This document shows positions 1 to 64,000 of a DNA stretch of 64,000 nt, piece by piece (the stretch's first letter is position 1; the number at the start of each line of letters is the position of its first letter). A program made the translations under genes and the position numbers. This stretch comes from Closterium sp. NIES-65 (lineage: Eukaryota; Streptophyta; Zygnematophyceae; Desmidiales; Closteriaceae). The stretch is taken from positions 1 through 64,000 of the forward strand of contig CANXME010000389.1 of the NCBI GenBank assembly GCA_948144175.1. Reading direction: 5' to 3'. The notes beneath the pieces were generated by a model. That model searched no databases. It was not told where the DNA came from and worked only from the letters and a program-made list of their open reading frames with translations.

Positions 1-173
1 TCGGCGGCCGCCCCCTCCCCCGCCCGCGCCCGCGCGCCCCTCTCCCTCCCCCTCTTCCCCCATCCCCGCCAACCCCCCCTCCCGCCGCGCGGATAAACGC
101 CTCCCTCCTGCCCTTTATAGGAACCTCCGTTACAGTCACCTGCGCGTGGTTCAACCCGTCCACAAACTTCGCA

Positions 174-2643
174 TTAGTCCATCACATGCACCCCGCGGAC
201 CTCCACGATCGTCCGATCATAAGCAGCAGCTGCCTCCTCTTCCGCGTCATACAATCCAATCTTAGAAAACAACCGGTTTCCCACGCGGATTGCGGCGATC
301 CATTTCTGCTCCTGCGGGCCCCACTTCACGCCCTTGTAGATGGACGGACAGGATCGCGAGCGGAAGCTGCGGACGAAGGTCTTGCGCAGGTGCAGGTGGA
401 AATCGTCCTTGGTCATTTGCTCTAACTCCAGCTTCTCGGCAGCGGATAGCCCGAAGTTGAGCACTGCTGACGTGCCTCGGAACTTGTAGGCCATCCTGGC
501 ATGGGCGCATACCGAGGGTAAGGAAGGGATAAGGTAGGAGGGAGGGAGGAACGTGTAGGCACACACATGAACACGTGAGGTGCAGGTGGACCGTGGAACC
601 CGCCCTTGGTCAGGTATAGGCACACACATGAACACGTGAGCTTATCAGCTGCAGACGGACCCATACAGAGCACCATCTCCCACACGCCCTTGCCCTTGTT
701 GTGCATCACTCCTGTTAACTCGACTGGTCGACTATTGAGTCGACTCAAAGTCTTCCCAGCTGCAGACGGACCCATACAGAGCACCACCTCCCACACGGCC
801 CTTGTCCTTGTTGTGCATCACTCCTGTTAACTCGCCTGGACGACTATTGAGTCGACTCAAAGTCTTCCCAGCTGCAGACGGACCCATACAGAGCACCACC
901 TCCCACACGCCCTTGTCCTTGTTTTGCATCACTCCTGTTAACTCGCCTGGGAAGCTGAAAACGCACCTGTCGTAGAGGCGTGCGGCCTCGTCTCCCAACA
1001 GCGTCCGTCCTCGGAGAAACGGTTTGGGGCCGATATAGAGAACCATCTCCCACACGCCCTTGTCCTTGTTGTGCATCACTCCCCAGCGGAGCTTGCCCGC
1101 CCACCCCGCCACCAGCTCGCTGCCTGCAAGCAGAGAGCAGAAGACGAAGAAGAAGAAGAAAAAAAAACACAAGACACGGGACGACAATTCATATTGATCA
1201 CAAGTAGCGGACACGCACACACACCATCAGGACAAAGACCTAGATGAACGGATGGTATCCTAACGGACAGAGCGCCCAAGTAAACAAGAATTTCGTATAG
1301 ATTGTTTAAAACAGTTTTAGACATGTTACCTGAAGGCAACTGGGTTGCAGCGACGATGGAAACCGACTTGGCGGATGCTCCTCCTGGGAAGGACAGAGAA
1401 AGGGGGGTGAGAATAAGTAGAAGTAACAAACAGGTTAACCATAATACTTGTGTTTCGTTATCATAACGAAAAGAAAGGGAGGCTAAGGGTTGCGAAGGAA
1501 AACGATAAAGGACGGCGTGAAGGGGGAAGGGGAGGGAGGGGGGCGGAGGGGGAAGAGGGGGGAAAAGAGATATTGCGATAACTGAACCATGTGGGTGATA
1601 GGGAGGGCAGCTGGGAAAGGAGAAGCCAAACAAACTAGACCATAAGTCACAACAGCTTCGTCGCACGCAACCTTCCATCTCGGCGACTCGCGACAGGATC
1701 ACCGCGTCGCGCAGCCCCTCGAGGTCCATGAGCGTCTCGACTTTGATACACCCGCCGAAGATCATCGCGTTGGTGATCGCACGGTCGCCGTCGCGTCGCA
1801 GCAGCGCGCGATCGAACGGCCGCAGCGGCCACCTCCTCCGTCTTGCTCCGCTTGATCTTCCGCGTGATCCCCCCCATGTTCACCTGCGCCACCCATCCGC
1901 CATAGTCTTCGTACCAGCTCACGCCGATGTAATTCGAACTCCATCCTTTACGGAAGCTTAGATTAAAGTTGTCCTTTTTTATAATGGCGAGGAACTCGCG
2001 GTCGGAGAGAGCGTCTAGGGCTCGTTTCTCGGCGAGCGTGAGACCGAGATTGAGCGTCTCGGCGTTGCCGTGAACCTTGTAGGCGAACCTGCCGTGGATC
2101 GAAACGAAATAAACAACGGGATGCAGAGGCGAGAATATAAAGAGGAGAACGGTGAATGACGGTTTCGACGCGTGGAGGGACGGCAGAATACCACATGAGA
2201 GATAGAGTGCAGCAATAACTGTCGCGGTGGAATATCTAGTGCTAATGAGAATACAAGAATTGCCGCACTTGTCATAGAGCGACGCCGCCTCCTCTTGCGT
2301 CGGACGAACGCCCAGCACAACGGTCTTGCCGCGCGACGCGTACTTGACGAGCCAGCCGCGCACATGCTTCTGCACTCCCTTGTACTTGAGGCTCTGGTCG
2401 TCGCGGTCGAATAGTCTCTCGCGCGTGCCTTGCCGGCTGAAGGAAAAAATATACGAACAGAAAATAATAGTTGATATTAAAAATGAATGAAATCCGCGAA
2501 CAGCTACACCGGCATATGCCAGCAGGAGTCGACAAGAGCTGATGGAAAGGTGTGAGAATTTCTAGCGAGGCGAATTTTTACCTCCCACCGAGCTTTGGCA
2601 ATGGCTCCTCGGGAAGGCTCCACCCGTATGGTCCCCCTCGCAT
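174..2643 (-). CDS. AP2-domain protein with four AP2-like units, six exons
   Basis: Probable DNA-binding nuclear protein of the AP2 superfamily. Exons on the minus strand: 2643-2582 (ATG, MRGGPYGWSLPEE), 2436-2269, 2088-1672, 1383-1330, 1123-967 and 495-174 (TAA). All junctions are GT-AG and phase-compatible. Four AP2-like units are visible: YKGVQKHVRGWLVKY to LYDKFAYKVHG; YIGVSWYEDYGGWVAQV to a unit ending FDRA; WGVMHNKDKGVWEMVL to LYDRMAYKFRG; and YKGVKWGPQEQKWIAAI to AAYDR. The YKG, W..., LYD/AAYDR and AYKxxG hallmarks are those of AP2-type domains. Exon 3 needs one base removed near 1816-1822 to join the second AP2 unit to FDRALLRRDGD and IFGGC. The 3' end is uncertain: in-frame coding-like sequence (LNHAQVTVTEVPIKG) lies beyond the TAA and could be a further exon. 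Land-plant AP2/ANT proteins usually have two AP2 domains. Family assignment is firm; orthology is not. Confidence 0.72.
735..748. repeat. Palindromic spacer 1
   Basis: TTGAGTCGACTCAA, a perfect 14 bp palindrome, lies exactly between the first and second exon-5 copies. Confidence 0.9.
847..860. repeat. Palindromic spacer 2
   Basis: TTGAGTCGACTCAA, identical to the palindrome at 735-748, lies between the second and third exon-5 copies. Confidence 0.9.
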
Positions 2644-4131
2644 CATATTTGGGTGAGCTCACCAGCAGAATCAAGGGTAGAATTCAACAAGGTAATTTGG
2701 AAGTAGGCTAACTTGTGCTCATGGGGTCTATTGGGAAGTTGGGGAATTGCTGAGAGAAACAAGTTATGGAGAGATGTTGAAGGGGAGATGGACGAGAGAA
2801 ACCCTACGAGAGAGGGTCTGTTGTGCGGCAGGTAGGGAGTAGAGATGAAGTGCCCCAGGACAGGACCTCGACTGGCTGGTGATTTGCCCTTCATGGGGTT
2901 TCATTATCCGGTCAGCGAAAATTACTTGCGAAGTCCTCAGAACTGGGTGTAGAAAACGGAGGTAGAGCTCAACTGGTTAGGAATATCAGTGTATTACTCG
3001 CACAGGGTCAACAACTATCAAATTGTTGATACACATTCTGTTATTGCTTCCTCTGGATGGCCCCGGAAAAACTTAGCTCTTCCTTTCTTTTCCCACCCAT
3101 CAGGTTTCGGTTCAACGAGAGGGTGAGGCTGGTGGGCAGTCCTCGAAACCCTCGAAGTGAGGAGGAGTGTTATGGCCAGTCACACGAGAGTCTGTTGACA
3201 GTTCATGTACAGATGTTCAGCCTGTTATATTTCGTTTTCAAACGGTGAAGTGCGCAACTGCTCCAAGTTGCACAACATCGTACTTGACCGCTTCACTTCA
3301 CAAAGATGAGCTCCTTTTGCGATGTGCGGAGGGCAACGGAGGAAGTAAGGACATAAAAGCCAGTGTGGGCAATTTGTCACCCCAAGGAATTACCGTTTTC
3401 ATGTGTCAATCGACCAATCACGAAGTCATCATGTCGCAACTCTCCTTTCACGGGCACACAAAACTTCTCTAGCCATGAGTTTTCCCCCCTTTTTACTGGC
3501 TGCTTTTGAGGCTTTGATGGGCGGGGAATGTGGTCACCTTATCCCCTGGGGGATGGAAGTCCCCCAAAGTTGCGCCCAGGGGATAAGGTAACTCGCTTGG
3601 GGCAATTCCAGTTTCCACCTCACAACCCCAGCCTCGGGTTCAAACGATAACCTCCCTAAGTTAGCGGGAGTTGCGGCGCAAATCCTCGATCCCAGAAAAG
3701 CGGCTTCGACCAATCACACACGAGACGGAGCTCGAACCACAAGCGAAATACAGTGGCACAAATTACTCGGTAAAGATGAATCAGTAACGGAATACAAAAA
3801 AGTACTGAATTATGACTACATCGAGGCATTCACATGAATGTACATATTAGACCAATTCCTACAAAAAAATCCATCTACACGAAGTGCAAGGCCGACACAT
3901 GAACCGTCCACACTCCCCACCATGCAACCTCAAGGCTGCTTGGCGGGAAATTATCAACAAAGATACACATGCAACGCAACCAACCACCCTCTCAAGCCTC
4001 CACACCATCAGCCTTATATGCAGGAAAAACCCATCCGCATCCCATACACTCACATCAACCTTCTAGACACAATGCACAGCACATGTACCATACCACAACA
4101 ACCAACCACAGCAGTCAATCCAGCTCAAGGC
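2644..4131. other. Intergenic: AP2 upstream region and Pumilio 3' flank
   Basis: No credible coding exon is seen here. It must hold the AP2 promoter and 5' UTR (near 2644-3000) and the Pumilio 3' UTR (towards 4131). The only clear structure is the inverted repeat at 3536-3589. Confidence 0.5.
3536..3589. repeat. Perfect 15 bp inverted repeat (hairpin)
   Basis: The arms ACCTTATCCCCTGGG (3536-3550) and CCCAGGGGATAAGGT (3575-3589) flank a 24 bp loop. It is intergenic. No terminator-like T run or terminal duplication is evident. Confidence 0.8.
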
Positions 4132-7100
4132 TCAACCAACCACAGAGGAGTTCATCATGCCGCCAGCCTGTCCGGCCGCCCCTCCTGCACCACTAGAAAC
4201 CGAGCCGCCGGACCTTGAACCCATCCCTGCAACGTTCCCTCCACCGGAAAAGCCTGCACCAGTGAAACCTCCCCCAGCTGGTCCTGAGTAGGAGGGTGCC
4301 ATCACCCGCTCTCTCTCTGCCCGAGATTGCATACGGCCTGAGGGGAGGGAGTGGTGGAGGGATACATGGAGGGAGTGGGACAGAAAACGTAGGACACAGA
4401 AGCAGGATGCTGAGAATTCTCGAGAGCAGCATACGAGATGCACGCGGTTGCACACCGACATGCACATGCTCACTTATGTGCCCGTGGAAACAGACTAACA
4501 AGCAGTGGCAAGTACAAACATGAACTGGAACAGCAGCCGCACACACTGTGTGTTCACACATGTAACATCAAAAGCACGGTGAGTGCAGACTTTGCAGTGC
4601 TGGTCTTGGCAAACATTGGGAGCACAGTTGTCAGGACCAGCACTGCAAAGTCTGCACTCACCGTGCACTCGATGTCACAAGTGAACACACAGTGTGACCG
4701 GCTGCTCTTCAAGTTCATTCAAGTTCATGTTTGTACGATAGGATGTAGGTGGCACCTACTTGCCACCTACATCCTATCCTAGTGATCTTAGGCTCACCTC
4801 CAGCGGCCAGAAGTTTCTCCACGCGTGCAACGATGTGCTTCCCATAGGTGAACTTCTTGAGTGTGTGCAGATGCACGCGAATGCGCCCCAGCACCATCTC
4901 CCTCTGCCCCTCGCTGCACGTTTCCAGGACCTTCTGCACCACGTAGTTGCCAAACTGATCTTTCATCATCGCCTGTGGAAGGAGGGGGAGAAAATGGAGG
5001 AGAGGGGTAGAGATGGGTGGAGATTGGGAGAGCACTGAGGGAATGACAGGGCATGAGAGCAAACAACTCTGCCCTTCTGCCCCTCGCTGCATGTCTCCAG
5101 CACCTTTTGAACGACATAGTTACCAAACGGTCCTTCATTACTAGTGTGCCCTGCTTTGCCCTAATGTACCCCACATACCTGCAGCGGCTCGTGCTCGTCT
5201 GTCCTTCCCAGCATTGCAGACAAGAGCAGCTGCTTCTGAGCCGGCCTGCCGTACTGCAGGCACTTCTCAATCACGTTGGATGCAGACTTGTGCTGGCAGC
5301 CCCTTGCATGCCACTTGTCACTAGTGTGCCCACATCGTGCCCATAACGCACCTGAAGAGGCTCGTTCTCATCCGTTCTCCCCAGCATCTCCGACAAGAGC
5401 AGCTGCTTCTGAGCCGGCCCGCCGTACTGCAGGCACTTCTCAATCACGTTGGATGCAAACTTGTGCTGGCAGCCCCTTGCATGCCACTTGTCACTAGTGT
5501 GCCCACATCGTGCCCATAACGCACCTGAAGAGGCTCGTTCTCATCCGTTCTCCCCAGCATCTCCGACAAGAGCAGCTGCTTCTGAGCCGGCCCGCCGTAC
5601 TGCAGGCACTTCTCAATCACGTTGGATGCGAACTTGTGCTGGCTCATCGTCACTATCTGCCCCGCCAGCTTCGTTATAATCACGTTCCTCTCGTCCTCGC
5701 TCCCGTGCTCCAAGACGTGCTATTGAAAAGCACAGTACGGGGGAGAGTGGCGGACAAATGGTATGAGATCGGGACTAGGTAAGGATGGCGAGGGGATAAG
5801 GAGACCGGCAGGAGGAGAGGGGAGAAGAGGGAGGGAGAGGTAGAAGGATAGGCGGAGAAGGGGAAAACGACAGGAGATGCGTACTGCGCGTTGTGGTTGC
5901 CGTACTGGTCCTCTGCTAGGCCACAGGTAGACCATTGATGTCACCCAATGCCCCATAAAAACCCAACATGGAGTGGCCTCCACACAAAACCAGCAGCACC
6001 CATCTGCACCACACACAAGCTCAGCAGCACCCACCTGCACCACACACAAGCCCAGCAGCACCCACCTGCACCACACACAAGCCCAGCAGCACCCACCTGC
6101 ACCACGTAGTTGCCGTACTGGTCCTGGGCTAGAGCACACGTTGACCGCATGATTTCATCCATCACTCCCCTCTGCTTCTGCTCCTCCGTGCAATGCTCTA
6201 GCACCCGCTGTGATACACAACAGGGATGAGGAGGAGAACATGAAGACATAAGAACAGGTGGACATAAGAACAGGTGGACATAAGAACAGGTGGACATAAG
6301 AACAGGTGGACATAAGAACAGGTGGACATAAGAACAGGTGGACATAAGAACAGGTGGACATAAGAACAGGTGGACATAAGCACAGGTGGACATAAGCACA
6401 GGTGGACATAAGCACAGGTGGACATAAGCACAGGTGGACATAAGCACACTACGGGCACAAGTAAACCGCATGATTTCATCCATCACGCCTCTCTGCTTCT
6501 GCTCCTCCGTGCAATGCTCCAGCACTCGCTGTGAGACAGAGGGGTTAAGGGTAGGAGCACACAGACAGACATGAGCACAGGTGGACATATGTGAAAGTGG
6601 ATAAATGACTTGCATGGACAGCCTTAGGATTGCATGGACAGGGCCACGACTTGGCCGTAGAAGCTGTTTAAGATGGAGGCAATGCGGGCGGGCGTGCTGC
6701 TTGCTGGGGAGCGCACCTGCAGGAATTGACTTTTGAGTCGACATTGGGCAACCGTGCTCAATGTGCTCTCAAAAGTCAACCTGCAGGAAAGAGCACACTC
6801 TGAACGGCTCTCTTGTCACCTGGATAACTCTGCACCCATACGGGTGGGTTGAGAGCGCAACGACTTGGCCGTAGAAGCTGTTGACGATGGAGGCGATATG
6901 AGCGGGCGGCACACACTCGATGCACTTCTGAATGACATGATTGCCGTTCTGGTCGCGCACACACCGCATCACACTGCCCTCGAGTTCGGCTATGATCTCC
7001 AGTTGCTGCGGAAGAGGCAGAACCTCCAAGGCCTGATGGGGAGAGTATGGGGAACAGCAAGGGGAAGAAAGAGGATCAGAAACACCCCTGCTTGCCGTTC

Positions 7101-10100
7101 TGGTCGCGCACAGCGCCGCATCACACTGCCCTCCAGCTCTGCGATGATTTCAAGCTGCTGCGGCAGGGGGAGAACCTCCAGTGCCTGAAGGGGTAGGGAG
7201 CAGTGAGGGAGAAGGAGAGGGCTGAAATGACTAGTCGCAGTACTGATAGCTCACACACCGCATCACACCGCGTCACACCGCATCACATAGCATAGCATCA
7301 CACTGCCTTCTAGCTCTGCGATGATCTCCAGCTGCTGCGGAAGAGGGAGCACCTCCAGTGCCTGTGGATATGGTATGGGGAACAGCAAGGGGAAGGAAGA
7401 AGATCAGAAACACACTGCTTGCACACACATACACCCCATCACACTGCCCTCTAGCTCGGGCACCCCTACAATCGACAACTCTCAAATGTCAATTACACAT
7501 CCGCATCCCCAGAACCAGCACACATCCTTCCCTCTCCTCCTTTTTTCCCCCTTATGTTAATTGAGAATTCTCAAAAAACATACGCTCCTCCTTTTTTCCC
7601 CCTTCTCCCCTCCACCTTTGCCTCTCTTTCCCTCAACTCGTTCCCCTTCCCTCCCCACCTCTCCCTCTCCTTACACCCCTCTCCCACCTCTCACCTTCTG
7701 AATGATCCGGCACCCACACAACTGCAGCCCCAGCGCCGGCACATGCCCCTTCAGGCTCCACATTCAGCCCCTCAGCACCGCATCAAATCGCATCACACCA
7801 CCACCTCTCACCTTCTGAATGACCCGGCAGCCATACATCTGCAGCCCCAGCGCCAGCACGTGCCCCTTGAGCTCCGCTGCCAGTGCAGCCCTGTGCGAGT
7901 CCAGGCCATGCTCGAAGAACTGCGGAGAAGAGAGAAGAGGGGTTTGAGTGGGGGCAGAGGGAAAGAGGGGTGAGGGGAAGAGGGATTGCGATATTACACT
8001 CAAAGCCAGCACACGCCCCTTTAGCTCCGCTGCTAGGCGAGTTTTGAGTCGACTCAAAAAGCGCCAGCACATGCCCCTTTAGCTCCGCTGCCAGTGCCGG
8101 CCTGTGCGAGTCCAGGCCATGCTCGAAGAACTGAGAGGGAGGGAAGGAGGACGAACAAAGCGCGGAGAGAAGAGGGGGAAGGACGAGGGGTGGGGAGGAT
8201 GAGAGAGTGCAGACAGACATGCACGAGCAGCAGCACCTCACAGAACCTCACAGAACCCAAGCCGCTTCTCTCCTGCTCTCCTTATCTGCTCTGCATTTAA
8301 CCCACTCCCCCCCCCCTCCCCTTCCTTCCCTTTTCCAACCTCCTCTGACCCCACACACGCACCGTCTGAATCACGTAGTTCACAAAGACGTCTGTCATGA
8401 GGGAGAGAGCGCGAGGCAGCACCTCACAGAGCACCGACTCTTTCACTCCTTCTCTCCTTCACTGCTCCCCCCTTACTCCCTCTCCCGCCCTCTATCCCCC
8501 CTTGACCCCACACACGCACCTTCTGAATCACGTAGTTCCCGAACACGTCCGTCATAAGGGAGAGAGCGCGCGGCAGCACCTCACAGAACACGAGCTCCTT
8601 CTCTGCATCCGTGGCCATCTCGAGCTTCTGCTGGATGAACCGCGACCCGTGCTGGTCAGCGCTGCGAGTGAGGGAAATAGGAAAACAACCGAAGCATGAA
8701 AAAGCAGAAACGGGTTGGTAACGCTCTGGCTAGCCCCTGCTGTGGGGGGGCCCACCTGTCCTCTCTTGACAGCGCCTCACAGAACACAAGCTCCTTCTCT
8801 TCTTCTCTGCATCCGTGGCCATCTCGAGCTTCTGCTGGATGAACCGACTGCCATGCTGGTCCGCACTGCACGTGAAGCAGACACAGATGAGCAAAAATAA
8901 AAGAGAGACACGAATAGCATGGGATTGGGGAAAGAGGTGGGTGAAGTTCTCTGCTGTGGCGGCACCTCACAGAACACGAGCTCTTTCTCTGCATCCATCC
9001 GCGGCCTCTGCTCCGCTCCTTCTCTCCTTCTCTGCATCCGTGGCCATCTCGAGCTTCTGCTGAATGAACCGCGACCCGTGCTGGTCCGCACTGGGAGACT
9101 GCAAGAGGGGAAAGAGAGACGAGAGAAGTGCTGAGAAGAGAAGAATGGGATAGGGAAAAGAGGTTACAGAGCACCTCTGAGCACCACTCAGCAGCATGTG
9201 AGCACCACTCAGCAGCATGTGAGCACCAGTCAGCAGCATGTGAGCACCAGTCAGCAGCATGTGAGCACCAGTCAGCAGCATGTGAGCACCAGTCAGCAGC
9301 ATGTGAGCACCACTCAGCAGCATGTGAGCACCAGTCAGCAGCATGTGAGCACCAGTCAGCAGCATGTGAGCACCAGTCAGCAGCATGTGAGCACCAGTCA
9401 GCAGCATGTGAGCACCAGTCAGCAGCATGTGCGCACCACACACCAACACACCTGAACTCCACCACGTGCCCTGCAATGTCACACAGCGAGCACTCCAACA
9501 CTCACCAATCACCAGCATCCCTGAACACCGCTCCGCACCCCTCAACACACCTGAACTCCACCACGTGCCCTGCAATGTCACACAGCTCATATCGCCTCGT
9601 CTTGTTTGCCTTAAACTCCTCCAAGAAACTCCCCGCTCCTCCTCCCCCTCCCCCTCCCCCTCCAGCCCCCCCTCCCCCTCCTCCTCCGCCTCCTCCTCCC
9701 CCTCCCCCACCACCGTTACCGCTGCCTCTGTTCCCTCCCCCGCCTCCTCCCCCTCCGCCTCCCCCTCCGCCCCCCCCTCCGCCACCCATCCTTTCAGATT
9801 CAGCCAGGTGAGAAGCATGGTGGTGGTGCTGCTGCTGATGCTGCTGATGCTGATGGTGGTGATGGTGCTGATGTTGATGCATATTGTGGCCTCTTCCCCC
9901 ACCCCCTCCCCCAGGTGAGCCCCTCAGTCCCCCACCTGCTCCCCCCACACCGCTCATTCCGCCCATGGCGTAACCTCCCCCTTTTCCTCCGCCCCCTCCG
10001 CCTCCCCCTGCCCCTCCCCCCATCATGCTTCCCCCGCCCCCAACCCCAGCCGGCCCCATCCCTCCCCCCAGCCCTCCTTCAGCCAATAGCATCGATTCGT

Positions 10101-13100
10101 ACAGATTCGCATGGTGCCCGTGCTGGTGATGCTGACTCAGCATGCTGCCCTGCTGATGTGGCAACATGCCAGCTGGCACCACTCCTCCGCCCGCCCCTCC
10201 CCCACTAGCAGGAGATAAAGGCGGGTAGGTCATCACAGGGAGGAAGCTTCCTGGAGGGCTTCCATAGTACATCGGAGGGTTGTTGTTGTTGCCGCCGAGC
10301 GGAGCGCCAGCTGGCAGGCCGGCGGCGCGGGATCGCGCCACGTCAGCAGGTATCCCCAATGGCTGGCTGCCCCCGGGGAGATAAGCAGAGGGACCCGACC
10401 CCATACCCATACCCATGCCCATCCCCATACCCATGTTCATACCCATGCCCATTCCTCCTACTGCTGCTGCAGCAGCGGCAAGCCCACTAGCACTAGTGCC
10501 CCCACCACCATTACCACCACCACCACCGCCACCACCACCAGTCATACCCCCTCCCATACCTCCTCCCCCGGTAAACCCTCCACTAGATAAGCCTCCCCCG
10601 CCCCCGGACACACCCAGCCCAGATAAACCTGCAAGGATCTGTGCTCTGTACTGCGGGTGCATGGCTAGTAGGTGCTGCACTTCAGGGGGTAACATTGAAT
10701 CAGCAGCACCCCCCATATTAGCGCCCCCCATATTAGCACCAGTGTTACCACCAGTACCCGTGCCCACACCAGCAGTTGTACCTTCCCCTGATGCTGCCGC
10801 CCCGACCCGCCTCACCCCGCCGCCCGCACTCACTGACCGCCCAATGCCACTGTTCATGCCAGCTGGACCGGCGCCCCCACCGCCAGCACCGCCAGCGGCG
10901 AACTGGGCGGCTTCGCTTGGCAGATAGTGCTGCGCGTTGGCGTCTAGTGAAACAGTACCCCCACCACCATCACCACCACCCCCACCCGCTCCTGCAGTAG
11001 CAGCAGCAGCGCCACCACCCCCACCACCACCACCACCCCCACCTGCTCCCCCTGACAGATAAAACCCGTTTACAGCCCCTCCAGATAAACCTCCCCCGGG
11101 CAAGACTCCCCCTGCTCCGCCAGGGGGAAGCGCGTGGGGGAAGCCAGGCGCGCCTGCCCCGCCAGCAAGGTGCGGGGGCAGGAAGGGGGAACCGGCGGAA
11201 CTGGCGGAACCCGGCGGAAGGGGGAGGGATTCGTGTAGGAAGGTTGGGTAAGGGGGAGACCCTACCACGAACGATGCTGCGCCTGCTGCAGCGGCGGCGG
11301 CGGCGGCGGCGGCGGAGGTGGGGGGGTTGGTTGTGGAGGAAGGAGGGAGGTATTGGAGATACGCTGGGTGGAGTGACCAATGAGGGGCTCCTTGAACCAT
11401 GTTCTGCTGTTGCTGCTGATGCTGCTGCAATAAGTGCTGCTGCTGATCCTTCTCCTGTTGCTGCTGTTGCTGCTGCTGATACTGCTGCTGCAGTTGCTGC
11501 TGCATCTGCATCTGCTGCTGCTGCTGCTGCTGTTGCTGCTGCCCTTCCGCCAATCGCAGCCCTTCAATCGCCGATGCCAGCTCAGCAGCGCTAGCCTGTC
11601 CCATTCCCCCTTCCCCCTGCCCGCCCATCATCCCAGGACTAGCCGCCCGCGCAAACACCCCCGCGCCAGCCCCTCCCCTCCCCCCTCCGCCCGCCCCCCC
11701 CCAAGCCTCCCTCCCCACCGCCCAAACCCAGACCTACTCCAAAGGCTGGGGACTGCGCCCGAGGCAGACCCGCAGGTTTGGCAGCCGAAGCTGCCTGAGC
11801 CGCTGCTAGCTGCATCGCCAGTCCCGGGCTAACCCTCCCCGCGACCAATCCGGGGGGGATAAGCGGAGTCCCCGAACGCGACCCTGCGCCAAGGAGCGGC
11901 GGAACGCTACTCGCGCCCCCTCCGCGCGTGTTCCCCGCGCCCCTTCCCCCCCCTCCGCCTGCGCCTCCGCCCGCCTGCAGCCCCGCGGTGAGCAGCGCGA
12001 GCTCGTGCCTGTGCGCGTCGTCAAGCTGCAGAGACGAGCGCGGGCGCCGCGGAAGGTCATTGGCGGAAGCGCTGAGGAAAGACGGCACCGCGGCGGCGGC
12101 AGCAGCGGCGGCGGCGGTGGCGGCGTCCGCGGAATCGTCCGCGCCTGAGCGGCTGGCTGCGCGCTGAAGCGCGAAGATGGGGGAGGGCGTGCGGGGAAAG
12201 TCCTCCTGCAGAGCCGGGAACGGGGACGAGGTACGCGGAAGGTAAGGCGCGGGAGAATAGATCAAGACTTAACCACAACATATTCAACAGTAAATACGCG
12301 TTATTGTGAGGGTACATTACTTGAGAGGCTAGAGGCTAACAAGGCAGGCTAAACGTACAACTAACCTGAATAAGATCCACGAGGCTCTTAGGCCGATACG
12401 CCAACCCCGCAAATCCTCCGGCCCCAACGCCCGCTGCGCCCCATCTGTCTGCCACACCCTCGCCCCTCTCCGCGCCAGCTCCCCCCGCCCCACCGCCTCC
12501 GCCTCCGCCGGCGCTTGCGCTTGTGCCGGTGCCCTGCGCGCTCCCGTCGCCGCTGTCATTTCCCCCCGAAGTAAGCACATCCTCTAACAGACTCTCCATC
12601 TCCTCCCGATGAGTGGGGAGCGTGGTCGGCGGAAACAACAGATTGGACGACGAGGATCGCCCCGTTCGCAATCCATGCCCATCATCGAACGGTCGTAGCG
12701 AGCCCATCCCCGCGCCATCCTCCCCAAACGCCCCCGCGATACCGTCTTGACCAAGCCCCGCGCGGATCTCATACCCCCCCCCGCCCCCTTGCGCATACCC
12801 CCCTCCGCCGCTTTCCGTGCCTTCTCCGCCGCCGAGGAACTTCGACGCACCCTCTCCGCCGAGCCCTAGCGCGGCGGAAGACTGTAACCGTTGCGCCAGG
12901 CGGTAAGTATCTCGGGAAATAAGCGGCGGCGGAAGGCGGGGGTTTAAGTGGTGGTTGCGGTAATAGTACTCCAAATAACCCGGATCAGCTCTTAAAGCCT
13001 CCTCGTCCTGCAATCGATCTAGAAGCTTCCGCGCGTCCCGCTGCTTCTGCAGCTGCTGCTGCTGTTGGATCTGCAGCTGAAGCTGTTGCTGCTGCTGAAG

Positions 13101-13592
13101 CTGAATCGCAGCGGCTGCTCCGCCACCGCCGCCGCCGCCGCCGTCAGCCCCGGCACCCAGCTGATTCCCCAGCGCATCGGCGCCAAGAAATTGACGGTTG
13201 AAAGTAAACCCAGGGAAATTACCCATCGCAAAGATCGACCCTTCCACCGACGGCGGAGCGCTGCCGCTCCTGTGGGGGTAGTCCCGCCCGCCATATCCCC
13301 CCGCCGCAGGCGCACCGCCAAAACCCTCCGGGCCCGCCATTCCGCCCGCCATTCCACCCGTCATAGCGCCCCCCCCAGCCCCCTGCTGGTCTCGCAGCCC
13401 ATACTGCGCTTCTAGGGACGCGGCCGCTGACGCTGCAGAGCCGTCTCCCGGCCCCCCAGTCGTCCCCGATATAGACACTTGCTCGTAACGAGTCTGAGAA
13501 AACGGCACATTTCCCTCCCCGGTGCCCCGTAGGAGGAGCCCGAGCTCCTGTGCGACTTGCCGATCGTCTTCCGACGCCATCGGGAGATTCAT
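4132..13592 (-). CDS. PUM: Pumilio/PUF RNA-binding protein with NABP-type N-terminus
   Basis: Sequence-specific mRNA 3' UTR-binding regulator of the plant APUM type. Coding exons: 13592-12366, 12205-9551, 8661-8520, 7919-7812, 7032-6820, 6207-6097, 5719-5525, 4972-4798 and 4283-4132 (TGA). All join in phase at GT-AG. The N-terminus carries the NABP-like block ([24 protein letters not shown] across the first junction) plus long Gly, Gln, Ala and His tracts. The C-terminus has eight PUF repeats with helix-2 motifs GSRFIQQ, NYVIQK, CRVIQK, NHVIQK, CRVIQR, NYVVQH, SNVIEK and NYVVQK. This is the canonical SRxxQ/NYxxQ/CRxxQ/NHxxQ/CRxxQ/NYxxQ/SNxxE/NYxxQ code, which is known to favour UGUANAUA-type sites. 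The second exon needs one base fewer in the C9 run at 11694-11702 to keep frame. Almost every PUF exon has truncated intronic copies next to it. ATG 13592 is chosen because it opens the continuous NABP frame. Confidence 0.9.
4512..4736. repeat. Foldback (long inverted-repeat) element in the last Pumilio intron
   Basis: Imperfect inverted repeat of about 225 bp. The outermost arms GTACAAACATGAACT (4512-4526) and its complement (4722-4736) are perfect. Inner arms around 4573-4605 and 4636-4672 match over about 32 bp. The spacer is about 30 bp. It resembles a non-autonomous foldback or MITE-like element. I saw no convincing target-site duplication. Confidence 0.8.
4738..4777. repeat. Perfect 17 bp inverted repeat beside the foldback
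   Basis: ATAGGATGTAGGTGGCA (4738-4754) and TGCCACCTACATCCTAT (4761-4777) are separated by 6 bp. It abuts the foldback element and lies 20 bp downstream of the splice donor of the PUF repeat 8 exon. Confidence 0.85.
5075..5150 (-). repeat. Truncated copy of the PUF repeat 8 exon
   Basis: About 75 bp similar to the 5' half of exon 4972-4798 ([20 protein letters not shown] region), in the upstream intron. Indels destroy the reading frame. Confidence 0.75.
5176..5700 (-). repeat. 172 bp tandem repeat, three copies, each carrying the PUF repeat 7 exon end
   Basis: Units start near 5176, 5348 and 5520. Each contains the segment for [15 protein letters not shown] through ENEPLQ and its splice donor. 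Only the unit at 5520 continues into the intact exon (5719-5525). The second and third units are nearly identical; the first is more diverged. All three may offer donors to the spliceosome. Confidence 0.9.
5991..6100 (-). repeat. 31 bp tandem repeat duplicating the PUF repeat 6 exon splice donor
   Basis: Copies start at 5991, 6022, 6053 and 6084 with the unit cagcagcacccacctgcacc followed by acacacaagcc. On the minus strand each repeats GTGCAG|GTGGGTGC, the donor of exon 6207-6097 (one copy has catctg instead of cacctg). This gives up to four near-identical donors in a row. Confidence 0.85.
6240..6446. repeat. 16 bp minisatellite
   Basis: About 13 tandem copies of cataagaacaggtgga, shifting to cataagcacaggtgga in the right third, in a Pumilio intron. 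On the minus strand it reads as the artefactual repeat [15 protein letters not shown]. Confidence 0.95.
6452..6532 (-). repeat. Truncated copy of the PUF repeat 6 exon
   Basis: Repeats the 5' part of exon 6207-6097 ([21 protein letters not shown]) with its acceptor. It lacks the NYVVQ segment and donor. It lies about 245 bp upstream of the intact exon. Confidence 0.85.
6726..6779. repeat. Palindromic spacer 3 (interrupted)
   Basis: TTGACTTTTGAG (6726-6737) and CTCAAAAGTCAA (6768-6779) flank a 30 bp insert. The structure is flanked by direct repeats of acctgcaggaa. It separates a partial copy (about 6640-6700) of PUF exon 7032-6820 from the intact exon. Confidence 0.85.
7080..7365 (-). repeat. 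Two truncated copies of the PUF repeat 3/4 exon
   Basis: Copies at about 7083-7185 and 7290-7362 repeat the [20 protein letters not shown] start of exon 7032-6820 with its acceptor. Both break down after GSVM. A smaller fragment lies at about 7433-7460. Confidence 0.85.
7561..7574. repeat. Palindromic spacer 4
   Basis: TTGAGAATTCTCAA is a perfect palindrome. It is flanked on both sides by the direct repeat ctccttttttccccctt (about 7538-7556 and 7585-7603). Confidence 0.85.
7699..7762 (-). repeat. 3' fragment copy of the PUF repeat 2/3 exon
   Basis: Repeats [20 protein letters not shown] and the splice donor of exon 7919-7812, about 50 bp downstream of it. It lacks the exon 5' half. Confidence 0.8.
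8003..8135 (-). repeat. Two truncated copies of the PUF repeat 2/3 exon around a palindrome
   Basis: Copy 8060-8132 ([20 protein letters not shown]) has an intact acceptor. Copy 8003-8040 holds only the LKG core. They abut the palindrome at 8042-8059. The intact exon is 7919-7812. Confidence 0.9.
8042..8059. repeat. Palindromic spacer 5
   Basis: TTTTGAGTCGACTCAAAA is a perfect 18 bp palindrome exactly at the junction of two truncated exon copies. Confidence 0.95.
8357..9108 (-). repeat. Three truncated or rearranged copies of the PUF repeat 1/2 exon
   Basis: Around intact exon 8661-8520 lie copies at about 8966-9108 (internal duplication of the DAEKE segment), 8770-8868 (5' half) and 8357-8435 (3' half, [15 protein letters not shown]). 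Only 8661-8520 gives both a phase-correct join to EFS|ADQHGS and an intact donor. Confidence 0.85.
9180..9435. repeat. 21 bp minisatellite
   Basis: Twelve tandem copies of gagcaccagtcagcagcatgt (some with cactc) in a Pumilio intron. The unit is a multiple of three and stop-free in several frames, so it yields spurious open frames. Confidence 0.95.
9450..9488 (-). repeat. Copy of the 3' end of the large Pumilio exon
   Basis: cacctgaactccaccacgtg and the following bases repeat 9549-9586, the [12 protein letters not shown] segment with its splice donor, about 98 bp further into the intron. A second usable donor could therefore exist. Confidence 0.8.
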
Positions 13593-15759
13593 TGAATCTG
13601 GACGGATTTTAAAATGTGGTTTACATGTGAGAGTCCCGGCGTCCGTCGAGCCATTGATGGCTCGCGAAACGAAACAAACTACGTCAGGTTAGAAGGGTTT
13701 ATCAGTGTTATGTGGAGCAGTTTGAACTTTAGGGTAAGTAACGCTGTCTGGTAGCTATTGTAGGAGAGAGCTGGAAGGGTTCTCAGGTACGCAAGCCGTG
13801 GGCTCTAGCGTTACGAAAGATCCTTAGCGAGTTTATCATTCACGCCCACCACCAACACGCGCCTAGATAAATTCTATCCGCGGACCATGATTCCCTGTCC
13901 ACGAGTCAATAAGTGCGGTTCGCGATCCAGCGAATGAACAAACATGCACGGAGAACAGAAGGCAGGAAAAGTGGGTGAGTGGGTTGTGGACTGTCATGAG
14001 ACATGCGTGACTGGTGACTGGTTGAAACAAACCAGGGCAAGAAGAGAACCTGGCAGAGAGCTGTCAATGTTCATGCAGCCTCTCTATACCCTACAGAACC
14101 TTACCAAGTTCTTGTTTCACGCTCTAAAAACGTACACAACCTTGCTGAGACACACCATTTGGATGCAAACAAATGCTGAGGCTTGCGCCGTCGAGAAAGG
14201 TGAGGCGGAAAGGGGGTACATGAGAAAAGGTGAGGCGGGGGGGTGCTTTGCCCGCCCCGTGCGAAAGTAACGCGCGAGCGACGACCATCATGCACAATGG
14301 GTTCTGACGTGGAGGGGGCACATTGGGCGAGGTCTGTGCTGCGGAAAGAACGCAGGGTGTGTTCGACGTTTGCGAACGAAGCACTTTCTGTTTTCGCGCA
14401 ATGTGAGTAACACCGGCGTAATTGAATTCGGCACGACAATGACATTTTTGGCAGGAAAAACATATTATGAACACTGCATTCGTCTCAATGTACACAGTGA
14501 ATTGAACATATCTCATTTATCATTCTTCTGTATCACCTCGGTCCTCGAAACGGCCTCAGTGCCCATGTTGCCATCTGGACCGTACTTCCAGCAAATTCGC
14601 AACAGGCACGCCACGCACGAACCACAGGGAAAACCGACTTCGATATAAGAAAGCATAGAAGCTTGGAAAAGGCCCCACATTTCAGCCACACCAAACTCCA
14701 ACAACCTTGGGATTGCCGAGATAGAAAGGTGGAGGAGGTTCAAAGGAGAGTTAACCGAAAAGACTGCTAATCAGCCATGGAGGATCGAGGTGGTTAGGTG
14801 ACGGTAGGTGGTCCGCCATGGATAGTTGTTTACTGGATTACAGACTCTGTGGTTCGGTTAGTTAACAAAAGGGGATTGTCCTTAGTGTAGTGGATCGAGT
14901 ACGATGGATATTGTCGTGATGGTTTAGTGTGACTGAAACCTCTCGAAGAAATCAATCTTGGAGAAATAAGCACTAGGTTTCATTCGCCATTGAAGGTCAT
15001 AATCAACTAAGCAGGCGTGGATCGTCCTTAATTTATATCACCGTTCTACACGACAACTGCTTAAGTCTGGGTCGCCGGTGAGTAAGGCGCGAAATGACAG
15101 CACCTATGTCATGCTGACAAGGTTTCACTGTTTAGGACCCTCTTATTTTTGGTTTATCCCGGAAGCCAATGAAAACTTGCTGTCCAAATTGAAGTATCGT
15201 TACCTTTGGGGCTTATCTCCTAGCTAAGGCATCAATGGCGACGGTAAAAACAGCGTCAACTTGAGCATTGGCGCTCTTAACGTAGCTCCATGTCGCAACT
15301 CCGTTTCGTAACGATTGCTTTTTCCTATGATTGTTTTCTGCAAAATTCATGCTCGCCTTAGTCATTGAGTACTAGCTAATGCGTTCACTATAGCTTGTTG
15401 ATTCGCTATTTTAAAAGGGACGAGATATGGGTTGGCCGTTCTTTCTTGATTCAAATGTCACGGTCTATAATGGTCTGGAAGGGAGCAAGAGTATGTTTTT
15501 ATCCTGTTCCAACTGTAGAGAAACCGGAAGAACGCATTTATGTCTCTGGTGTTTTTCTGGTACTAAAACTGTTGCAGCTCTCGCAGTACCTTCTCGTCGC
15601 TTCGTTAAGGTTTTCCTTTATTCCGTCTCTTTCTTCTACTCTTTTTTGCCGTCTTGCCCTTTCCGTTTCCATTTGCCTTGTCTCTTTCGCTAATTCTTTA
15701 TTGCGGTTGTTTATTTTACCCGTACCTTCTCTTTCCCTCTCTCATCCTCTCAGAGCGCC
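13593..15759. promoter_or_regulatory. Divergent intergenic region between Pumilio and the giant LRR gene
   Basis: 2.2 kb without a convincing exon. It must carry the promoters and 5' UTRs of both divergently transcribed genes. A pyrimidine-rich stretch ending ctcatcctctcag just before the ATG at 15760 looks like a 3' splice site, suggesting an intron in the LRR 5' UTR. No core-promoter element is identified with confidence. Confidence 0.4.
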
Positions 15760-18700
15760 ATGTCAGCAGCCCTCCTCGCGAGGCTACGTGGCAAGCTGTC
15801 ATTGGTCGCCGATAAGCTCCTTGAGCTTGACCAAGAGGCGCCACGCCCTTCGCCTCACAACCACCACAATGGCCACCGCACCCAAGAAGGAAGCACGGTT
15901 ACTGGTGGTAACCCGACTGCCTCCAACACCAGCAGTGACACCAGCACCAGTACGACCGCCAGGGGAGGGAGCGGCGGCAGCACGAGCTCTGCCACGAGTA
16001 ACCACAGTAACATTGGTAACCACATCGACCATGGTAACCACGTTACCACTAACAGCCACCCGGAGAGCCCGAGCCTTAACTCCCAAGTCCATGGCGTGAT
16101 GGCGGTGACCGTGGCTATGGCCTTAGACGTGGATCGGGAGGTAAAGAAGACACTCGACGACGGGGAGATGTTGCGAGGCCTATTAGGTCTCGCAACGGAA
16201 GGCGGAGCGGGAGCAGGCGGAGGAGGAGGAGGAGGAGGAGAAGGGACTGATGTTCAACAATCGAAAGGAGGATCGTTGGAGTTGAACGGGAAGGGAGCGC
16301 TTGCGCCGGAGATTCACGCGTGCTTGGGTCGCCTTGAAGCGAGGTTTGGCGGAGGGAGGACGGCGGTTGAGGCGATTGAACAATGGGTGAATTCTCAGGT
16401 GGAGAATAAGGTGTCAGGATCGGTGCCAAGTGGTGGGGAACGGCTGGACAAGGTGAGCGCCCCGACAGCTGTTGGTGTGGTTGACGGGGCGAGCGAAGCA
16501 GGCGAAGTCGAACGAGCTGTGATTGCGGAAGCTGTATCAGCCACCGGCGAAAACTGGTTACCAGGTAAACTGGCGGCTGGTTCGCTTGAGAAGCAACAGG
16601 CGCAATCAAAGGTCGGTCTTGCTCGGGGCCTGGAGCCCTGGGCTGGTACTAACGGGGATGCTCTTAAAGGAGCGCTGCTGCAACTCTTGGAGAAGGAAGA
16701 GGCGCGGCTGGAGGGAGGCATCCAACGGCTAGAAATCGATTCCGAGCGTAAGATCTGCGATCTGAGGGAGGAGATGGAGCGAGCGGTGAGCGGCGAGGGG
16801 AGGAAGCGGGAAGCTGAGCTGGACCGGATGGTGAATCTGCTTATAACGGAGGCGGCGCACAGGCAACAGCTGGAAGAGGAGATTAAAGCCGTGCAGGAGC
16901 AGTGGGCGAAGAAACTCGAGGAGGCACGGGCGCAGCAGCAGGCGCAGCAGCTAGAGGAAATGGCAAGGGTGAGGAGAGAGATGGAGGAGATTAGGGAGCA
17001 ATGGCGGGCGCAGCAGGAGCAAGCGAACGACGCGCTGAGGGCAGAGAAGGAAGCGGTGAGGAAACAGATGGAGCAGATGCGCGAGGAGTGGCGCGTGCAG
17101 CAGGCTCAGGCAAACGAGGCTTTAATTGGTCCTATGGAGGAGATTCGTGAGGAGTGGAGAGCTGCGGGCCTGGGCGGGAGGGTGAAAAGCCTGGAGGAGC
17201 GGCTGGACGGGGTGGAGAGCGGTGAGCATGACATGGAGAGCCGGATTTTGCAGAAGGTGTCTGAAATGAGGGTAGAGGCTGGGCTGGAGGTGGATAGGGT
17301 TGAGAAGATCGTTAGTGAGAAGGTGGATGGGCTGAAACAGGAGCTGGACGGGAGGATTGAGGGGAGTCAGCAGAAGGTAGAGCAGTTGGAGGAGCTTTGG
17401 ATGGGTGCGGATGTGCCTGGGATGGTTGCGCGGATTGAAACGGGGGTGAAGTGTAATAAGATTGTGATTGAAGCGGTGGATAGGCGCGTGAGGGAGCAGG
17501 CGGAGGGGCAGGAGAGGTTAATGGAGGAGGCGGAGAGGAAAGCGAGGATGGTTGAGGAGAGTGTGGAGGAGAGAGTGAGAAAGGTGGAGGAGAGTGTGGG
17601 GGAGAGAGTGGGTAAGGTAGAGGAGAATGTGAAGAAAATAGAGGAGAGTGTGGGAGAGAGAGTGAGGAAGCTTGAGGAGAGTGTGGGAGAGAAGGTGGTG
17701 AAATTAGAAGAGGGTATGGAGGAGAGGGCTAAGAGGGTGGAAGAGAGTGTGATGGCGGGAGTGAGGAATCTAGAGGAGGTGGTTAAGGAGGTGGAGAAAC
17801 TTGAAGAGAAGAGCGTTGAGGAGAGAGTGGGGGAGGTGGCGGGGAGTGTTGAGGAGCGTGTGAAAGAAATTGAAGGGAAATTAGAAGATAGGCTGAAGAA
17901 GGTAGAGGAGAGTGTGGAGGAGAGAGTGAGAAAGATTGAGGAGAGTGTGGGGGAAAGCGTGAGGAAGGTGGAGGGTGTGGAGAAGGTGGGGGAAGCAGAG
18001 AATGGTATAGAGGAGAGGGTGAAAGGAGCAGAAGCGAGTGTGGAGGAGCGAGTGGGGAGACTGGAGGGGAGTGTGGCGGAGAGTGTGAGGGAGCTGAGGG
18101 GGGAGATCAACGCTGTGGGACAGCAGGCTGCGGAGGTGGGGAGAGTGGTGTTGGAAATTAGCAAGGCGGTTGCAGAGCAGGTACGAGTGGGGAGGTTGGG
18201 GGGGAGTGCGGAGGGGGCTGTGGAGGAGAGTGTGAGGGAGCTGAAGGGGGAGATAGACGCCGTTGGGAGGCAGGCTGCGGAGGTGGGGAGAGTGGTGTTG
18301 GAAATCAGCAAGGCGATCAGCAGCAAGATTAGCAACGAGGTTGCAGCAACAGCAAGCGAGGGGGTGGAGGGGAGTGGACTTCTGGCGGAGGTGGTTCTGA
18401 TTGGTCGGGAGGTGGCGAGTGTGGGAGCAGCAATAGCTGCGGGTGTTAAGGAGCAAGAGGGGAGGAAGGAGGAGGTTAAGTGTCTAGAGGACGTGGTGCT
18501 GATTGGTCGAGAAGTGGCCCGGGTGGCAGCAGAAATTGCCAAGGGTGGAAAAGAACAGATGAGCGGAATCAAATCTGAGGAGGAGATCAGATCTCTGATT
18601 GCAGCTGAGCTGGCAGCTGCTGGTGTGGTGCAGCAGCAGCAGCAGCAGCAGCAGCCGGCAGAAGCAGCAGCAGCAGCCTTGGACGAAGCTTCCAAGAAGG

Positions 18701-21700
18701 TGGAGCACCTGCAGAAGCTCCTGGAAGAGCAGCAGCACAAGGCTGACGCGGCAGCTGCTGACGTGGCATCCACGATCCAACAGCTTTCAGATAAAATCTC
18801 CGCGTTGGAGCTGAAGCAGGCGCAGACCACGTCAGCAGCAGCATCAGCCGCGTCAGCAGCGTCAGCCGCTGTTGCAGTGACCCACGCTGCGTTCCCCCGT
18901 GCTGCCTCCGTAGGGGCGAGTGTTCTGACCTCCCCTGGAGGCCCTAAGACAATCACAGCAGCGGCAGAGGCGGCGGCTGCGATTGTGGCGGACCGAGGGT
19001 GGGTGCAGCAGCAGCTGTCAGAGCAGGAGGAGAAGTTAAGGTGGAGAATGGAGGCTTTGCAACGAATGGCGAGTGTTTCCTTGGAGAAGGCGCATAAGCA
19101 GGCTGAAGAGGGCGCTGCGATTCTTGCAGCTGTGAAAGCAGCAGCAGGGGCTAGTGCAGGGGCGGAAAGGGGGGCAGCTGCAGGGGGAGCGGCAATGGCT
19201 GGAACAGGGGAAGCGGCAGCTGAAGGGGAAGGGGCAGGGGCAGAGGCAGGAGAAGTGGCAGCGGCAGCAGCAGCAGTGGCGGACAGAGGGTGGGTGCAGC
19301 AGCAGCTGGCAGAGCAGGAGGTAAGGTTTGAAAGGCGCGTGCAGGGGATGCAGCGGATAGCAGAGTTTGGCGTCCAGCGGGTGGGACAGCTGGCGGTGCG
19401 GGCGGCAGATTTCGACAGTATGCTGAAGCAGGTCCAGGAGGTGATGGCGGCGCTGGCTGCGCGAGTGCGGGGGCTGTTGGAGCAGCAGGTTGGGAGAAAC
19501 GCGGAAATAGAAGCGCTGGTGGGGTGGAAAGCGCGGATTGAGGGGGTTTTGGAGCAGCAGGCGGGGAGAAACGCGGAGATAGATGCGCTAGTGGCACTGA
19601 AAGCGCGGGTGGAAGGGGTTTTGGAGCAGCAGGCGGAGTGGAATGCGCGAATTGATGCAATGATGAAGGAGGTGGGGGCGAAGGTGGGAGGGCTGGTGGA
19701 TGGGGAGGCTCGCTGTGTTACAGCCGTTGCTGCAGCAGAAGCTGCAGCAGTGGCAGAAGCAGATATGGCAGCAGAGGCAGCAGCAGTGCCAGAAGCAAAC
19801 GTGGCAGCAGGAGCAGCAGCAGCGGGGGCAGAAGAAGCAGACGCAGCAGCAGCAGCAAAAACAGCAGCAGCAGCAGCAGGAGAAGCAATAGTAGCAGAAG
19901 CAGTTGCAGCAGCAGCAACAGGAGCAGAAGCAGAGGCAGCAGCAGCAGCAGCAGGGGCAGAAGCAGAGGCAGCAGAAGCAGCAGTGGCAAAAGCAGAGGC
20001 AGCAGCAGGGGAAGAAGCAGAGGCAGCAGCAGCAGGGTCAGAAGCAGAGGCAGCAGCAGCAGGGGCAGAAGCAGAGGCAGCAGCAGCAGCAGCAGCAGGG
20101 ACAGAAGCAGAGGCAGCAGCAGAAGCCGCAGGGGCAGAAGCAGCAGTGGCAGAAGCAGAGGCAGCAGCACCAGAAAGAGTTTCTTCAACACAGGCGACGG
20201 TGAAGGAGGGAGCGGAGAAGTTGGGGGCTTCGGTGGAAGGGGAGGCTCCCTTTGTGTCTTCCATAGCTGCAGCAGAAGCCGCAGGGGCAGATGCAGAGGC
20301 AGCAGAGGCAGATTCAACAACAGAAGCAGCAGCAGAAGCAGCATCAGAAGCACCACCAGCACCAGCAGTGACAGCAGAACCAGCACCAATGGCAGCAGAG
20401 TCTGCAGCACCAGCATCACCTGCCTTGACAGCAGAGGCAGAAGTTGAATTATCAGCACCAGCAGCAGAGGTAGCAGAGGTTGCAGAGGCTGCAGTTGAAG
20501 TATCAGCACCAGCCGCAGGGGGAGCAGTTGTATCACCTGCGCCAGCAGCAGCGGCGGAAGTTGAATCACCTGCAGCAGCAGAAGCAGCAGTTGAATCACC
20601 TGCACCAGCAGCAGAGGCAGCAGTTAATTCATCTGTTGCAGAGGCAGCAGTTGAAGTATCAGCACCAGCAGCAGGGGGAGCAGTTGAATCACCTGCACCA
20701 ACAGCAGCGGCAGAAGTTGAATCATCTGCACCAGCAGCAGAGGCACCAGTTGAACCATCTGTTGCAGAGGCACCAGTTGAACCATCTGTTGCAGAGGCAC
20801 CAGTTGAACCATCTGTTGCAGAGGCACCAGTTGAACCATCTGTTGCAGAGGCACCAGTTGAACCATCTGTTGCAGAGGCACCAGTTGAACCATCTGTTGC
20901 AGAGGCACCAGTTGAACCATCTGTTGCAGAGGCACCAGTTGAACCATCTGTAGCAGAGGCACCATCTGTTGCAGAGGCACCAGTTGAACCATCTGTTGCA
21001 GAGGCACCAGTTGAACCATCTGTTGCAGAGGCACCAGTTGAACCATCTGTTGCAGAGGCACCAGTTGAACCATCTGTTGCAGAGGCACCAGTTGAACCAT
21101 CTGTTGCAGAGGCACCAGTTGAACCATCTGTTGCAGAGGCACCAGTTGAACCATCTGTTGCAGAGGCACCAGTTGAACCATCTGTTGCAGAGGCACCAGT
21201 TGAACCATCTGTTGCAGAGGCACCAGTTGAACCATCTGTTGCAGAGGCACCAGTTGAATCATCTGTTGCAGAGGCACCAGTTGAACCATCTGTAGCAGAG
21301 GCACCAGTTGAACCATCTGTTGCAGAGGCACCAGTTGAACCATCTGTTGCAGAGGCACCAGTTGAACCATCTGTTGCAGAGGCACCAGTTGAACCATCTG
21401 TTGCAAAGGCACCAGTTGAACCATCTGTTGCAGAGGCACCAGTTGAACCATCTGTTGCAGAGGCACCAGTTGAACCATCTGTTGCAGAGGCACCAGTTGA
21501 ACCGTCTGCACTAACAGCAGAGGCAGCAGCAACAACATCACCACCAGTGTTTGTAGAACCAGCAGCAACACCACCATCAGTGTCTGTAGATGCAGCAGCA
21601 ACAACACCAGCAGAAGTGTTCGTAGCAGCACCACCACCGCCACCATCACCCAAACCGGCAGCAACATCTGTAGCAGCAGCAGCTGCATCGGCGTCTGTAA

Positions 21701-24700
21701 CTCCTGTCCCTTCTGTGACTTTTGCTGCAAGCCAGATGGATCTCCTGTGCCCTACACCCGGGGATGTAAGGGATTATGAGTTACATTTAGAGTCGCCATC
21801 AGCAGCAGCAGTGGCAGCGGTAGCAACCCAGATGGATCTCCTGTGCCCTACGCCCCGGGATGTGGCGAAATTTGAATTGCCTCAAAAACCGCCATCAGCA
21901 TCAGCAGCAGCAGCCGCAGCAGCAGGGGAAGCAGCAGCAGAAGCAGTAGGGGAAGCAGCAGCAGAAGCAGTAGGGGAAGCAGCTGCACCTGTATCCCCTC
22001 AAGGTTCTACCCAGGAGCAGAAGAGTTCAGATTCGATTCAAGAGTCACCATCAGCAGCAGCAGCAGCGGAAGCAGCAGAGGAAGCAGCAGCAGCAGCGGA
22101 AGCAGCAGAGGAAGCAGCAGCAGCAGATGCAGGAGCAGCATCAGCAGATGCAGGAGCAGCATCAGCAGATGCAGGAGCAGCATCAGCAGATGCAGGAGCA
22201 GCATCAGCAGATGCAGGAGCAGCATCAGCAGATGCAGGAGCAGCATCAGCAGATGCAGGAGCAGCATCAGCAGATGCAGGAGCAGCATCAGCAGATGCAG
22301 GAGCAGCATCAGCAGATGCAGGAGCAGCATCAGCAGATGCAGGAGCAGCATCAGCAGATGCAGGAGCAGCATCAGCAGATGCAGGAGCAGCATCAGCAGA
22401 TGCAGGAGCAGCATCAGCAGATGCAGGAGCAGCATCAGCAGATGCAGGAGCAGCATCAGCAGCAGCGCCTGTATGTCCTCTAGCGCCTACCCAGGATCTG
22501 GAGACTCTAGAATCAACTGACGAGTCGCCATTAACAGTAGAAGCAGCAGCAGAAGCTGGGGAAGCAGCAGCGCCTGCATCCCCTCGAGGGTCTACCCAGG
22601 ATAAGGAGACTCTAGAGTCAACTCAAGAGTCGCCATTAACAGCAGAAGCAGCAGGGAAAGCAGCTGCGCCTGCATCCTCTCAAGGTTCTACCCTGGAGCA
22701 GAAGAGTTCAGTTTCGATTCAAGAGTTGGCACCAGCAGCAGCATCAGCAGGAGTCGCAGCAGGAGCAGAAGGAGCAACAGCGGCAGCAGAAGCAGAAGCA
22801 GCAGGAGCAACAGCAGAAGCAGAAGCAGAAGCAGAAGAAGCAGGAGCAACAGCAGCACCAGGAACAGAAGCAGCAGGAACAACAGCAGCAACAGCAGCAG
22901 AAGCAGCAGGAGCAGCAGCAGAAGCAACAGGAGCAGCAGCAGAAGCAACAGGAGCAGCAGCGCCTGCATTCCCTGGAGTGTCTACCCAGGAACAGAAAGT
23001 TCCAGATTCGACTCAAGAGTCCCCGTCAGCAGCAGCAGCAACAGCTTTAGCAGAGTTGCTACCACCAGCACCACCAGTGCCTGCAGAAACAGTAGCAGCA
23101 CAACCAACATCATCATCAGCTGCTATTTCTACAGCAGCAACAGCAGCAGCAGCAGCAGTCGCAGCCCCGTCTGCAACCCCCCCATCTGGTGATTTTGCCC
23201 CGTCTGCAGCCCCATCTGGTGATGTTGCCCCGTCTGCAGCCCCATCTGGTGATGTTGCCCCGTCTGCAGCCCCGTCTGCAGCCCAATCATCACCATCATC
23301 ACCACCACCATCACCATGTGCAGCACCAACGTCACCATCCGCCGCCGCAGCAGCAGCGACTTCCCTAGCTGCATCCATTGCAAGCCAGGTGGAGTTGCTA
23401 TGCTCAGACTCCCAGGAGCAAGAGTCTTCCAAGTCAACTCAAGCGCCTTCTGAGTCAACTCAAGAGCCCTCTGGGTCAACTCAACAGCCTTCTGAGTCAA
23501 CTCAAGTTCCTTCTAACTTGCCTCAAGAGCTGCCGCTGCAGAGTACTTTTGAAACGCCCCAGGACTTGTCAGCTCAGGTGGAGGAGCTGCCACGCAGCAA
23601 GTCCCAGGAGCAGCAAGCGCCTTGCGAGTCGACTCAGCAGGAGTATGTCGAGTCAATTCAGCAAGAGCTGCAGCCGCAGAGCACTCCTGAAACACCCCAG
23701 GACTTGACAGCGCAAGTGGAGGAGCTGCTACGTTCCCAGGCCCAGGAGCAGCAAGCGCAGCAAGAGCTGCAGCCGCAGAGCACTCCTGAAACACCCCAGG
23801 ACTTGACAGCGCAAGTGGAGGAGCTGCTACGTGCCCAGGCCCAGGAGCAGCAAGCGCAGCAAGAGCTGCAGCCGCAGAGCACTCCTGAAACACCCCAGGA
23901 CTTGACAGCGCAAGTGGAGGAGCTGCTACGTTCCCAGGCCCAGGAGCAGCAAGCGCAGCAAGAGCTGCAGCCGCAGAGCACTCCTGAAACACCCCAGGAC
24001 TTGACAGCGCAAGTGGAGGAGCTGCTACGTGCCCAGGCCCAGGAGCAGCAAGCGCAGCAAGAGCTGCAGCCGCAGAGCACTCCTGAAACACCCCAGGACT
24101 TGACAGCGCAAGTGGAGGAGCTGCTACGTTCCCAGGCCCAGGAGCAGCAAGCGCAGCAAGAGCTGCAGCCGCAGAGCACTCCTGAAACACCCCAGGACTT
24201 GACAGCGCAAGTGGAGGAGCTGCTACGTGCCCAGGCCCAGGAGCAGCAAGCGCAGCAAGAGCTGCAGCCGCAGAGCACTCCTGAAACACCCCAGGACTTG
24301 ACAGCGCAAGTGGAGGAGCTGCTACGTTCCCAGGCCCAGGAGCAGCAAGCACAGCAAGAGCTGCAGCCGCAGAGCACTCCTGAAACACCCCAGGACTTGA
24401 CAGCGCAAGTGGAGGAGCTGCTACGTTCCCAGGCCCAGGAGCAGCAAGTGCAGCAAGAGCTGCAGCCGCAGAGCACTCCTGAAACACCCCAGGACTTGAC
24501 AGCGCAAGTGGAGGAGCTGCTACGTGCCCAGGCCCAGGAGCAGCAGGCGCCTTCCCAGTCAACTGATCAAGAGGTGCAGCAGCAGCTGCAGTTCACTCTT
24601 GAAACGCCACAGGACTTGTCAGCGCAAGTGGAGCTGCTGCGTGCCCAGGCCCAGGAGCAGCAGGCACAGCTGCTGCAGCTGCAGCTGTCCCTCGAGGAGA

Positions 24701-27700
24701 ACGCCAAGCAGCTGGCTCTGCTTGAGAGGGCATGCCGAGAGAAAGAGAAAGAAAAGGCCGGTGCTGCTGCTGTGACTGTTGAGGTGGGTTCAGAGGAGCA
24801 GGCGAAGCAGGAGGGTTTGGTGGAAAGGGAGTGTCTGGAAAAGGCCGGTGCTGCTGCTGTGACTCTTGGAGAGACTCCAGAGGAACAAGCGCGGCAAGTG
24901 GCTGTGTTGGAAAAAGCGTGCAAGGTGATGGCCGACGCTGCTGCTGTTTTTGAGTCTACGGAGGTGTCAGCTAGGGGTTGTGAAGAGGGGGCGTGTCAGG
25001 AGAAAGCCAGTGCTGCTGTGACTGTTGAGTCGACTCCAGAGGAGCACGCGAGGCAAGTGGCTGTGTTGGAAAAGGCATGTCAAGTAATGACAGATGCTGC
25101 TGCGGTTCTTGAGTCTATGGAGGTGCCAGCTAGGGGTTGTGCGGAGAGTAGGGAGCGCAAGGAGAGAGCAGGCTCTCTTGAGTCGACAAGAGTGGGTGCT
25201 CTTGAGTCGACAAGAGTGGGTGCTCTTGAGTCGACACCGCAGGTGTCTGCTAGTGCTTGTGGAGAGGAGGCGGACATTGCTGCTGCTGTTGTTTCAGAGT
25301 CAACACAGGTGTCAGTTTGTGCATGTGAAGAGAGCAGGGAGTGTATGGGGAGAGTGGATGCTCTGGAGTTGACTCAGCAGCAGCATGCCCAGCAGCTAGC
25401 TCTGCTGGAAAGGGTGTGCAGGGAGAAAGCAGAGGCTGCTGCGGCTGTTGAGCTGGCTCAGGAGCAGCACACGAGGCAGCTTGCTGTGCTTGAAAGAATC
25501 TGTCGGGAGAAGGCAAACGCTGCTGCAACTCTTGAGCTGACGCAGAGGCAGCATGCGAGGCAGTTGGCTGATTTGGAAAGGATGTGCAGAGAGAGGACGG
25601 AGAGTGAAGGTGAGAGGGAGAGGCAGCAGCAGCAGCAGGAGCAGCACGCCAGGCAGTTGGCTGTACTGGAGAGAATGTGCAGGGAGAAAGCAAATGCTGC
25701 TGCAACTCTTGAGCTTACGCAGAGGCAGCACGCGAGGCAATTGGCCGATCTGGAAAGGGTGTGCAGGGAGAGGATGGAGAGCGAAGGTGAGAGGGAGAGG
25801 CAGCAGCAGCAAGAGAGTGCCTCGGTGATGCCTCAGCAGGAAGGGCGGCAGCAGCAGCAGCAGCCGGAGGAGGAGCGTGCATTGGCAGTGCAGGAACTGA
25901 GAAAGAAGTGGGAGGGCATGAAAGGTGCTGGTGGGAGTGCAGCCGGGGCCGCAACAACGGGAGGAGCAGGCACAGGCACAAGAATCGGCACAGCCACAGG
26001 AAGTGTGAGTGGAAAAATGGCAGGGGTAGGAGGAGCAGCAGCAGGAGCAGGAGCAGGAGCAGGAGCAGCAGGAGCAGGAACAGTTTCAGGAGCAGGAGAA
26101 GGAGAAGGAGATGGAGAAGCAGGTGGGAAGGCAGGAGAAGAGAAGCAGACTGAGGGTTCCAAATTGACTCATGATGACGAGGCAACCTCTAAGGATGGAG
26201 AAGCGTCAACCACTGTAGCAGTTCCAAACACAGCATCAACCACTGTAGCAGTTCCAAACACAGCATCAACCACTGTAGCAGTTCCAAACACAGCATCAAC
26301 CACTGTAGCAGTTCCAAACACAGCATCAACCACTGTAGCAGTTCCAAACACAGCATCAACCACTGTAGCAGTTCCAAACACAGCATCAACCACTGTAGCA
26401 GTTCCAAACACAGCATCAACCACTGTAGCAGTTCCAAACACAGCATCAACCACTGTAGCAGTTCCAAACACAGCATCAACCACTGTAGCAGTTCCAAACA
26501 CAGCATCAACCACTGTAGCAGTTCCAAACACAGCATCAACCACTGTAGCAGTTCCAAACACAGCATCAACCACAGTCCCGAGCAGCACCAGCAGCAGCAC
26601 TGGCAGCACACGCACCACCACCACCAGCAGCAGTGGCACCAGCAGCAGCACAAGCAGCAGCATCACCCTCCCTCACACCACCATCAGACACACTGTAGAC
26701 TTCACCCGCCTCCCCAACACAACAGACAAAGACTTTGAGCAATTCCTCCTCCTAGCCCAGCTCCTCCCCCCTGCCATCCTCTCCTCCATCTCCTCCCTCC
26801 GCTTCGGCTCCTCAGACTCCTCCTGCAAGTCCTTCACAGGTTCCTCCCTCCGCCACGCCACAGCTCTCCCCGGCTTGTCCGGCCTCCACCTTCGGGGATG
26901 CACTGGGGTTACCACTGAAGGGGTGTTACAGATCGGCCGGTTGACTTCCGTTGACTCGCTTGACCTGAGCTATACTCCTGTAGGGGATGCGGGGCTGAGG
27001 TGCCTCGAGCCGCTGGTGATGCTGAGGGAGTTGGATCTCAGCGAGTGTAACCTGGTAACCGACGTGAGTGTACAGTGGATCGTGAAGCTGAAACGGCTAA
27101 GGAAATTAGACCTGGGGGTGTGTCTGGGGATCGGAGAGAGAGGGATGGAGAGGGTGTGTCGCGAGATGAGCTGGCTAGAGGAGCTAGGGCTTTCGGGGAC
27201 GGCTTTGAATGATAGAGGCATGGAGAGGATTGGACAGATGGGGGGGTTGAAGAGCCTGGATGTGTCACATACGAGAGTGACTGATGAAGGAATTGCGTGC
27301 CTGGTTGTGTCTGAGGCTCTGACTGTTGGTAAGGAGAGGGCGCGGGTGGTGCTGGCTAGAGCAGCAGCGGAGGCTGAAGCAGAGGCGGCAGCAGCGGCGT
27401 CTGCTTCTGCTCTGGGAGCAGTTGCTGGAAGGGCAGAAGCAGCAGGTGCAGGAGCAGCAGCTTCTTCAGCAGAGGGTAAGGGTACTGCTCCTGCTGCTGC
27501 TGCTAGCCCAGCTGTAGCAACAGCATCAGTCACAACAGCAGCAGCAGGTGCAGCAGTGGTGGTTGCAGCAGCAGCAGCGCCGGCAGGGCGAATCCCTAGG
27601 ACGAGGTCTCCAGGCTCTATTGCTCGTGATGCGCTGGCACGTTTTGTTGGGGAAGACAGTGATGACGATGATGCTGCAGCTGCTGGTGGTGGTACTGCAG

Positions 27701-29637
27701 CTGTTGCTGCTTCGGGCGTTATTGCACCTGCTGCCACTGCCGGGACTGGTGCCAGTGCTGTTTCTTCAGTGGTTATTCCAGCTGACGCAGGTGCAGGTGC
27801 AGCTGCAGCTGCCGATGTTGCTGCAGCGTCTGATCCCAGTTCCAGTACCACTGGCGCTGATGGTAACAAAGCCTCTGGCTCCGAGGAAGCTTCTGCTAGC
27901 TCTGAGGAAGCCGCTGCTGTATCAACGGAAGCTTCTGCTGGCTCTGAGGAACCTTCTTCTGGTGACGGGTCAGCTGCTGCAGCGGCCACTGAAACTGCGG
28001 GCTCAGAACCCCCTGAGACTGACAAGCTGGCTTCGTATTCTGAGCCTGCTACCGCCGCTGCAGCAGCTGATTTGGGTACTGAAGCTGTTGCTGCTGCTAC
28101 TGAACCTACTGCTGCAGTGCCTGCTGCTGGTACTGACCAGCAGCAGACTGTTGAAGAGAGGCAGAGTACAGTAGAGGAACAGAGTGTCTCAGAGAAACCA
28201 AGTGCTGCAGAGAAGCAGGGCGTGGAGCAGCAAGGCGCATCAACACACACCAGTGCCCCCCCTGCACCCCTCACTCCTCCCAACCCATCGTTGTCATCAC
28301 CTTCCGCAAAACCTTCTGCAGAAGCTTCTGCGGAGCCTTCCTCTCCATTCATCCCACGCCCCCCTCCCCCTGCCCCTGCCTCCCGCTCGCTCCTCCGCCT
28401 GCACCTAGTGGGTTGCTCCCGACTCACCGACACCGCTCTGCACCACATTGCACACCTCTCCCGCCTCCAAGCCCTCGACCTGAGCTTCACTCGAATCACA
28501 GGGGAGGGTCTGGTGTCTCTTAAAGCCCTGTCTTCTTCTCTTAACGAGTTGGTTCTTAGTGGGTGTGAGCAGCTGGGGGTGGAAGACAAGGGGAAGGGGA
28601 GGAAGGGAGGGAAGGAGGGAGGGAAGGAGGGAGGGGAGGAGGGAGGGGAGGAAGCGGGTAAGGGCACGATAATGGAGCAGCTAGGGGCGTTTGCACAGGG
28701 AAGCTCGTGGTTTGGTTTCCTGCAGATGGAGCAGCCACATCTGGGTAGCACCAGTAGCACCGGTAGCAACAAAGGCAGCAGCACCAGCAACACCAGCACC
28801 AGCAGCGGTAAACGCAGCAGCACCACCACCACCACTACCAGCAGCAGGACGGTTGAACAGCCTGGGTCTGTGGCCACAAGGGGCGGCGTTCTCCGTCATC
28901 TAGTCCCTCTCACATCACTGCGCAAGCTCGACCTGTCCAACTGTGTGCGGGTGGGAGAGGAGGGAATACTGTGTGTGTGTGAAGGCATGCCATGGCTCGA
29001 AGACCTCTGTTTGGATGGGTGTAAGCTGTCAGATGCAGGCTTGGAGGCTATAGGGAGGATGAGTCGACTGCGAGTGCTGGATATCTCCGGTTCTGCTGTC
29101 ACTGACGCTGCTCTAGTGCATCTTTCTCAGCTTAGCGCCGGCAGTGCTGATTCCCTTTCGTCTGTTGCTTCCACCAGTGCTAGCAACACTGGTGACAGCA
29201 GCACCGACAGTACCGCCAGCAGCACTAGCATCATCAGCAGCACTCCCCTTCCCCCGGGCCTGCAGGAGCTTCGGATGTGGCGGTGCCCGAACCTAACCTC
29301 CTCAGGCATGGAACACATCGGGCAGATTCGAACCCTTCGTCGCCTCGATCTCTCCCAGTGCCCCGTGGGGAACCTAGGCTTGGCCCACCTCCGTCCCCTC
29401 GCCTCCTCCCTCACTTCCCTCAATCTCTCCTGGTCGGGTGTGTCTGACGAGGGGTTGTGCCAGCTGGCGGGGTACGATTGGCTGGAGGAGCTGCACCTGA
29501 GCGGCCCGAACGTGACCCCGCTCGGGCTGAGGCAGGTTCGGGGGCTTCCGAGGCTGAGGAAGGTTCGGCTGTGGTCTGTGACTAGTGAGGTGCTGGCTGC
29601 TGCTAGGGATGTGCTCTTGGGGGTGGTGGTGTATTGA
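15760..29637 (+). CDS. Giant intronless coiled-coil/repeat protein with C-terminal LRRs
   Basis: A single open frame of about 4,625 codons; ATG at 15760. I do not recognise an orthologue. In order: Ser/Thr/His-rich N-terminus; coiled coil about 330-480; VEESVxERVRK-type coiled-coil repeats about 590-820; Ala/Gln/Glu-rich tracts to about 1660; EAPVEPSVA nonapeptides about 1666-1915; DAGAASA heptapeptides about 2122-2233; 33-residue TPETPQDLTAQVEELLR repeats about 2635-2930; LERxCREKAxAA helical repeats about 3000-3350; TTVAVPNTAS decapeptides about 3482-3605. The C-terminal 900 residues hold leucine-rich repeats of the AMN1/F-box-LRR kind (SLDLSYTPVGDAGLRCL, LRELDLSECNLVTD) in four blocks (about 3707-3850, 4208-4277, 4375-4458, 4497-4617) split by Ala/Ser/Thr-rich inserts. 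No signal peptide or membrane segment is evident. A scaffold or protein-interaction role is inference. Confidence 0.8.
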   Translation: MSAALLARLRGKLSLVADKLLELDQEAPRPSPHNHHNGHRTQEGSTVTGGNPTASNTSSDTSTSTTARGGSGGSTSSATSNHSNIGNHIDHGNHVTTNSHPESPSLNSQVHGVMAVTVAMALDVDREVKKTLDDGEMLRGLLGLATEGGAGAGGGGGGGGEGTDVQQSKGGSLELNGKGALAPEIHACLGRLEARFGGGRTAVEAIEQWVNSQVENKVSGSVPSGGERLDKVSAPTAVGVVDGASEAGEVERAVIAEAVSATGENWLPGKLAAGSLEKQQAQSKVGLARGLEPWAGTNGDALKGALLQLLEKEEARLEGGIQRLEIDSERKICDLREEMERAVSGEGRKREAELDRMVNLLITEAAHRQQLEEEIKAVQEQWAKKLEEARAQQQAQQLEEMARVRREMEEIREQWRAQQEQANDALRAEKEAVRKQMEQMREEWRVQQAQANEALIGPMEEIREEWRAAGLGGRVKSLEERLDGVESGEHDMESRILQKVSEMRVEAGLEVDRVEKIVSEKVDGLKQELDGRIEGSQQKVEQLEELWMGADVPGMVARIETGVKCNKIVIEAVDRRVREQAEGQERLMEEAERKARMVEESVEERVRKVEESVGERVGKVEENVKKIEESVGERVRKLEESVGEKVVKLEEGMEERAKRVEESVMAGVRNLEEVVKEVEKLEEKSVEERVGEVAGSVEERVKEIEGKLEDRLKKVEESVEERVRKIEESVGESVRKVEGVEKVGEAENGIEERVKGAEASVEERVGRLEGSVAESVRELRGEINAVGQQAAEVGRVVLEISKAVAEQVRVGRLGGSAEGAVEESVRELKGEIDAVGRQAAEVGRVVLEISKAISSKISNEVAATASEGVEGSGLLAEVVLIGREVASVGAAIAAGVKEQEGRKEEVKCLEDVVLIGREVARVAAEIAKGGKEQMSGIKSEEEIRSLIAAELAAAGVVQQQQQQQQPAEAAAAALDEASKKVEHLQKLLEEQQHKADAAAADVASTIQQLSDKISALELKQAQTTSAAASAASAASAAVAVTHAAFPRAASVGASVLTSPGGPKTITAAAEAAAAIVADRGWVQQQLSEQEEKLRWRMEALQRMASVSLEKAHKQAEEGAAILAAVKAAAGASAGAERGAAAGGAAMAGTGEAAAEGEGAGAEAGEVAAAAAAVADRGWVQQQLAEQEVRFERRVQGMQRIAEFGVQRVGQLAVRAADFDSMLKQVQEVMAALAARVRGLLEQQVGRNAEIEALVGWKARIEGVLEQQAGRNAEIDALVALKARVEGVLEQQAEWNARIDAMMKEVGAKVGGLVDGEARCVTAVAAAEAAAVAEADMAAEAAAVPEANVAAGAAAAGAEEADAAAAAKTAAAAAGEAIVAEAVAAAATGAEAEAAAAAAGAEAEAAEAAVAKAEAAAGEEAEAAAAGSEAEAAAAGAEAEAAAAAAAGTEAEAAAEAAGAEAAVAEAEAAAPERVSSTQATVKEGAEKLGASVEGEAPFVSSIAAAEAAGADAEAAEADSTTEAAAEAASEAPPAPAVTAEPAPMAAESAAPASPALTAEAEVELSAPAAEVAEVAEAAVEVSAPAAGGAVVSPAPAAAAEVESPAAAEAAVESPAPAAEAAVNSSVAEAAVEVSAPAAGGAVESPAPTAAAEVESSAPAAEAPVEPSVAEAPVEPSVAEAPVEPSVAEAPVEPSVAEAPVEPSVAEAPVEPSVAEAPVEPSVAEAPVEPSVAEAPSVAEAPVEPSVAEAPVEPSVAEAPVEPSVAEAPVEPSVAEAPVEPSVAEAPVEPSVAEAPVEPSVAEAPVEPSVAEAPVEPSVAEAPVEPSVAEAPVESSVAEAPVEPSVAEAPVEPSVAEAPVEPSVAEAPVEPSVAEAPVEPSVAKAPVEPSVAEAPVEPSVAEAPVEPSVAEAPVEPSALTAEAAATTSPPVFVEPAATPPSVSVDAAATTPAEVFVAAPPPPPSPKPAATSVAAAAASASVTPVPSVTFAASQMDLLCPTPGDVRDYELHLESPSAAAVAAVATQMDLLCPTPRDVAKFELPQKPPSASAAAAAAAGEAAAEAVGEAAAEAVGEAAAPVSPQGSTQEQKSSDSIQESPSAAAAAEAAEEAAAAAEAAEEAAAADAGAASADAGAASADAGAASADAGAASADAGAASADAGAASADAGAASADAGAASADAGAASADAGAASADAGAASADAGAASADAGAASADAGAASADAGAASADAGAASAAAPVCPLAPTQDLETLESTDESPLTVEAAAEAGEAAAPASPRGSTQDKETLESTQESPLTAEAAGKAAAPASSQGSTLEQKSSVSIQELAPAAASAGVAAGAEGATAAAEAEAAGATAEAEAEAEEAGATAAPGTEAAGTTAATAAEAAGAAAEATGAAAEATGAAAPAFPGVSTQEQKVPDSTQESPSAAAATALAELLPPAPPVPAETVAAQPTSSSAAISTAATAAAAAVAAPSATPPSGDFAPSAAPSGDVAPSAAPSGDVAPSAAPSAAQSSPSSPPPSPCAAPTSPSAAAAAATSLAASIASQVELLCSDSQEQESSKSTQAPSESTQEPSGSTQQPSESTQVPSNLPQELPLQSTFETPQDLSAQVEELPRSKSQEQQAPCESTQQEYVESIQQELQPQSTPETPQDLTAQVEELLRSQAQEQQAQQELQPQSTPETPQDLTAQVEELLRAQAQEQQAQQELQPQSTPETPQDLTAQVEELLRSQAQEQQAQQELQPQSTPETPQDLTAQVEELLRAQAQEQQAQQELQPQSTPETPQDLTAQVEELLRSQAQEQQAQQELQPQSTPETPQDLTAQVEELLRAQAQEQQAQQELQPQSTPETPQDLTAQVEELLRSQAQEQQAQQELQPQSTPETPQDLTAQVEELLRSQAQEQQVQQELQPQSTPETPQDLTAQVEELLRAQAQEQQAPSQSTDQEVQQQLQFTLETPQDLSAQVELLRAQAQEQQAQLLQLQLSLEENAKQLALLERACREKEKEKAGAAAVTVEVGSEEQAKQEGLVERECLEKAGAAAVTLGETPEEQARQVAVLEKACKVMADAAAVFESTEVSARGCEEGACQEKASAAVTVESTPEEHARQVAVLEKACQVMTDAAAVLESMEVPARGCAESRERKERAGSLESTRVGALESTRVGALESTPQVSASACGEEADIAAAVVSESTQVSVCACEESRECMGRVDALELTQQQHAQQLALLERVCREKAEAAAAVELAQEQHTRQLAVLERICREKANAAATLELTQRQHARQLADLERMCRERTESEGERERQQQQQEQHARQLAVLERMCREKANAAATLELTQRQHARQLADLERVCRERMESEGERERQQQQESASVMPQQEGRQQQQQPEEERALAVQELRKKWEGMKGAGGSAAGAATTGGAGTGTRIGTATGSVSGKMAGVGGAAAGAGAGAGAAGAGTVSGAGEGEGDGEAGGKAGEEKQTEGSKLTHDDEATSKDGEASTTVAVPNTASTTVAVPNTASTTVAVPNTASTTVAVPNTASTTVAVPNTASTTVAVPNTASTTVAVPNTASTTVAVPNTASTTVAVPNTASTTVAVPNTASTTVAVPNTASTTVAVPNTASTTVPSSTSSSTGSTRTTTTSSSGTSSSTSSSITLPHTTIRHTVDFTRLPNTTDKDFEQFLLLAQLLPPAILSSISSLRFGSSDSSCKSFTGSSLRHATALPGLSGLHLRGCTGVTTEGVLQIGRLTSVDSLDLSYTPVGDAGLRCLEPLVMLRELDLSECNLVTDVSVQWIVKLKRLRKLDLGVCLGIGERGMERVCREMSWLEELGLSGTALNDRGMERIGQMGGLKSLDVSHTRVTDEGIACLVVSEALTVGKERARVVLARAAAEAEAEAAAAASASALGAVAGRAEAAGAGAAASSAEGKGTAPAAAASPAVATASVTTAAAGAAVVVAAAAAPAGRIPRTRSPGSIARDALARFVGEDSDDDDAAAAGGGTAAVAASGVIAPAATAGTGASAVSSVVIPADAGAGAAAAADVAAASDPSSSTTGADGNKASGSEEASASSEEAAAVSTEASAGSEEPSSGDGSAAAAATETAGSEPPETDKLASYSEPATAAAAADLGTEAVAAATEPTAAVPAAGTDQQQTVEERQSTVEEQSVSEKPSAAEKQGVEQQGASTHTSAPPAPLTPPNPSLSSPSAKPSAEASAEPSSPFIPRPPPPAPASRSLLRLHLVGCSRLTDTALHHIAHLSRLQALDLSFTRITGEGLVSLKALSSSLNELVLSGCEQLGVEDKGKGRKGGKEGGKEGGEEGGEEAGKGTIMEQLGAFAQGSSWFGFLQMEQPHLGSTSSTGSNKGSSTSNTSTSSGKRSSTTTTTTSSRTVEQPGSVATRGGVLRHLVPLTSLRKLDLSNCVRVGEEGILCVCEGMPWLEDLCLDGCKLSDAGLEAIGRMSRLRVLDISGSAVTDAALVHLSQLSAGSADSLSSVASTSASNTGDSSTDSTASSTSIISSTPLPPGLQELRMWRCPNLTSSGMEHIGQIRTLRRLDLSQCPVGNLGLAHLRPLASSLTSLNLSWSGVSDEGLCQLAGYDWLEELHLSGPNVTPLGLRQVRGLPRLRKVRLWSVTSEVLAAARDVLLGVVVY
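17500..18330 (+). repeat. Coiled-coil repeat block of the giant gene
   Basis: Degenerate repeats of [22 protein letters not shown] units (VEESVEERVRKVEE) run through 17540-18080. They are followed by a longer duplicated unit (VRELKGEIDAVGRQAAEVGR, about 18075-18160 and 18230-18315). The charged heptad-like pattern predicts a long helix. Confidence 0.8.
20757..21506 (+). repeat. 27 bp in-frame minisatellite (EAPVEPSVA)
   Basis: About 27 tandem copies of gaggcaccagttgaaccatc plus tgttgca, very homogeneous apart from a truncated unit near 20957 and scattered substitutions. The high identity suggests recent expansion or homogenisation. Confidence 0.95.
22126..22463 (+). repeat. 21 bp in-frame minisatellite (DAGAASA)
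   Basis: About 16 nearly identical copies of gcagatgcaggagcagcatc plus a. Confidence 0.95.
23665..24545 (+). repeat. 99 bp in-frame tandem repeat (33 residues)
   Basis: About nine copies encoding QELQPQSTPETPQDLTAQV then EELLR(S/A)QAQEQQAQ. Ser and Ala variants alternate through much of the array, suggesting a 198 bp higher-order unit. Confidence 0.9.
26205..26573 (+). repeat. 30 bp in-frame minisatellite (TTVAVPNTAS)
   Basis: Twelve essentially identical copies of accactgtagcagttccaa plus acacagcatc. Confidence 0.95.
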
Positions 29638-31632
29638 AGGGGATTGTACTGAGGAGGTGGGTGTATCGATGTGGGATAGAATTAAGGTGGGTGAACTGAG
29701 GGGGGATTGAGGGATAATTTATTGAGAGATAGTATATTGGAAAACATTTGATTGAGGAGTGGTTGACTGAGGTGAGTTGTGGCGTGGTGTTGTGTAGAAT
29801 GGTGTGGTATGGTTGTGCTGTGGCAGGAGGTGAAGCAGCAGCAGCAGCAGCGGCTTCAACCGTAGTGGCTGGAAAGAAGTCAATCTGGTGCTCTGTGCTG
29901 CTGGATTTTCTGCTTGACTGTCGTTTTGGCTTATTCTAACTTGGGGGCGTGTCATTGGCTTCCCCCCACCATCCCTTGCTTCCTCCTCTCCCCACATTCC
30001 CCTTGCACTTCCTACATTACACACTCCCTTGCCATCCGGTTACTGTTTATGTCCTTCCTCCTTTCTCCGTCCATACCTCCCTCTTGGCCCCTGTGGATTC
30101 TTTCTTCTTTTCGTTTGCCTCACTGCTACTTTGATGGGTACTCAAAGCTGTAGTTTGCTTGCCCTAATAGAGTTATTTTTACTCCATAAGCTTACTTGTG
30201 TGAATGTAATCATTTCTTTCTGCTCTCAAGTGGTGAGAGGTTGAAGGAAAGAGAGTCAACCAGGTGAAAATGTATTGGACAGAAAGCTGTGTTGGAATAT
30301 ACTATGGTATCATTTTGAATAAATTGGCAAGTTATTTGTTGCACTTCAGGGTCTCGTTTACATTCCCCCGAATTTTCCTAAACAGGACTACACTACGAAC
30401 ATGTGAGTCAATTGAGACCGCTGCCTGGGGTCAACCTCATTCGCCGAGATTCAGAAGGAAGCGGCCACGGCAACGGACGATCAAGATTATATGAGGTGAA
30501 AGTTCAGATTCTTTCCGCCGCTGATTCGTGGTCCGTAAAGGAGCGGCCCCTAGGAAGCTCCACCTGACCAAACACCCAGCTCTCGGGTTCTACAGGTCAG
30601 CTTCGCGGATTGCTACAAGTCAGCAGATTCTACTCCAGCCCAGCATGAAGAGTGGAGCAGCGCAAGGCATGGAGCAGAATAAGCAGCCAATTGCAGCAGG
30701 GGGAGAAGCGGCAGACCTTCGGGGCGCGCAACACACCGAACCTACCTGTTTCATTTCGATGAAGCCAACGAAGGTCGTGTTCAGCGTTCGTCAGAAGAGT
30801 TCACTTTAATGCGGTGGTGTCAGATGTGATGGTTTTGAGAATGGTGCATCACTTCTAAAGGTAGCGCTCATTCAGGGTTCCTAGCAGATAGCAAAAGCTT
30901 GCGAAACACCCTCAAACCTCCTCCACCACTTCACACGTCCTGTGACTTGGATGCGTAAACATCACTCCTCTCCCCGCGTCTGTCCCCGCTCCACCCTTTC
31001 CCTTTCCCTTTCCCCCTTCCCCCACTTTCCTGCCCGTCCCCTTCTTCCGTACCTCCGCTTCCCCATACCTTTCACCCGCCTTTCCCGCCAGGTCTTCCCT
31101 CCACCACCACCCCCCGACGCGTTTCTCCCGCGTCCCCTGCCCAGACATCATCCTGGGCAAATCCTCAAGACGAGCGCCACCTCCCCCGTCAGCGGTACCC
31201 TTCGTTCCGCTTCCCCCGGCCCAACTACACGCCTTAGCAAAGGTGTATCTTATCTTGTTGGTTCCAAACCAACGCAATTCTACATAACCGTCTTCCCTCA
31301 CTCACGATCTCGATACTCTCGCATCTCTCTAACTATAGTTCTGAAGACAGTAACCAAGTCGTGAGACGCTCCTGAATGACGGCTGCTGTGCGGATGCGAC
31401 GATAGCGGCCGATTTGGATTAACCGCCGAAAACCGCAGTCCACACCGCTCTTTACAGAAAATGTGTATTTATTAGTTGTTTTAGGTCAAAGCATTCAGTG
31501 CTTTTCTTGGTTAGTGGTTCGTAGCGTGAAACCTGCATCAGGAAACTGACAAATGTTCGTAGCGTAATTAAACGTTATATTGCCTTTTAGTGCAAAGTCT
31601 TTTGAGACATCTCAAAAGCGAAGCTCTAAGAA
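29638..31632. other. Intergenic: giant-gene 3' flank and promoter/5' UTR of the next gene
   Basis: No supported coding region. An AATAAA hexamer near 30316 could serve as the poly(A) signal of the giant gene. Pyrimidine-rich sequence spans about 30970-31240. A palindrome (31599-31618) lies 15 bp before the next ATG. Confidence 0.45.
31599..31618. repeat. Palindromic spacer 6, in a 5' UTR
   Basis: CTTTTGAGA (31599-31607) and TCTCAAAAG (31610-31618) around CA. It lies just upstream of the ATG at 31633. The octamer gaagctct occurs twice immediately after it. Confidence 0.85.
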
Positions 31633-34240
31633 ATGGAAGCTCTGCTAAACGACATGCACGGCACACACTTAATCAATTCCCATCCTCCACGACATTCGCT
31701 AGACGACGCTCTCAAACGAGCCTGCCGCCTCGCCGCTGAAACTTCTTCGCCGTCTCCCAATTCCGTCAACGTTAACGTTAACGTTTGCGCCAACGGCGGC
31801 GCTAACGGAAGGAGAATTTCGCAGGGCTCTGGAACGACCAATCCTGGAGGCAAGTTGAACGGACGAGTTTATCCTGGTTTGGACTGTAACGAGGGTATTT
31901 ATAACGAGATCCATCCTGCAGATCTTGTGAAGCCTGAAGGTTGCGGGAACGACTTAGTAGGTCCTATACCCCGGTCTAAGGCAAGTAAAGACCGTGTACT
32001 AGGCGACAGTATGATTATAGGCGCTCCGGGTGCCGCTCCTTATCGCGGACAAGCAGCCGACTCCGTTTCTGGGCTTCCTGGCGTGAAACGCGGCGAACCG
32101 TCGGATCTAAGCAGCGGGACCAACGGCGGTATTTATGGAGGAATGGAGACCCGTGGGGCCGGGATTGCTGCCGGATTTGGCGGCGGAGAAGGCGGCGGAG
32201 GATGTGGCGGAGGAAGCGGCGGTGGAGGGAGAGAGGGCGAGGAGGAGGAGCAGAGTTCGATCACGCGAGAGTTTGCGAAAATCGCGGCGAGAAAACGAGC
32301 GGAGCGGTTGAGGAACAAGCGGGGCGACTTGATATGCGGAAGGAGTGGAAGTGAGTCGGAAGCCTTAGAACGAGCCTTGGAGACTGCCGAAGCTGCAGCC
32401 GTGTCTAACGGGGTGGCTGCTAACGGGGCGGTTACTAACGGGGACGAGCTAGTAGCGGGGAGAAGAGTTGGGGTGAAGGCCAGTTCTTGCCGCGTGAGAG
32501 TTATTCCTCCGTTATCCGCGGCAAGCGGACTCGATTCAGTTTACCGTCGCGAGCCGAACGTCGGTCAAGACAGGCTCGCTGCGGCAGCCTCGGAGTGCGG
32601 AAGAGGTTCGGGAACAGGTCCGGGATCAGGTCCGGAAGCGCTGATCTCGGTTCGGCGATGCCAATCGGAATCCGAATCCGAATCGGAAGGGTACACGGCG
32701 GTGTTCTCTCGCCTCAAGGCGCAGAAGCTGCGGGAGCGAACCGAACACGACTTATTGCATAACGACCACGGTGTGGCAGTAGCAGGATCAACATCAACAG
32801 CAACAGCAGCAGCACCAACAGCACCAGCAGCAGCAGGAGCAGCGCCGATTGCGGCGCCAATAGCTACGCCGATAGCTGCGCCGTTTGTGGCTCCGATTGT
32901 GGCGCCGATTGTGGCGCCGATTGTGGTGCAGATTCCGGAGTTCATCCCGTATCAAGCGGGGGACGAGGCGGCTGTGGAGCTAACCTTTGCTTGCGGGCTG
33001 GGCGCAGGGGGGCAGGCGCGCGCGGGGGGGGAATTAGGCGCGCGGGGGCAGGCGCGTGCGGGGGGAGAGGTGGGTGGAGGCGGGTTGCCCCGGAGCCCTG
33101 TGCGCAAGTTTCGTGTCGGCGCGGGGGAGAGGGGAGCGGCGGCGCTGCAGGCGCAAGGGAAGGCGGGAGAAGAGGCGCAAGGGGCGCGCGGGGCGCAGGC
33201 AGCGGGGGGAGCGCGGGGAGAGGGTGGGGCGCGGGGAGCGGAGGGGCGGTCGGAGGGGCGGGCGGAGGGGCTCGCAAGCCTAACGTTTCAGCAGTGGGAC
33301 AGAATCAAGGAGCGGGTTATGGCGGGAGGGGAGGAGGCGGGGGAGGGGGAAGATTCGGGGGAAGCGGGGGAGGCGGGGGAATGTGAGGCAGGGGGGATGG
33401 GGGAGGTTTGGAATGAGGAGGAGGAGGATCGGGTGGCGGATGCCGAAGCTGCAGCCGCGGACCAAGCCGCGGAAATCGCTGCCAGGGCTGAGCGACAGGC
33501 TCGGATACAGCGGCTTCTGCTGGAGGTGAATCTTCCGCGCCTGGCGCAGTGGGGGGGGGATGGGGGGAGCGGAACTCAGCAGTGGCGTGGGGAAGGCGCT
33601 TGCTAGCAGCGCCCCTGGGGGGTTTTTCATGGGGGAAAGGGGGACGGGGGGAGGCGGCGGGGGGAATGGGGGGGGGTATAGCTCTGGAAGCGGGTCGTCT
33701 GGTGTGAGTAGCAGTAGCAGCATAGAGGGGAGCGGGGACAGTGGGGGGAGGGCAGGCAGTGGGGGAGGCAGTGGGGGGAGCAGTGGGGGAGGCGGGGCAA
33801 AGAAGGAGAGCTCATCGGTGCCTGTCACGCCAGCAGGAGGGCGAATGGATGGGGGATACGTGGGAGGAGGGATGATGGTGCATGGGGGAGGGGGATATGG
33901 TACAGGGGGATATGGGGGAGGTGGGGCAATGGGGGAGAGCTCATCTTTGCCTGTCACTCCTGCAGCAGGAGGGCGAATGGATGGGGTTTACCCAGGAGGA
34001 GGCATGATGGTGCATGGGGGAGGGGGGTATGGGGGAGAGGCGTATGGGGGAGGGGGGTATGGTGCGGGGGGGTTTGGGGGAGGTGCATATGGTGGGGGGC
34101 AGACAGTTAATGCACGGGCACAGGCACGGGCACAGGCACAGGCGCATGGGCAGGGCAAGAAGGGGTTTTTCTCGCTGCTCAAGGTGGGGCGAGGGGGGAA
34201 GAAGCTGGCAAAGTCGGAATCAGCAGACGGCCGCCTGTGA
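31633..34240 (+). CDS. Unrecognised protein with Gly-rich C-terminus (frame slip at a G run)
   Basis: I do not recognise this gene. The N-terminal frame (31633-33606, MEALLNDMHGTHLINSH) has a basic helical stretch (FAKIAARKRAERLRNKRG), a second (FSRLKAQKLRERTE), an Ala/Pro-rich run, and acidic then Arg-rich helical sequence ending ARIQRLLLEVNLPRLAQW. At a run of about nine Gs (33551-33559) the coding signal moves by one base into a frame running to 34240. That frame is Gly-rich with two MDGxYxGGGMMVHGGGGYG units and a basic tail (KKGFFSLLKVGRGGKKLAK). Removing one G gives a single protein of about 868 residues. The alternatives are an unseen intron or two products. ATG 31633 is the first in a long open frame. 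The tail resembles a short phosphorylatable basic motif; its function is unknown. Confidence 0.6.
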
Positions 34241-34424
34241 TGAGCTCAAGTGTTGACATGTGGTAGTACGTTCTTGTCTGTATTAAGGACTGAGGCGCTT
34301 TTTGAGGCGCCTAATAAGTGGGGCGAGGGGGGAAGAAGCTGGCGAAATCAGAATCAGCAGACGGCCGCCTGTGATGAGCTCAAGTGATGACATGTGGTAG
34401 TACGTTCTTGTCTGTATTAAGGAC
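34184..34424 (+). repeat. 107 bp tandem duplication spanning the stop codon, with palindromic spacer
   Basis: Copy 1 (34184-34290) includes the C-terminal codons (KVGRGGKKLAKSESADGRL) and stop. Copy 2 (34319-34424) repeats it with few changes. The 28 bp spacer contains AGGCGC/GCGCCT inverted arms and tttttgaggcgcct, reminiscent of the palindromic spacers elsewhere. Confidence 0.9.
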
Positions 34425-35004
34425 AGCGTTTTGGGGTTAGTGAGGGAGTTGTTTCTTGTGTGCTTTAGTGTTACCGCAACCACAATTTGGAGACCACTAA
34501 GAGCGTGTTTCTACACCTCGTATCAGACGCACCTCCTATCAGCTTCGCATGGTGAAATACGTTTCAGTGTGTTTGACTACGGTTGTGTGTGTTTTAGTGC
34601 GGTTCGACGCGAGTCTGATACGAGACTGCCTAATACCGTATGAGGCCGTAGGATCACGCTCTAATTTGTATGCTGGTATACATGGATGTATGCACCATGT
34701 GCTTTTCTGTACATCTGTGGCACACAAAACGCCAGCAGTTCCATTACAAGAATCATACTTTCACCCCAAAGCCTCTCGTCCCAGAACTGTGTATCCAACA
34801 TTGTGTTGTGAGTCATGTAATATTGTATGATCATCAAACGGTACAATATTACTCTCCCCCACTCCCCCCCTCCCCCCGCCTATAGCCCTTAGTTCTGTCA
34901 CAGCCACTCGAATCTCTTTTTCCTACGCCTGTAGGCCTAAGCTATGCCACAGCCTCTAAAGCTTGTCTCAACGCCACTACATCCGAACTGGGATTCCAGT
35001 CGAG
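34425..35004. other. Intergenic region between convergent genes
   Basis: Shared 3' flank of the Gly-rich gene and the CSB-like gene. About 34860-35004 contains two degraded copies of the CSB terminal coding segment (cctctaaagcttgtctcaac; compare 35073-35110). Otherwise nothing is recognised. Confidence 0.5.
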
Positions 35005-38000
35005 TCAAGAATGTTCCTTCAGAAACCACTTTGACTCTCCCCTCCCTGTGTCTGTAGCCCTTATTTCTGCCACTGCCTCTAGAGCTCGTCTCAACGCCGC
35101 TACATCTGACACTGAACCTGCCCCGAACCTCGCTGCACACTGCCGGACGATTTCCGAAGCTGTCAAACCGGCCTCTCCCAAAGTTGTACTGGATGCCGCC
35201 GAGCCTAACAATGCCGAGCCTGTGGCTAGGCCTGGTGCCGAACCTGGTTCCTGGAACAATAACACAAGCTTCTGCTGTAGACTCAGACTGGAAGCAGCAC
35301 CCTGCATTACTCCTGCTGCCGAACCTGCTTCCGGGCCTGAATCTGAACCTCTTCCTGCCAAACCTATACCAAGACCATTTGACCGAGCCCCTAGCCCAAT
35401 GCCTCTCCCAACTATCATCATAATACCACTCCCATCACCACCACCACCACTACCACCACCAGCAGCAATGCTGCCACTACTACCATCCCCTCCTCCTCCT
35501 CTTGCTATAGATTGCACCATACCTTGCCTCTGCCGCAGCCTTTGCACCAGCTCACTAGAGGACAAAACAGTGCCGCCCGTGATCCCTGCGCTCACCCCTC
35601 CCCCATCCCCTCGTCCACTCCCGAACCTGCTGCTAGCGTTGGTGCTCGCCGAACCAAACCTCCTCCGCCCCCCCCTGGCTGGAACACCAGCCTGGCCAGA
35701 CCTGCCGGTCCAGGTAGGTTCGGAAACGTCACTGGAGGCTCGGTCGCGCTGTGATTGGCGGAGAGCTGCTTCTGCTCGTGCTGCCACCGCCGCTGCTTCA
35801 CAATCCATCCGAATCCGGTCGGCTGACGCCAGCCGTTCGATCGTATCCTGATCCAACGCAGCCTGCACACCGTTGGATTCAAAGAGAGATCTGAGAATCT
35901 TAGCCTCATCTCGTTCCCCGTTACTCGTACTACCATTCTGCCTTGAATTCCTGCTCCCTGTATTCCCCGTATTCCTCCTGCTCCCTGTACTCCCCAGCAT
36001 GCCTTGATGGTTGCCACTGCCTAGCTGGGTCCCATTACCTTCCCTCACTTCCTCCACACACTCTTCCTCCTTCACACTCACTGACCCTTCAACTCCTCCC
36101 CCACCTCCTCCTCTCATTGCTTCCTGCGTCCCTCCCCCTCCCCCTCCCGCCATCACCATTTTCACACCGGGTAGACCCGCCAGCACATCCGCATTGTCCA
36201 ATCGCAAGCTGACATCTGTCCCCATCCCACCCCCCCTCCCACTCCCTCCCCCACCGTCCCTCTCCCTTCCCCTCCCCTTCCGCTTTCCCCTACCCTCCTC
36301 TGCCTCCTGACCTCCTCCCTCCTCCCCCTCCTCCTCTTCTTCTAAAGTAAACAAGTCTGTTAAATCCTTGGACTTGAAAAGCCGCTTCTGCTTTGGATCC
36401 CTAAGCACGCGGTTGGAAAGCAGCTGCTTCGACAGCTGGCGGTGAAAAACCTTCTCCTCTATAGTCCCCCTCGTTACAAGCCTGTAGATGATCACTTCCC
36501 TCTTCTGCCCTATGCGCCATGCCCTCTCCCGAGCCTGCAAGGAGAAATGAGAAGATAATGAATAAATAATAATTATATATATAAAGGATCGTGCACCTGT
36601 TCTAAAATTCCCCAAAAAATTGCTTACAACACATGAGGAGGACAAGAGAAGTGCGACGATACTGCACCGCACAACACCGCAACCAAGAGCAGCTCACCTG
36701 CAAGTCCGTCGAGGGGTTCCAGTCAGGATCAAATATCACGACCCGATTGGCCCCCGTGAGATTTGTTCCCAATCCGCCCACCCTAGTGGTCAGCAAGAAG
36801 ACAAACACGCCGCCCTCCCCGCTGTTGAACTCGTCGATCAGCGCCGCCCGCAGCCCGGGCGGCGTGCTGCCGTCCATTCGTCTGTATCCAAAGTTACAGT
36901 TGAGCACGAGGGATTCGACTATATCCAGCATCTGCTGCGTCTGACAGAAAACCAGCGCCCTGTGCCCTTCAGCTTTCCACACATGGAGTATCTGTGGTGT
37001 TAAGAGGGAGACAGCAGGACGAAGAGTAAGGGGAAGACAGGGGTAAGAACGGAACGGAAGAAGATAAGCTGTGGTTGAGCACGAGGGATTCGACTATAAG
37101 GTGACTTTTGAGTTGACTCAAAAGTCACCTCGACTACATCCAATCCAGCATCTGCTGCGTCTGGCAGAAAACTGAAGATCTGTGGCCCTCAGTTTTCCAC
37201 ACCTAAATTGGTCAACTCAACCTAAAAGTAGCATCACTTACCTTATCCAGCACTTGCAGCTTGGAGCTTCGGTCGGGGTTCCCAAAATCAGGGTCACCCT
37301 TTCTCGAGTTCCCACCTCTGCTTCCCTCCCCTCCCTCCTCCTCCACCACTGCCGCCCGCCACTTGGCCCACTGGCCCCCCTCTCTAGGATCCACCACCAC
37401 ATCCCTCACTCCCTTCCTCACCCCTCCTCCCTCACTACCAATCACACCCTCGCAATCTCCCTCCCCCCTCCTCCCTCGCTCTCTCTCACCCCGCCTCCTC
37501 TCCCTTCTCCTCCTCCCCCCCCTCCACTTCTCCCTCCTCCTTCACCCCCTCTCGATCCTCCTCTTCCTTACTCGCACCTCCCCCTTCCCCCCCCCCCTGC
37601 CCCTCCTCCTGCCCCTCCCAGCACTTCCCTTTCATCCACATCTAACGCCAATAAATCCGGGTGATTGCAGATTTTCCTCAGCACATCGATCCCATACAAG
37701 CTGTTTCGATACCGCTCCAGAATCTGCCGCATCTCCTCGCTCTGCAGAAACGCGCGGTACAGCGTTCGTTGGAATCTAGTGATAGGCACCAGCAGCACGC
37801 GTTCCGTCTTTTCTGGCAATTGAATGTCAACGTCCGCCTTGACTCTCCGGAGCAGGTATGGAAGGATGACGTCTCGAAGCACAACGGCACACTTGTAAGC
37901 CGTGGCGACCTGCAGTTGGGGAAAGTGGGGAGAAAAGACATGAAGTCACGACAGCAGGAGCCCTCGCTCCGTCTTTTCTGGCAATTGAATGTCAGCGTCC

Positions 38001-41000
38001 GCCTTGACTCTCCGGAGTAGGTATGGCAAGATCACGCCTCGAAGCACAACGGCACACTTGTATGCCGTGGCGACCTGTGGGGATACGGAAGGGGGGAAAA
38101 AGGGATGCCCGCTGCATGTCTGTGACTGCCTCCACATCTGCCTTCACTCACTATCCGTTCACTATCCACTCACTATCCACTCACTATCCACTCACTATCC
38201 ACTCACTATCCGTTCACTATCCACTCACTATCCACTCACTATCCACTCACTATCCACTCACTATCCGTTCACTATCCACTCACTATCCACTCACTATCCA
38301 CTCACTATCCCCTCACTATCCACTCACTATCCACTCACTGTCCACTCACTATCCACTCACTATCCACTCACTATCCACTCACTATCCCCTCACGATCCCC
38401 TCACTATCCCCTCACTATCCCCTCACTATCCCCTCACTATCCCCTCACTATCCCCTCACTATCCACTCACTATCCACTCACTATCCACTCACTATCCACT
38501 CACTATCCGTTCACTATCCACTCACTATCCACTCACTATCCACTCACTATCCACTCACTATCCGTTCACTATCCACTCACTATCCACTCACTATCCACTC
38601 ACTATCCCCTCACTATCCACTCACTATCCACTCACTGTCCACTCACTATCCACTCACTATCCACTCACTATCCACTCACTATCCCCTCACGATCCCCTCA
38701 CTATCCCCTCACTATCCCCTCACTATCCCCTCACTATCCCCTCACTATCCCCTCACTATCCCCTCACTATCCACTCACTATCCCCTCACTATCCCCTCAC
38801 TATCCACTCACTATCCACTCACTATCCACTCACTATCCCCTCACTATCCACTCACTATCCACTCACTATCCACTCACTATCCACTCACTATCCACTCACT
38901 ATCCCCTCACTATCCCCTCACTATCCCCTCACTATCCACTCACTGTCCACTCACTATCCCCTCACTATCCCCTCACTATCCCCTCACTATCCCCTCACTA
39001 TCCCCTCACTATCCACTCACAATCCCCTCACTATCCCCTCACTATCCACTCACTATCCACTCACTATCCACTCACTATCCCCTCACTATCCACTCACTAT
39101 CCACTCACTATCCACTCACTATCCACTCACTATCCACTCACTATCCCCTCACTATCCCCTCACTATCCCCTCACTATCCACTCACTGTCCACTCACTATC
39201 CCCTCACTATCCCCTCACTATCCCCTCACTATCCCCTCACTATCCCCTCACTATCCACTCACAATCCCCTCACTATCCCCTCACTATCCACTCACAATCC
39301 ACTCACATCCTCTCACCATCCTCTCAACATCCTCTCACCATCCACTCACCATCCTCTCACCATCAATATCATTCTCCATTCAGCATCACTGCTCATTCCA
39401 CCCACCATCTTACTAGCACCCTTACCTGCAGGGGAGTGGCGTTGAGGTATCCACCAATGGCTATGGGGAGAGCAAACTCTGTTGAGAACACTGGTAGCGT
39501 GCCCAGCCTGACCTCCGTGAATGGGCGTTGGGGTGGGAGAAGGGGGGAGGGGGAAAGAGGAGGGTGTTGGGCGTTGAGGTATCCACCAATCACAATGGGG
39601 AGAGCAAACTCTGTTGAGAACACTGGTAGCGTGCCCAGCCTGAGGGTTTAGGTGGGTGAGGGGGGAAAAGGGGAAGAGAAGGATTTAGAGCGTTGAGGTA
39701 TGAACCAATCGCAATGGGGAGAGCAAACTCTGTTGAGAACACGGGTAGCGTGCCCAGCCTGACCCTGAAAAACGATTAACAGTAGGGGGGGTTGGGTTTT
39801 GGGGGGGGGGATGAGGAGGGTTGGAAAGTGCGGGAAAGGGGGAAGAGTGGGGCTTTGGGCGTTGAGGCATTCACCAGTGGCCATGAGAAGGGCAAACTCC
39901 GTTGAGAAGCAAGTGCCCTGAGGACCTAGCAAGAGGCTATCAAAGCAAGGGCAAGCACCCACCTGCCAGGTAAACGAAGTCCATGAGCGACCAGAGCTCG
40001 TCCAGCCGGTTCTGAATCGGCAATCCGCTCAGCAGCAGGCAGTGCGACGTGCGCAGCTGCTTGCATGCAATCGTGGTGTCTAGAGAATCCCCTAGTGAAA
40101 CAGAACCTCTAGGAAACCTACTAAAACCCTAGGGTATGAATCTTCAGGGGGTGATGAGCAGGAATAAGCCCCTACATACCTGCCAGGGTAGACAGAGTCC
40201 ATGAGCGACCAGAGCTCAGCCAGGCGGTTTTGAATCCGCGATCCACTCAGCAGCAGGCGGTGGGGCGTGTGGAGCTGCTTGCATGCAATCAGGAGCCCTG
40301 GGGAATGAATGAACAAGGGGCTCATGGAACTAGGGTAACCGCTTACCTGCCAGGGTAAACAAAGTCCATGAGCGACCAGAGCTCGTCCAGCCGGTTCTGA
40401 ATCGGCGATCCGCTCAGCAGCAGGCGGTGCGGCGTGCGCAGCTGCTTGCATGCAATCGTGGTGTCTGCATCAGGGTTCCTGATCCGATGGCCCTCGTCGA
40501 GTATCGCGTACCCCCAATCAACGGCCAGGAACAGCTCTCGCCGCAACCGAACCTGCTCGTATGTGGTGATGACGAGGCTGTTGCCTCGGGCCAAACCTGA
40601 TGGTGCTGGTACGGGGACAAAAGAGAGGGCAGTTAGCGGCGAGTTTGGGTGTGATTCTAACGAGGGTTTCTTCGGTAGGGTCACCCCAACAGCGGATTCG
40701 AGAGCCTTTCTCCATTTCTCGTAGACTTGATGCTGCCGGTTGATGCTGCTCTTGCTTCCACTACCCTTCATGCCACCGCTGTTGCTCTCACTGCCCTTAC
40801 CCCCACTGCCTTTTTTCCCATTGCCTTTGCCCCCACTGCCCTTACTCTGCCCTCTTCCCTTGCTTCTTCTCTTTCCTGTTCCATCTCCTTCCTCCTCCTC
40901 GTTGTCTTCTTGCGTCAAAATTTCCCTCCCTCGTCCTCCACTTCCCCCTCTTCCCCCTACTCCCCTCCTCTCTCTTGCAGCTCTCATTCTCGACCCGGCC

Positions 41001-44000
41001 TGCATTCTCTGTAACAAAGCATCCACCCTTTCTCCCTCCTCCTCGCCGCCCTCCTCTCTCCCCTCATCCTCTCCCTCACACTCCACCTCATCCTCCTCTT
41101 CATCCTCTTCCTCCTCCTCCTTCCCCTCATCCCACTCGGACTCTTCCGTTTCCTCTCCTGACTCCCATTCCTCCTCTTCCTTTCCCCTTCCCCTCTTCCC
41201 CCTCTTCGCCTTCTTCCCCTTCTTCTTCTTCCTTCCTTTCCTCCCACCTCCCCCTCTCCCCTCTTCCTCTCCCCCCCCCTCCTCCTCCTCCTCCGCCTCC
41301 TCCCCATCCGCCTCTCCAATTCCCCCAGAGTCATGCAAAATCACCGGATTCAGTTCCGGACACCAGATCCGAACCTCCCTCTGCCACTGCCGAAGCAGCG
41401 TGACGGGGCAGACCAGCAGGCTTGGGCGGTACAGCCCCGAACGTAGCAGCGAGGCTAGGAACGCAGCTACCTGCACAGTCTTTCCCAGACCCATTTCGTC
41501 CCCTAGAATCCCCCCTACCTCCTGACAATGCAACTCCCACAACCACTTAACCCCCGTCCTTTGATACTCAAACAGTTTATTATACACTGAACCTGGTATT
41601 CGTAGCCCCCCCTCTAGAATCACATCATCACTATCAACATCAGTATCAACATCATCATCTACAACATCACCATCATCATCATCAGCATCCACATCAGCAT
41701 CATCAGCATCCATGTCAGCATCATCAGCATCCACATCAGAATCATCCACATCAGCATCCCAGCTCTCCATCTTCCCTTCTCCTCCCCCACCCTCCACCCC
41801 ATCCACACCCACCTCCACCATCCTATCCCCCTTCCCTTCTCTCCACGCCTTACCAGGAAGCGGTCTCCTCACAACCCTCCTCCGCTTCCTCCTCTCCCCG
41901 CCACCTCCTTCCCCCCCTCCCCTCTGCCTCCCTCCTAATATCTTCGCAAACTCTTTCAAAGGCTCCGGGACCTTAGGGACCTCATCCGCCCCTAGAAGCT
42001 TAGTCTGCCTCTTCCCCTGCCTCTCCCCCTCCCCTCGCCCTAACCCCACCCCTTCTCCCTCTCCCCTACCTCCTCCTCTGCTCTCTATACCCCCATGTTC
42101 GTTCTCCTCTCCTTCCCTCTCTCCCTCCCTCTCGTCCCTGCCCTCCATTCCCCCACCCCTGCTGCTTCCTTCCCCAAGCTGTGTCTTTTGGGTGGGCCCT
42201 GACTGAACGGCCTTGTCAAAGCCCTTGAGCTGTGCGAAAGGAGTGATGAGACCCAAACGAATGAGCCTATCCCGCTCCTGAAGTAAGGGATCGGGATGTC
42301 AGGGGGGAAAGGGGGATGGGAAGAGGGAGGGGGGGTTGAGATGGAAAAGCAGGAAATTGAACGGCCTTGTCAAACCCCTTGAGCTGTGCAAAAGGCGTGA
42401 TAAGACCCAGGCGAATGAGCCGATCCCGCTCCTGAAGCACGGAATTGAGATGAGATGCAAGGGTTGGGAGGGAGGCAATGCACGCGATAAGGAAAGTAGG
42501 TGTCAAAAGGAAAAGAAGCAGGGGGGGGGGGGGGTAGGGATGGCACTAGGTGAATAGTCTGTATCGCCCTTACTTCGGCTAATATTGAAATAACAGCAAC
42601 TTGCATACCATATGACATACCGTTTCCACGAATCCAGTTGCAGCAGCACCATCCAGCGCCGAATCAAAATCATCCACGTCATCCATCAGCATTGTAGCCT
42701 CCACCTTCCCCTTCCCCTTCCCTTTCCTCTTCCCCTCATCCACCCTCGCACCCTCCCCCTCCCCTCTTCCACTCTCGCCACTTCTCCACTCTCCACCAAT
42801 CTGCGCCTTACCCTTGCCCTTCCCTTTCCCCACAACCCTTCCACCTTCCCGTCCCCCATCCAAAACCCGACCCCTTCCTTCTCCCTTTCCTCCTCTACCT
42901 CCTCTCCCCTCTCCCTCTCCGCCACCAGCCAGCCTTCCCCCAGGCCCAGCCTCCCCCAGTCGAGCCTCCCCCATCTGAGCCTCCCCCAGCTGAGCCTGCA
43001 GCTGCCTGCGCAGTTTCAGGAGGCTCTTCACGCGCTCCTCTGTCAGCGCCAGCTGGAGGTTCCTAGCGGTACTGTCTGCCTGTGAGATCTTGCCAGTCCC
43101 GGTCGCCTGTAGGTTTAGGCTCCTTGCTGTGCCGTCCGCCTGGCTGCCAGATATTTTGAGTGCGACACGGTCGCGATCCCCTTCCACAATAGTAGCAATA
43201 TCAGCACCCTTCTTCTCTTCACCCGCACCATCACCTTCATCCTTGCTCGTGTCCTTTATCTTTTCCTTCTTCTCCCTCATTTCATCCTCATCCCTTGCAG
43301 CCTGCCCACTGCTGCTGTCAGAAATTCCAAATCCGGTAACCTTCGCGCTCTTCCCCTTCGCCGCTCCTCCTGCTCCAGACCCCCTCCCAAGCCCTCTCCC
43401 ACGCCCTCTCCCAATCCCTCTCCCGCTCGCGCCTTTACCCGTGTCCGCTCCTCCGCTTTCCCCACCTTTCAGCGCCATGAGCGCATCCCCTAGAGCGTTC
43501 AACTCCCTCTCCACTGCCCGTAGCTGCTGCTGCACCCTACCCGCCTGCACGGGTGGCATAATTTCGTTTCGAGACGTCTCAAAACTCTCCACTGCCTGCA
43601 GCTTCTGCCGCACCCTACCCGCCTGCACAGCTGGCATGATTTTCCTACCGTGTGACGCTTCACTGGTGAGTATGGATGCTACAACGGCCGAATTTGACGG
43701 CTGTACGGTCAATTTTGACGCCTGAGCAGTCAAACCTGACAGCTGAATGGTAGGATCAGACGACTGAACGGCCAATTCTGCTGCCTGAACGGTCGAATTT
43801 GACGGCTGAATGGCTGAATCTGACGGCTGAACAGGTGATTCTGCCGCCTTAACTATCGAATCTGAGGGCTGAACAAGCGGTTCGGATGCCTGAACGATGG
43901 ATTGGACGGGAAAAACGGAGTGATCAAGAGCAGCATCCATCGGTGTACTATCATCTCCCTCTTGATCAATTTGTTCCGCCTTCAACGTCTGCTGCGGCTG

Positions 44001-44252
44001 CTGCTCCTGTTGTTGCTCATGCTGCTGCTCCTGCTCCTGCTCCTGCTCCTGCTGCTCCTCATCCTCCGTCTCCTCCTGATCCTCCATCTTCTCCTCCTCC
44101 TCAGCCTTGATAGCTGAGCCTCTCCAAGGTGAAACTTCAAACGCTTCGTCGCCTTCCTTCATTTCGCTGTCATCCACTCCTGCCATTTCCTCGGCAGCAC
44201 TTTCAACTAGTTGATCCAGCTTTATTTTCGAGGGTTCTCCACTATCATTCAT
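35005..44252 (-). CDS. CHR8: SNF2-family DNA-dependent ATPase, CSB/ERCC6 (CHR8) type
   Basis: Chromatin remodeller of the Cockayne syndrome B/Rad26 class, acting in transcription-coupled repair. Exons: 44252-42621, 42277-40347, 39507-39426, 37909-37242, 36991-36698 and 36534-35005 (TGA). Seen: acidic N-terminus ending [22 protein letters not shown]2 motif [10 protein letters not shown] (about residue 800); motif II as DEGH (about 1138); [16 protein letters not shown]; helicase C block with [18 protein letters not shown] and [18 protein letters not shown]; and a C-terminal LTASEIVRQ to SKWFLKEHS segment like plant CHR8. About 240 residues of acidic/basic low-complexity sequence separate motif I/Ia from motif II. 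Exon 4 contains a Gly/Glu-rich linker (about 37440-37600) where the frame moves by one base, so an intron or consensus error is likely there. Exons 2-5 each have partial intronic copies. ATG 44252 gives [15 protein letters not shown]. Confidence 0.88.
37069..37200 (-). repeat. Truncated copy of CSB exon 5 carrying a palindrome
   Basis: Repeats the VWKx[14 protein letters not shown] start of exon 36991-36698 in the upstream intron. It is interrupted by the 32 bp palindrome at 37099-37130. Confidence 0.85.
37099..37130. repeat. Palindromic spacer 7 (32 bp)
   Basis: AGGTGACTTTTGAGT (37099-37113), TG, then ACTCAAAAGTCACCT (37116-37130). It is bracketed by near-identical CGACTATA and CGACTACA, which could be a target-site or microhomology duplication. 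Confidence 0.9.
37965..38082 (-). repeat. Truncated copy of CSB exon 4
   Basis: Repeats [20 protein letters not shown] to LPEKTERG of exon 37909-37242, with its acceptor, in the upstream intron. Confidence 0.9.
38144..39310. repeat. 11 bp minisatellite, about 1.15 kb, in a CSB intron
   Basis: Over 100 copies of tcactatccac with variants tcactatcccc, tcactatccgt and tcactgtccac. There is a higher-order structure: variant patterns recur at 297 bp (27 units; cacgatcccc at 38391 and 38688) and at 242 bp (22 units; cactgtcc at 38941 and 39183). The plus strand lacks stops, giving false open frames of about 500 codons. Confidence 0.95.
39570..39930 (-). repeat. Three partial copies of CSB exon 3
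   Basis: Copies at about 39577-39642, 39691-39762 and 39856-39925 repeat [15 protein letters not shown]-like sequence. They show increasing decay away from the intact exon (39507-39426). None keeps the splice donor. Confidence 0.85.
39963..40290 (-). repeat. Two partial copies of the 3' end of CSB exon 2
   Basis: Copies at about 40179-40290 and 39963-40080 repeat [20 protein letters not shown] to FVYPG, downstream of intact exon end 40347. They carry substitutions such as PIQNRLDEL to RIQNRLAEL. Confidence 0.9.
42356..42440 (-). repeat. Copy of the 5' end of CSB exon 2
   Basis: Repeats the acceptor and [20 protein letters not shown] of exon 42277-40347, ending after KAVQ. It lies about 75 bp upstream of the intact exon. 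Confidence 0.9.
43566..43585 (-). repeat. Palindromic spacer 8, inside CSB coding exon 1
   Basis: GTTTCGAGACGTCTCAAAAC is palindromic with one mismatched pair. It lies between two tandem coding copies (IMPxVQAGRVxQxLxAVE at about 43512-43560 and 43589-43640). It is read in frame as SFETSR. Confidence 0.9.
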
Positions 44253-44991
44253 GTGGGATGTGCGTACTTGGGCCGATAGAAGAGCAGATTTTCCGTTCAG
44301 CACACACCCATGCGCGGGAGTCCTTCAGTTTCACCCCACAGACGACGATTGCTAGTTCCTTGTGCCTGTAAATGCGATGAAGCGTCGACGTCACGCTTTT
44401 CTGAAACGTGGCTCTATGATTTGTTCTTCCTTGCCCCGACTCTTCTCTTGGTAGTTCCTGTCCCCTCCCCATAGTGTACCATTGGCCTCTTGTCCAACCT
44501 GACTTCCACACCTGATTGTCAGAGTATGCCCGCTCTTTTTTGTGTCCAGCCTGTATTTTGTTGCCGAGGCTCTCACTCCCGTATGTGATGGTCCTTGCTG
44601 GGCTTGCCCAGATGCGGCTGGTGGAGTACAGTAATTGAGAAGCCTAGGTTGCTTCGGCAGCGCCCCAGTTTGCCAAGTCAAAAACTGCCGAGCCTGCTTG
44701 TTATTGGTTTGGGCGAGCTTCCGTGGGAGAACGTTCGGAACGGACCAAAAGGTTGAACTTGGGAGATTCTGGGTGGAGAGGGCAACAATCGAATCCATTT
44801 CGAAGGGTATGTCCACCCGAAATTGTTTAAACTCCGTTGTAACACGGAGAAACAGCAGATACCATAAGGAAACGTTCTAAACCGCACAGAAGCTAAAACT
44901 TTTGGGACCCATAACAGGGACAAGAGCATCTATCTCACCCTGTCACTGGGAGCTTGCGTGACTCAGAATCAACCTTCGCATTGCAGGATCT
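44253..44991. promoter_or_regulatory. Divergent promoter region between the CSB-like and ArfGAP genes
   Basis: 739 bp separating two divergent start codons. aaccttcgcattgcag just before the ArfGAP ATG looks like a 3' splice site, so a 5' UTR intron is likely. No other element is recognised. Confidence 0.4.
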
Positions 44992-45602
44992 ATGACAATG
45001 GCTGGTCATGTTGGTAGTGACCTTCAAGCGAGACTCAGACGACTTCAGACTCTTCCAGCAAACAAGGAGTGTGCCGACTGTGGGTGTAAAAATCCTCGAT
45101 GGAGCTCCGTTACCTACGGAATCTTTCTTTGCCTAGAGTGCTCTGGAGTTCATCGTGGTTTAGGTGTGCACATCAGTTTTGTTAGGTCGGTTGACATGGA
45201 CTCTTGGAGTTCAGATCAAGTGACGCGAATGGAGGTAAGCATATGCGCTGATTGTGTATCTCCGATATACGGAATTTGAGCAAGCTCGGACTTCATGAAT
45301 CTTGTCTTGGCAGAATGGTGGAAATCTAGCGTGGAAAAGGTTTCTGGATCAATATCAGGGCGAACAGAGAGTAACTGATCAAGCTAATCTTTATAAATCT
45401 CAAGCAGCTTCTTTGTACCGGGAGAAGGTGGATGCACTAGCTGCTGGACGCCAGTGGGTTTCATCTCCACCACCTCTACGCCAGCGGAGTGTAAGTGTTT
45501 TCATGAGACGTTGACTTAGATCATATGCTTCTGGACAACGCTTCATTCAACAGTCTCATCATGAACCTCACTGTTCTACAGGTTCCATCGCCCAGCTCCT
45601 AA
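44992..45602 (+). CDS. ArfGAP domain protein, AGD6/7-like, tail interrupted by a stop
   Basis: GTPase-activating protein for ARF, expected at Golgi and endosomal membranes. Exons: 44992-45234, 45314-45490 and 45582-45602 (TAA). The ArfGAP zinc finger [11 protein letters not shown]...CLEC (C-x2-C-x16-C-x2-C) and the arginine finger in [19 protein letters not shown] are intact. [14 protein letters not shown] to [12 protein letters not shown] completes the domain. After the third acceptor the frame reads VPSPSS then TAA. The same frame continues without another stop to HWDDWGDGWTTAHA (TGA near 45690). WDDW-type tails are conserved in this family and present in the neighbouring paralogue. The TAA is therefore either a nonsense change, an error, or bypassed by another acceptor. 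A second ATG lies two codons downstream. Confidence 0.85.
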
Positions 45603-45931
45603 AGTTCGCTGCGGGAGAAAAGTTTAACGAAGAGCATTTCCGCAATAGAGCACTGGGACGACTGGGGCGACGGCTGGACAACAGCGCATGCCTGATAGAT
45701 GCTTTCACTAACCAGGATGCTTGTTGAAAGATGAAAGAATAATTACTTGAAACAGCAAAAGATGCGGGACAAACTCCAAATGCACAATAAACCCTGAACA
45801 TGCCTACCGAACATGCCTCAGCTTGCGAGCATTACTGCTCTGCAAGGGTTTTAGTTAAATTCTTAATAACCTTCTTCCAGATCGATTGGTTGGACATAGT
45901 TAATATTCACAGCTCGGTCGAGGCGATATGT

Positions 45932-46671
45932 TCAAGAGTTAGCGCCGACAGTACCCCAGCCCTCGCCCCAGTCATCCCAACTTTGCGAGGCGACGGCTCG
46001 AGCGGGAGGAGCGGTGCATCTTCTGCTGGTTCTCGAAGCGGCAGACGAGGCTCGGGATGCAGCTGGTAGGGTAGAGCGCGCCTGTAACAACAAACACCAA
46101 GTGAAAAGGAACAGCATTATTAGCATACTGATCGGCTGAAGTCCACTGGAGGGACCCACGAGACAGGGATGAGGAGCAGCACAAAGGATGAGGGAAAATG
46201 CGTAGGGGAAACTGGTATGTCATTGGAATAAAGGAAATCCAATTTAGGGTAAATGCTCACCACTGTCTTTTGCTTGGGCATCAGACCAGGAGGAGGGGTC
46301 CACGCTCGACCAGCGACAAGCACGTCCAGCTTTTCCCGGTAGTACTGCGCAGCAGGCGACGCGTATTTCTTCGCTATCGTCGCCGTCTCCGTCGCATCAG
46401 CGTACCGATCAAGGAAATCGTTCCACGCGGAATTTCCTCCAACCTCCATCCGCTTCAGCTGGGAGTCGCTCCACGAGTCCATAATGACGGAGCGGACGAA
46501 ACTGAGGTGGACACCGAGGCTGCGGTGCGTGCCGGAGCACTCGAGGCAGAAAAAAATGCCGTATGTCACCGAGGCCCACTGCGGGTTCTTGCACCCGCAG
46601 TCAGCGCAGGCTTGGTTGCTGGCAATCGACTGCACCTTTCGTAGCCGGGCTTGCATCATAGGTGTCGCCAT
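45932..46671 (-). CDS. ArfGAP domain protein, AGD6/7-like, paralogue of the convergent gene
   Basis: Exons: 46671-46261 and 46081-45932 (TGA). [19 protein letters not shown] leads into the zinc finger [11 protein letters not shown]...[25 protein letters not shown] contains the catalytic arginine. [15 protein letters not shown] to [10 protein letters not shown] follows. The last exon is Ser/Ala/Arg-rich and ends [16 protein letters not shown]. It is the tail-to-tail partner of the plus-strand gene, sharing domain order, but it has no intron at the ME|NGGN position where the other has one. An inverted duplication followed by intron change is one explanation. The WDDW-type tail matches the ArfGAP1/AGD6/7 family. 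Confidence 0.88.
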
Positions 46672-48650
46672 TGCGGACGCGAACAAGGAAACGTGCTAGG
46701 GTTGGTGAAAGGCTTCGGTTTAGGTTTGGATTACAGTTACAAGTACGTGTTCGGTGCTCGACGTAGGAAACCGCGGATGATTAATCACTACTGACAGACG
46801 TAGTACAGGTCTTAAGATTGATTGACAAAAATACGTAGACCATTCGTGGGTGTGCCGCGTGATAAGAGAGGTCACTCCTGTCGCCAAGACGTACGTTCGA
46901 TTGTGAAAGCCTGGAGACGATACTACTGGCAAGCACTCAACGTCTCAGCAAGGAGCTCCGAACACAGGAAATAGAAGATCAATAGACGAGCAATGCAATC
47001 AAAACTACGGCTAGGATAGTAGGAATGGTTAGTCACGCTGTCACAAATAATTGAGGCCGATGGGTCGGTCTAGCAGCAGACACGGTTCTGAGGGGTGAGA
47101 GCGGAGCGGATGGCCCGAGAAAAGGGGGACGGGCAACCGACCGAAGGCGGGAGATGGGTGCGCGCCGCTCCAATAATTTCGTGCTGGGATGGATGGGGGA
47201 TGCATGAAAGCGGGACTGCTTTTGCCTCTAAGACGGGGGAGAATTTGGGGGAAGTGGGGAAGTGGAATAGAAAGGAAGGATTCCGAACTCCCCAGCTTGA
47301 CCCCCCAGTAGCTGGCGGCGATCCCTAGGCCCACGACCGAACAGAGGGGGAAACGCACTTAGAGTGGCGGTGGCTGTGGCTTCGCTCTGCGCGGTTGTTC
47401 GTGGACTCGTTGGCTTGTTGGATGCGCGGTATTGCACTTGGGGGAGAAAAGGCCTGCGCAGGCTTGAGAAACACGCGGAATTCAAACGTCGGTTGGCGGG
47501 CAAGTGAAGGGGCGGGGGTGTGCGCAGGGCGGAGAAGTGGCCGGGCCGGGGAGATGAGTGGGAGTCGCAGGGGAGATCGGTAGCCTGCGCTGGGCCGGAA
47601 ACGCCCATTCCACGATGGTAGGTGAGTGGAACCGCATGCGACACGGCATGACCTTGGGAGATTCGACGTAGAGGACACGTGAGCCAATATTGTACAGGTG
47701 GTGGCGATGCTTTTCGCGACAAGTGCTCACCATAGTCGTTGCGACTGTCGCAATAGTTGGACGATTCAGATTGCGTGAACTTGATTATTAATGGCTCGAT
47801 GCAGTCGCTCAAGCACGTCCATGACGCGCTGGTAAATCTGCAAGACGTCGCCTTTCAGGTTCGAAGCGCGTAGTTTCCGAACCATCAACCTCCGCACGTC
47901 GGATGAAGGTGGAGAAAACGCGGTACGAAAGCCTAGAAGTAGGCCCGTTTGCCTTTCGCGACACTGTAGCGGGGTTTTGGTGAGGCCCAAACCCTGCTGT
48001 GGATTGGTTGGTGAATATTTGCTGTCAGCCATGCCAGCAGAGCCTCACCTGATGACACCTGAAAACAGTTACAGCATTGCACAGTGCATGCCAGCACATC
48101 ATCGCACTGTGCGGAATCGATCCGTTCGCTATTGTCACACAGCACGAAGCAGCTTCGTTGTGAGATGTGACTGGTTTGACTGAATCTCACCCCGTGAGGT
48201 GACCGTCCACGACCGTCCACGCCGAGCCCAGACCTTGACGGTCATCGTCACCGACTACACGGAGCTGTCTTTCTCGATATATGATCCACGCTGGAAAATG
48301 TAGTAATTTGGCTTGCTGTTCCTGACTGCTGCACTTAGTATCGGTACATTCCTGGAGCGCGTCACAAAAGCCTCGCGTCTCAAAAGACGAGATACAGTGC
48401 GGTGGAGAAGCTCGTTGCTTAGGTTTAATGCGGTGCAGAGCGGTACACTGCTTTTGTGACGCCCAAATGGAAGACATGTTTTAGCAGCAATCCTGCATTA
48501 TGTACCGCCCTTCAGGCCAAAAAAAAAAAGGCATGTGATTTCAGGGTTTAGGGTTATGAGGTGTGATGCTATACAGTTGGCAAAAGACATCTTGTTTCAC
48601 TGCAGTTACCGGATCAAAATATAATGGCATACATTGCCTAATGAAGCAGC
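46672..48650. other. Intergenic region, with a possible small exon near 47757-47858
   Basis: About 2 kb upstream of the minus-strand ArfGAP and downstream of ClpP. The plus strand has a GC3-biased stretch (MQSLKHVHDALVNLQDVAFQ) ending at CAG|GTTCG near 47858. The minus strand also reads a helical 39-codon frame there (MVRKLRASNLKGDVLQIYQ). I cannot decide whether either is real. Nothing else is recognised. Confidence 0.3.
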
Positions 48651-51600
48651 TTATGCAGCAACTGGGGCAGCATTTAGGGCCTTGAGGGGGTTGGTGATAA
48701 CCGCATCAATCAAGCCATACTCCTTGGCCTCAGTTGCACTCATGAAGAAATCGCGATCCGTATCCTGGTAGAGCAAGGGCAAGAGAGCATGAGAGAAAAA
48801 GCAGGGGCAAGGGAGAATGGGAACTTCGAGATATATTCAAACATTGGCATTAATCAAGATGCCTGGATCACAAATCAACGACAGTATGCTATCGTTCGAG
48901 GCACCAATCTCAGCTGCACAGTCTTCAAATATGGTCGAATAATTACCACTCAGTAATCGTTCAGATTGGTCTCAGCACAGCACAGTATGAGAGCACCTCG
49001 AGGTCTCAATGCCCTCACTGCTCACCTTCCATGCTCTGACAAGCCCTCACTGCTCGCCTTCATGCTCTGACATGCCCTCACCTTCATGCTCTGACATGCC
49101 CTCACTGCTCACCTCATCACCTGTACGATCCTCTCACCTGGACGATCTGGTCATAGGATTGACCGGTGTGGTACGCCAAGTAACCGTTCAGGTTCGCCTT
49201 GTGATGCAGAATCTCGTTAGCCTGAATCTCAATGTCTGTCTGCTGTCCCTGTGCTCCTCCCAGCGGCTGATGGATCATAATACGGCTGTTGGGCAGGCTG
49301 TAGCGCTTGCCTGGTAACACGAGTGTGGTGGGGGGGAAGGTATGACAACGAGGGTATAAGAGAACATAATACGACTGTTGGGCAGGCTGTAGCGCTTGCC
49401 TGGGATAACGAGGGAAAGGAGAGGAGAGAGCGAATGGATTTGGGTGGGGGGGATGGGTGGAAAGAATTTGGCCGCGTATGCCCATGTGATCGCACTGACG
49501 ACAAGTAATTAAAGAGCAACAACGAGAGGCAATGGGTGGAGTGCTAACATACATGCGGCTCCTCAGTCGAAACAGGCCACAGGTGGCAGTTCCAAGGAGG
49601 CATAAGAGATCAGCTCAGAATAGACCAACACACCTTTTGTTCCTGCTGACAGGAGGAAGGCTCCCATACTGCACAAGAAGGACGGTACGCAAGGCACCCA
49701 GACAACAAAACACAGAGTGGAAGGGAAAGGGTGAGGAAAAAAAACGAGGCAAGGGTACGAGCGGGCAAGCATGCCTCTCTGGAACAATGCTGACCTGGCA
49801 GCAAGACCGACAGACGCAGAACTGACACACATGCACCCAACTCACACGCCACTTCCCCTCCCTCCGCTCCTCCCCCCCTCCACCCCCCACAGTGCGCCTT
49901 ATGCGTGCACCATATTCACAAAAATGCTTCCATATCTTTAAAGGGCATGAGTGGAGGGAGCTGGCAAATATGCCACTCTCTGACACAATGCTGACCTGGC
50001 AGCAAGGCCGACACACACGGTGCTGACGTCAGGCCGGATGTGGCGCATGGTGTCAAAGATGGCCATGCCTGGGAGAGGGGGAGAACCGAGGACGGGGGGA
50101 GAGGACAGGGGGAGAGGACGGGGGGAGAGGACGGGGGGAGAGGACGGGGGGAGAGGACGGGGGGAGAGGGGAAGATGGGAAGATGGGAGGGTTATGGGAA
50201 GGAGGCACTGGCATCAGTGGCACATGGTGTCAACGATTGCCAGGCTCTGAGTGACGAGGATGGGGGATTGGAGGGGGAAAGGGAGTGGGGGGGAGAAGCA
50301 CGAGAGAGGGGGCTTGGGATGATTGAATGGTGCTGTCGTCACGCCAGATGTGGCGCATGGTGTCAATGGCCATGCCTGGGCGGGGTGTGGAAGGGGGGAA
50401 GGGGAAGGGAGAAGGGGGGAAGGGAAGGAAGAAGGGGGGAAGGGAAGGAAGAAGGGGGGAAGGGAAGGAAGAACGGAAGGGGTGGGAAACGCGGGAGGAA
50501 CGGCGGAGGCACGCGTCAGGCCGGATGTGGCGCATGGTGTCAATGGCCATGCCTCAAGGGAAAAGGAGGGCGGGGCAGGAAATGAGTCTCTCAAATTCGT
50601 TTCGTCTCCCTCCATTCAGTCATCCCTCGCCCCTCCCTCGTATTGGTGCAGCCCTCCCTCCCACTCTCCCCACTCGCCATTCCCCAACCTCCACCCGCCG
50701 TTTCCCAGTCCCCACCGGCCGTTCCCCACTACCCCACTCATCCTAATCCCCGCACTCACCAGCAGTAACGGAACCACCAGGCGAGTTGACGTACATGATG
50801 ATGTCCTGCATTCAAAAGGAGGGGGGAGGGGGGGGGAGAGAAGAGGGGTGGATGGGAGGGGAAAGGTGGGGGGGAGAGTGTGAATGAGCAGCCACGGAAC
50901 CACCAGACGAAACTGATGGTGTCCTGCGTTGGTAATGAGATTGGTGGGACGGAGGGAGGGAGCGGCAGGGAGTGGGAGGAGTTAGGGAGAGAAGGGAGAG
51001 CGAAGGGAGCTTTTGAGTCGACTCAAAAGGGAGCGGCAGGGAGTGGGAGGAGTTAGGGAGAGAAGGGAGAGCGAAGGGAGCCACCAGGCGAGTTGACGTA
51101 CATGATGATGTCCTGCGTTGAGGGGGGGGGGGGAGGGGGAGGGGAGAAGGGGGGAAGGGAAGGGTGTGGGGGAGGGGTTGGATGGGGGGGATGGGATGGT
51201 TGCGGCGACGAGAGAGAGAATGGAACCACCAGGCGAGTTGACATACATGATGTCAAGGGAGAACCACACAGGAGCCAGGCAGCACCATTCGAGGGAGGAA
51301 TCGGAGAGTGGGGAGATGGGGAGGTTGTGAGGGGGAGCAAGGGAGCCGAGAGTGGTGCAGCGGAAAAAGTAGGGAAGTAACAGACGAGTTGACGTGTGGA
51401 ATAGCGGGCTTAATTGGAAGGAGGAGGGGAAGAGCCGGGGAGGGTTTGAAGGGGGGGGGGGGGGGGGGGGGGGAGGGGAGGAGAGGAGGAGAGGGGGGGA
51501 TAGGGGGAAAAGGGAGGATGGGGGAGAAGGGGGCGGGGAGGGGGGGAGCGGGGGGGGGAGGGTGAAGGGGCGAGCGAAAACAGGCTTTTGGGAAAGAGCT

Positions 51601-53745
51601 ATGATGCGAACCTATTGATGAAATTGACGGCTGCGATTGACTCACCTTGGTGGGATCAACGGCGTCGAGGTACAGCAGCTGCGCCACGATGAGGTTCGCC
51701 ATGTCATCGTCCACCGCGCCGCCGCACCGGATGATGCGCTGAAGGGGGAAAAAAGGGGGAGGGGGGAGGGGGGAAGGGCGAAGGGGTGGGAGGGCGAGGG
51801 GGAGGGCGGGCCGAGGGGAAGGCGTAACGTGTGAGGAGAGAAGGGGGTTGCCACGATGAGGATCGCCGTGTCGTCGTCCACTGCGCCGCCGCACCGGATG
51901 ATGCGCTGAAGGGGGGAGAAAGGGGGGAAGGGCGAGGGAGGGATGCAGGCCAAGGGGAAGGCGGGACGTGTAAGGAGAGAAGGGGGGTGTATCGATGAGG
52001 TTCGCCCTAACGTCGTCCAATGCGCTGATTGGTGGGAAGAGGAGGGGGGAGAGGGGGAACGGAGAGGGGACGGGGGCGGGGGGGGAAAGAGGGTATTGCG
52101 TCAGGAAGACAGCAGGTTGGCAGGGAGAAGGAAAGGTGCACCCCTCACCTAATGGTGCGGTAAAGGGAGGGGAGTGCGGAGAACGGGTGAAATGCGGGAA
52201 AGTGGATTGCGGGTATGTGAGGGGACGTGAGGGGATGTGAGCGGATGGGAAAGGGGCGGGAGTAATTGGCGGGTAACAAACTATTGGATACCATTGCTAT
52301 CCCATTAACCCCCCTCAAACGCACGAACACCCGGGACGGGCTAAGCCACGTGCCCGACTGAAACGTACGTACGTTTTGAAAGAGCTGGGAGATAACCGAC
52401 TGGAAGCGCTCCTGCAGCATGGGGGGCGGCGCTCCTTGCCCCGCCATCACCTCCGGTGCGCCCATGAACAGACTCTGCGGCACTTCCAGATCGTTCCTGG
52501 GGTGGTTGGGGGAGGGGGGGGGAGGGGAGGGGATTGCGCGGAAGGTTAAACAATATTTTTTTGGGGGGGGGATGGGTGGAGGGGGTGGTGGGAGGGAGGG
52601 GGGAGGGAAGAAGGAAGGGGATGAGAGAATGAGGGGAGAGCGGAACGCAGGAGAAAATCCACAAATTTCGCCTCCGACTACTCCTCCAAGCGAGGACAAA
52701 AAAAGTGAATTACTCTGTTTGCATTATAAACATAACCGCATTGCGCATTATGTAGATTGGTTTCGTACTCTGCATTGTGCATAATGAACTGCGTTTTCCT
52801 CGCGGGAACTCACTTGATGGACCAGATATCGCCGCTGTTGGCGGCAGAGTTCGGGGTCCAAAGGCGCTCCGAGCGGACGGCGCTGCAGCGCACGCCGGCA
52901 GCGGATGCGCGGCTGAGGCAGGGGGAGAACACGCGGAGAAAGGAAACACATCGGGGAGAATTGAAGAGGCGGGAGGAAAGGGGAGAAGGGGGAGCGGAAG
53001 GGAAGGGGAAGGGGACGGGGGTATGGGAAGGCAGGAAGTGGGGGAGGGGCGAGATGGGGAGGAATAAGTAGGGAACGACGGAAACTATAGAAGATTGAAG
53101 GGAGGCAGAAGAACGATCGGCAAGCCAGTTGAAATCGATCGCTGACCGTCGATTCTCGGGTACATAATCTGGTAGCTCAGCAGACAATGCACAGGATCGA
53201 TCACCATCGATTGCCTACGCGGGCTTAGTTCAAACCCGCAGATACTGAAAGTGTCGAAAACATTGAAAGTAATCGCCAGATCGGACGTGAGATGTCGAAG
53301 GTCTGCTGAATCCCTACTCCACAACGTACTGCGCAGGCCGCATAGACGAGACGAATTAGGCTTCTGGCAACGCACAGACTAGACGTGATTGCTACGCATT
53401 GCGCATCAAGAATGAATCACGAAGCATGCACTGTAAGCTAGCATATCTAAGCAACGGAAACTACTAAAACAACGCCTGCTCACGCTAGCGAGACTCTACA
53501 ACACCTCATCTAGAAACAACGGAATTTAAGCCTCTCTGAACTAGCGCCTTCATCACACGACCTCGTAACACTACATCGGTACTACCTCGTCAGTACTTCG
53601 GTAACTCTACCTCGGTACTACATCGGTAACACTACCTGGGCGCGGCCATCTGTAGTCTCTTGTGCTGGCTCGCCTTCAGGCTCGTGCTACCCACGAAGGC
53701 TGACGGCTTCACAGCCGCTGCCGTCTGCATCGTAACGGCCGACAT
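48651..53745 (-). CDS. CLPP3: Plastid ClpP protease proteolytic subunit, CLPP3-like
   Basis: Nuclear gene for a catalytic subunit of the chloroplast Clp protease ring. Nine exons: 53745-53636, 52912-52814, 52496-52373, 51738-51646, 50805-50760, 50068-49996, 49668-49634, 49310-49138 and 48764-48651 (TAA). Every junction is GT-AG and in phase. The first exon ([20 protein letters not shown], Ser/Ala-rich, no acidic residues) is a typical plastid transit peptide. Mature sequence: [67 protein letters not shown]. The catalytic triad is present: Ser in AASMGAFLL, His in MIHQPLGG, Asp in DTDRDFFMS. It ends [15 protein letters not shown]. The sequence matches land-plant CLPP3 better than CLPP4/5 from memory of the family. 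Exons 4, 5, 6 and 8 have partial copies in neighbouring introns, but the intact exon set is unambiguous. Confidence 0.92.
49368..49405 (-). repeat. Partial copy of the ClpP exon 8 start
   Basis: aatacgactgttgggcaggc and the following bases repeat 49278-49315 with the acceptor, about 90 bp into the upstream intron. Confidence 0.85.
49781..50560 (-). repeat. Four partial copies of ClpP exon 6
   Basis: Around intact exon 50068-49996 lie fragments at about 49781-49812 (3' end with donor), 50211-50245, 50335-50385 and 50513-50555 ([11 protein letters not shown] region). The intervening DNA is G-rich simple repeat (ggggagaggac, 50080-50170; gaagggggga-type 18 bp units, 50395-50475). Confidence 0.85.
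50893..51258 (-). repeat. Three partial copies of ClpP exon 5
   Basis: Copies at about 50893-50930, 51081-51117 and 51223-51258 repeat the acceptor and [12 protein letters not shown], upstream of intact exon 50805-50760. Flanking G-rich intron is duplicated as well. Confidence 0.85.
51010..51029. repeat. Palindromic spacer 9
   Basis: CTTTTGAGTCGACTCAAAAG is a perfect 20 bp palindrome. It lies exactly between two copies of a 40-50 bp direct repeat beginning gggagcggcagggagtggga (50968-51009 and 51029-51079). Confidence 0.95.
51854..52035 (-). repeat. Two partial copies of ClpP exon 4
   Basis: Copies at about 51854-51915 ([18 protein letters not shown]) and 51990-52035 (more decayed) lie upstream of intact exon 51738-51646, each with an adjoining copy of G-rich intron. 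Confidence 0.85.
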
Positions 53746-54241
53746 GGTCTTTGCCGGTTGATCGGTTATTGACGACGGCTGATCTTCCGTGCAAAGACAA
53801 ATTCTGGGACGATCACAGCACAGAGAGACTAAGCAACTCCCAGAAGCAATAACTACAGGCTAGGAGGAAAGCTAGCCTCAAGAAAACTATTCAAGGAATT
53901 TCGGAGTCCTAGGGTTCCAGGGAGGAAGTTCCAGAAAATGCAGATGCTGGAACTATTCATTCGTACACCTCCGTACAGCAGCAAATGCTGGCCGTTGGAT
54001 AAATGAATATCCGAATCGACCCTTGAGAACTTTGTGTTCTTGAAGTGGGGCGCACAGAAGGTCGTGTGCGACAATGGCGCAGGAGAATCTAGACGGCGGA
54101 GCTGGAAAGGGCAACGTCATAGGTGATGAGGCGACGTGGCGAATAGAGACTGAACACGCAGCGAATAACGCTACGCCACGCTGGCGCGGATGTGACGGCT
54201 GTCGTGTTCAGCTCCACCATCAAAAGCAAAACCAGCTGTAG
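53746..54241. promoter_or_regulatory. ClpP upstream region
   Basis: About 500 bp between the ClpP ATG and the retrotransposon. No coding sequence is recognised. It presumably holds the ClpP promoter and 5' UTR, now bounded by the LTR element. Confidence 0.4.
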
Positions 54242-54246
54242 AATAT

Positions 54247-54579
54247 TGTTACGAGTGCAATTGAGTGAACGAACGAGAATTGCACTATCTAAGCAAGCAA
54301 TACAAATGAGCGAAGGCATGAGCGAACATTATATAGCGAAACTACAGTGGTAACGGTAATGGTCGCGCGACGAGCCTGGGACTGAGGTTGGGAAAGTGTC
54401 GAAGCGTAGGTCCGGAGCGCGGGTTACCAGCCGAGCCGTGGGGTCGGGATGCGATGTGCGAAAAGGGCGGGATGATGAATGATGCGATGGTCGCGAGTGG
54501 TAACGGTGCTGACTGAGGTGCTACAGTGATGTACGCGTTGAGCAGGGACGCGAAGTAAGGAAAAGGGAATTTCCTTACA
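54247..54579 (-). repeat. 3' LTR of the chromovirus
   Basis: 333 bp, TGTTACGAG...CCTTACA on the plus strand, nearly identical to 59454-59786. The adjoining AATAT forms half of the target-site duplication. Confidence 0.95.
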
Positions 54580-54606
54580 CTACCCCCCCTCCTAAGGAGG
54601 TCCTCC

Positions 54607-57600
54607 TTATGAAAGCGCGTGGATGTCTCGGAAATTGCGGCTACGCAGGTAGTCGGTGACGACGGGGTGATTTTCAACTTTCTCCAGGGGAACCCAATTG
54701 TCCTCGGTGGGGGTACGATCTTTCCAGCGGATCAGAAACTCCACTTTTCGGGCTCCTCGAGGGTCGCGAACTCTGTGGCTCAGGATCTTGTCGGGGGTGA
54801 TGACTGGTTCGGTTGGGGGTCGTGTCATGCTGGTGGGTCGATGTCGTGGGAGTTGGCTGGTGGATGGCACGTAAGGGCGAAGTAAGCTGACGTGGAACGA
54901 GGGGCTGACGTACCAGTCAGCAGGGAGGAGGAGGTGTGCGGTGACTGGCGTGACCATGTGACTGATTCGAAATGGCCCACAGTATCGAGGGCGGAGTTTT
55001 GGAGTGATGGGCAGGCGGAGGTTCTGAGTGTCGAGTAAAACGAGGTCGTCGGGCTGATAAGTAACGGGTCTGCGATGGCGATCGGCGTTGCGTTTAGCGA
55101 TGATGTTTGATTTTTTGATTGCTTCTGCTGACCTGGTCCGTGCTGCTTGCAGAATCTCGGCGAACTGTTGTGCTCGTGGGACGGGGTTGTCAGGATTCGG
55201 TGTCATGGGTACTGTTGGGTCCTGTCCGTAATTTAAGTAAAACGGCGACTGTTGCGTCGTGGCTGATGGTGCGTTATTGTATGCGAACTCGATGAGTGGG
55301 AGCTGCTGTTCCCACGTATTCGGATCGTCGCACGTGGCTCGAATCAGCTGCTCCCTGGTCTGATTCGTCCGTTCCGTCTGTCCGTCGGTTTCGGGGTGAT
55401 AGGATGAACTGAACTGTAAGCGCGTGCCGAACTGCTGCCACAGGTTCCGCCAGAAGTTGCTTGTAAATTTCGTGTCTCTGTCGCTGATGATCGATGCGGG
55501 TATCCCGTGCAGTCGAACGACGGTGGTGATGAAGAGTCGGGCGGTTTCCTCGGCTGTGATTGATTTCCTGCATGCTGCGAAATGAGCCATCTTCGTTAGT
55601 CGATCGACGACGACCAGGATCGCGTCATTCCCACTCGCCCCAGCTGGTAACCCCGTGACGAAATCCATCGTCACCTGCTGCCAAGCACGCTCTGGGGGCG
55701 GGATGGGTTGTAATTGTCCCGCCGGCCGCTTCCTGCTTGACTTCATGAGCTGGCAAGTGGGGCACGATGCCACGTGTCGTTGCACATCGGTCAACATTTC
55801 TGGCCAGTAGTAGTACCGCTGTAGCTGCTGCCGTGTTTTTTCTACCCCGAAATGTCCCGAGGTAACTCCGTCGTGTGCTTCCTGTAACAGTAGTTCCCGC
55901 AGTAGCGTGTATCCTGGTACCCAGATGCGGTCGGTTCCAGATTTTACGTAATAGACTCCTTTTGCCGCTGCGAATTGCTGTGAGTTGCCTCCTGTAAAGA
56001 ACGGGTCTGTTTGATATCCGTGGGTAAATAGGCCTGTCAGTAGCGGGCTGGTCTGGGCGAGTAGTATCGCGTGGATCTGGGCAGTGGGGCGGGTCATTGC
56101 GTCGGCGATATTCGAGGCTCCTTTTTTGTATGTGACCGTATAGTGAAAATTCGACTCGAGGAAATCGAGCCATCGAATCTGCCGTGGGTTGAGGTGGGGC
56201 TGTGCGCGGAGGTACTGTAGAGATCGATGGTCTGTCCGTACTGTCACGTCTGCGCCGGTCAAGTAGCAGCGCCACACTTTGAATGCGTGCACGATCGCGA
56301 GCATTTCGCGGTCGTGTATCGGGTAATTTCGCTCAGGCGGATGTAGTTTGCGTGATTCGTAGGCGATGGGTTGGAGGCCGTCGCCGAAGTCCTGTAACAG
56401 TACAGCTCCGATGGCGATGTCACTTGCGTCGGTAACCACTTCGAAAGGGCGGTGGGGATCAGCGATGCGTAGAACGGGTGGTGAACAGAGAACGTTTTTC
56501 AGGGCAGAGAAGGCAGCATGCTCTTTCTCCCCCCACGTAAAAGCGACCCCCTTACGCAGTAAATCAGTGAGTGGGGCTGTTAAACGTGCCATGTCGGGCA
56601 CGAACCGTCGAACGTAATTAGCAAAACCTAAAAAACTCTGCAGTTCCGTGATGTTCGTCGGGGGGCGCCACGCTTTTACCGTATCCAGCTTCTTTGGGTC
56701 AATCTCAACCCCAGCCTCCGAAATGACGTGACCTAAAAACTCTAGCCTGTCCCGAAAAAACTCGCACTTGGAGCCCTTGGTGAGTAGCCGATGTTCCTCC
56801 AAAACCTTAAAAACTGCTTCAAGATCCACTATGTGCTGCTGCTTATCCCGGCTGTAAACTAGAATATCGTCCAGGTAAACTATCACGCATTTATCTAAAA
56901 GTGGTCTAAACGCCTCGTTCATAGTCATCTGAAATGTCGCAGGCGCGTTCGTCAGCCCGAATGGCATTACTGTATACTCGAATGACCCGTACCTAGTCCT
57001 AAATGTTGTTTTGGCGCAGTCCGATGGTTCGACCCGAATCTGATGGTAACCTCCCCGTAAATCTATTTTCGAAAAGACTCGTGCTGTTCGCAGTTGGTCG
57101 ATCAGTTCGTCGGCGAGGGGATGGGGTATCGCGATTTGACTGTTACCCTGTTAAGCGCTCGATAGTCGATGCACATGCGGAAACCTCCGTCTTTTTTCGG
57201 TGTGAACAGTATCGGTGCGGCGAACGATGACGAGCTCGGTCGGATAAAGTGCATCTCTAACAGGTAATCTAACTGCTTCCTTAACTCGTCGAGCTCGGGC
57301 TGTGTCAGTCGAAATTGCCGCTGTACAGTTGGCTGTGCCCCCGGTTCTAACTCGATCCTATGGTCGCGCGCCCGCTGAGGTGGCAGTTTCTGTGGTAAAT
57401 CATCCGGAAATATCAGCGGGAACTGTTTCAGTAGTGCCTGTAGTTCGGTCGGTACAGTTGCCAGCAGTTTCTCCAAATCACTCGGCTGCTCATCTTTTTC
57501 TACGAGTGCGATATCCACTGCGTACACGTCAGCTCCAGCAGCGACAGCCCGTTTCATCGTGATGGCGTTGACCTGGACCGTCGAAGATTTGGGTGGCTGC

Positions 57601-58202
57601 CAGCGAGGTAGAACGACCCAGTTACCACTACTTCGCACTGTGCAGCTCCCCGTCGTCCAGTCGATCCGTGGGTTGTACCGTCGCAGCCAATCACGTCCCA
57701 ATAAAATGTCGTGCCCATCCAGTGTCGTCGCGAGCATTTCCTGTGTAAACTCGAAGTTTCCCCCGCAGCGGACTTTTACGCGCTCCACCTTTTCCCGTAT
57801 GGCCAGGGGCGTGCCGTCGACTAAGCGTGCATCTATCTCAGGTAAACATCGGTTAAGCGGTAACTGTAATTTTCGTGCGGTTGCGGTATTAACTAAGCTG
57901 TGGCTTGCTCCTCCGTCAATGAAGATCTTCACTGCTGCTCCCTGTATTTTCCCGTAGATCAGTACCGGGCAATCCGTCGTTGTACCCTCCTTATTCATCC
58001 GAGCCCGATCGATGGCGTGAATCGGTACTGTGACTCGGTGAGGGTCGGTGTGGTTGGGCGAGCAGGCAGTCTCGTCAGTAGTTGGCCCAACTTCTACTGA
58101 CTGCTGGCGTTTCCCTGCCTCTGAGACTCCCTCCCCTGCTCTGCTCCTCGACGCCTCAGCTCCTCTGGACATTCGCTCTTGCGATGGCCCGGCCGGTTGC
58201 AA
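54607..58202 (-). pseudogene. pol: Chromovirus pol (protease-RT-RNase H-integrase-chromodomain), frameshifted
   Basis: Upstream frame 58202-57102: retropepsin motif [11 protein letters not shown] and [10 protein letters not shown], then the start of reverse transcriptase ([31 protein letters not shown]). Near 57118 one base is missing, so that YPIP would continue into [19 protein letters not shown]. The downstream frame continues to 54607 with MPFGLTNAPATFQ, the YLDD active site (VIVYLDDILVYS), RNase H (VTDASDIAIGAVLL), the integrase HHCC finger (H...H...CPTCQ), core D,D,E sequence (TMDFVTGLP; ISDRDTKF), and a chromodomain (VEFLIRWKDRTPTEDNWVP). Pol overlaps the end of gag in another frame, so expression probably used frameshifting. 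The break makes this copy nonfunctional unless it is a sequencing error. Confidence 0.9.
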
Positions 58203-59272
58203 GCAAAGCAGCGCCCTCTAAACGGCGCGGCAGCTGCATTCGCTGCAACGGCATGTACAGTGGCGTGCTCGGTCGGTCCCCGAGGACGATGTCCGTAATA
58301 GGACCCCGGTCTCGGTCGGCGTAGGATATCGATTTTCTCGGCGCGCGCGAGGATCTCGTTGAAATTCGAGAGCCCGCGTAGCATTATCTCGTGCGAGATG
58401 TCCGGCTTCAGCCCTCCGACGTAACGGTCCACCCGCTCTGCCTCGTGCATGTAGCCGACCTGTTCGCAAAGTGCGAGAAACCTGCTGATGTAGTCTTGAA
58501 CTGACCTGAGCTGGCGCCAAGTGCGCAGTTTCTGACGCGCCGAAATCGAGGCCGCGATCGGCTCAAAGCGCGCCCGAAGCCCTGCGCACCACGCATCCCA
58601 CGTGCTGTATTGGGCGGTTTCGCAGAACGAACTCCAGGTAACGGCTGGACCCGAGGGCCCTTCCTCGTGCGACGGTGGCTCGTAGGCGCGCGGCGACGTC
58701 ACAATGACTCGCCACTAGTTCATGGCGGGGCCCCTGAGAAGTGAAACCGCATACCGGATCTTGGCGGCGTCCGACTCGACGTAGTTGGCGTCGAAAAACA
58801 CATTCATCGTGAAGACCCACGATTGAACTGTCGGGCCGCCGCGTTGGCTTGGGTCGAAGCAGGGCGGGCGTTGCGGCTTGAGTGGCATTGGGGCCATCAT
58901 GGCGTTCTCGCCACTTGTCGCCGCAAACTCCACGTGCCGACGGGCTTCTCGGGGCTCCCGTGGGCTTAATGCGCTCCTGTTCCCTCCCATGCCGGGCATC
59001 GGTTGGGCTGCGCCGTCACTGGCTGCGCCTGAGCGCTGTCCCGTGCTGTTGTGTTGCGTTGGTGTGCCAGATGAGATGACGATGGGCTCCTCCGAATGTG
59101 CAGATGCATTGGTTGGTGCATGTGATGTCGTCGGTACGTTCACCGTTGACTGTTGACGGGCGGAGTCACGTTCCGCCGTGAGAGTCGCGATTTGGAGCGC
59201 CGAATCCTCCAATTGACGCACGAGACGATCGAGTTGCTCTTGCGTCAACGTGGCGAGATTGAAATCGGCCAT
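58094..59272 (-). pseudogene. gag: Chromovirus gag with an in-frame stop
   Basis: Starts MADFNLATLTQEQLDRLVRQ (59272) and runs to RGPAMN then TAG at about 58717. The same frame resumes WRVIVTSPRAYEPPSHEEG and continues to a CCHC knuckle [14 protein letters not shown] (C-x2-C-x4-H-x4-C) before its stop near 58094. Gag-type capsid sequence (ARQKLRTWRQLRSVQDYISR) spans the second part. Uninterrupted family-like sequence on both sides argues that the TAG is a point change rather than a domain boundary. Confidence 0.85.
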
Positions 59273-59437
59273 GGCGGGGGTGTCGGGCAAGCTCAGCGAG
59301 AGCCTCGGTCGTGGCCGTGCGTGCTTTCGAGAGAGCACTACGAGCGGCGGTGCTGTGTCGCTGAGAGACGTCTACCCCCCCCAAAAATTGAGATAGTGGG
59401 AAGCGAAGGTGTGGATGCGGTCCGAGATGAGATCGTA

Positions 59438-59451
59438 GGCTCTGAATACCA
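59438..59451 (-). other. Primer-binding site (initiator tRNA-Met-like)
   Basis: The minus strand reads TGGTATTCAGAGCC two bases inside the 5' LTR. The usual initiator-Met site is TGGTATCAGAGCC, so this one has one extra T. Confidence 0.75.
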
Positions 59452-59453
59452 AG

Positions 59454-59786
59454 TGTTACGAGTGCAATTGAGTGAACGAACGAGAATTGCACTGTCGAAG
59501 CAAGCAATACAAATGAGCGAAGGCATGAGCGAAGATTATGTAGCGAAACTACAGTGGTAACGGTAATGGTCGCGCGACGAGCCTGGGACTGAGGTTGGGA
59601 AAGTGTCGAAGCGTAGGTCCGGAGCGCGGGTTACCAGCCGAGCCGTGAGGTCGGGATGCGATGTGCGAAAAGGGCGGGATGATGAATGATGCGATGGTCG
59701 CGAGTGGTAACGGTGCTGACTGAGGTGCTACAGTGATGTACGCGTTGAGCAGGGACGCGAAGTAAGGAAAAGGGAATTTCCTTACA
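59454..59786 (-). repeat. 5' LTR of the chromovirus
   Basis: 333 bp, same length as the other LTR, followed by AATAT (59787-59791). It should hold the element promoter; no TATA box is assigned with confidence. Confidence 0.95.
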
Positions 59787-59869
59787 AATATACACATGAG
59801 ATGTATGTTCAACTAAACAAAATACATTCAAATCCATCATTTACAGAGATAAAATTATCTCATCACACT

Positions 59870-62800
59870 TCATTCCACATCCTTAAAGCTCTTTTTTTCA
59901 TACACACCATCCTTCCCTCTCACCCAGACGTCTCCTCTATGCTCCATCACATCTAAACTCGCGCTATTTCGCACATAACCTCCCTTTCTACCTCTAAAAT
60001 TATGTTCACTCAGAATTTGTTCCTTCCCGCTGTGCCAACCACGCCTCCTTGTCAGAGGACCTTCCTCATGGACGCCCTTATTTTCCGAATGTGCAATCCT
60101 CTTTGAGCCAGCAGTATCCGACCCATGAAAATCTCCTCCATTCCTCTTTTCTTCCCCCACTTTCCCTTCCCAACCTTCCATATCACCTTGCTTCCCTCGT
60201 CTTCCTCCCACCCTCCACTCATCTTGCACCTCCCAATCAGTCAAATCCCCCTCTCTCACCTCCCTCATCTCTCCTCCCACCTTCCATCGTGCCTCCCTCC
60301 CTCTCCTCCCCCTCTCCCATCCATACCCCTCCTCTTCCTCCTGTAAAGCAGTCTTCCCTGCATCAAACTGACCAGATCTACCTCCCCCAGAAGCCTCCAC
60401 CTCCCACCGCCCATTTCTTCTGAACACTCGGTCCATGCTAGTGTCCATTGCTGAATCCGGCACCTCCCTTCCTGTTGCAGCCCTTCCTCCAGATACGGCC
60501 CAATTATCTGCTACAGCCCTTCCTTCTGCTACAGCCCTCTCTCCTGCTACAGCCCTCTCTCCTGCTACAGCCCTACCTTCTGCTACAGTCCTTTTCCCTG
60601 ATACAGCCCTATCGTTCGCCTCAGCCAACTCCCCTACTGCAGCCCTGCCTTCTGCTGCTGTACTTTCTCCTGATACAGCCCTGTTTCCTGCCAGAGCCCT
60701 CTCTCCTGCTTCTTTGGGTCGTGGCGTATCTCTCACTGACAGCGGAGTATGAGCAGCAGGGTAAGCAGGGGCAGTAGGGTAAGCAGGGGCAGCAGGGGAA
60801 GCAGGGGCAGCAGGGGCAGCAGGGAAAGCAGGGACAGCAGGAGAATGAGCAGCAGGGGCAATTGAGGTGTTTGCCATGCTCTCTCTCTTGTCCCGATTGA
60901 CTATGGCAGCAGGCGGAGGAGTGGCAGCAGCAATAGCAGACGCAGCAGGAACAGCAGGAGGAGCAGAGGCAGCAGGGGCAGCAGGAGCAGCAGAGGCAGC
61001 ATGAGGAGCTGGAGCAGCAGCGGCAGCAGGGGCAGCAGGAGCAGCAGAGGCAGCAGGAGGAGCACGGGCAGCAGGAGCAGCAGGGGCAGTTGAGCTGTCT
61101 GCCATGCTCCCTCTCTTGTCCCCAGTGAAAGTGGTGGCAGGCGGAGGGACAACAGGAGCAGGGGTAGCTGTGGCAGCGGTAGCTGCAGCAGGGGCAGTTG
61201 CAGCAGGAGCCGTTGGCGAATGGGCAACTGTAATGGGACCAGAGCCAAAAGACTCTTGAGACGTCTCAAAAGCTGTAGCAGGAGCATGGGCAGCTGTCGT
61301 GCGACCAGAGCCAGAAGCAGCAGAAGCAGCAGAAGCAGCAGCGGCGGCTGAAAGAGCAGAGGCAATTCGAGCCATGGCCATTGCAGCAAAGAGAGCAGTT
61401 GCAGCTGCTGCAACCTCTTTCCCTGTAAACACTGCTACCTCCTTGCTCGATGCTCCTGTTGCTTCCTCCTCTGCTGCCTCTGCTGCCTCTGCTGCCTCCT
61501 TGATCGATGCTGCTTCTGCCTCTGTGGCTTCCTTGCTACCGATTGCAGTATCCACTGTAGCCACGTTACCTGCACCACCAAAACCAGCGGCAGCACCACC
61601 ACCAGCAGCTGCAGCATCACCACCATTTGGGACATCCATGAAATCACCCACTCCTTCCCCCATTGCCCCATCTAGAGAAATCTCCCCTTCTCTTTCTCCA
61701 GATGCCCCCTTTGAGTTAATTCCAACATGTGCTGCTGTTGCTGCTGTTGCTGCTGATGCTGTTGCTGCAGCAGCTGCTCCTGCAGCTGCTGCTTCTGCCG
61801 CGTCTGTTTCTGCTGCTGCTTCTCTCTCTGATTTTGTTGCTGCTGCTAATCCTGCCTCTGCTCCTTCTTCTGCTTCTGCTTCGTCTTCAGCTGCTGCGTT
61901 CTGTTGTGTTGCAGCCGCTGCCCTCTCTTGCTTCTCAGATTCCTTGCTACCGATTGCAGTATCCACTGTGTCATTGTATTCCCTCCCCGACTCTCTCCCT
62001 TCTCCTGATTTCGCATCCTCTTCTCTTCCATCCAAAGTATCTTCCACGCTCCCCTCCTCATTCAACTCTCTCCCCTCATCTAACCGAACTCCCTCCCTTG
62101 ATCCTTCTCCCTCACCCTCTCCCTTCCTTTCTTCTCTCTTCCCTTCTTCTCCCTTCGCTTCTCCCTCACCCACTCCCCTCCCTACTCCCTCACCTTCTCC
62201 CGTCCCTTCTCCCTCACTTTCTCCCTTCTCATCCCCCCCCTTGTACATGTGTGCAGGCGCAGACCTCTCTCCCTCGCCCATCCCCTTGTGTGTGTTTTTA
62301 GGCACCACCAAATCACTCCAAGAACCAGCAACCGCACTGGATGCCTCAGAACCACTGGGTGGAAGAGCCAGGGCAATGTCAGAACCACTACCTGTCGCTG
62401 GCAGCATCAAAGGAGTGCTCGAGCCTGCTGAAGAGCTGATATCTGACGTGGTTTCAGCGGCTGAAGAGCCTGCTCCTGTTACTTCAGTTGCATAGCCTGC
62501 AGCCTCTGCTATACTTTTGCCTGCAGCATCACCTGCTGCATTGACAGCAGCAGCAGCAGCAGCACCACCAGCAGCAGCAGCCACAGCAGCAGCACTAGGA
62601 GCAGAATCACGTGCAGCACCAATTCCACCATTAGCGCCACTAGTAGCATCAGCAACACTACCAGCACTCGCAGCATCAGCAGCAGCACTAGCACTATCAT
62701 CAGCAGCAACAGCAGCACTACCAGCACCAGCAGCAGCACCAGCCACCACTCGTCGAACCGGACCCTCCTCCTCTCCCTCAGATAAGTTATCATCATACCC

Positions 62801-64000
62801 CCTTGCCACCCCTCTCTCCTCCCACCCTCCCTCCTCGTCCTCCTCATCCCCACCCAACAACCCCACCCACCTCCTCCTCCGCACCCCTCTCCACCCCTCA
62901 CCAGCCCCTTCACTCCCTTCCAACTCCCCTGTCACGCCCTTCCTCCTCCCCCCAGGAACACCACACTCCTCTGTGTCCACAATAACCCCCACCTCTGCTC
63001 CCCTAACTGCTCCCCCTCTCTCCCTCCCACCTTCCCCTCTCCGCTCCTGCTCCTGTCCCTTATCCTGCTCCTCCTGATCCTTCTCCTTCTCCTTTCGCTG
63101 CTCCAGCCTTTGCTCTACCTCTTGCTTCTGCTGCAGCAACAGCTTCTCGTCCTTATCCTCCTTCTTCTCTTCTCTTCCATCCCTCCCCTCACTCCCCTCC
63201 ACCTCATCTCCCTTCCCTGCACTCCCACTCCCAACCATCCAGCTTCCACCCTTCTCAACCACTTCTTTCTCCCTCTTCCAACTCCCATCCCCCATCTCCT
63301 CCTCCCACCCATCCGGAACCCTTAAAGCCACCACTCCAGCTGCTGCTGTAAACCCCACAGCCGCCGCTGCCGCCACCACCTTCCCTGCTTTTATCCCAAG
63401 CGGGGTGTCCTGCTGCTGAAACCGCTCTATCTGCTGCTGCAACCGCTCTACTTGACCCTGGAACCATTCCATCTGACCCTGAACCGCAGAGAAAAGCTGC
63501 AGACCTTGGTTCTCAATTCCGCTCAACATCCCATCGTCTCCCCTCCCATCCCCGTCCTCCCCTATCCGATTCTGACCCTCCATACGTGCTTGCACAGTAG
63601 CATCCCCTAGTGGCCTCTCCCCTATTTGGCTTGAGCTCACTCCGCCAATTCCTAACCCTTCCTCTGTGCTCTCAATCCCTTCCACTCTCATCTCAACCCC
63701 TACCTCCCCCCTCCCATTCCGTGCCCCCATAAGCGCCTGGACAGTGGGGTCCCCCTGAAGCCTCTCCACTGCTGCTGCCGCCCATGCATCCAGAGAAAGC
63801 CTTTCCCCTGAACTTTCCCCTGAAATTTCTCCTGAAATTTCTCCTGGTTCTGCTGAACTTTCCCCTGAAGCTTCTCGTGAGCGTTCGCCAGCATTTTCTC
63901 CTGAGCTACCACTCTTCTGCTCCTCGGATTGACCTTTGCCCCCATCAACCGGTATGGCTGTAGCAGATTCAGATACAGCTGCTGCTGGAGCCGCTTCTGC
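59870..64000 (-). CDS. Large Ala/Glu-rich protein, 5' end beyond the window
   Basis: One uninterrupted frame runs from the right edge to a stop at 59870 (at least 1,376 codons); the true start lies outside the window. I do not recognise the protein. Towards the N-terminal side: SGE-rich repeats; two related units (LQGDPTVQALMGARNG; PLGDATVQARMEGQNR); a Gln-rich coiled coil (MEWFQGQVERLQQQIERFQQ); and a 20-residue hydrophobic Ala/Val segment (KVVAAAAAVGFTAAAGVVAL) that could span a membrane. Then come acidic Lys/Glu tracts, Ala-rich runs, a TVDTAIGSKE motif present twice (near 61545 and 61960), Pro/Ala repeats, an AVAEGRAVAGERAVA repeat (about 60480-60690), and a charged tail ending EKKSFKDVE. 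A membrane-anchored structural protein is one inference; confidence in function is low. Confidence 0.6.
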   Translation of the reverse strand, partial: AEAAPAAAVSESATAIPVDGGKGQSEEQKSGSSGENAGERSREASGESSAEPGEISGEISGESSGERLSLDAWAAAAVERLQGDPTVQALMGARNGRGEVGVEMRVEGIESTEEGLGIGGVSSSQIGERPLGDATVQARMEGQNRIGEDGDGRGDDGMLSGIENQGLQLFSAVQGQMEWFQGQVERLQQQIERFQQQDTPLGIKAGKVVAAAAAVGFTAAAGVVALRVPDGWEEEMGDGSWKREKEVVEKGGSWMVGSGSAGKGDEVEGSEGRDGREEKKEDKDEKLLLQQKQEVEQRLEQRKEKEKDQEEQDKGQEQERRGEGGRERGGAVRGAEVGVIVDTEECGVPGGRRKGVTGELEGSEGAGEGWRGVRRRRWVGLLGGDEEDEEGGWEERGVARGYDDNLSEGEEEGPVRRVVAGAAAGAGSAAVAADDSASAAADAASAGSVADATSGANGGIGAARDSAPSAAAVAAAAGGAAAAAAVNAAGDAAGKSIAEAAGYATEVTGAGSSAAETTSDISSSAGSSTPLMLPATGSGSDIALALPPSGSEASSAVAGSWSDLVVPKNTHKGMGEGERSAPAHMYKGGDEKGESEGEGTGEGEGVGRGVGEGEAKGEEGKREERKGEGEGEGSREGVRLDEGRELNEEGSVEDTLDGREEDAKSGEGRESGREYNDTVDTAIGSKESEKQERAAAATQQNAAAEDEAEAEEGAEAGLAAATKSEREAAAETDAAEAAAAGAAAAATASAATAATAAHVGINSKGASGEREGEISLDGAMGEGVGDFMDVPNGGDAAAAGGGAAAGFGGAGNVATVDTAIGSKEATEAEAASIKEAAEAAEAAEEEATGASSKEVAVFTGKEVAAAATALFAAMAMARIASALSAAAAASAASAASGSGRTTAAHAPATAFETSQESFGSGPITVAHSPTAPAATAPAAATAATATPAPVVPPPATTFTGDKRGSMADSSTAPAAPAARAPPAASAAPAAPAAAAAPAPHAASAAPAAPAASAPPAVPAASAIAAATPPPAAIVNRDKRESMANTSIAPAAHSPAVPAFPAAPAAPASPAAPAYPTAPAYPAAHTPLSVRDTPRPKEAGERALAGNRAVSGESTAAEGRAAVGELAEANDRAVSGKRTVAEGRAVAGERAVAGERAVAEGRAVADNWAVSGGRAATGREVPDSAMDTSMDRVFRRNGRWEVEASGGGRSGQFDAGKTALQEEEEGYGWERGRRGREARWKVGGEMREVREGDLTDWEVQDEWRVGGRRGKQGDMEGWEGKVGEEKRNGGDFHGSDTAGSKRIAHSENKGVHEEGPLTRRRGWHSGKEQILSEHNFRGRKGGYVRNSASLDVMEHRGDVWVRGKDGVYEKKSFKDVE
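61255..61270 (-). repeat. Palindromic spacer 10, inside coding sequence
   Basis: TTGAGACGTCTCAA (61256-61269, perfect) lies between two coding copies of the GSGxxxxAHxP segment (about 61225-61250 and 61285-61312). It is read in frame as FETSQE. Confidence 0.9.

Follow-up and report, generated by a model that had tools for sequence, protein, structure and literature searches.

The nuclear genome of Closterium sp. NIES-65 probably carries a dispersed, stand-alone palindromic micro-insert (P), which in most of the events read lies between direct duplicates of the local sequence (u). The 874-Mb assembly contains 30,327 occurrences of the P core, TTTTGAGNNNNCTCAAAA, including those in tandem arrays, versus four of the reversed control, bearing out genome-wide a claim of frequency far above chance made in an earlier sequence-only reading of the window, i.e., the whole 64-kb stretch analyzed here. 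The arrangement u-P-u was found in 39 of the 43 events covered on seven contigs and in the window; copies of P number in the tens of thousands, and the duplication around a copy is usually longer than P itself. TCGA-centered P numbers 13,080 in the Closterium assembly (control, 0), with four matches across the GTDB genome collection, and P with GAC/GTC arms numbers 4,307 in the assembly (control, 0). The window is Closterium nuclear DNA; the 874-Mb size of the assembly and the position of P within PUF and CSB genes place P-bearing DNA in the nucleus and not in an organelle, and the window also holds an open frame that we take to encode a gypsy-type polyprotein. Insertion of P is non-uniform, since 16 sampled 10-kb regions—mostly satellite and LTR retrotransposon—contained no exact core against the ~5.5 predicted from the genome mean.

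Eleven palindromes had been listed in the window, and TTTGAGN4CTCAAA (at most two mismatches) was recovered at ten of these places (735, 847, 7561, 8042, 31599, 34293, 37099, 43566, 51010 and 61256); at the eleventh, 6726, the same arms of P enclose a 30-bp interior. The motif occurs 15 times in the window at this threshold, whereas 100 shuffles gave 2.74 on average and never more than 7. The 24-mer GACTTTTGAGTCGACTCAAAAGTC matched at least 18 positions at 11 places, versus none in 30 Markov simulations. Seven of these are listed loci (735, 847, 8042, 31599, 37099, 51010 and 61256), and the other four (22023, 22608, 23445 and 25020) fall within a giant, repetitive coding gene, the near-palindromic repeats of which (22,000-25,500) could represent old copies of P or protein repeats that look similar by chance.

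The palindrome was also said to lie between or inside direct copies, and such copies adjoin P at 735/847 (81-83 bp), 43566 (58 bp), 51010 (51-54 bp, identical), 8042 (29 bp), 7561 (19-20 bp), 6726 (10 bp), 37099 (7-9 bp) and, imperfectly, 61256 (53/44 bp). Two listed loci stand apart: 31599 lacks a convincing duplication, its flanks matching over 6 bp only, and 34293 is a doubtful member, where the 107-bp duplication adjoining the hairpin may be an ordinary tandem duplication, because the alignment continues through the spacer (133 bp, 88.7%). The PUF and SNF2/CSB genes named at the duplications were confirmed; the AP2 open frame, however, had no Pfam match, and a composite of frames at that locus gave one weak match to an AP2-domain protein (E 3.5e-4). 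Coordinates are collected in Table 1.

Table 1. P inserts, their duplicates and related features in the window.
Feature	Positions	Strand	Remarks
P insert, first copy (TCGACTATTGAGTCGACTCAAAGTCTTCC)	728..756	.	
P insert, second copy	840..868	.	same u-P-u-P-u array
Left duplicate u, 82 bp	646..727	.	more copies 757-839, 869-950
54-bp insert, P half-arms TTGACTTTTGAG / CTCAAAAGTCAA	6726..6779	.	30-bp interior
10-bp target duplicate CCTGCAGGAA	6716..6725	.	second copy 6780-6789; from sequence
P insert, center AATT	7554..7584	.	
20-bp target duplicate, identical	7534..7553	.	second copy 7585-7604
P insert, center TCGA	8034..8062	.	
29-bp target duplicate, PUF exon fragment	8005..8033	.	second copy 8063-8091
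P, center ACAT	31599..31618	.	just upstream of ATG-started open frame; no convincing duplication
Hairpin spacer, doubtful member	34291..34317	.	between 107-bp duplicates 34184-34290, 34318-34424
P insert, longest arms of window (TAAGGTGACTTTTGAGTTGACTCAAAAGTCACC)	37097..37129	.	
Target duplicate TCGACTA	37090..37096	.	second copy 37130-37136
Paralogous CSB exon, empty target site	36899..36940	.	
P insert inside coding exon, center ACGT	43565..43584	.	
58-bp target duplicate, 88%	43507..43564	.	second copy 43585-43642
P insert, center TCGA	51011..51027	.	palindrome 51010-51029
54-bp target duplicate, 100%	50957..51010	.	second copy 51028-51081
P insert, center ACGT	61252..61273	.	GCA-rich stretch
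Imperfect 53-bp target duplicate	61199..61251	.	second copy 61274-61317, 9-bp gap

The expected enrichment of flanking duplications held against controls: 35 of 39 events carried one versus 8.5% of 600 repeat-masked control positions (C6 and the window), as did 41 of 45 cores versus 17.4% of 500 unmasked positions. These control sets replaced an earlier null drawn from the 16 regions above, often satellite DNA, in which 32.6% of positions reached score 10, to be read against 34 of 45 cores at a different score. Four of the 39 events scored below 10, and all four further loci beyond the 39 had a flanking duplication. When abutting duplications were scored in the window, eight of the 11 listed places reached 14-95 and three (6726, 31599 and 37099) reached 3-6, and the 16 other palindromes of the window all stayed at or below 9 (the best being 63822). 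Moreover, P formed the spacer in four of the six direct duplicates of the window with a 12-45 bp spacer (the doubtful 34293 being a fifth), a count made with minisatellites masked and the repetitive gene left out that stood at 4 of 53 before masking.

Well-defined duplications (25 of the 39 events; identity of at least 0.90) measured 17-88 bp with a median of 37, and copy length over all events read spanned 7 to ~90 bp; boundaries were not sharp in 14 of the 39 events. The copied sequence was local and different at each place. The view that the palindrome is a property of the process and not of the sequence copied is borne out. We found no strong boundary motif; C was mildly over-represented immediately to the right of u (13 of 25 boundaries). 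A CTCAAA half-site stood just left of the left copy in two of the 25 sharp cases (8042 in the window and L049), which chance capture of P at a break does not predict.

Taken as a whole, the pattern is explained best—and, we consider, with a fair degree of probability—by a fixed palindromic DNA being joined into breaks with a wide stagger and filled-in overhangs. Two nicks, one in each strand and 10-90 nt apart, would produce a break with long overhangs; fill-in of these overhangs would place u on both ends, between which P, drawn as a duplex or hairpin from a shared pool, would be joined, its own ends being trimmed; and (P-u)n arrays would later grow through unequal exchange or repeated events. 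The length of the target duplication would thus depend on where the nicks happen to fall, as in end-joining repair, and not on a fixed-stagger transposase. Ordinary filler DNA is diverse, so that one unchanging filler would call for a special origin; neither a donor locus nor an enzyme for P was found. Recurrence of one and the same core at 30,327 places excludes template-switch repair leaving a locally made palindromic filler, one of three explanations offered beforehand; the best fit of the three is a tiny insertion element by which the target is duplicated. PMC8355091 describes small tandem duplications where the 3' single-stranded ends of a break are complementary.

The structure of the insert bears on how P is joined. 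With a full length of ~32-38 bp, P is palindromic, perfectly or nearly so (terminal inverted repeats are present), and its outer ends are variable. Across the events read, its middle is constant and its center nearly always symmetric, and the outer arms measure 0-10 bp and are unequal between the two sides; in the window, symmetry was significant for the center and not for the outer arms. Symmetric centers (TCGA, ACGT, GCGC or AATT) were found in 35 of 39 events, and the remaining four (TTGA twice, GTGC and ACAT) are each one transition from a symmetric N-CG-N' center. Half-site matches in the events read fell inside P in 63 of 68 instances; the other five comprise two in the 6726 insert, two in the half repeat of L049 and a lone one in the repetitive gene. 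Junction microhomology over 31 arms averaged 1.03 matching bases versus 0.41 in shuffles, which count one of two directions of ambiguity, giving a chance estimate of ~0.67; the mean was ~0.81 without four imprecise loci, and 33 further arms that did not fit the consensus arm were left out of the count. Microhomology-mediated joining is not claimed, the matching bases not exceeding estimated chance, and for the same reason no particular end-joining pathway is supported.

We hold it improbable that P is instead an ultra-short MITE (a non-autonomous DNA transposon) made up of two terminal inverted repeats and mobilized by a transposase whose target duplications are unusually long. Cut-and-paste transposases are known to make short target duplications of fixed length, whereas those around P vary from 17 to 88 bp in the 25 cases above and the ends of the element vary as well, even though inverted repeats, a directly duplicated target and high copy number would all suit a MITE; so would the 80-100% identity of the duplicates in 34 events, which implies both old and recent cases. 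In the GGTGAC...TCGA subfamily, the commonest, we saw no sizeable class of longer or autonomous relatives sharing the P ends, and 98 P halves (counted, not read) break off versus 4,709 that continue; on these counts, P as the tip of a long transposon was rejected for that subfamily.

The symmetric though variable center, together with outer ends that vary unequally on the two sides, could also be accounted for if a polymerase (reverse-transcriptase- or telomerase-like) filled the staggered ends and then jumped to a template, adding a half-P tag to each, whereupon two identical, self-complementary tags would anneal and be ligated—P being a programmed sticky end. Direct repeats of half of P within the insert (L049, L056 and perhaps C6:100101) point the same way. 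However, these number two or three only, the second, nearly whole P present in L036 fits capture equally well, and CpG decay does not account for the asymmetric centers AATC and TAGA (with its complement TCTA) among the listings. Nor is any template RNA or enzyme for such tagging known, and no Rfam family matched in seven sources. We regard this account as possible but rather unlikely, and likewise doubt, to the same degree, its broader form, a dedicated Closterium break-joining system that gives filled staggered ends the same self-complementary 3' tag from a fixed template. Were such a system real, any two ends could be joined via the tag, the palindrome would be the scar, and thousands of scars would have seeded local duplications and minisatellites in genes.

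A paralogous CSB exon has an empty site at 36915, where both the P insert of 37097-37129 and its duplication are absent; at this one place, the unoccupied paralog (36899) excludes the suggestion of a pre-existing nuclease site that seeds duplication. The same joint absence weighs against P as a pre-existing or earlier-inserted hairpin that stalled replication, with duplications arising later by slippage or unequal exchange. Slippage should, moreover, copy P along with u, but none of the 25 sharp cases showed a whole palindrome on the outer flanks of the two copies outside arrays. Such a course of events seems to us quite improbable, despite the stability of the P hairpin (-18.6 kcal/mol for 38 nt of DNA), the arrays with P in every unit (C6:107990, C6:131439 and C16) and the CTCAAA half-sites that border the left copy on its outside in 2 of 25 loci.

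An assembly or library artefact is hardly conceivable, short, repeated and palindromic as P is. The 43566 insert in a coding exon is kept in three predicted proteins and is common to predicted proteins of NIES-65 and Naga37s-1; duplicate copies have diverged by up to 20%; and parts of the region on contigs C389 and C1233 match at ~100% across P, although both could represent a single locus or stem from a single recent duplication. Searches at the DNA level for empty copies returned only the near-identical C1233 copy, also occupied, and short partial matches. Protein searches for other loci gave no match in one case and a single weak AP2 match in the other, with nothing bearing on P.

An element of this kind would give genes a new way to gain internal repeats and minisatellites. 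Its loci would also document the outcome of staggered breaks thousands of times over in nature, with the marker built in, and break geometry, overhang length and the trimming of ends could then be measured by sequence alone. P is found in a group of algae named as the sisters of land plants in PMC11096116, and PMC10407611 reports more than twofold genome-size variation in the Closterium complex, put down to copy-number variation.

In its overall pattern, P matched no class of mobile DNA with which we compared it. MITEs and other cut-and-paste DNA transposons share with P the inverted repeats, non-coding nature, high copy number and target duplication; unlike them, P has neither a fixed duplication length nor fixed ends, mostly lacks an interior (6726 having 30 bp) and showed no longer relative in the subfamily tested. 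Bacterial REP/BIME sequences, moved by RAYT, resemble P in being short, single-core palindromes scattered over a genome, yet they are bacterial and intergenic, and we know of no long target duplications associated with them. A variable target duplication of the LINE/SINE type is found with P; a constant 3' end, an A-rich or simple tail and 5' truncation are not, as both ends vary and no tail is present in the events read. As regards introner-type splicing, the 43566 insert is retained in the three predicted proteins.

Among the short palindromes known from organelles are the Neurospora PstI palindromes and double-hairpin elements, as well as mitochondrial elements of Lobosphaera, cryptophytes, Fusarium and yeast. 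Like P, the palindromic repeats of Volvox carteri mtDNA and ptDNA (PMC2670323) are tens of bp long, dispersed, nested or in series, and presumed mobile by a mechanism that is unknown. They are, in contrast, located in organelle DNA and are mostly intergenic or intronic—their nuclear copies in Volvox being thought inert (PMC2670323)—whereas P is nuclear and occupies a coding exon. The word 'duplication' is absent from the main text of that paper, and most P inserts read, unlike organelle palindromic repeats, lie between target copies of 7-90 bp.

The variable-length, direct duplication of local sequence around P is that of staggered-break duplications with filler. Small tandem duplications were reportedly traced to staggered-break repair by Vaughn and Bennetzen in 2014. 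A filler without conserved sequence does not describe P, whose core is the same at 30,327 places. As portrayed in parts of PMC8355091, such duplications are, like those around P, direct, local, mostly below 100 bp and linked to long single-stranded ends; those parts describe no fixed filler, whereas the same palindrome occupies 39 of the 43 junctions read in Closterium.

A sequence-only reading had placed a recurrent palindrome with TTTGAG/CTCAAA-type arms, here termed P, at eleven places in the window; nine independent loci stand as members of one P family (735/847 counted once), while a tenth, 34293, is doubtful. When up to two mismatches are allowed, TTTGAGN4CTCAAA is matched 15 times in the window; shuffled sequence gives 2.74 matches on average and never more than 7. 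Ranked against every possible six-base arm (4,096 in all, four-base gap), TTTGAG comes first by exact matches (4) and ninth by one-mismatch matches, with words of CAG-type coding repeats ahead of it. At the two innermost pairs, bases are complementary in 16 of 18 window cases; combining left halves with right halves from other loci lowers this to 9.3. The further claim that the palindrome sits between local direct copies was borne out, with abutting copies at eight of the nine family loci—31599 being the exception. In an abutting-duplication test, eight of the eleven places scored 14–95 (6726, 31599 and 37099 scored 3–6), and 16 other window palindromes scored at most 9. Moreover, an ungapped scan blind to P, which misses 735 and 7561, returned 53 direct-duplicate pairs separated by 12–45 bp, four of them with P. 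With minisatellites masked and the repetitive gene omitted, six spaced pairs were left; the spacer was P in four and 34293 in a fifth, P bases amounting to 278 versus 51,219 unmasked bases. Many other local duplications in the window, several of them exon fragments, often lie 120–220 bp apart and mostly lack P, so local duplication in the Closterium genome is frequent beyond P events. Within the long Ala-rich open frame, several repeats come close to the P consensus.

Positions of P arrays and of other features in the window and assembly (C, assembly contig)
Feature	Position	Description
P array	C6:107990	37-bp period
P array	C6:131439	53-bp period
P array	C10:378176	42-bp period
P array	C16:109897	64-bp period
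P array	C18:9243	63-bp period
P array	C21:1289613	61-bp period
Long P array	G000:C21:1653907-1655371	spacings 67 and 71 bp, at least 22 forward-strand units
Broken P halves	G000:C1858:35962-212674	six, on one strand, ~27-28 kb apart, one interval ~68 kb
Local duplications	window 7684-8591, 33784-34057, 36899-37202, 39438-40457, 42204-42437, 51683-52025	
Perfect inverted repeat	window 4737-4778	18-bp arms, 6-base loop; unrelated to P, without flanking duplication
Minisatellite	window 38145-39364	11-bp unit CACTCACTATC, about 111 copies
Open frame	window 15694-29637 (+)	4,647 residues, repetitive, Ala-rich, many in-frame minisatellites; read as coiled-coil and leucine-rich-repeat-like
Two overlapping open frames	window 54607-58217 (-)	read as a Ty3/gypsy-like polyprotein

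The window (C389:1-64000) belongs to the nuclear genome of Closterium, a green alga, and its CSB-like coding exon is 96–100% identical, over 37–60% of the query, to unnamed proteins from three Closterium strains, NIES-65, NIES-64 and Naga37s-1. A pair of paralogous CSB exons shows P to have been inserted: the one at 36899 has an empty site, GGATTCGACTATATCCAGC, and its derived copy at 37074 carries a 33-bp insert flanked by TCGACTA on either side. No empty allele was found at the same locus as a P insert. At 43566 the insert is in frame and appears in two predicted NIES-65 proteins and one from Naga37s-1, which argues against an assembly artefact; the NIES-64 predicted protein begins downstream of it. 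For two window stretches tested, a near-identical second copy is present on contig C1233.

The expectation of P far above chance genome-wide was confirmed in the assembly (874,075,685 bases, 2,400 contigs), where the 18-mer core occurs 30,327 times versus 4 for the reversed control. The TCGA version accounts for 13,080 copies and a version with GAC/GTC arms for 4,307, both with controls of 0. These counts cover exact copies only, outnumbered in the window by imperfect ones, and they take in tandem arrays, so that independent insertions are fewer. Elsewhere, the TCGA 18-mer occurs four times in the GTDB genome collection, and a P 20-mer has no match in IMG/VR. The distribution of P across the genome is uneven: 16 sampled 10-kb regions, chosen by contig number, held no exact core, versus about 5.5 predicted from the genome mean. 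Four of the 16 were satellite (92–100% tandem repeat); the longest open frames in ten of the other twelve matched LTR-retrotransposon families in six cases (one below the curated cut-off) and nothing in four. The window open frames read as a Ty3/gypsy-like polyprotein likewise contain no P copies.

Flanking duplications were scored at 45 cores from C6 (in search order), picked places on C6, C9, C10, C13, C14 and C21 (ten of those on C21 drawn from the GAC/GTC listing) and nine window places, omitting 6726, which has an interior, and the doubtful 34293. A duplication scoring at least 10 was present at 41 of 45, whereas among 500 control positions from the C6 blocks and the window the rate was 17.4%. 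With the cores merged into 39 events, the anticipated enrichment persisted when tandem arrays were excluded from the controls, though not from the P events (35 of 39 events versus 8.5% of 600 positions), and at a score of 14 (34 of 39 versus 7.0%). Below the threshold of 10 were C6:45542, L047 (outside the window) and window 31600 and 37106, the last with a 7–9 bp duplication that is nevertheless backed by an empty paralog. Four further loci on C16, C13 and C14 (L055–L058) all showed duplications, giving 39 of 43 events over seven contigs and the window, several loci having been picked from listings, not at random. In the 25 of 39 events with definable ends and copies at least 90% identical, duplication length was 17–88 bp (median 37), the maximum being the array at 733, whose alignment extends a few bases into P. 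No strong motif marked the boundaries of these 25; a CTCAAA half-site resembling the right arm of P lies immediately left of the left copy in two (window 8042 and L049). Identity between copies was 80–100% (34 events), which indicates both old and recent cases.

P also repeats in tandem together with neighbouring sequence (see table), and the C6 and C16 arrays read as (P-u)n, u being the copied local sequence. Two P whose centres differ stand in series at C6:104156/104215, between three u copies, implying that one place can be hit twice. The spaced broken halves on C1858 could reflect a tandem repeat with a large unit.

Many TCGA cases have outer arms of the GAGGTGAC...GTCACCTC type, unequal in length left and right; those of locus L036 extend to ACGAGGTGAC...GTCACCTCGT, and other inserts carry other arms. 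Centres in 39 events were TCGA (22), ACGT (7), GCGC (4), AATT (2), TTGA (2), GTGC (1) and ACAT (1). TTGA, GTGC and ACAT are one transition from a symmetric N-CG-N' centre; AATC and TAGA/TCTA, also among the matches listed, are not. Finally, the base after GGTGACTTTTGAGTCGAC is the palindromic T 4,709 times and some other base 98 times, and hence this subfamily includes no sizeable class of longer elements sharing P ends; the 2% of other continuations can be point mutation.

Variation in duplication length and ends, the lack of a strong target motif and the constant middle make end-joining, rather than a transposase-like process, the most likely origin of P insertions: a widely staggered break would be filled in and its ends then joined around P. 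PMC8355091 describes small tandem duplications at breaks whose single-stranded 3' ends are complementary. Unlike in ordinary end-joining, the filler is one and the same palindrome. It may be captured at the break as a P duplex, or else a half-P tag may be added to each end, after which the self-complementary tags anneal. Half-unit direct repeats (L049, L056, perhaps C6:100101) favour tag addition; capture would account just as well for the additional, nearly complete P in L036. No enzyme or donor for P was found.

The open-access full-text matches listed included no published description of a P-like element, subscription literature being mostly outside that scope. The organelle palindromes of Volvox, described in PMC2670323, whose main text lacks the word "duplication", come nearest in kind to P, but they lie mainly in organelle DNA, unlike the nuclear P of Closterium.
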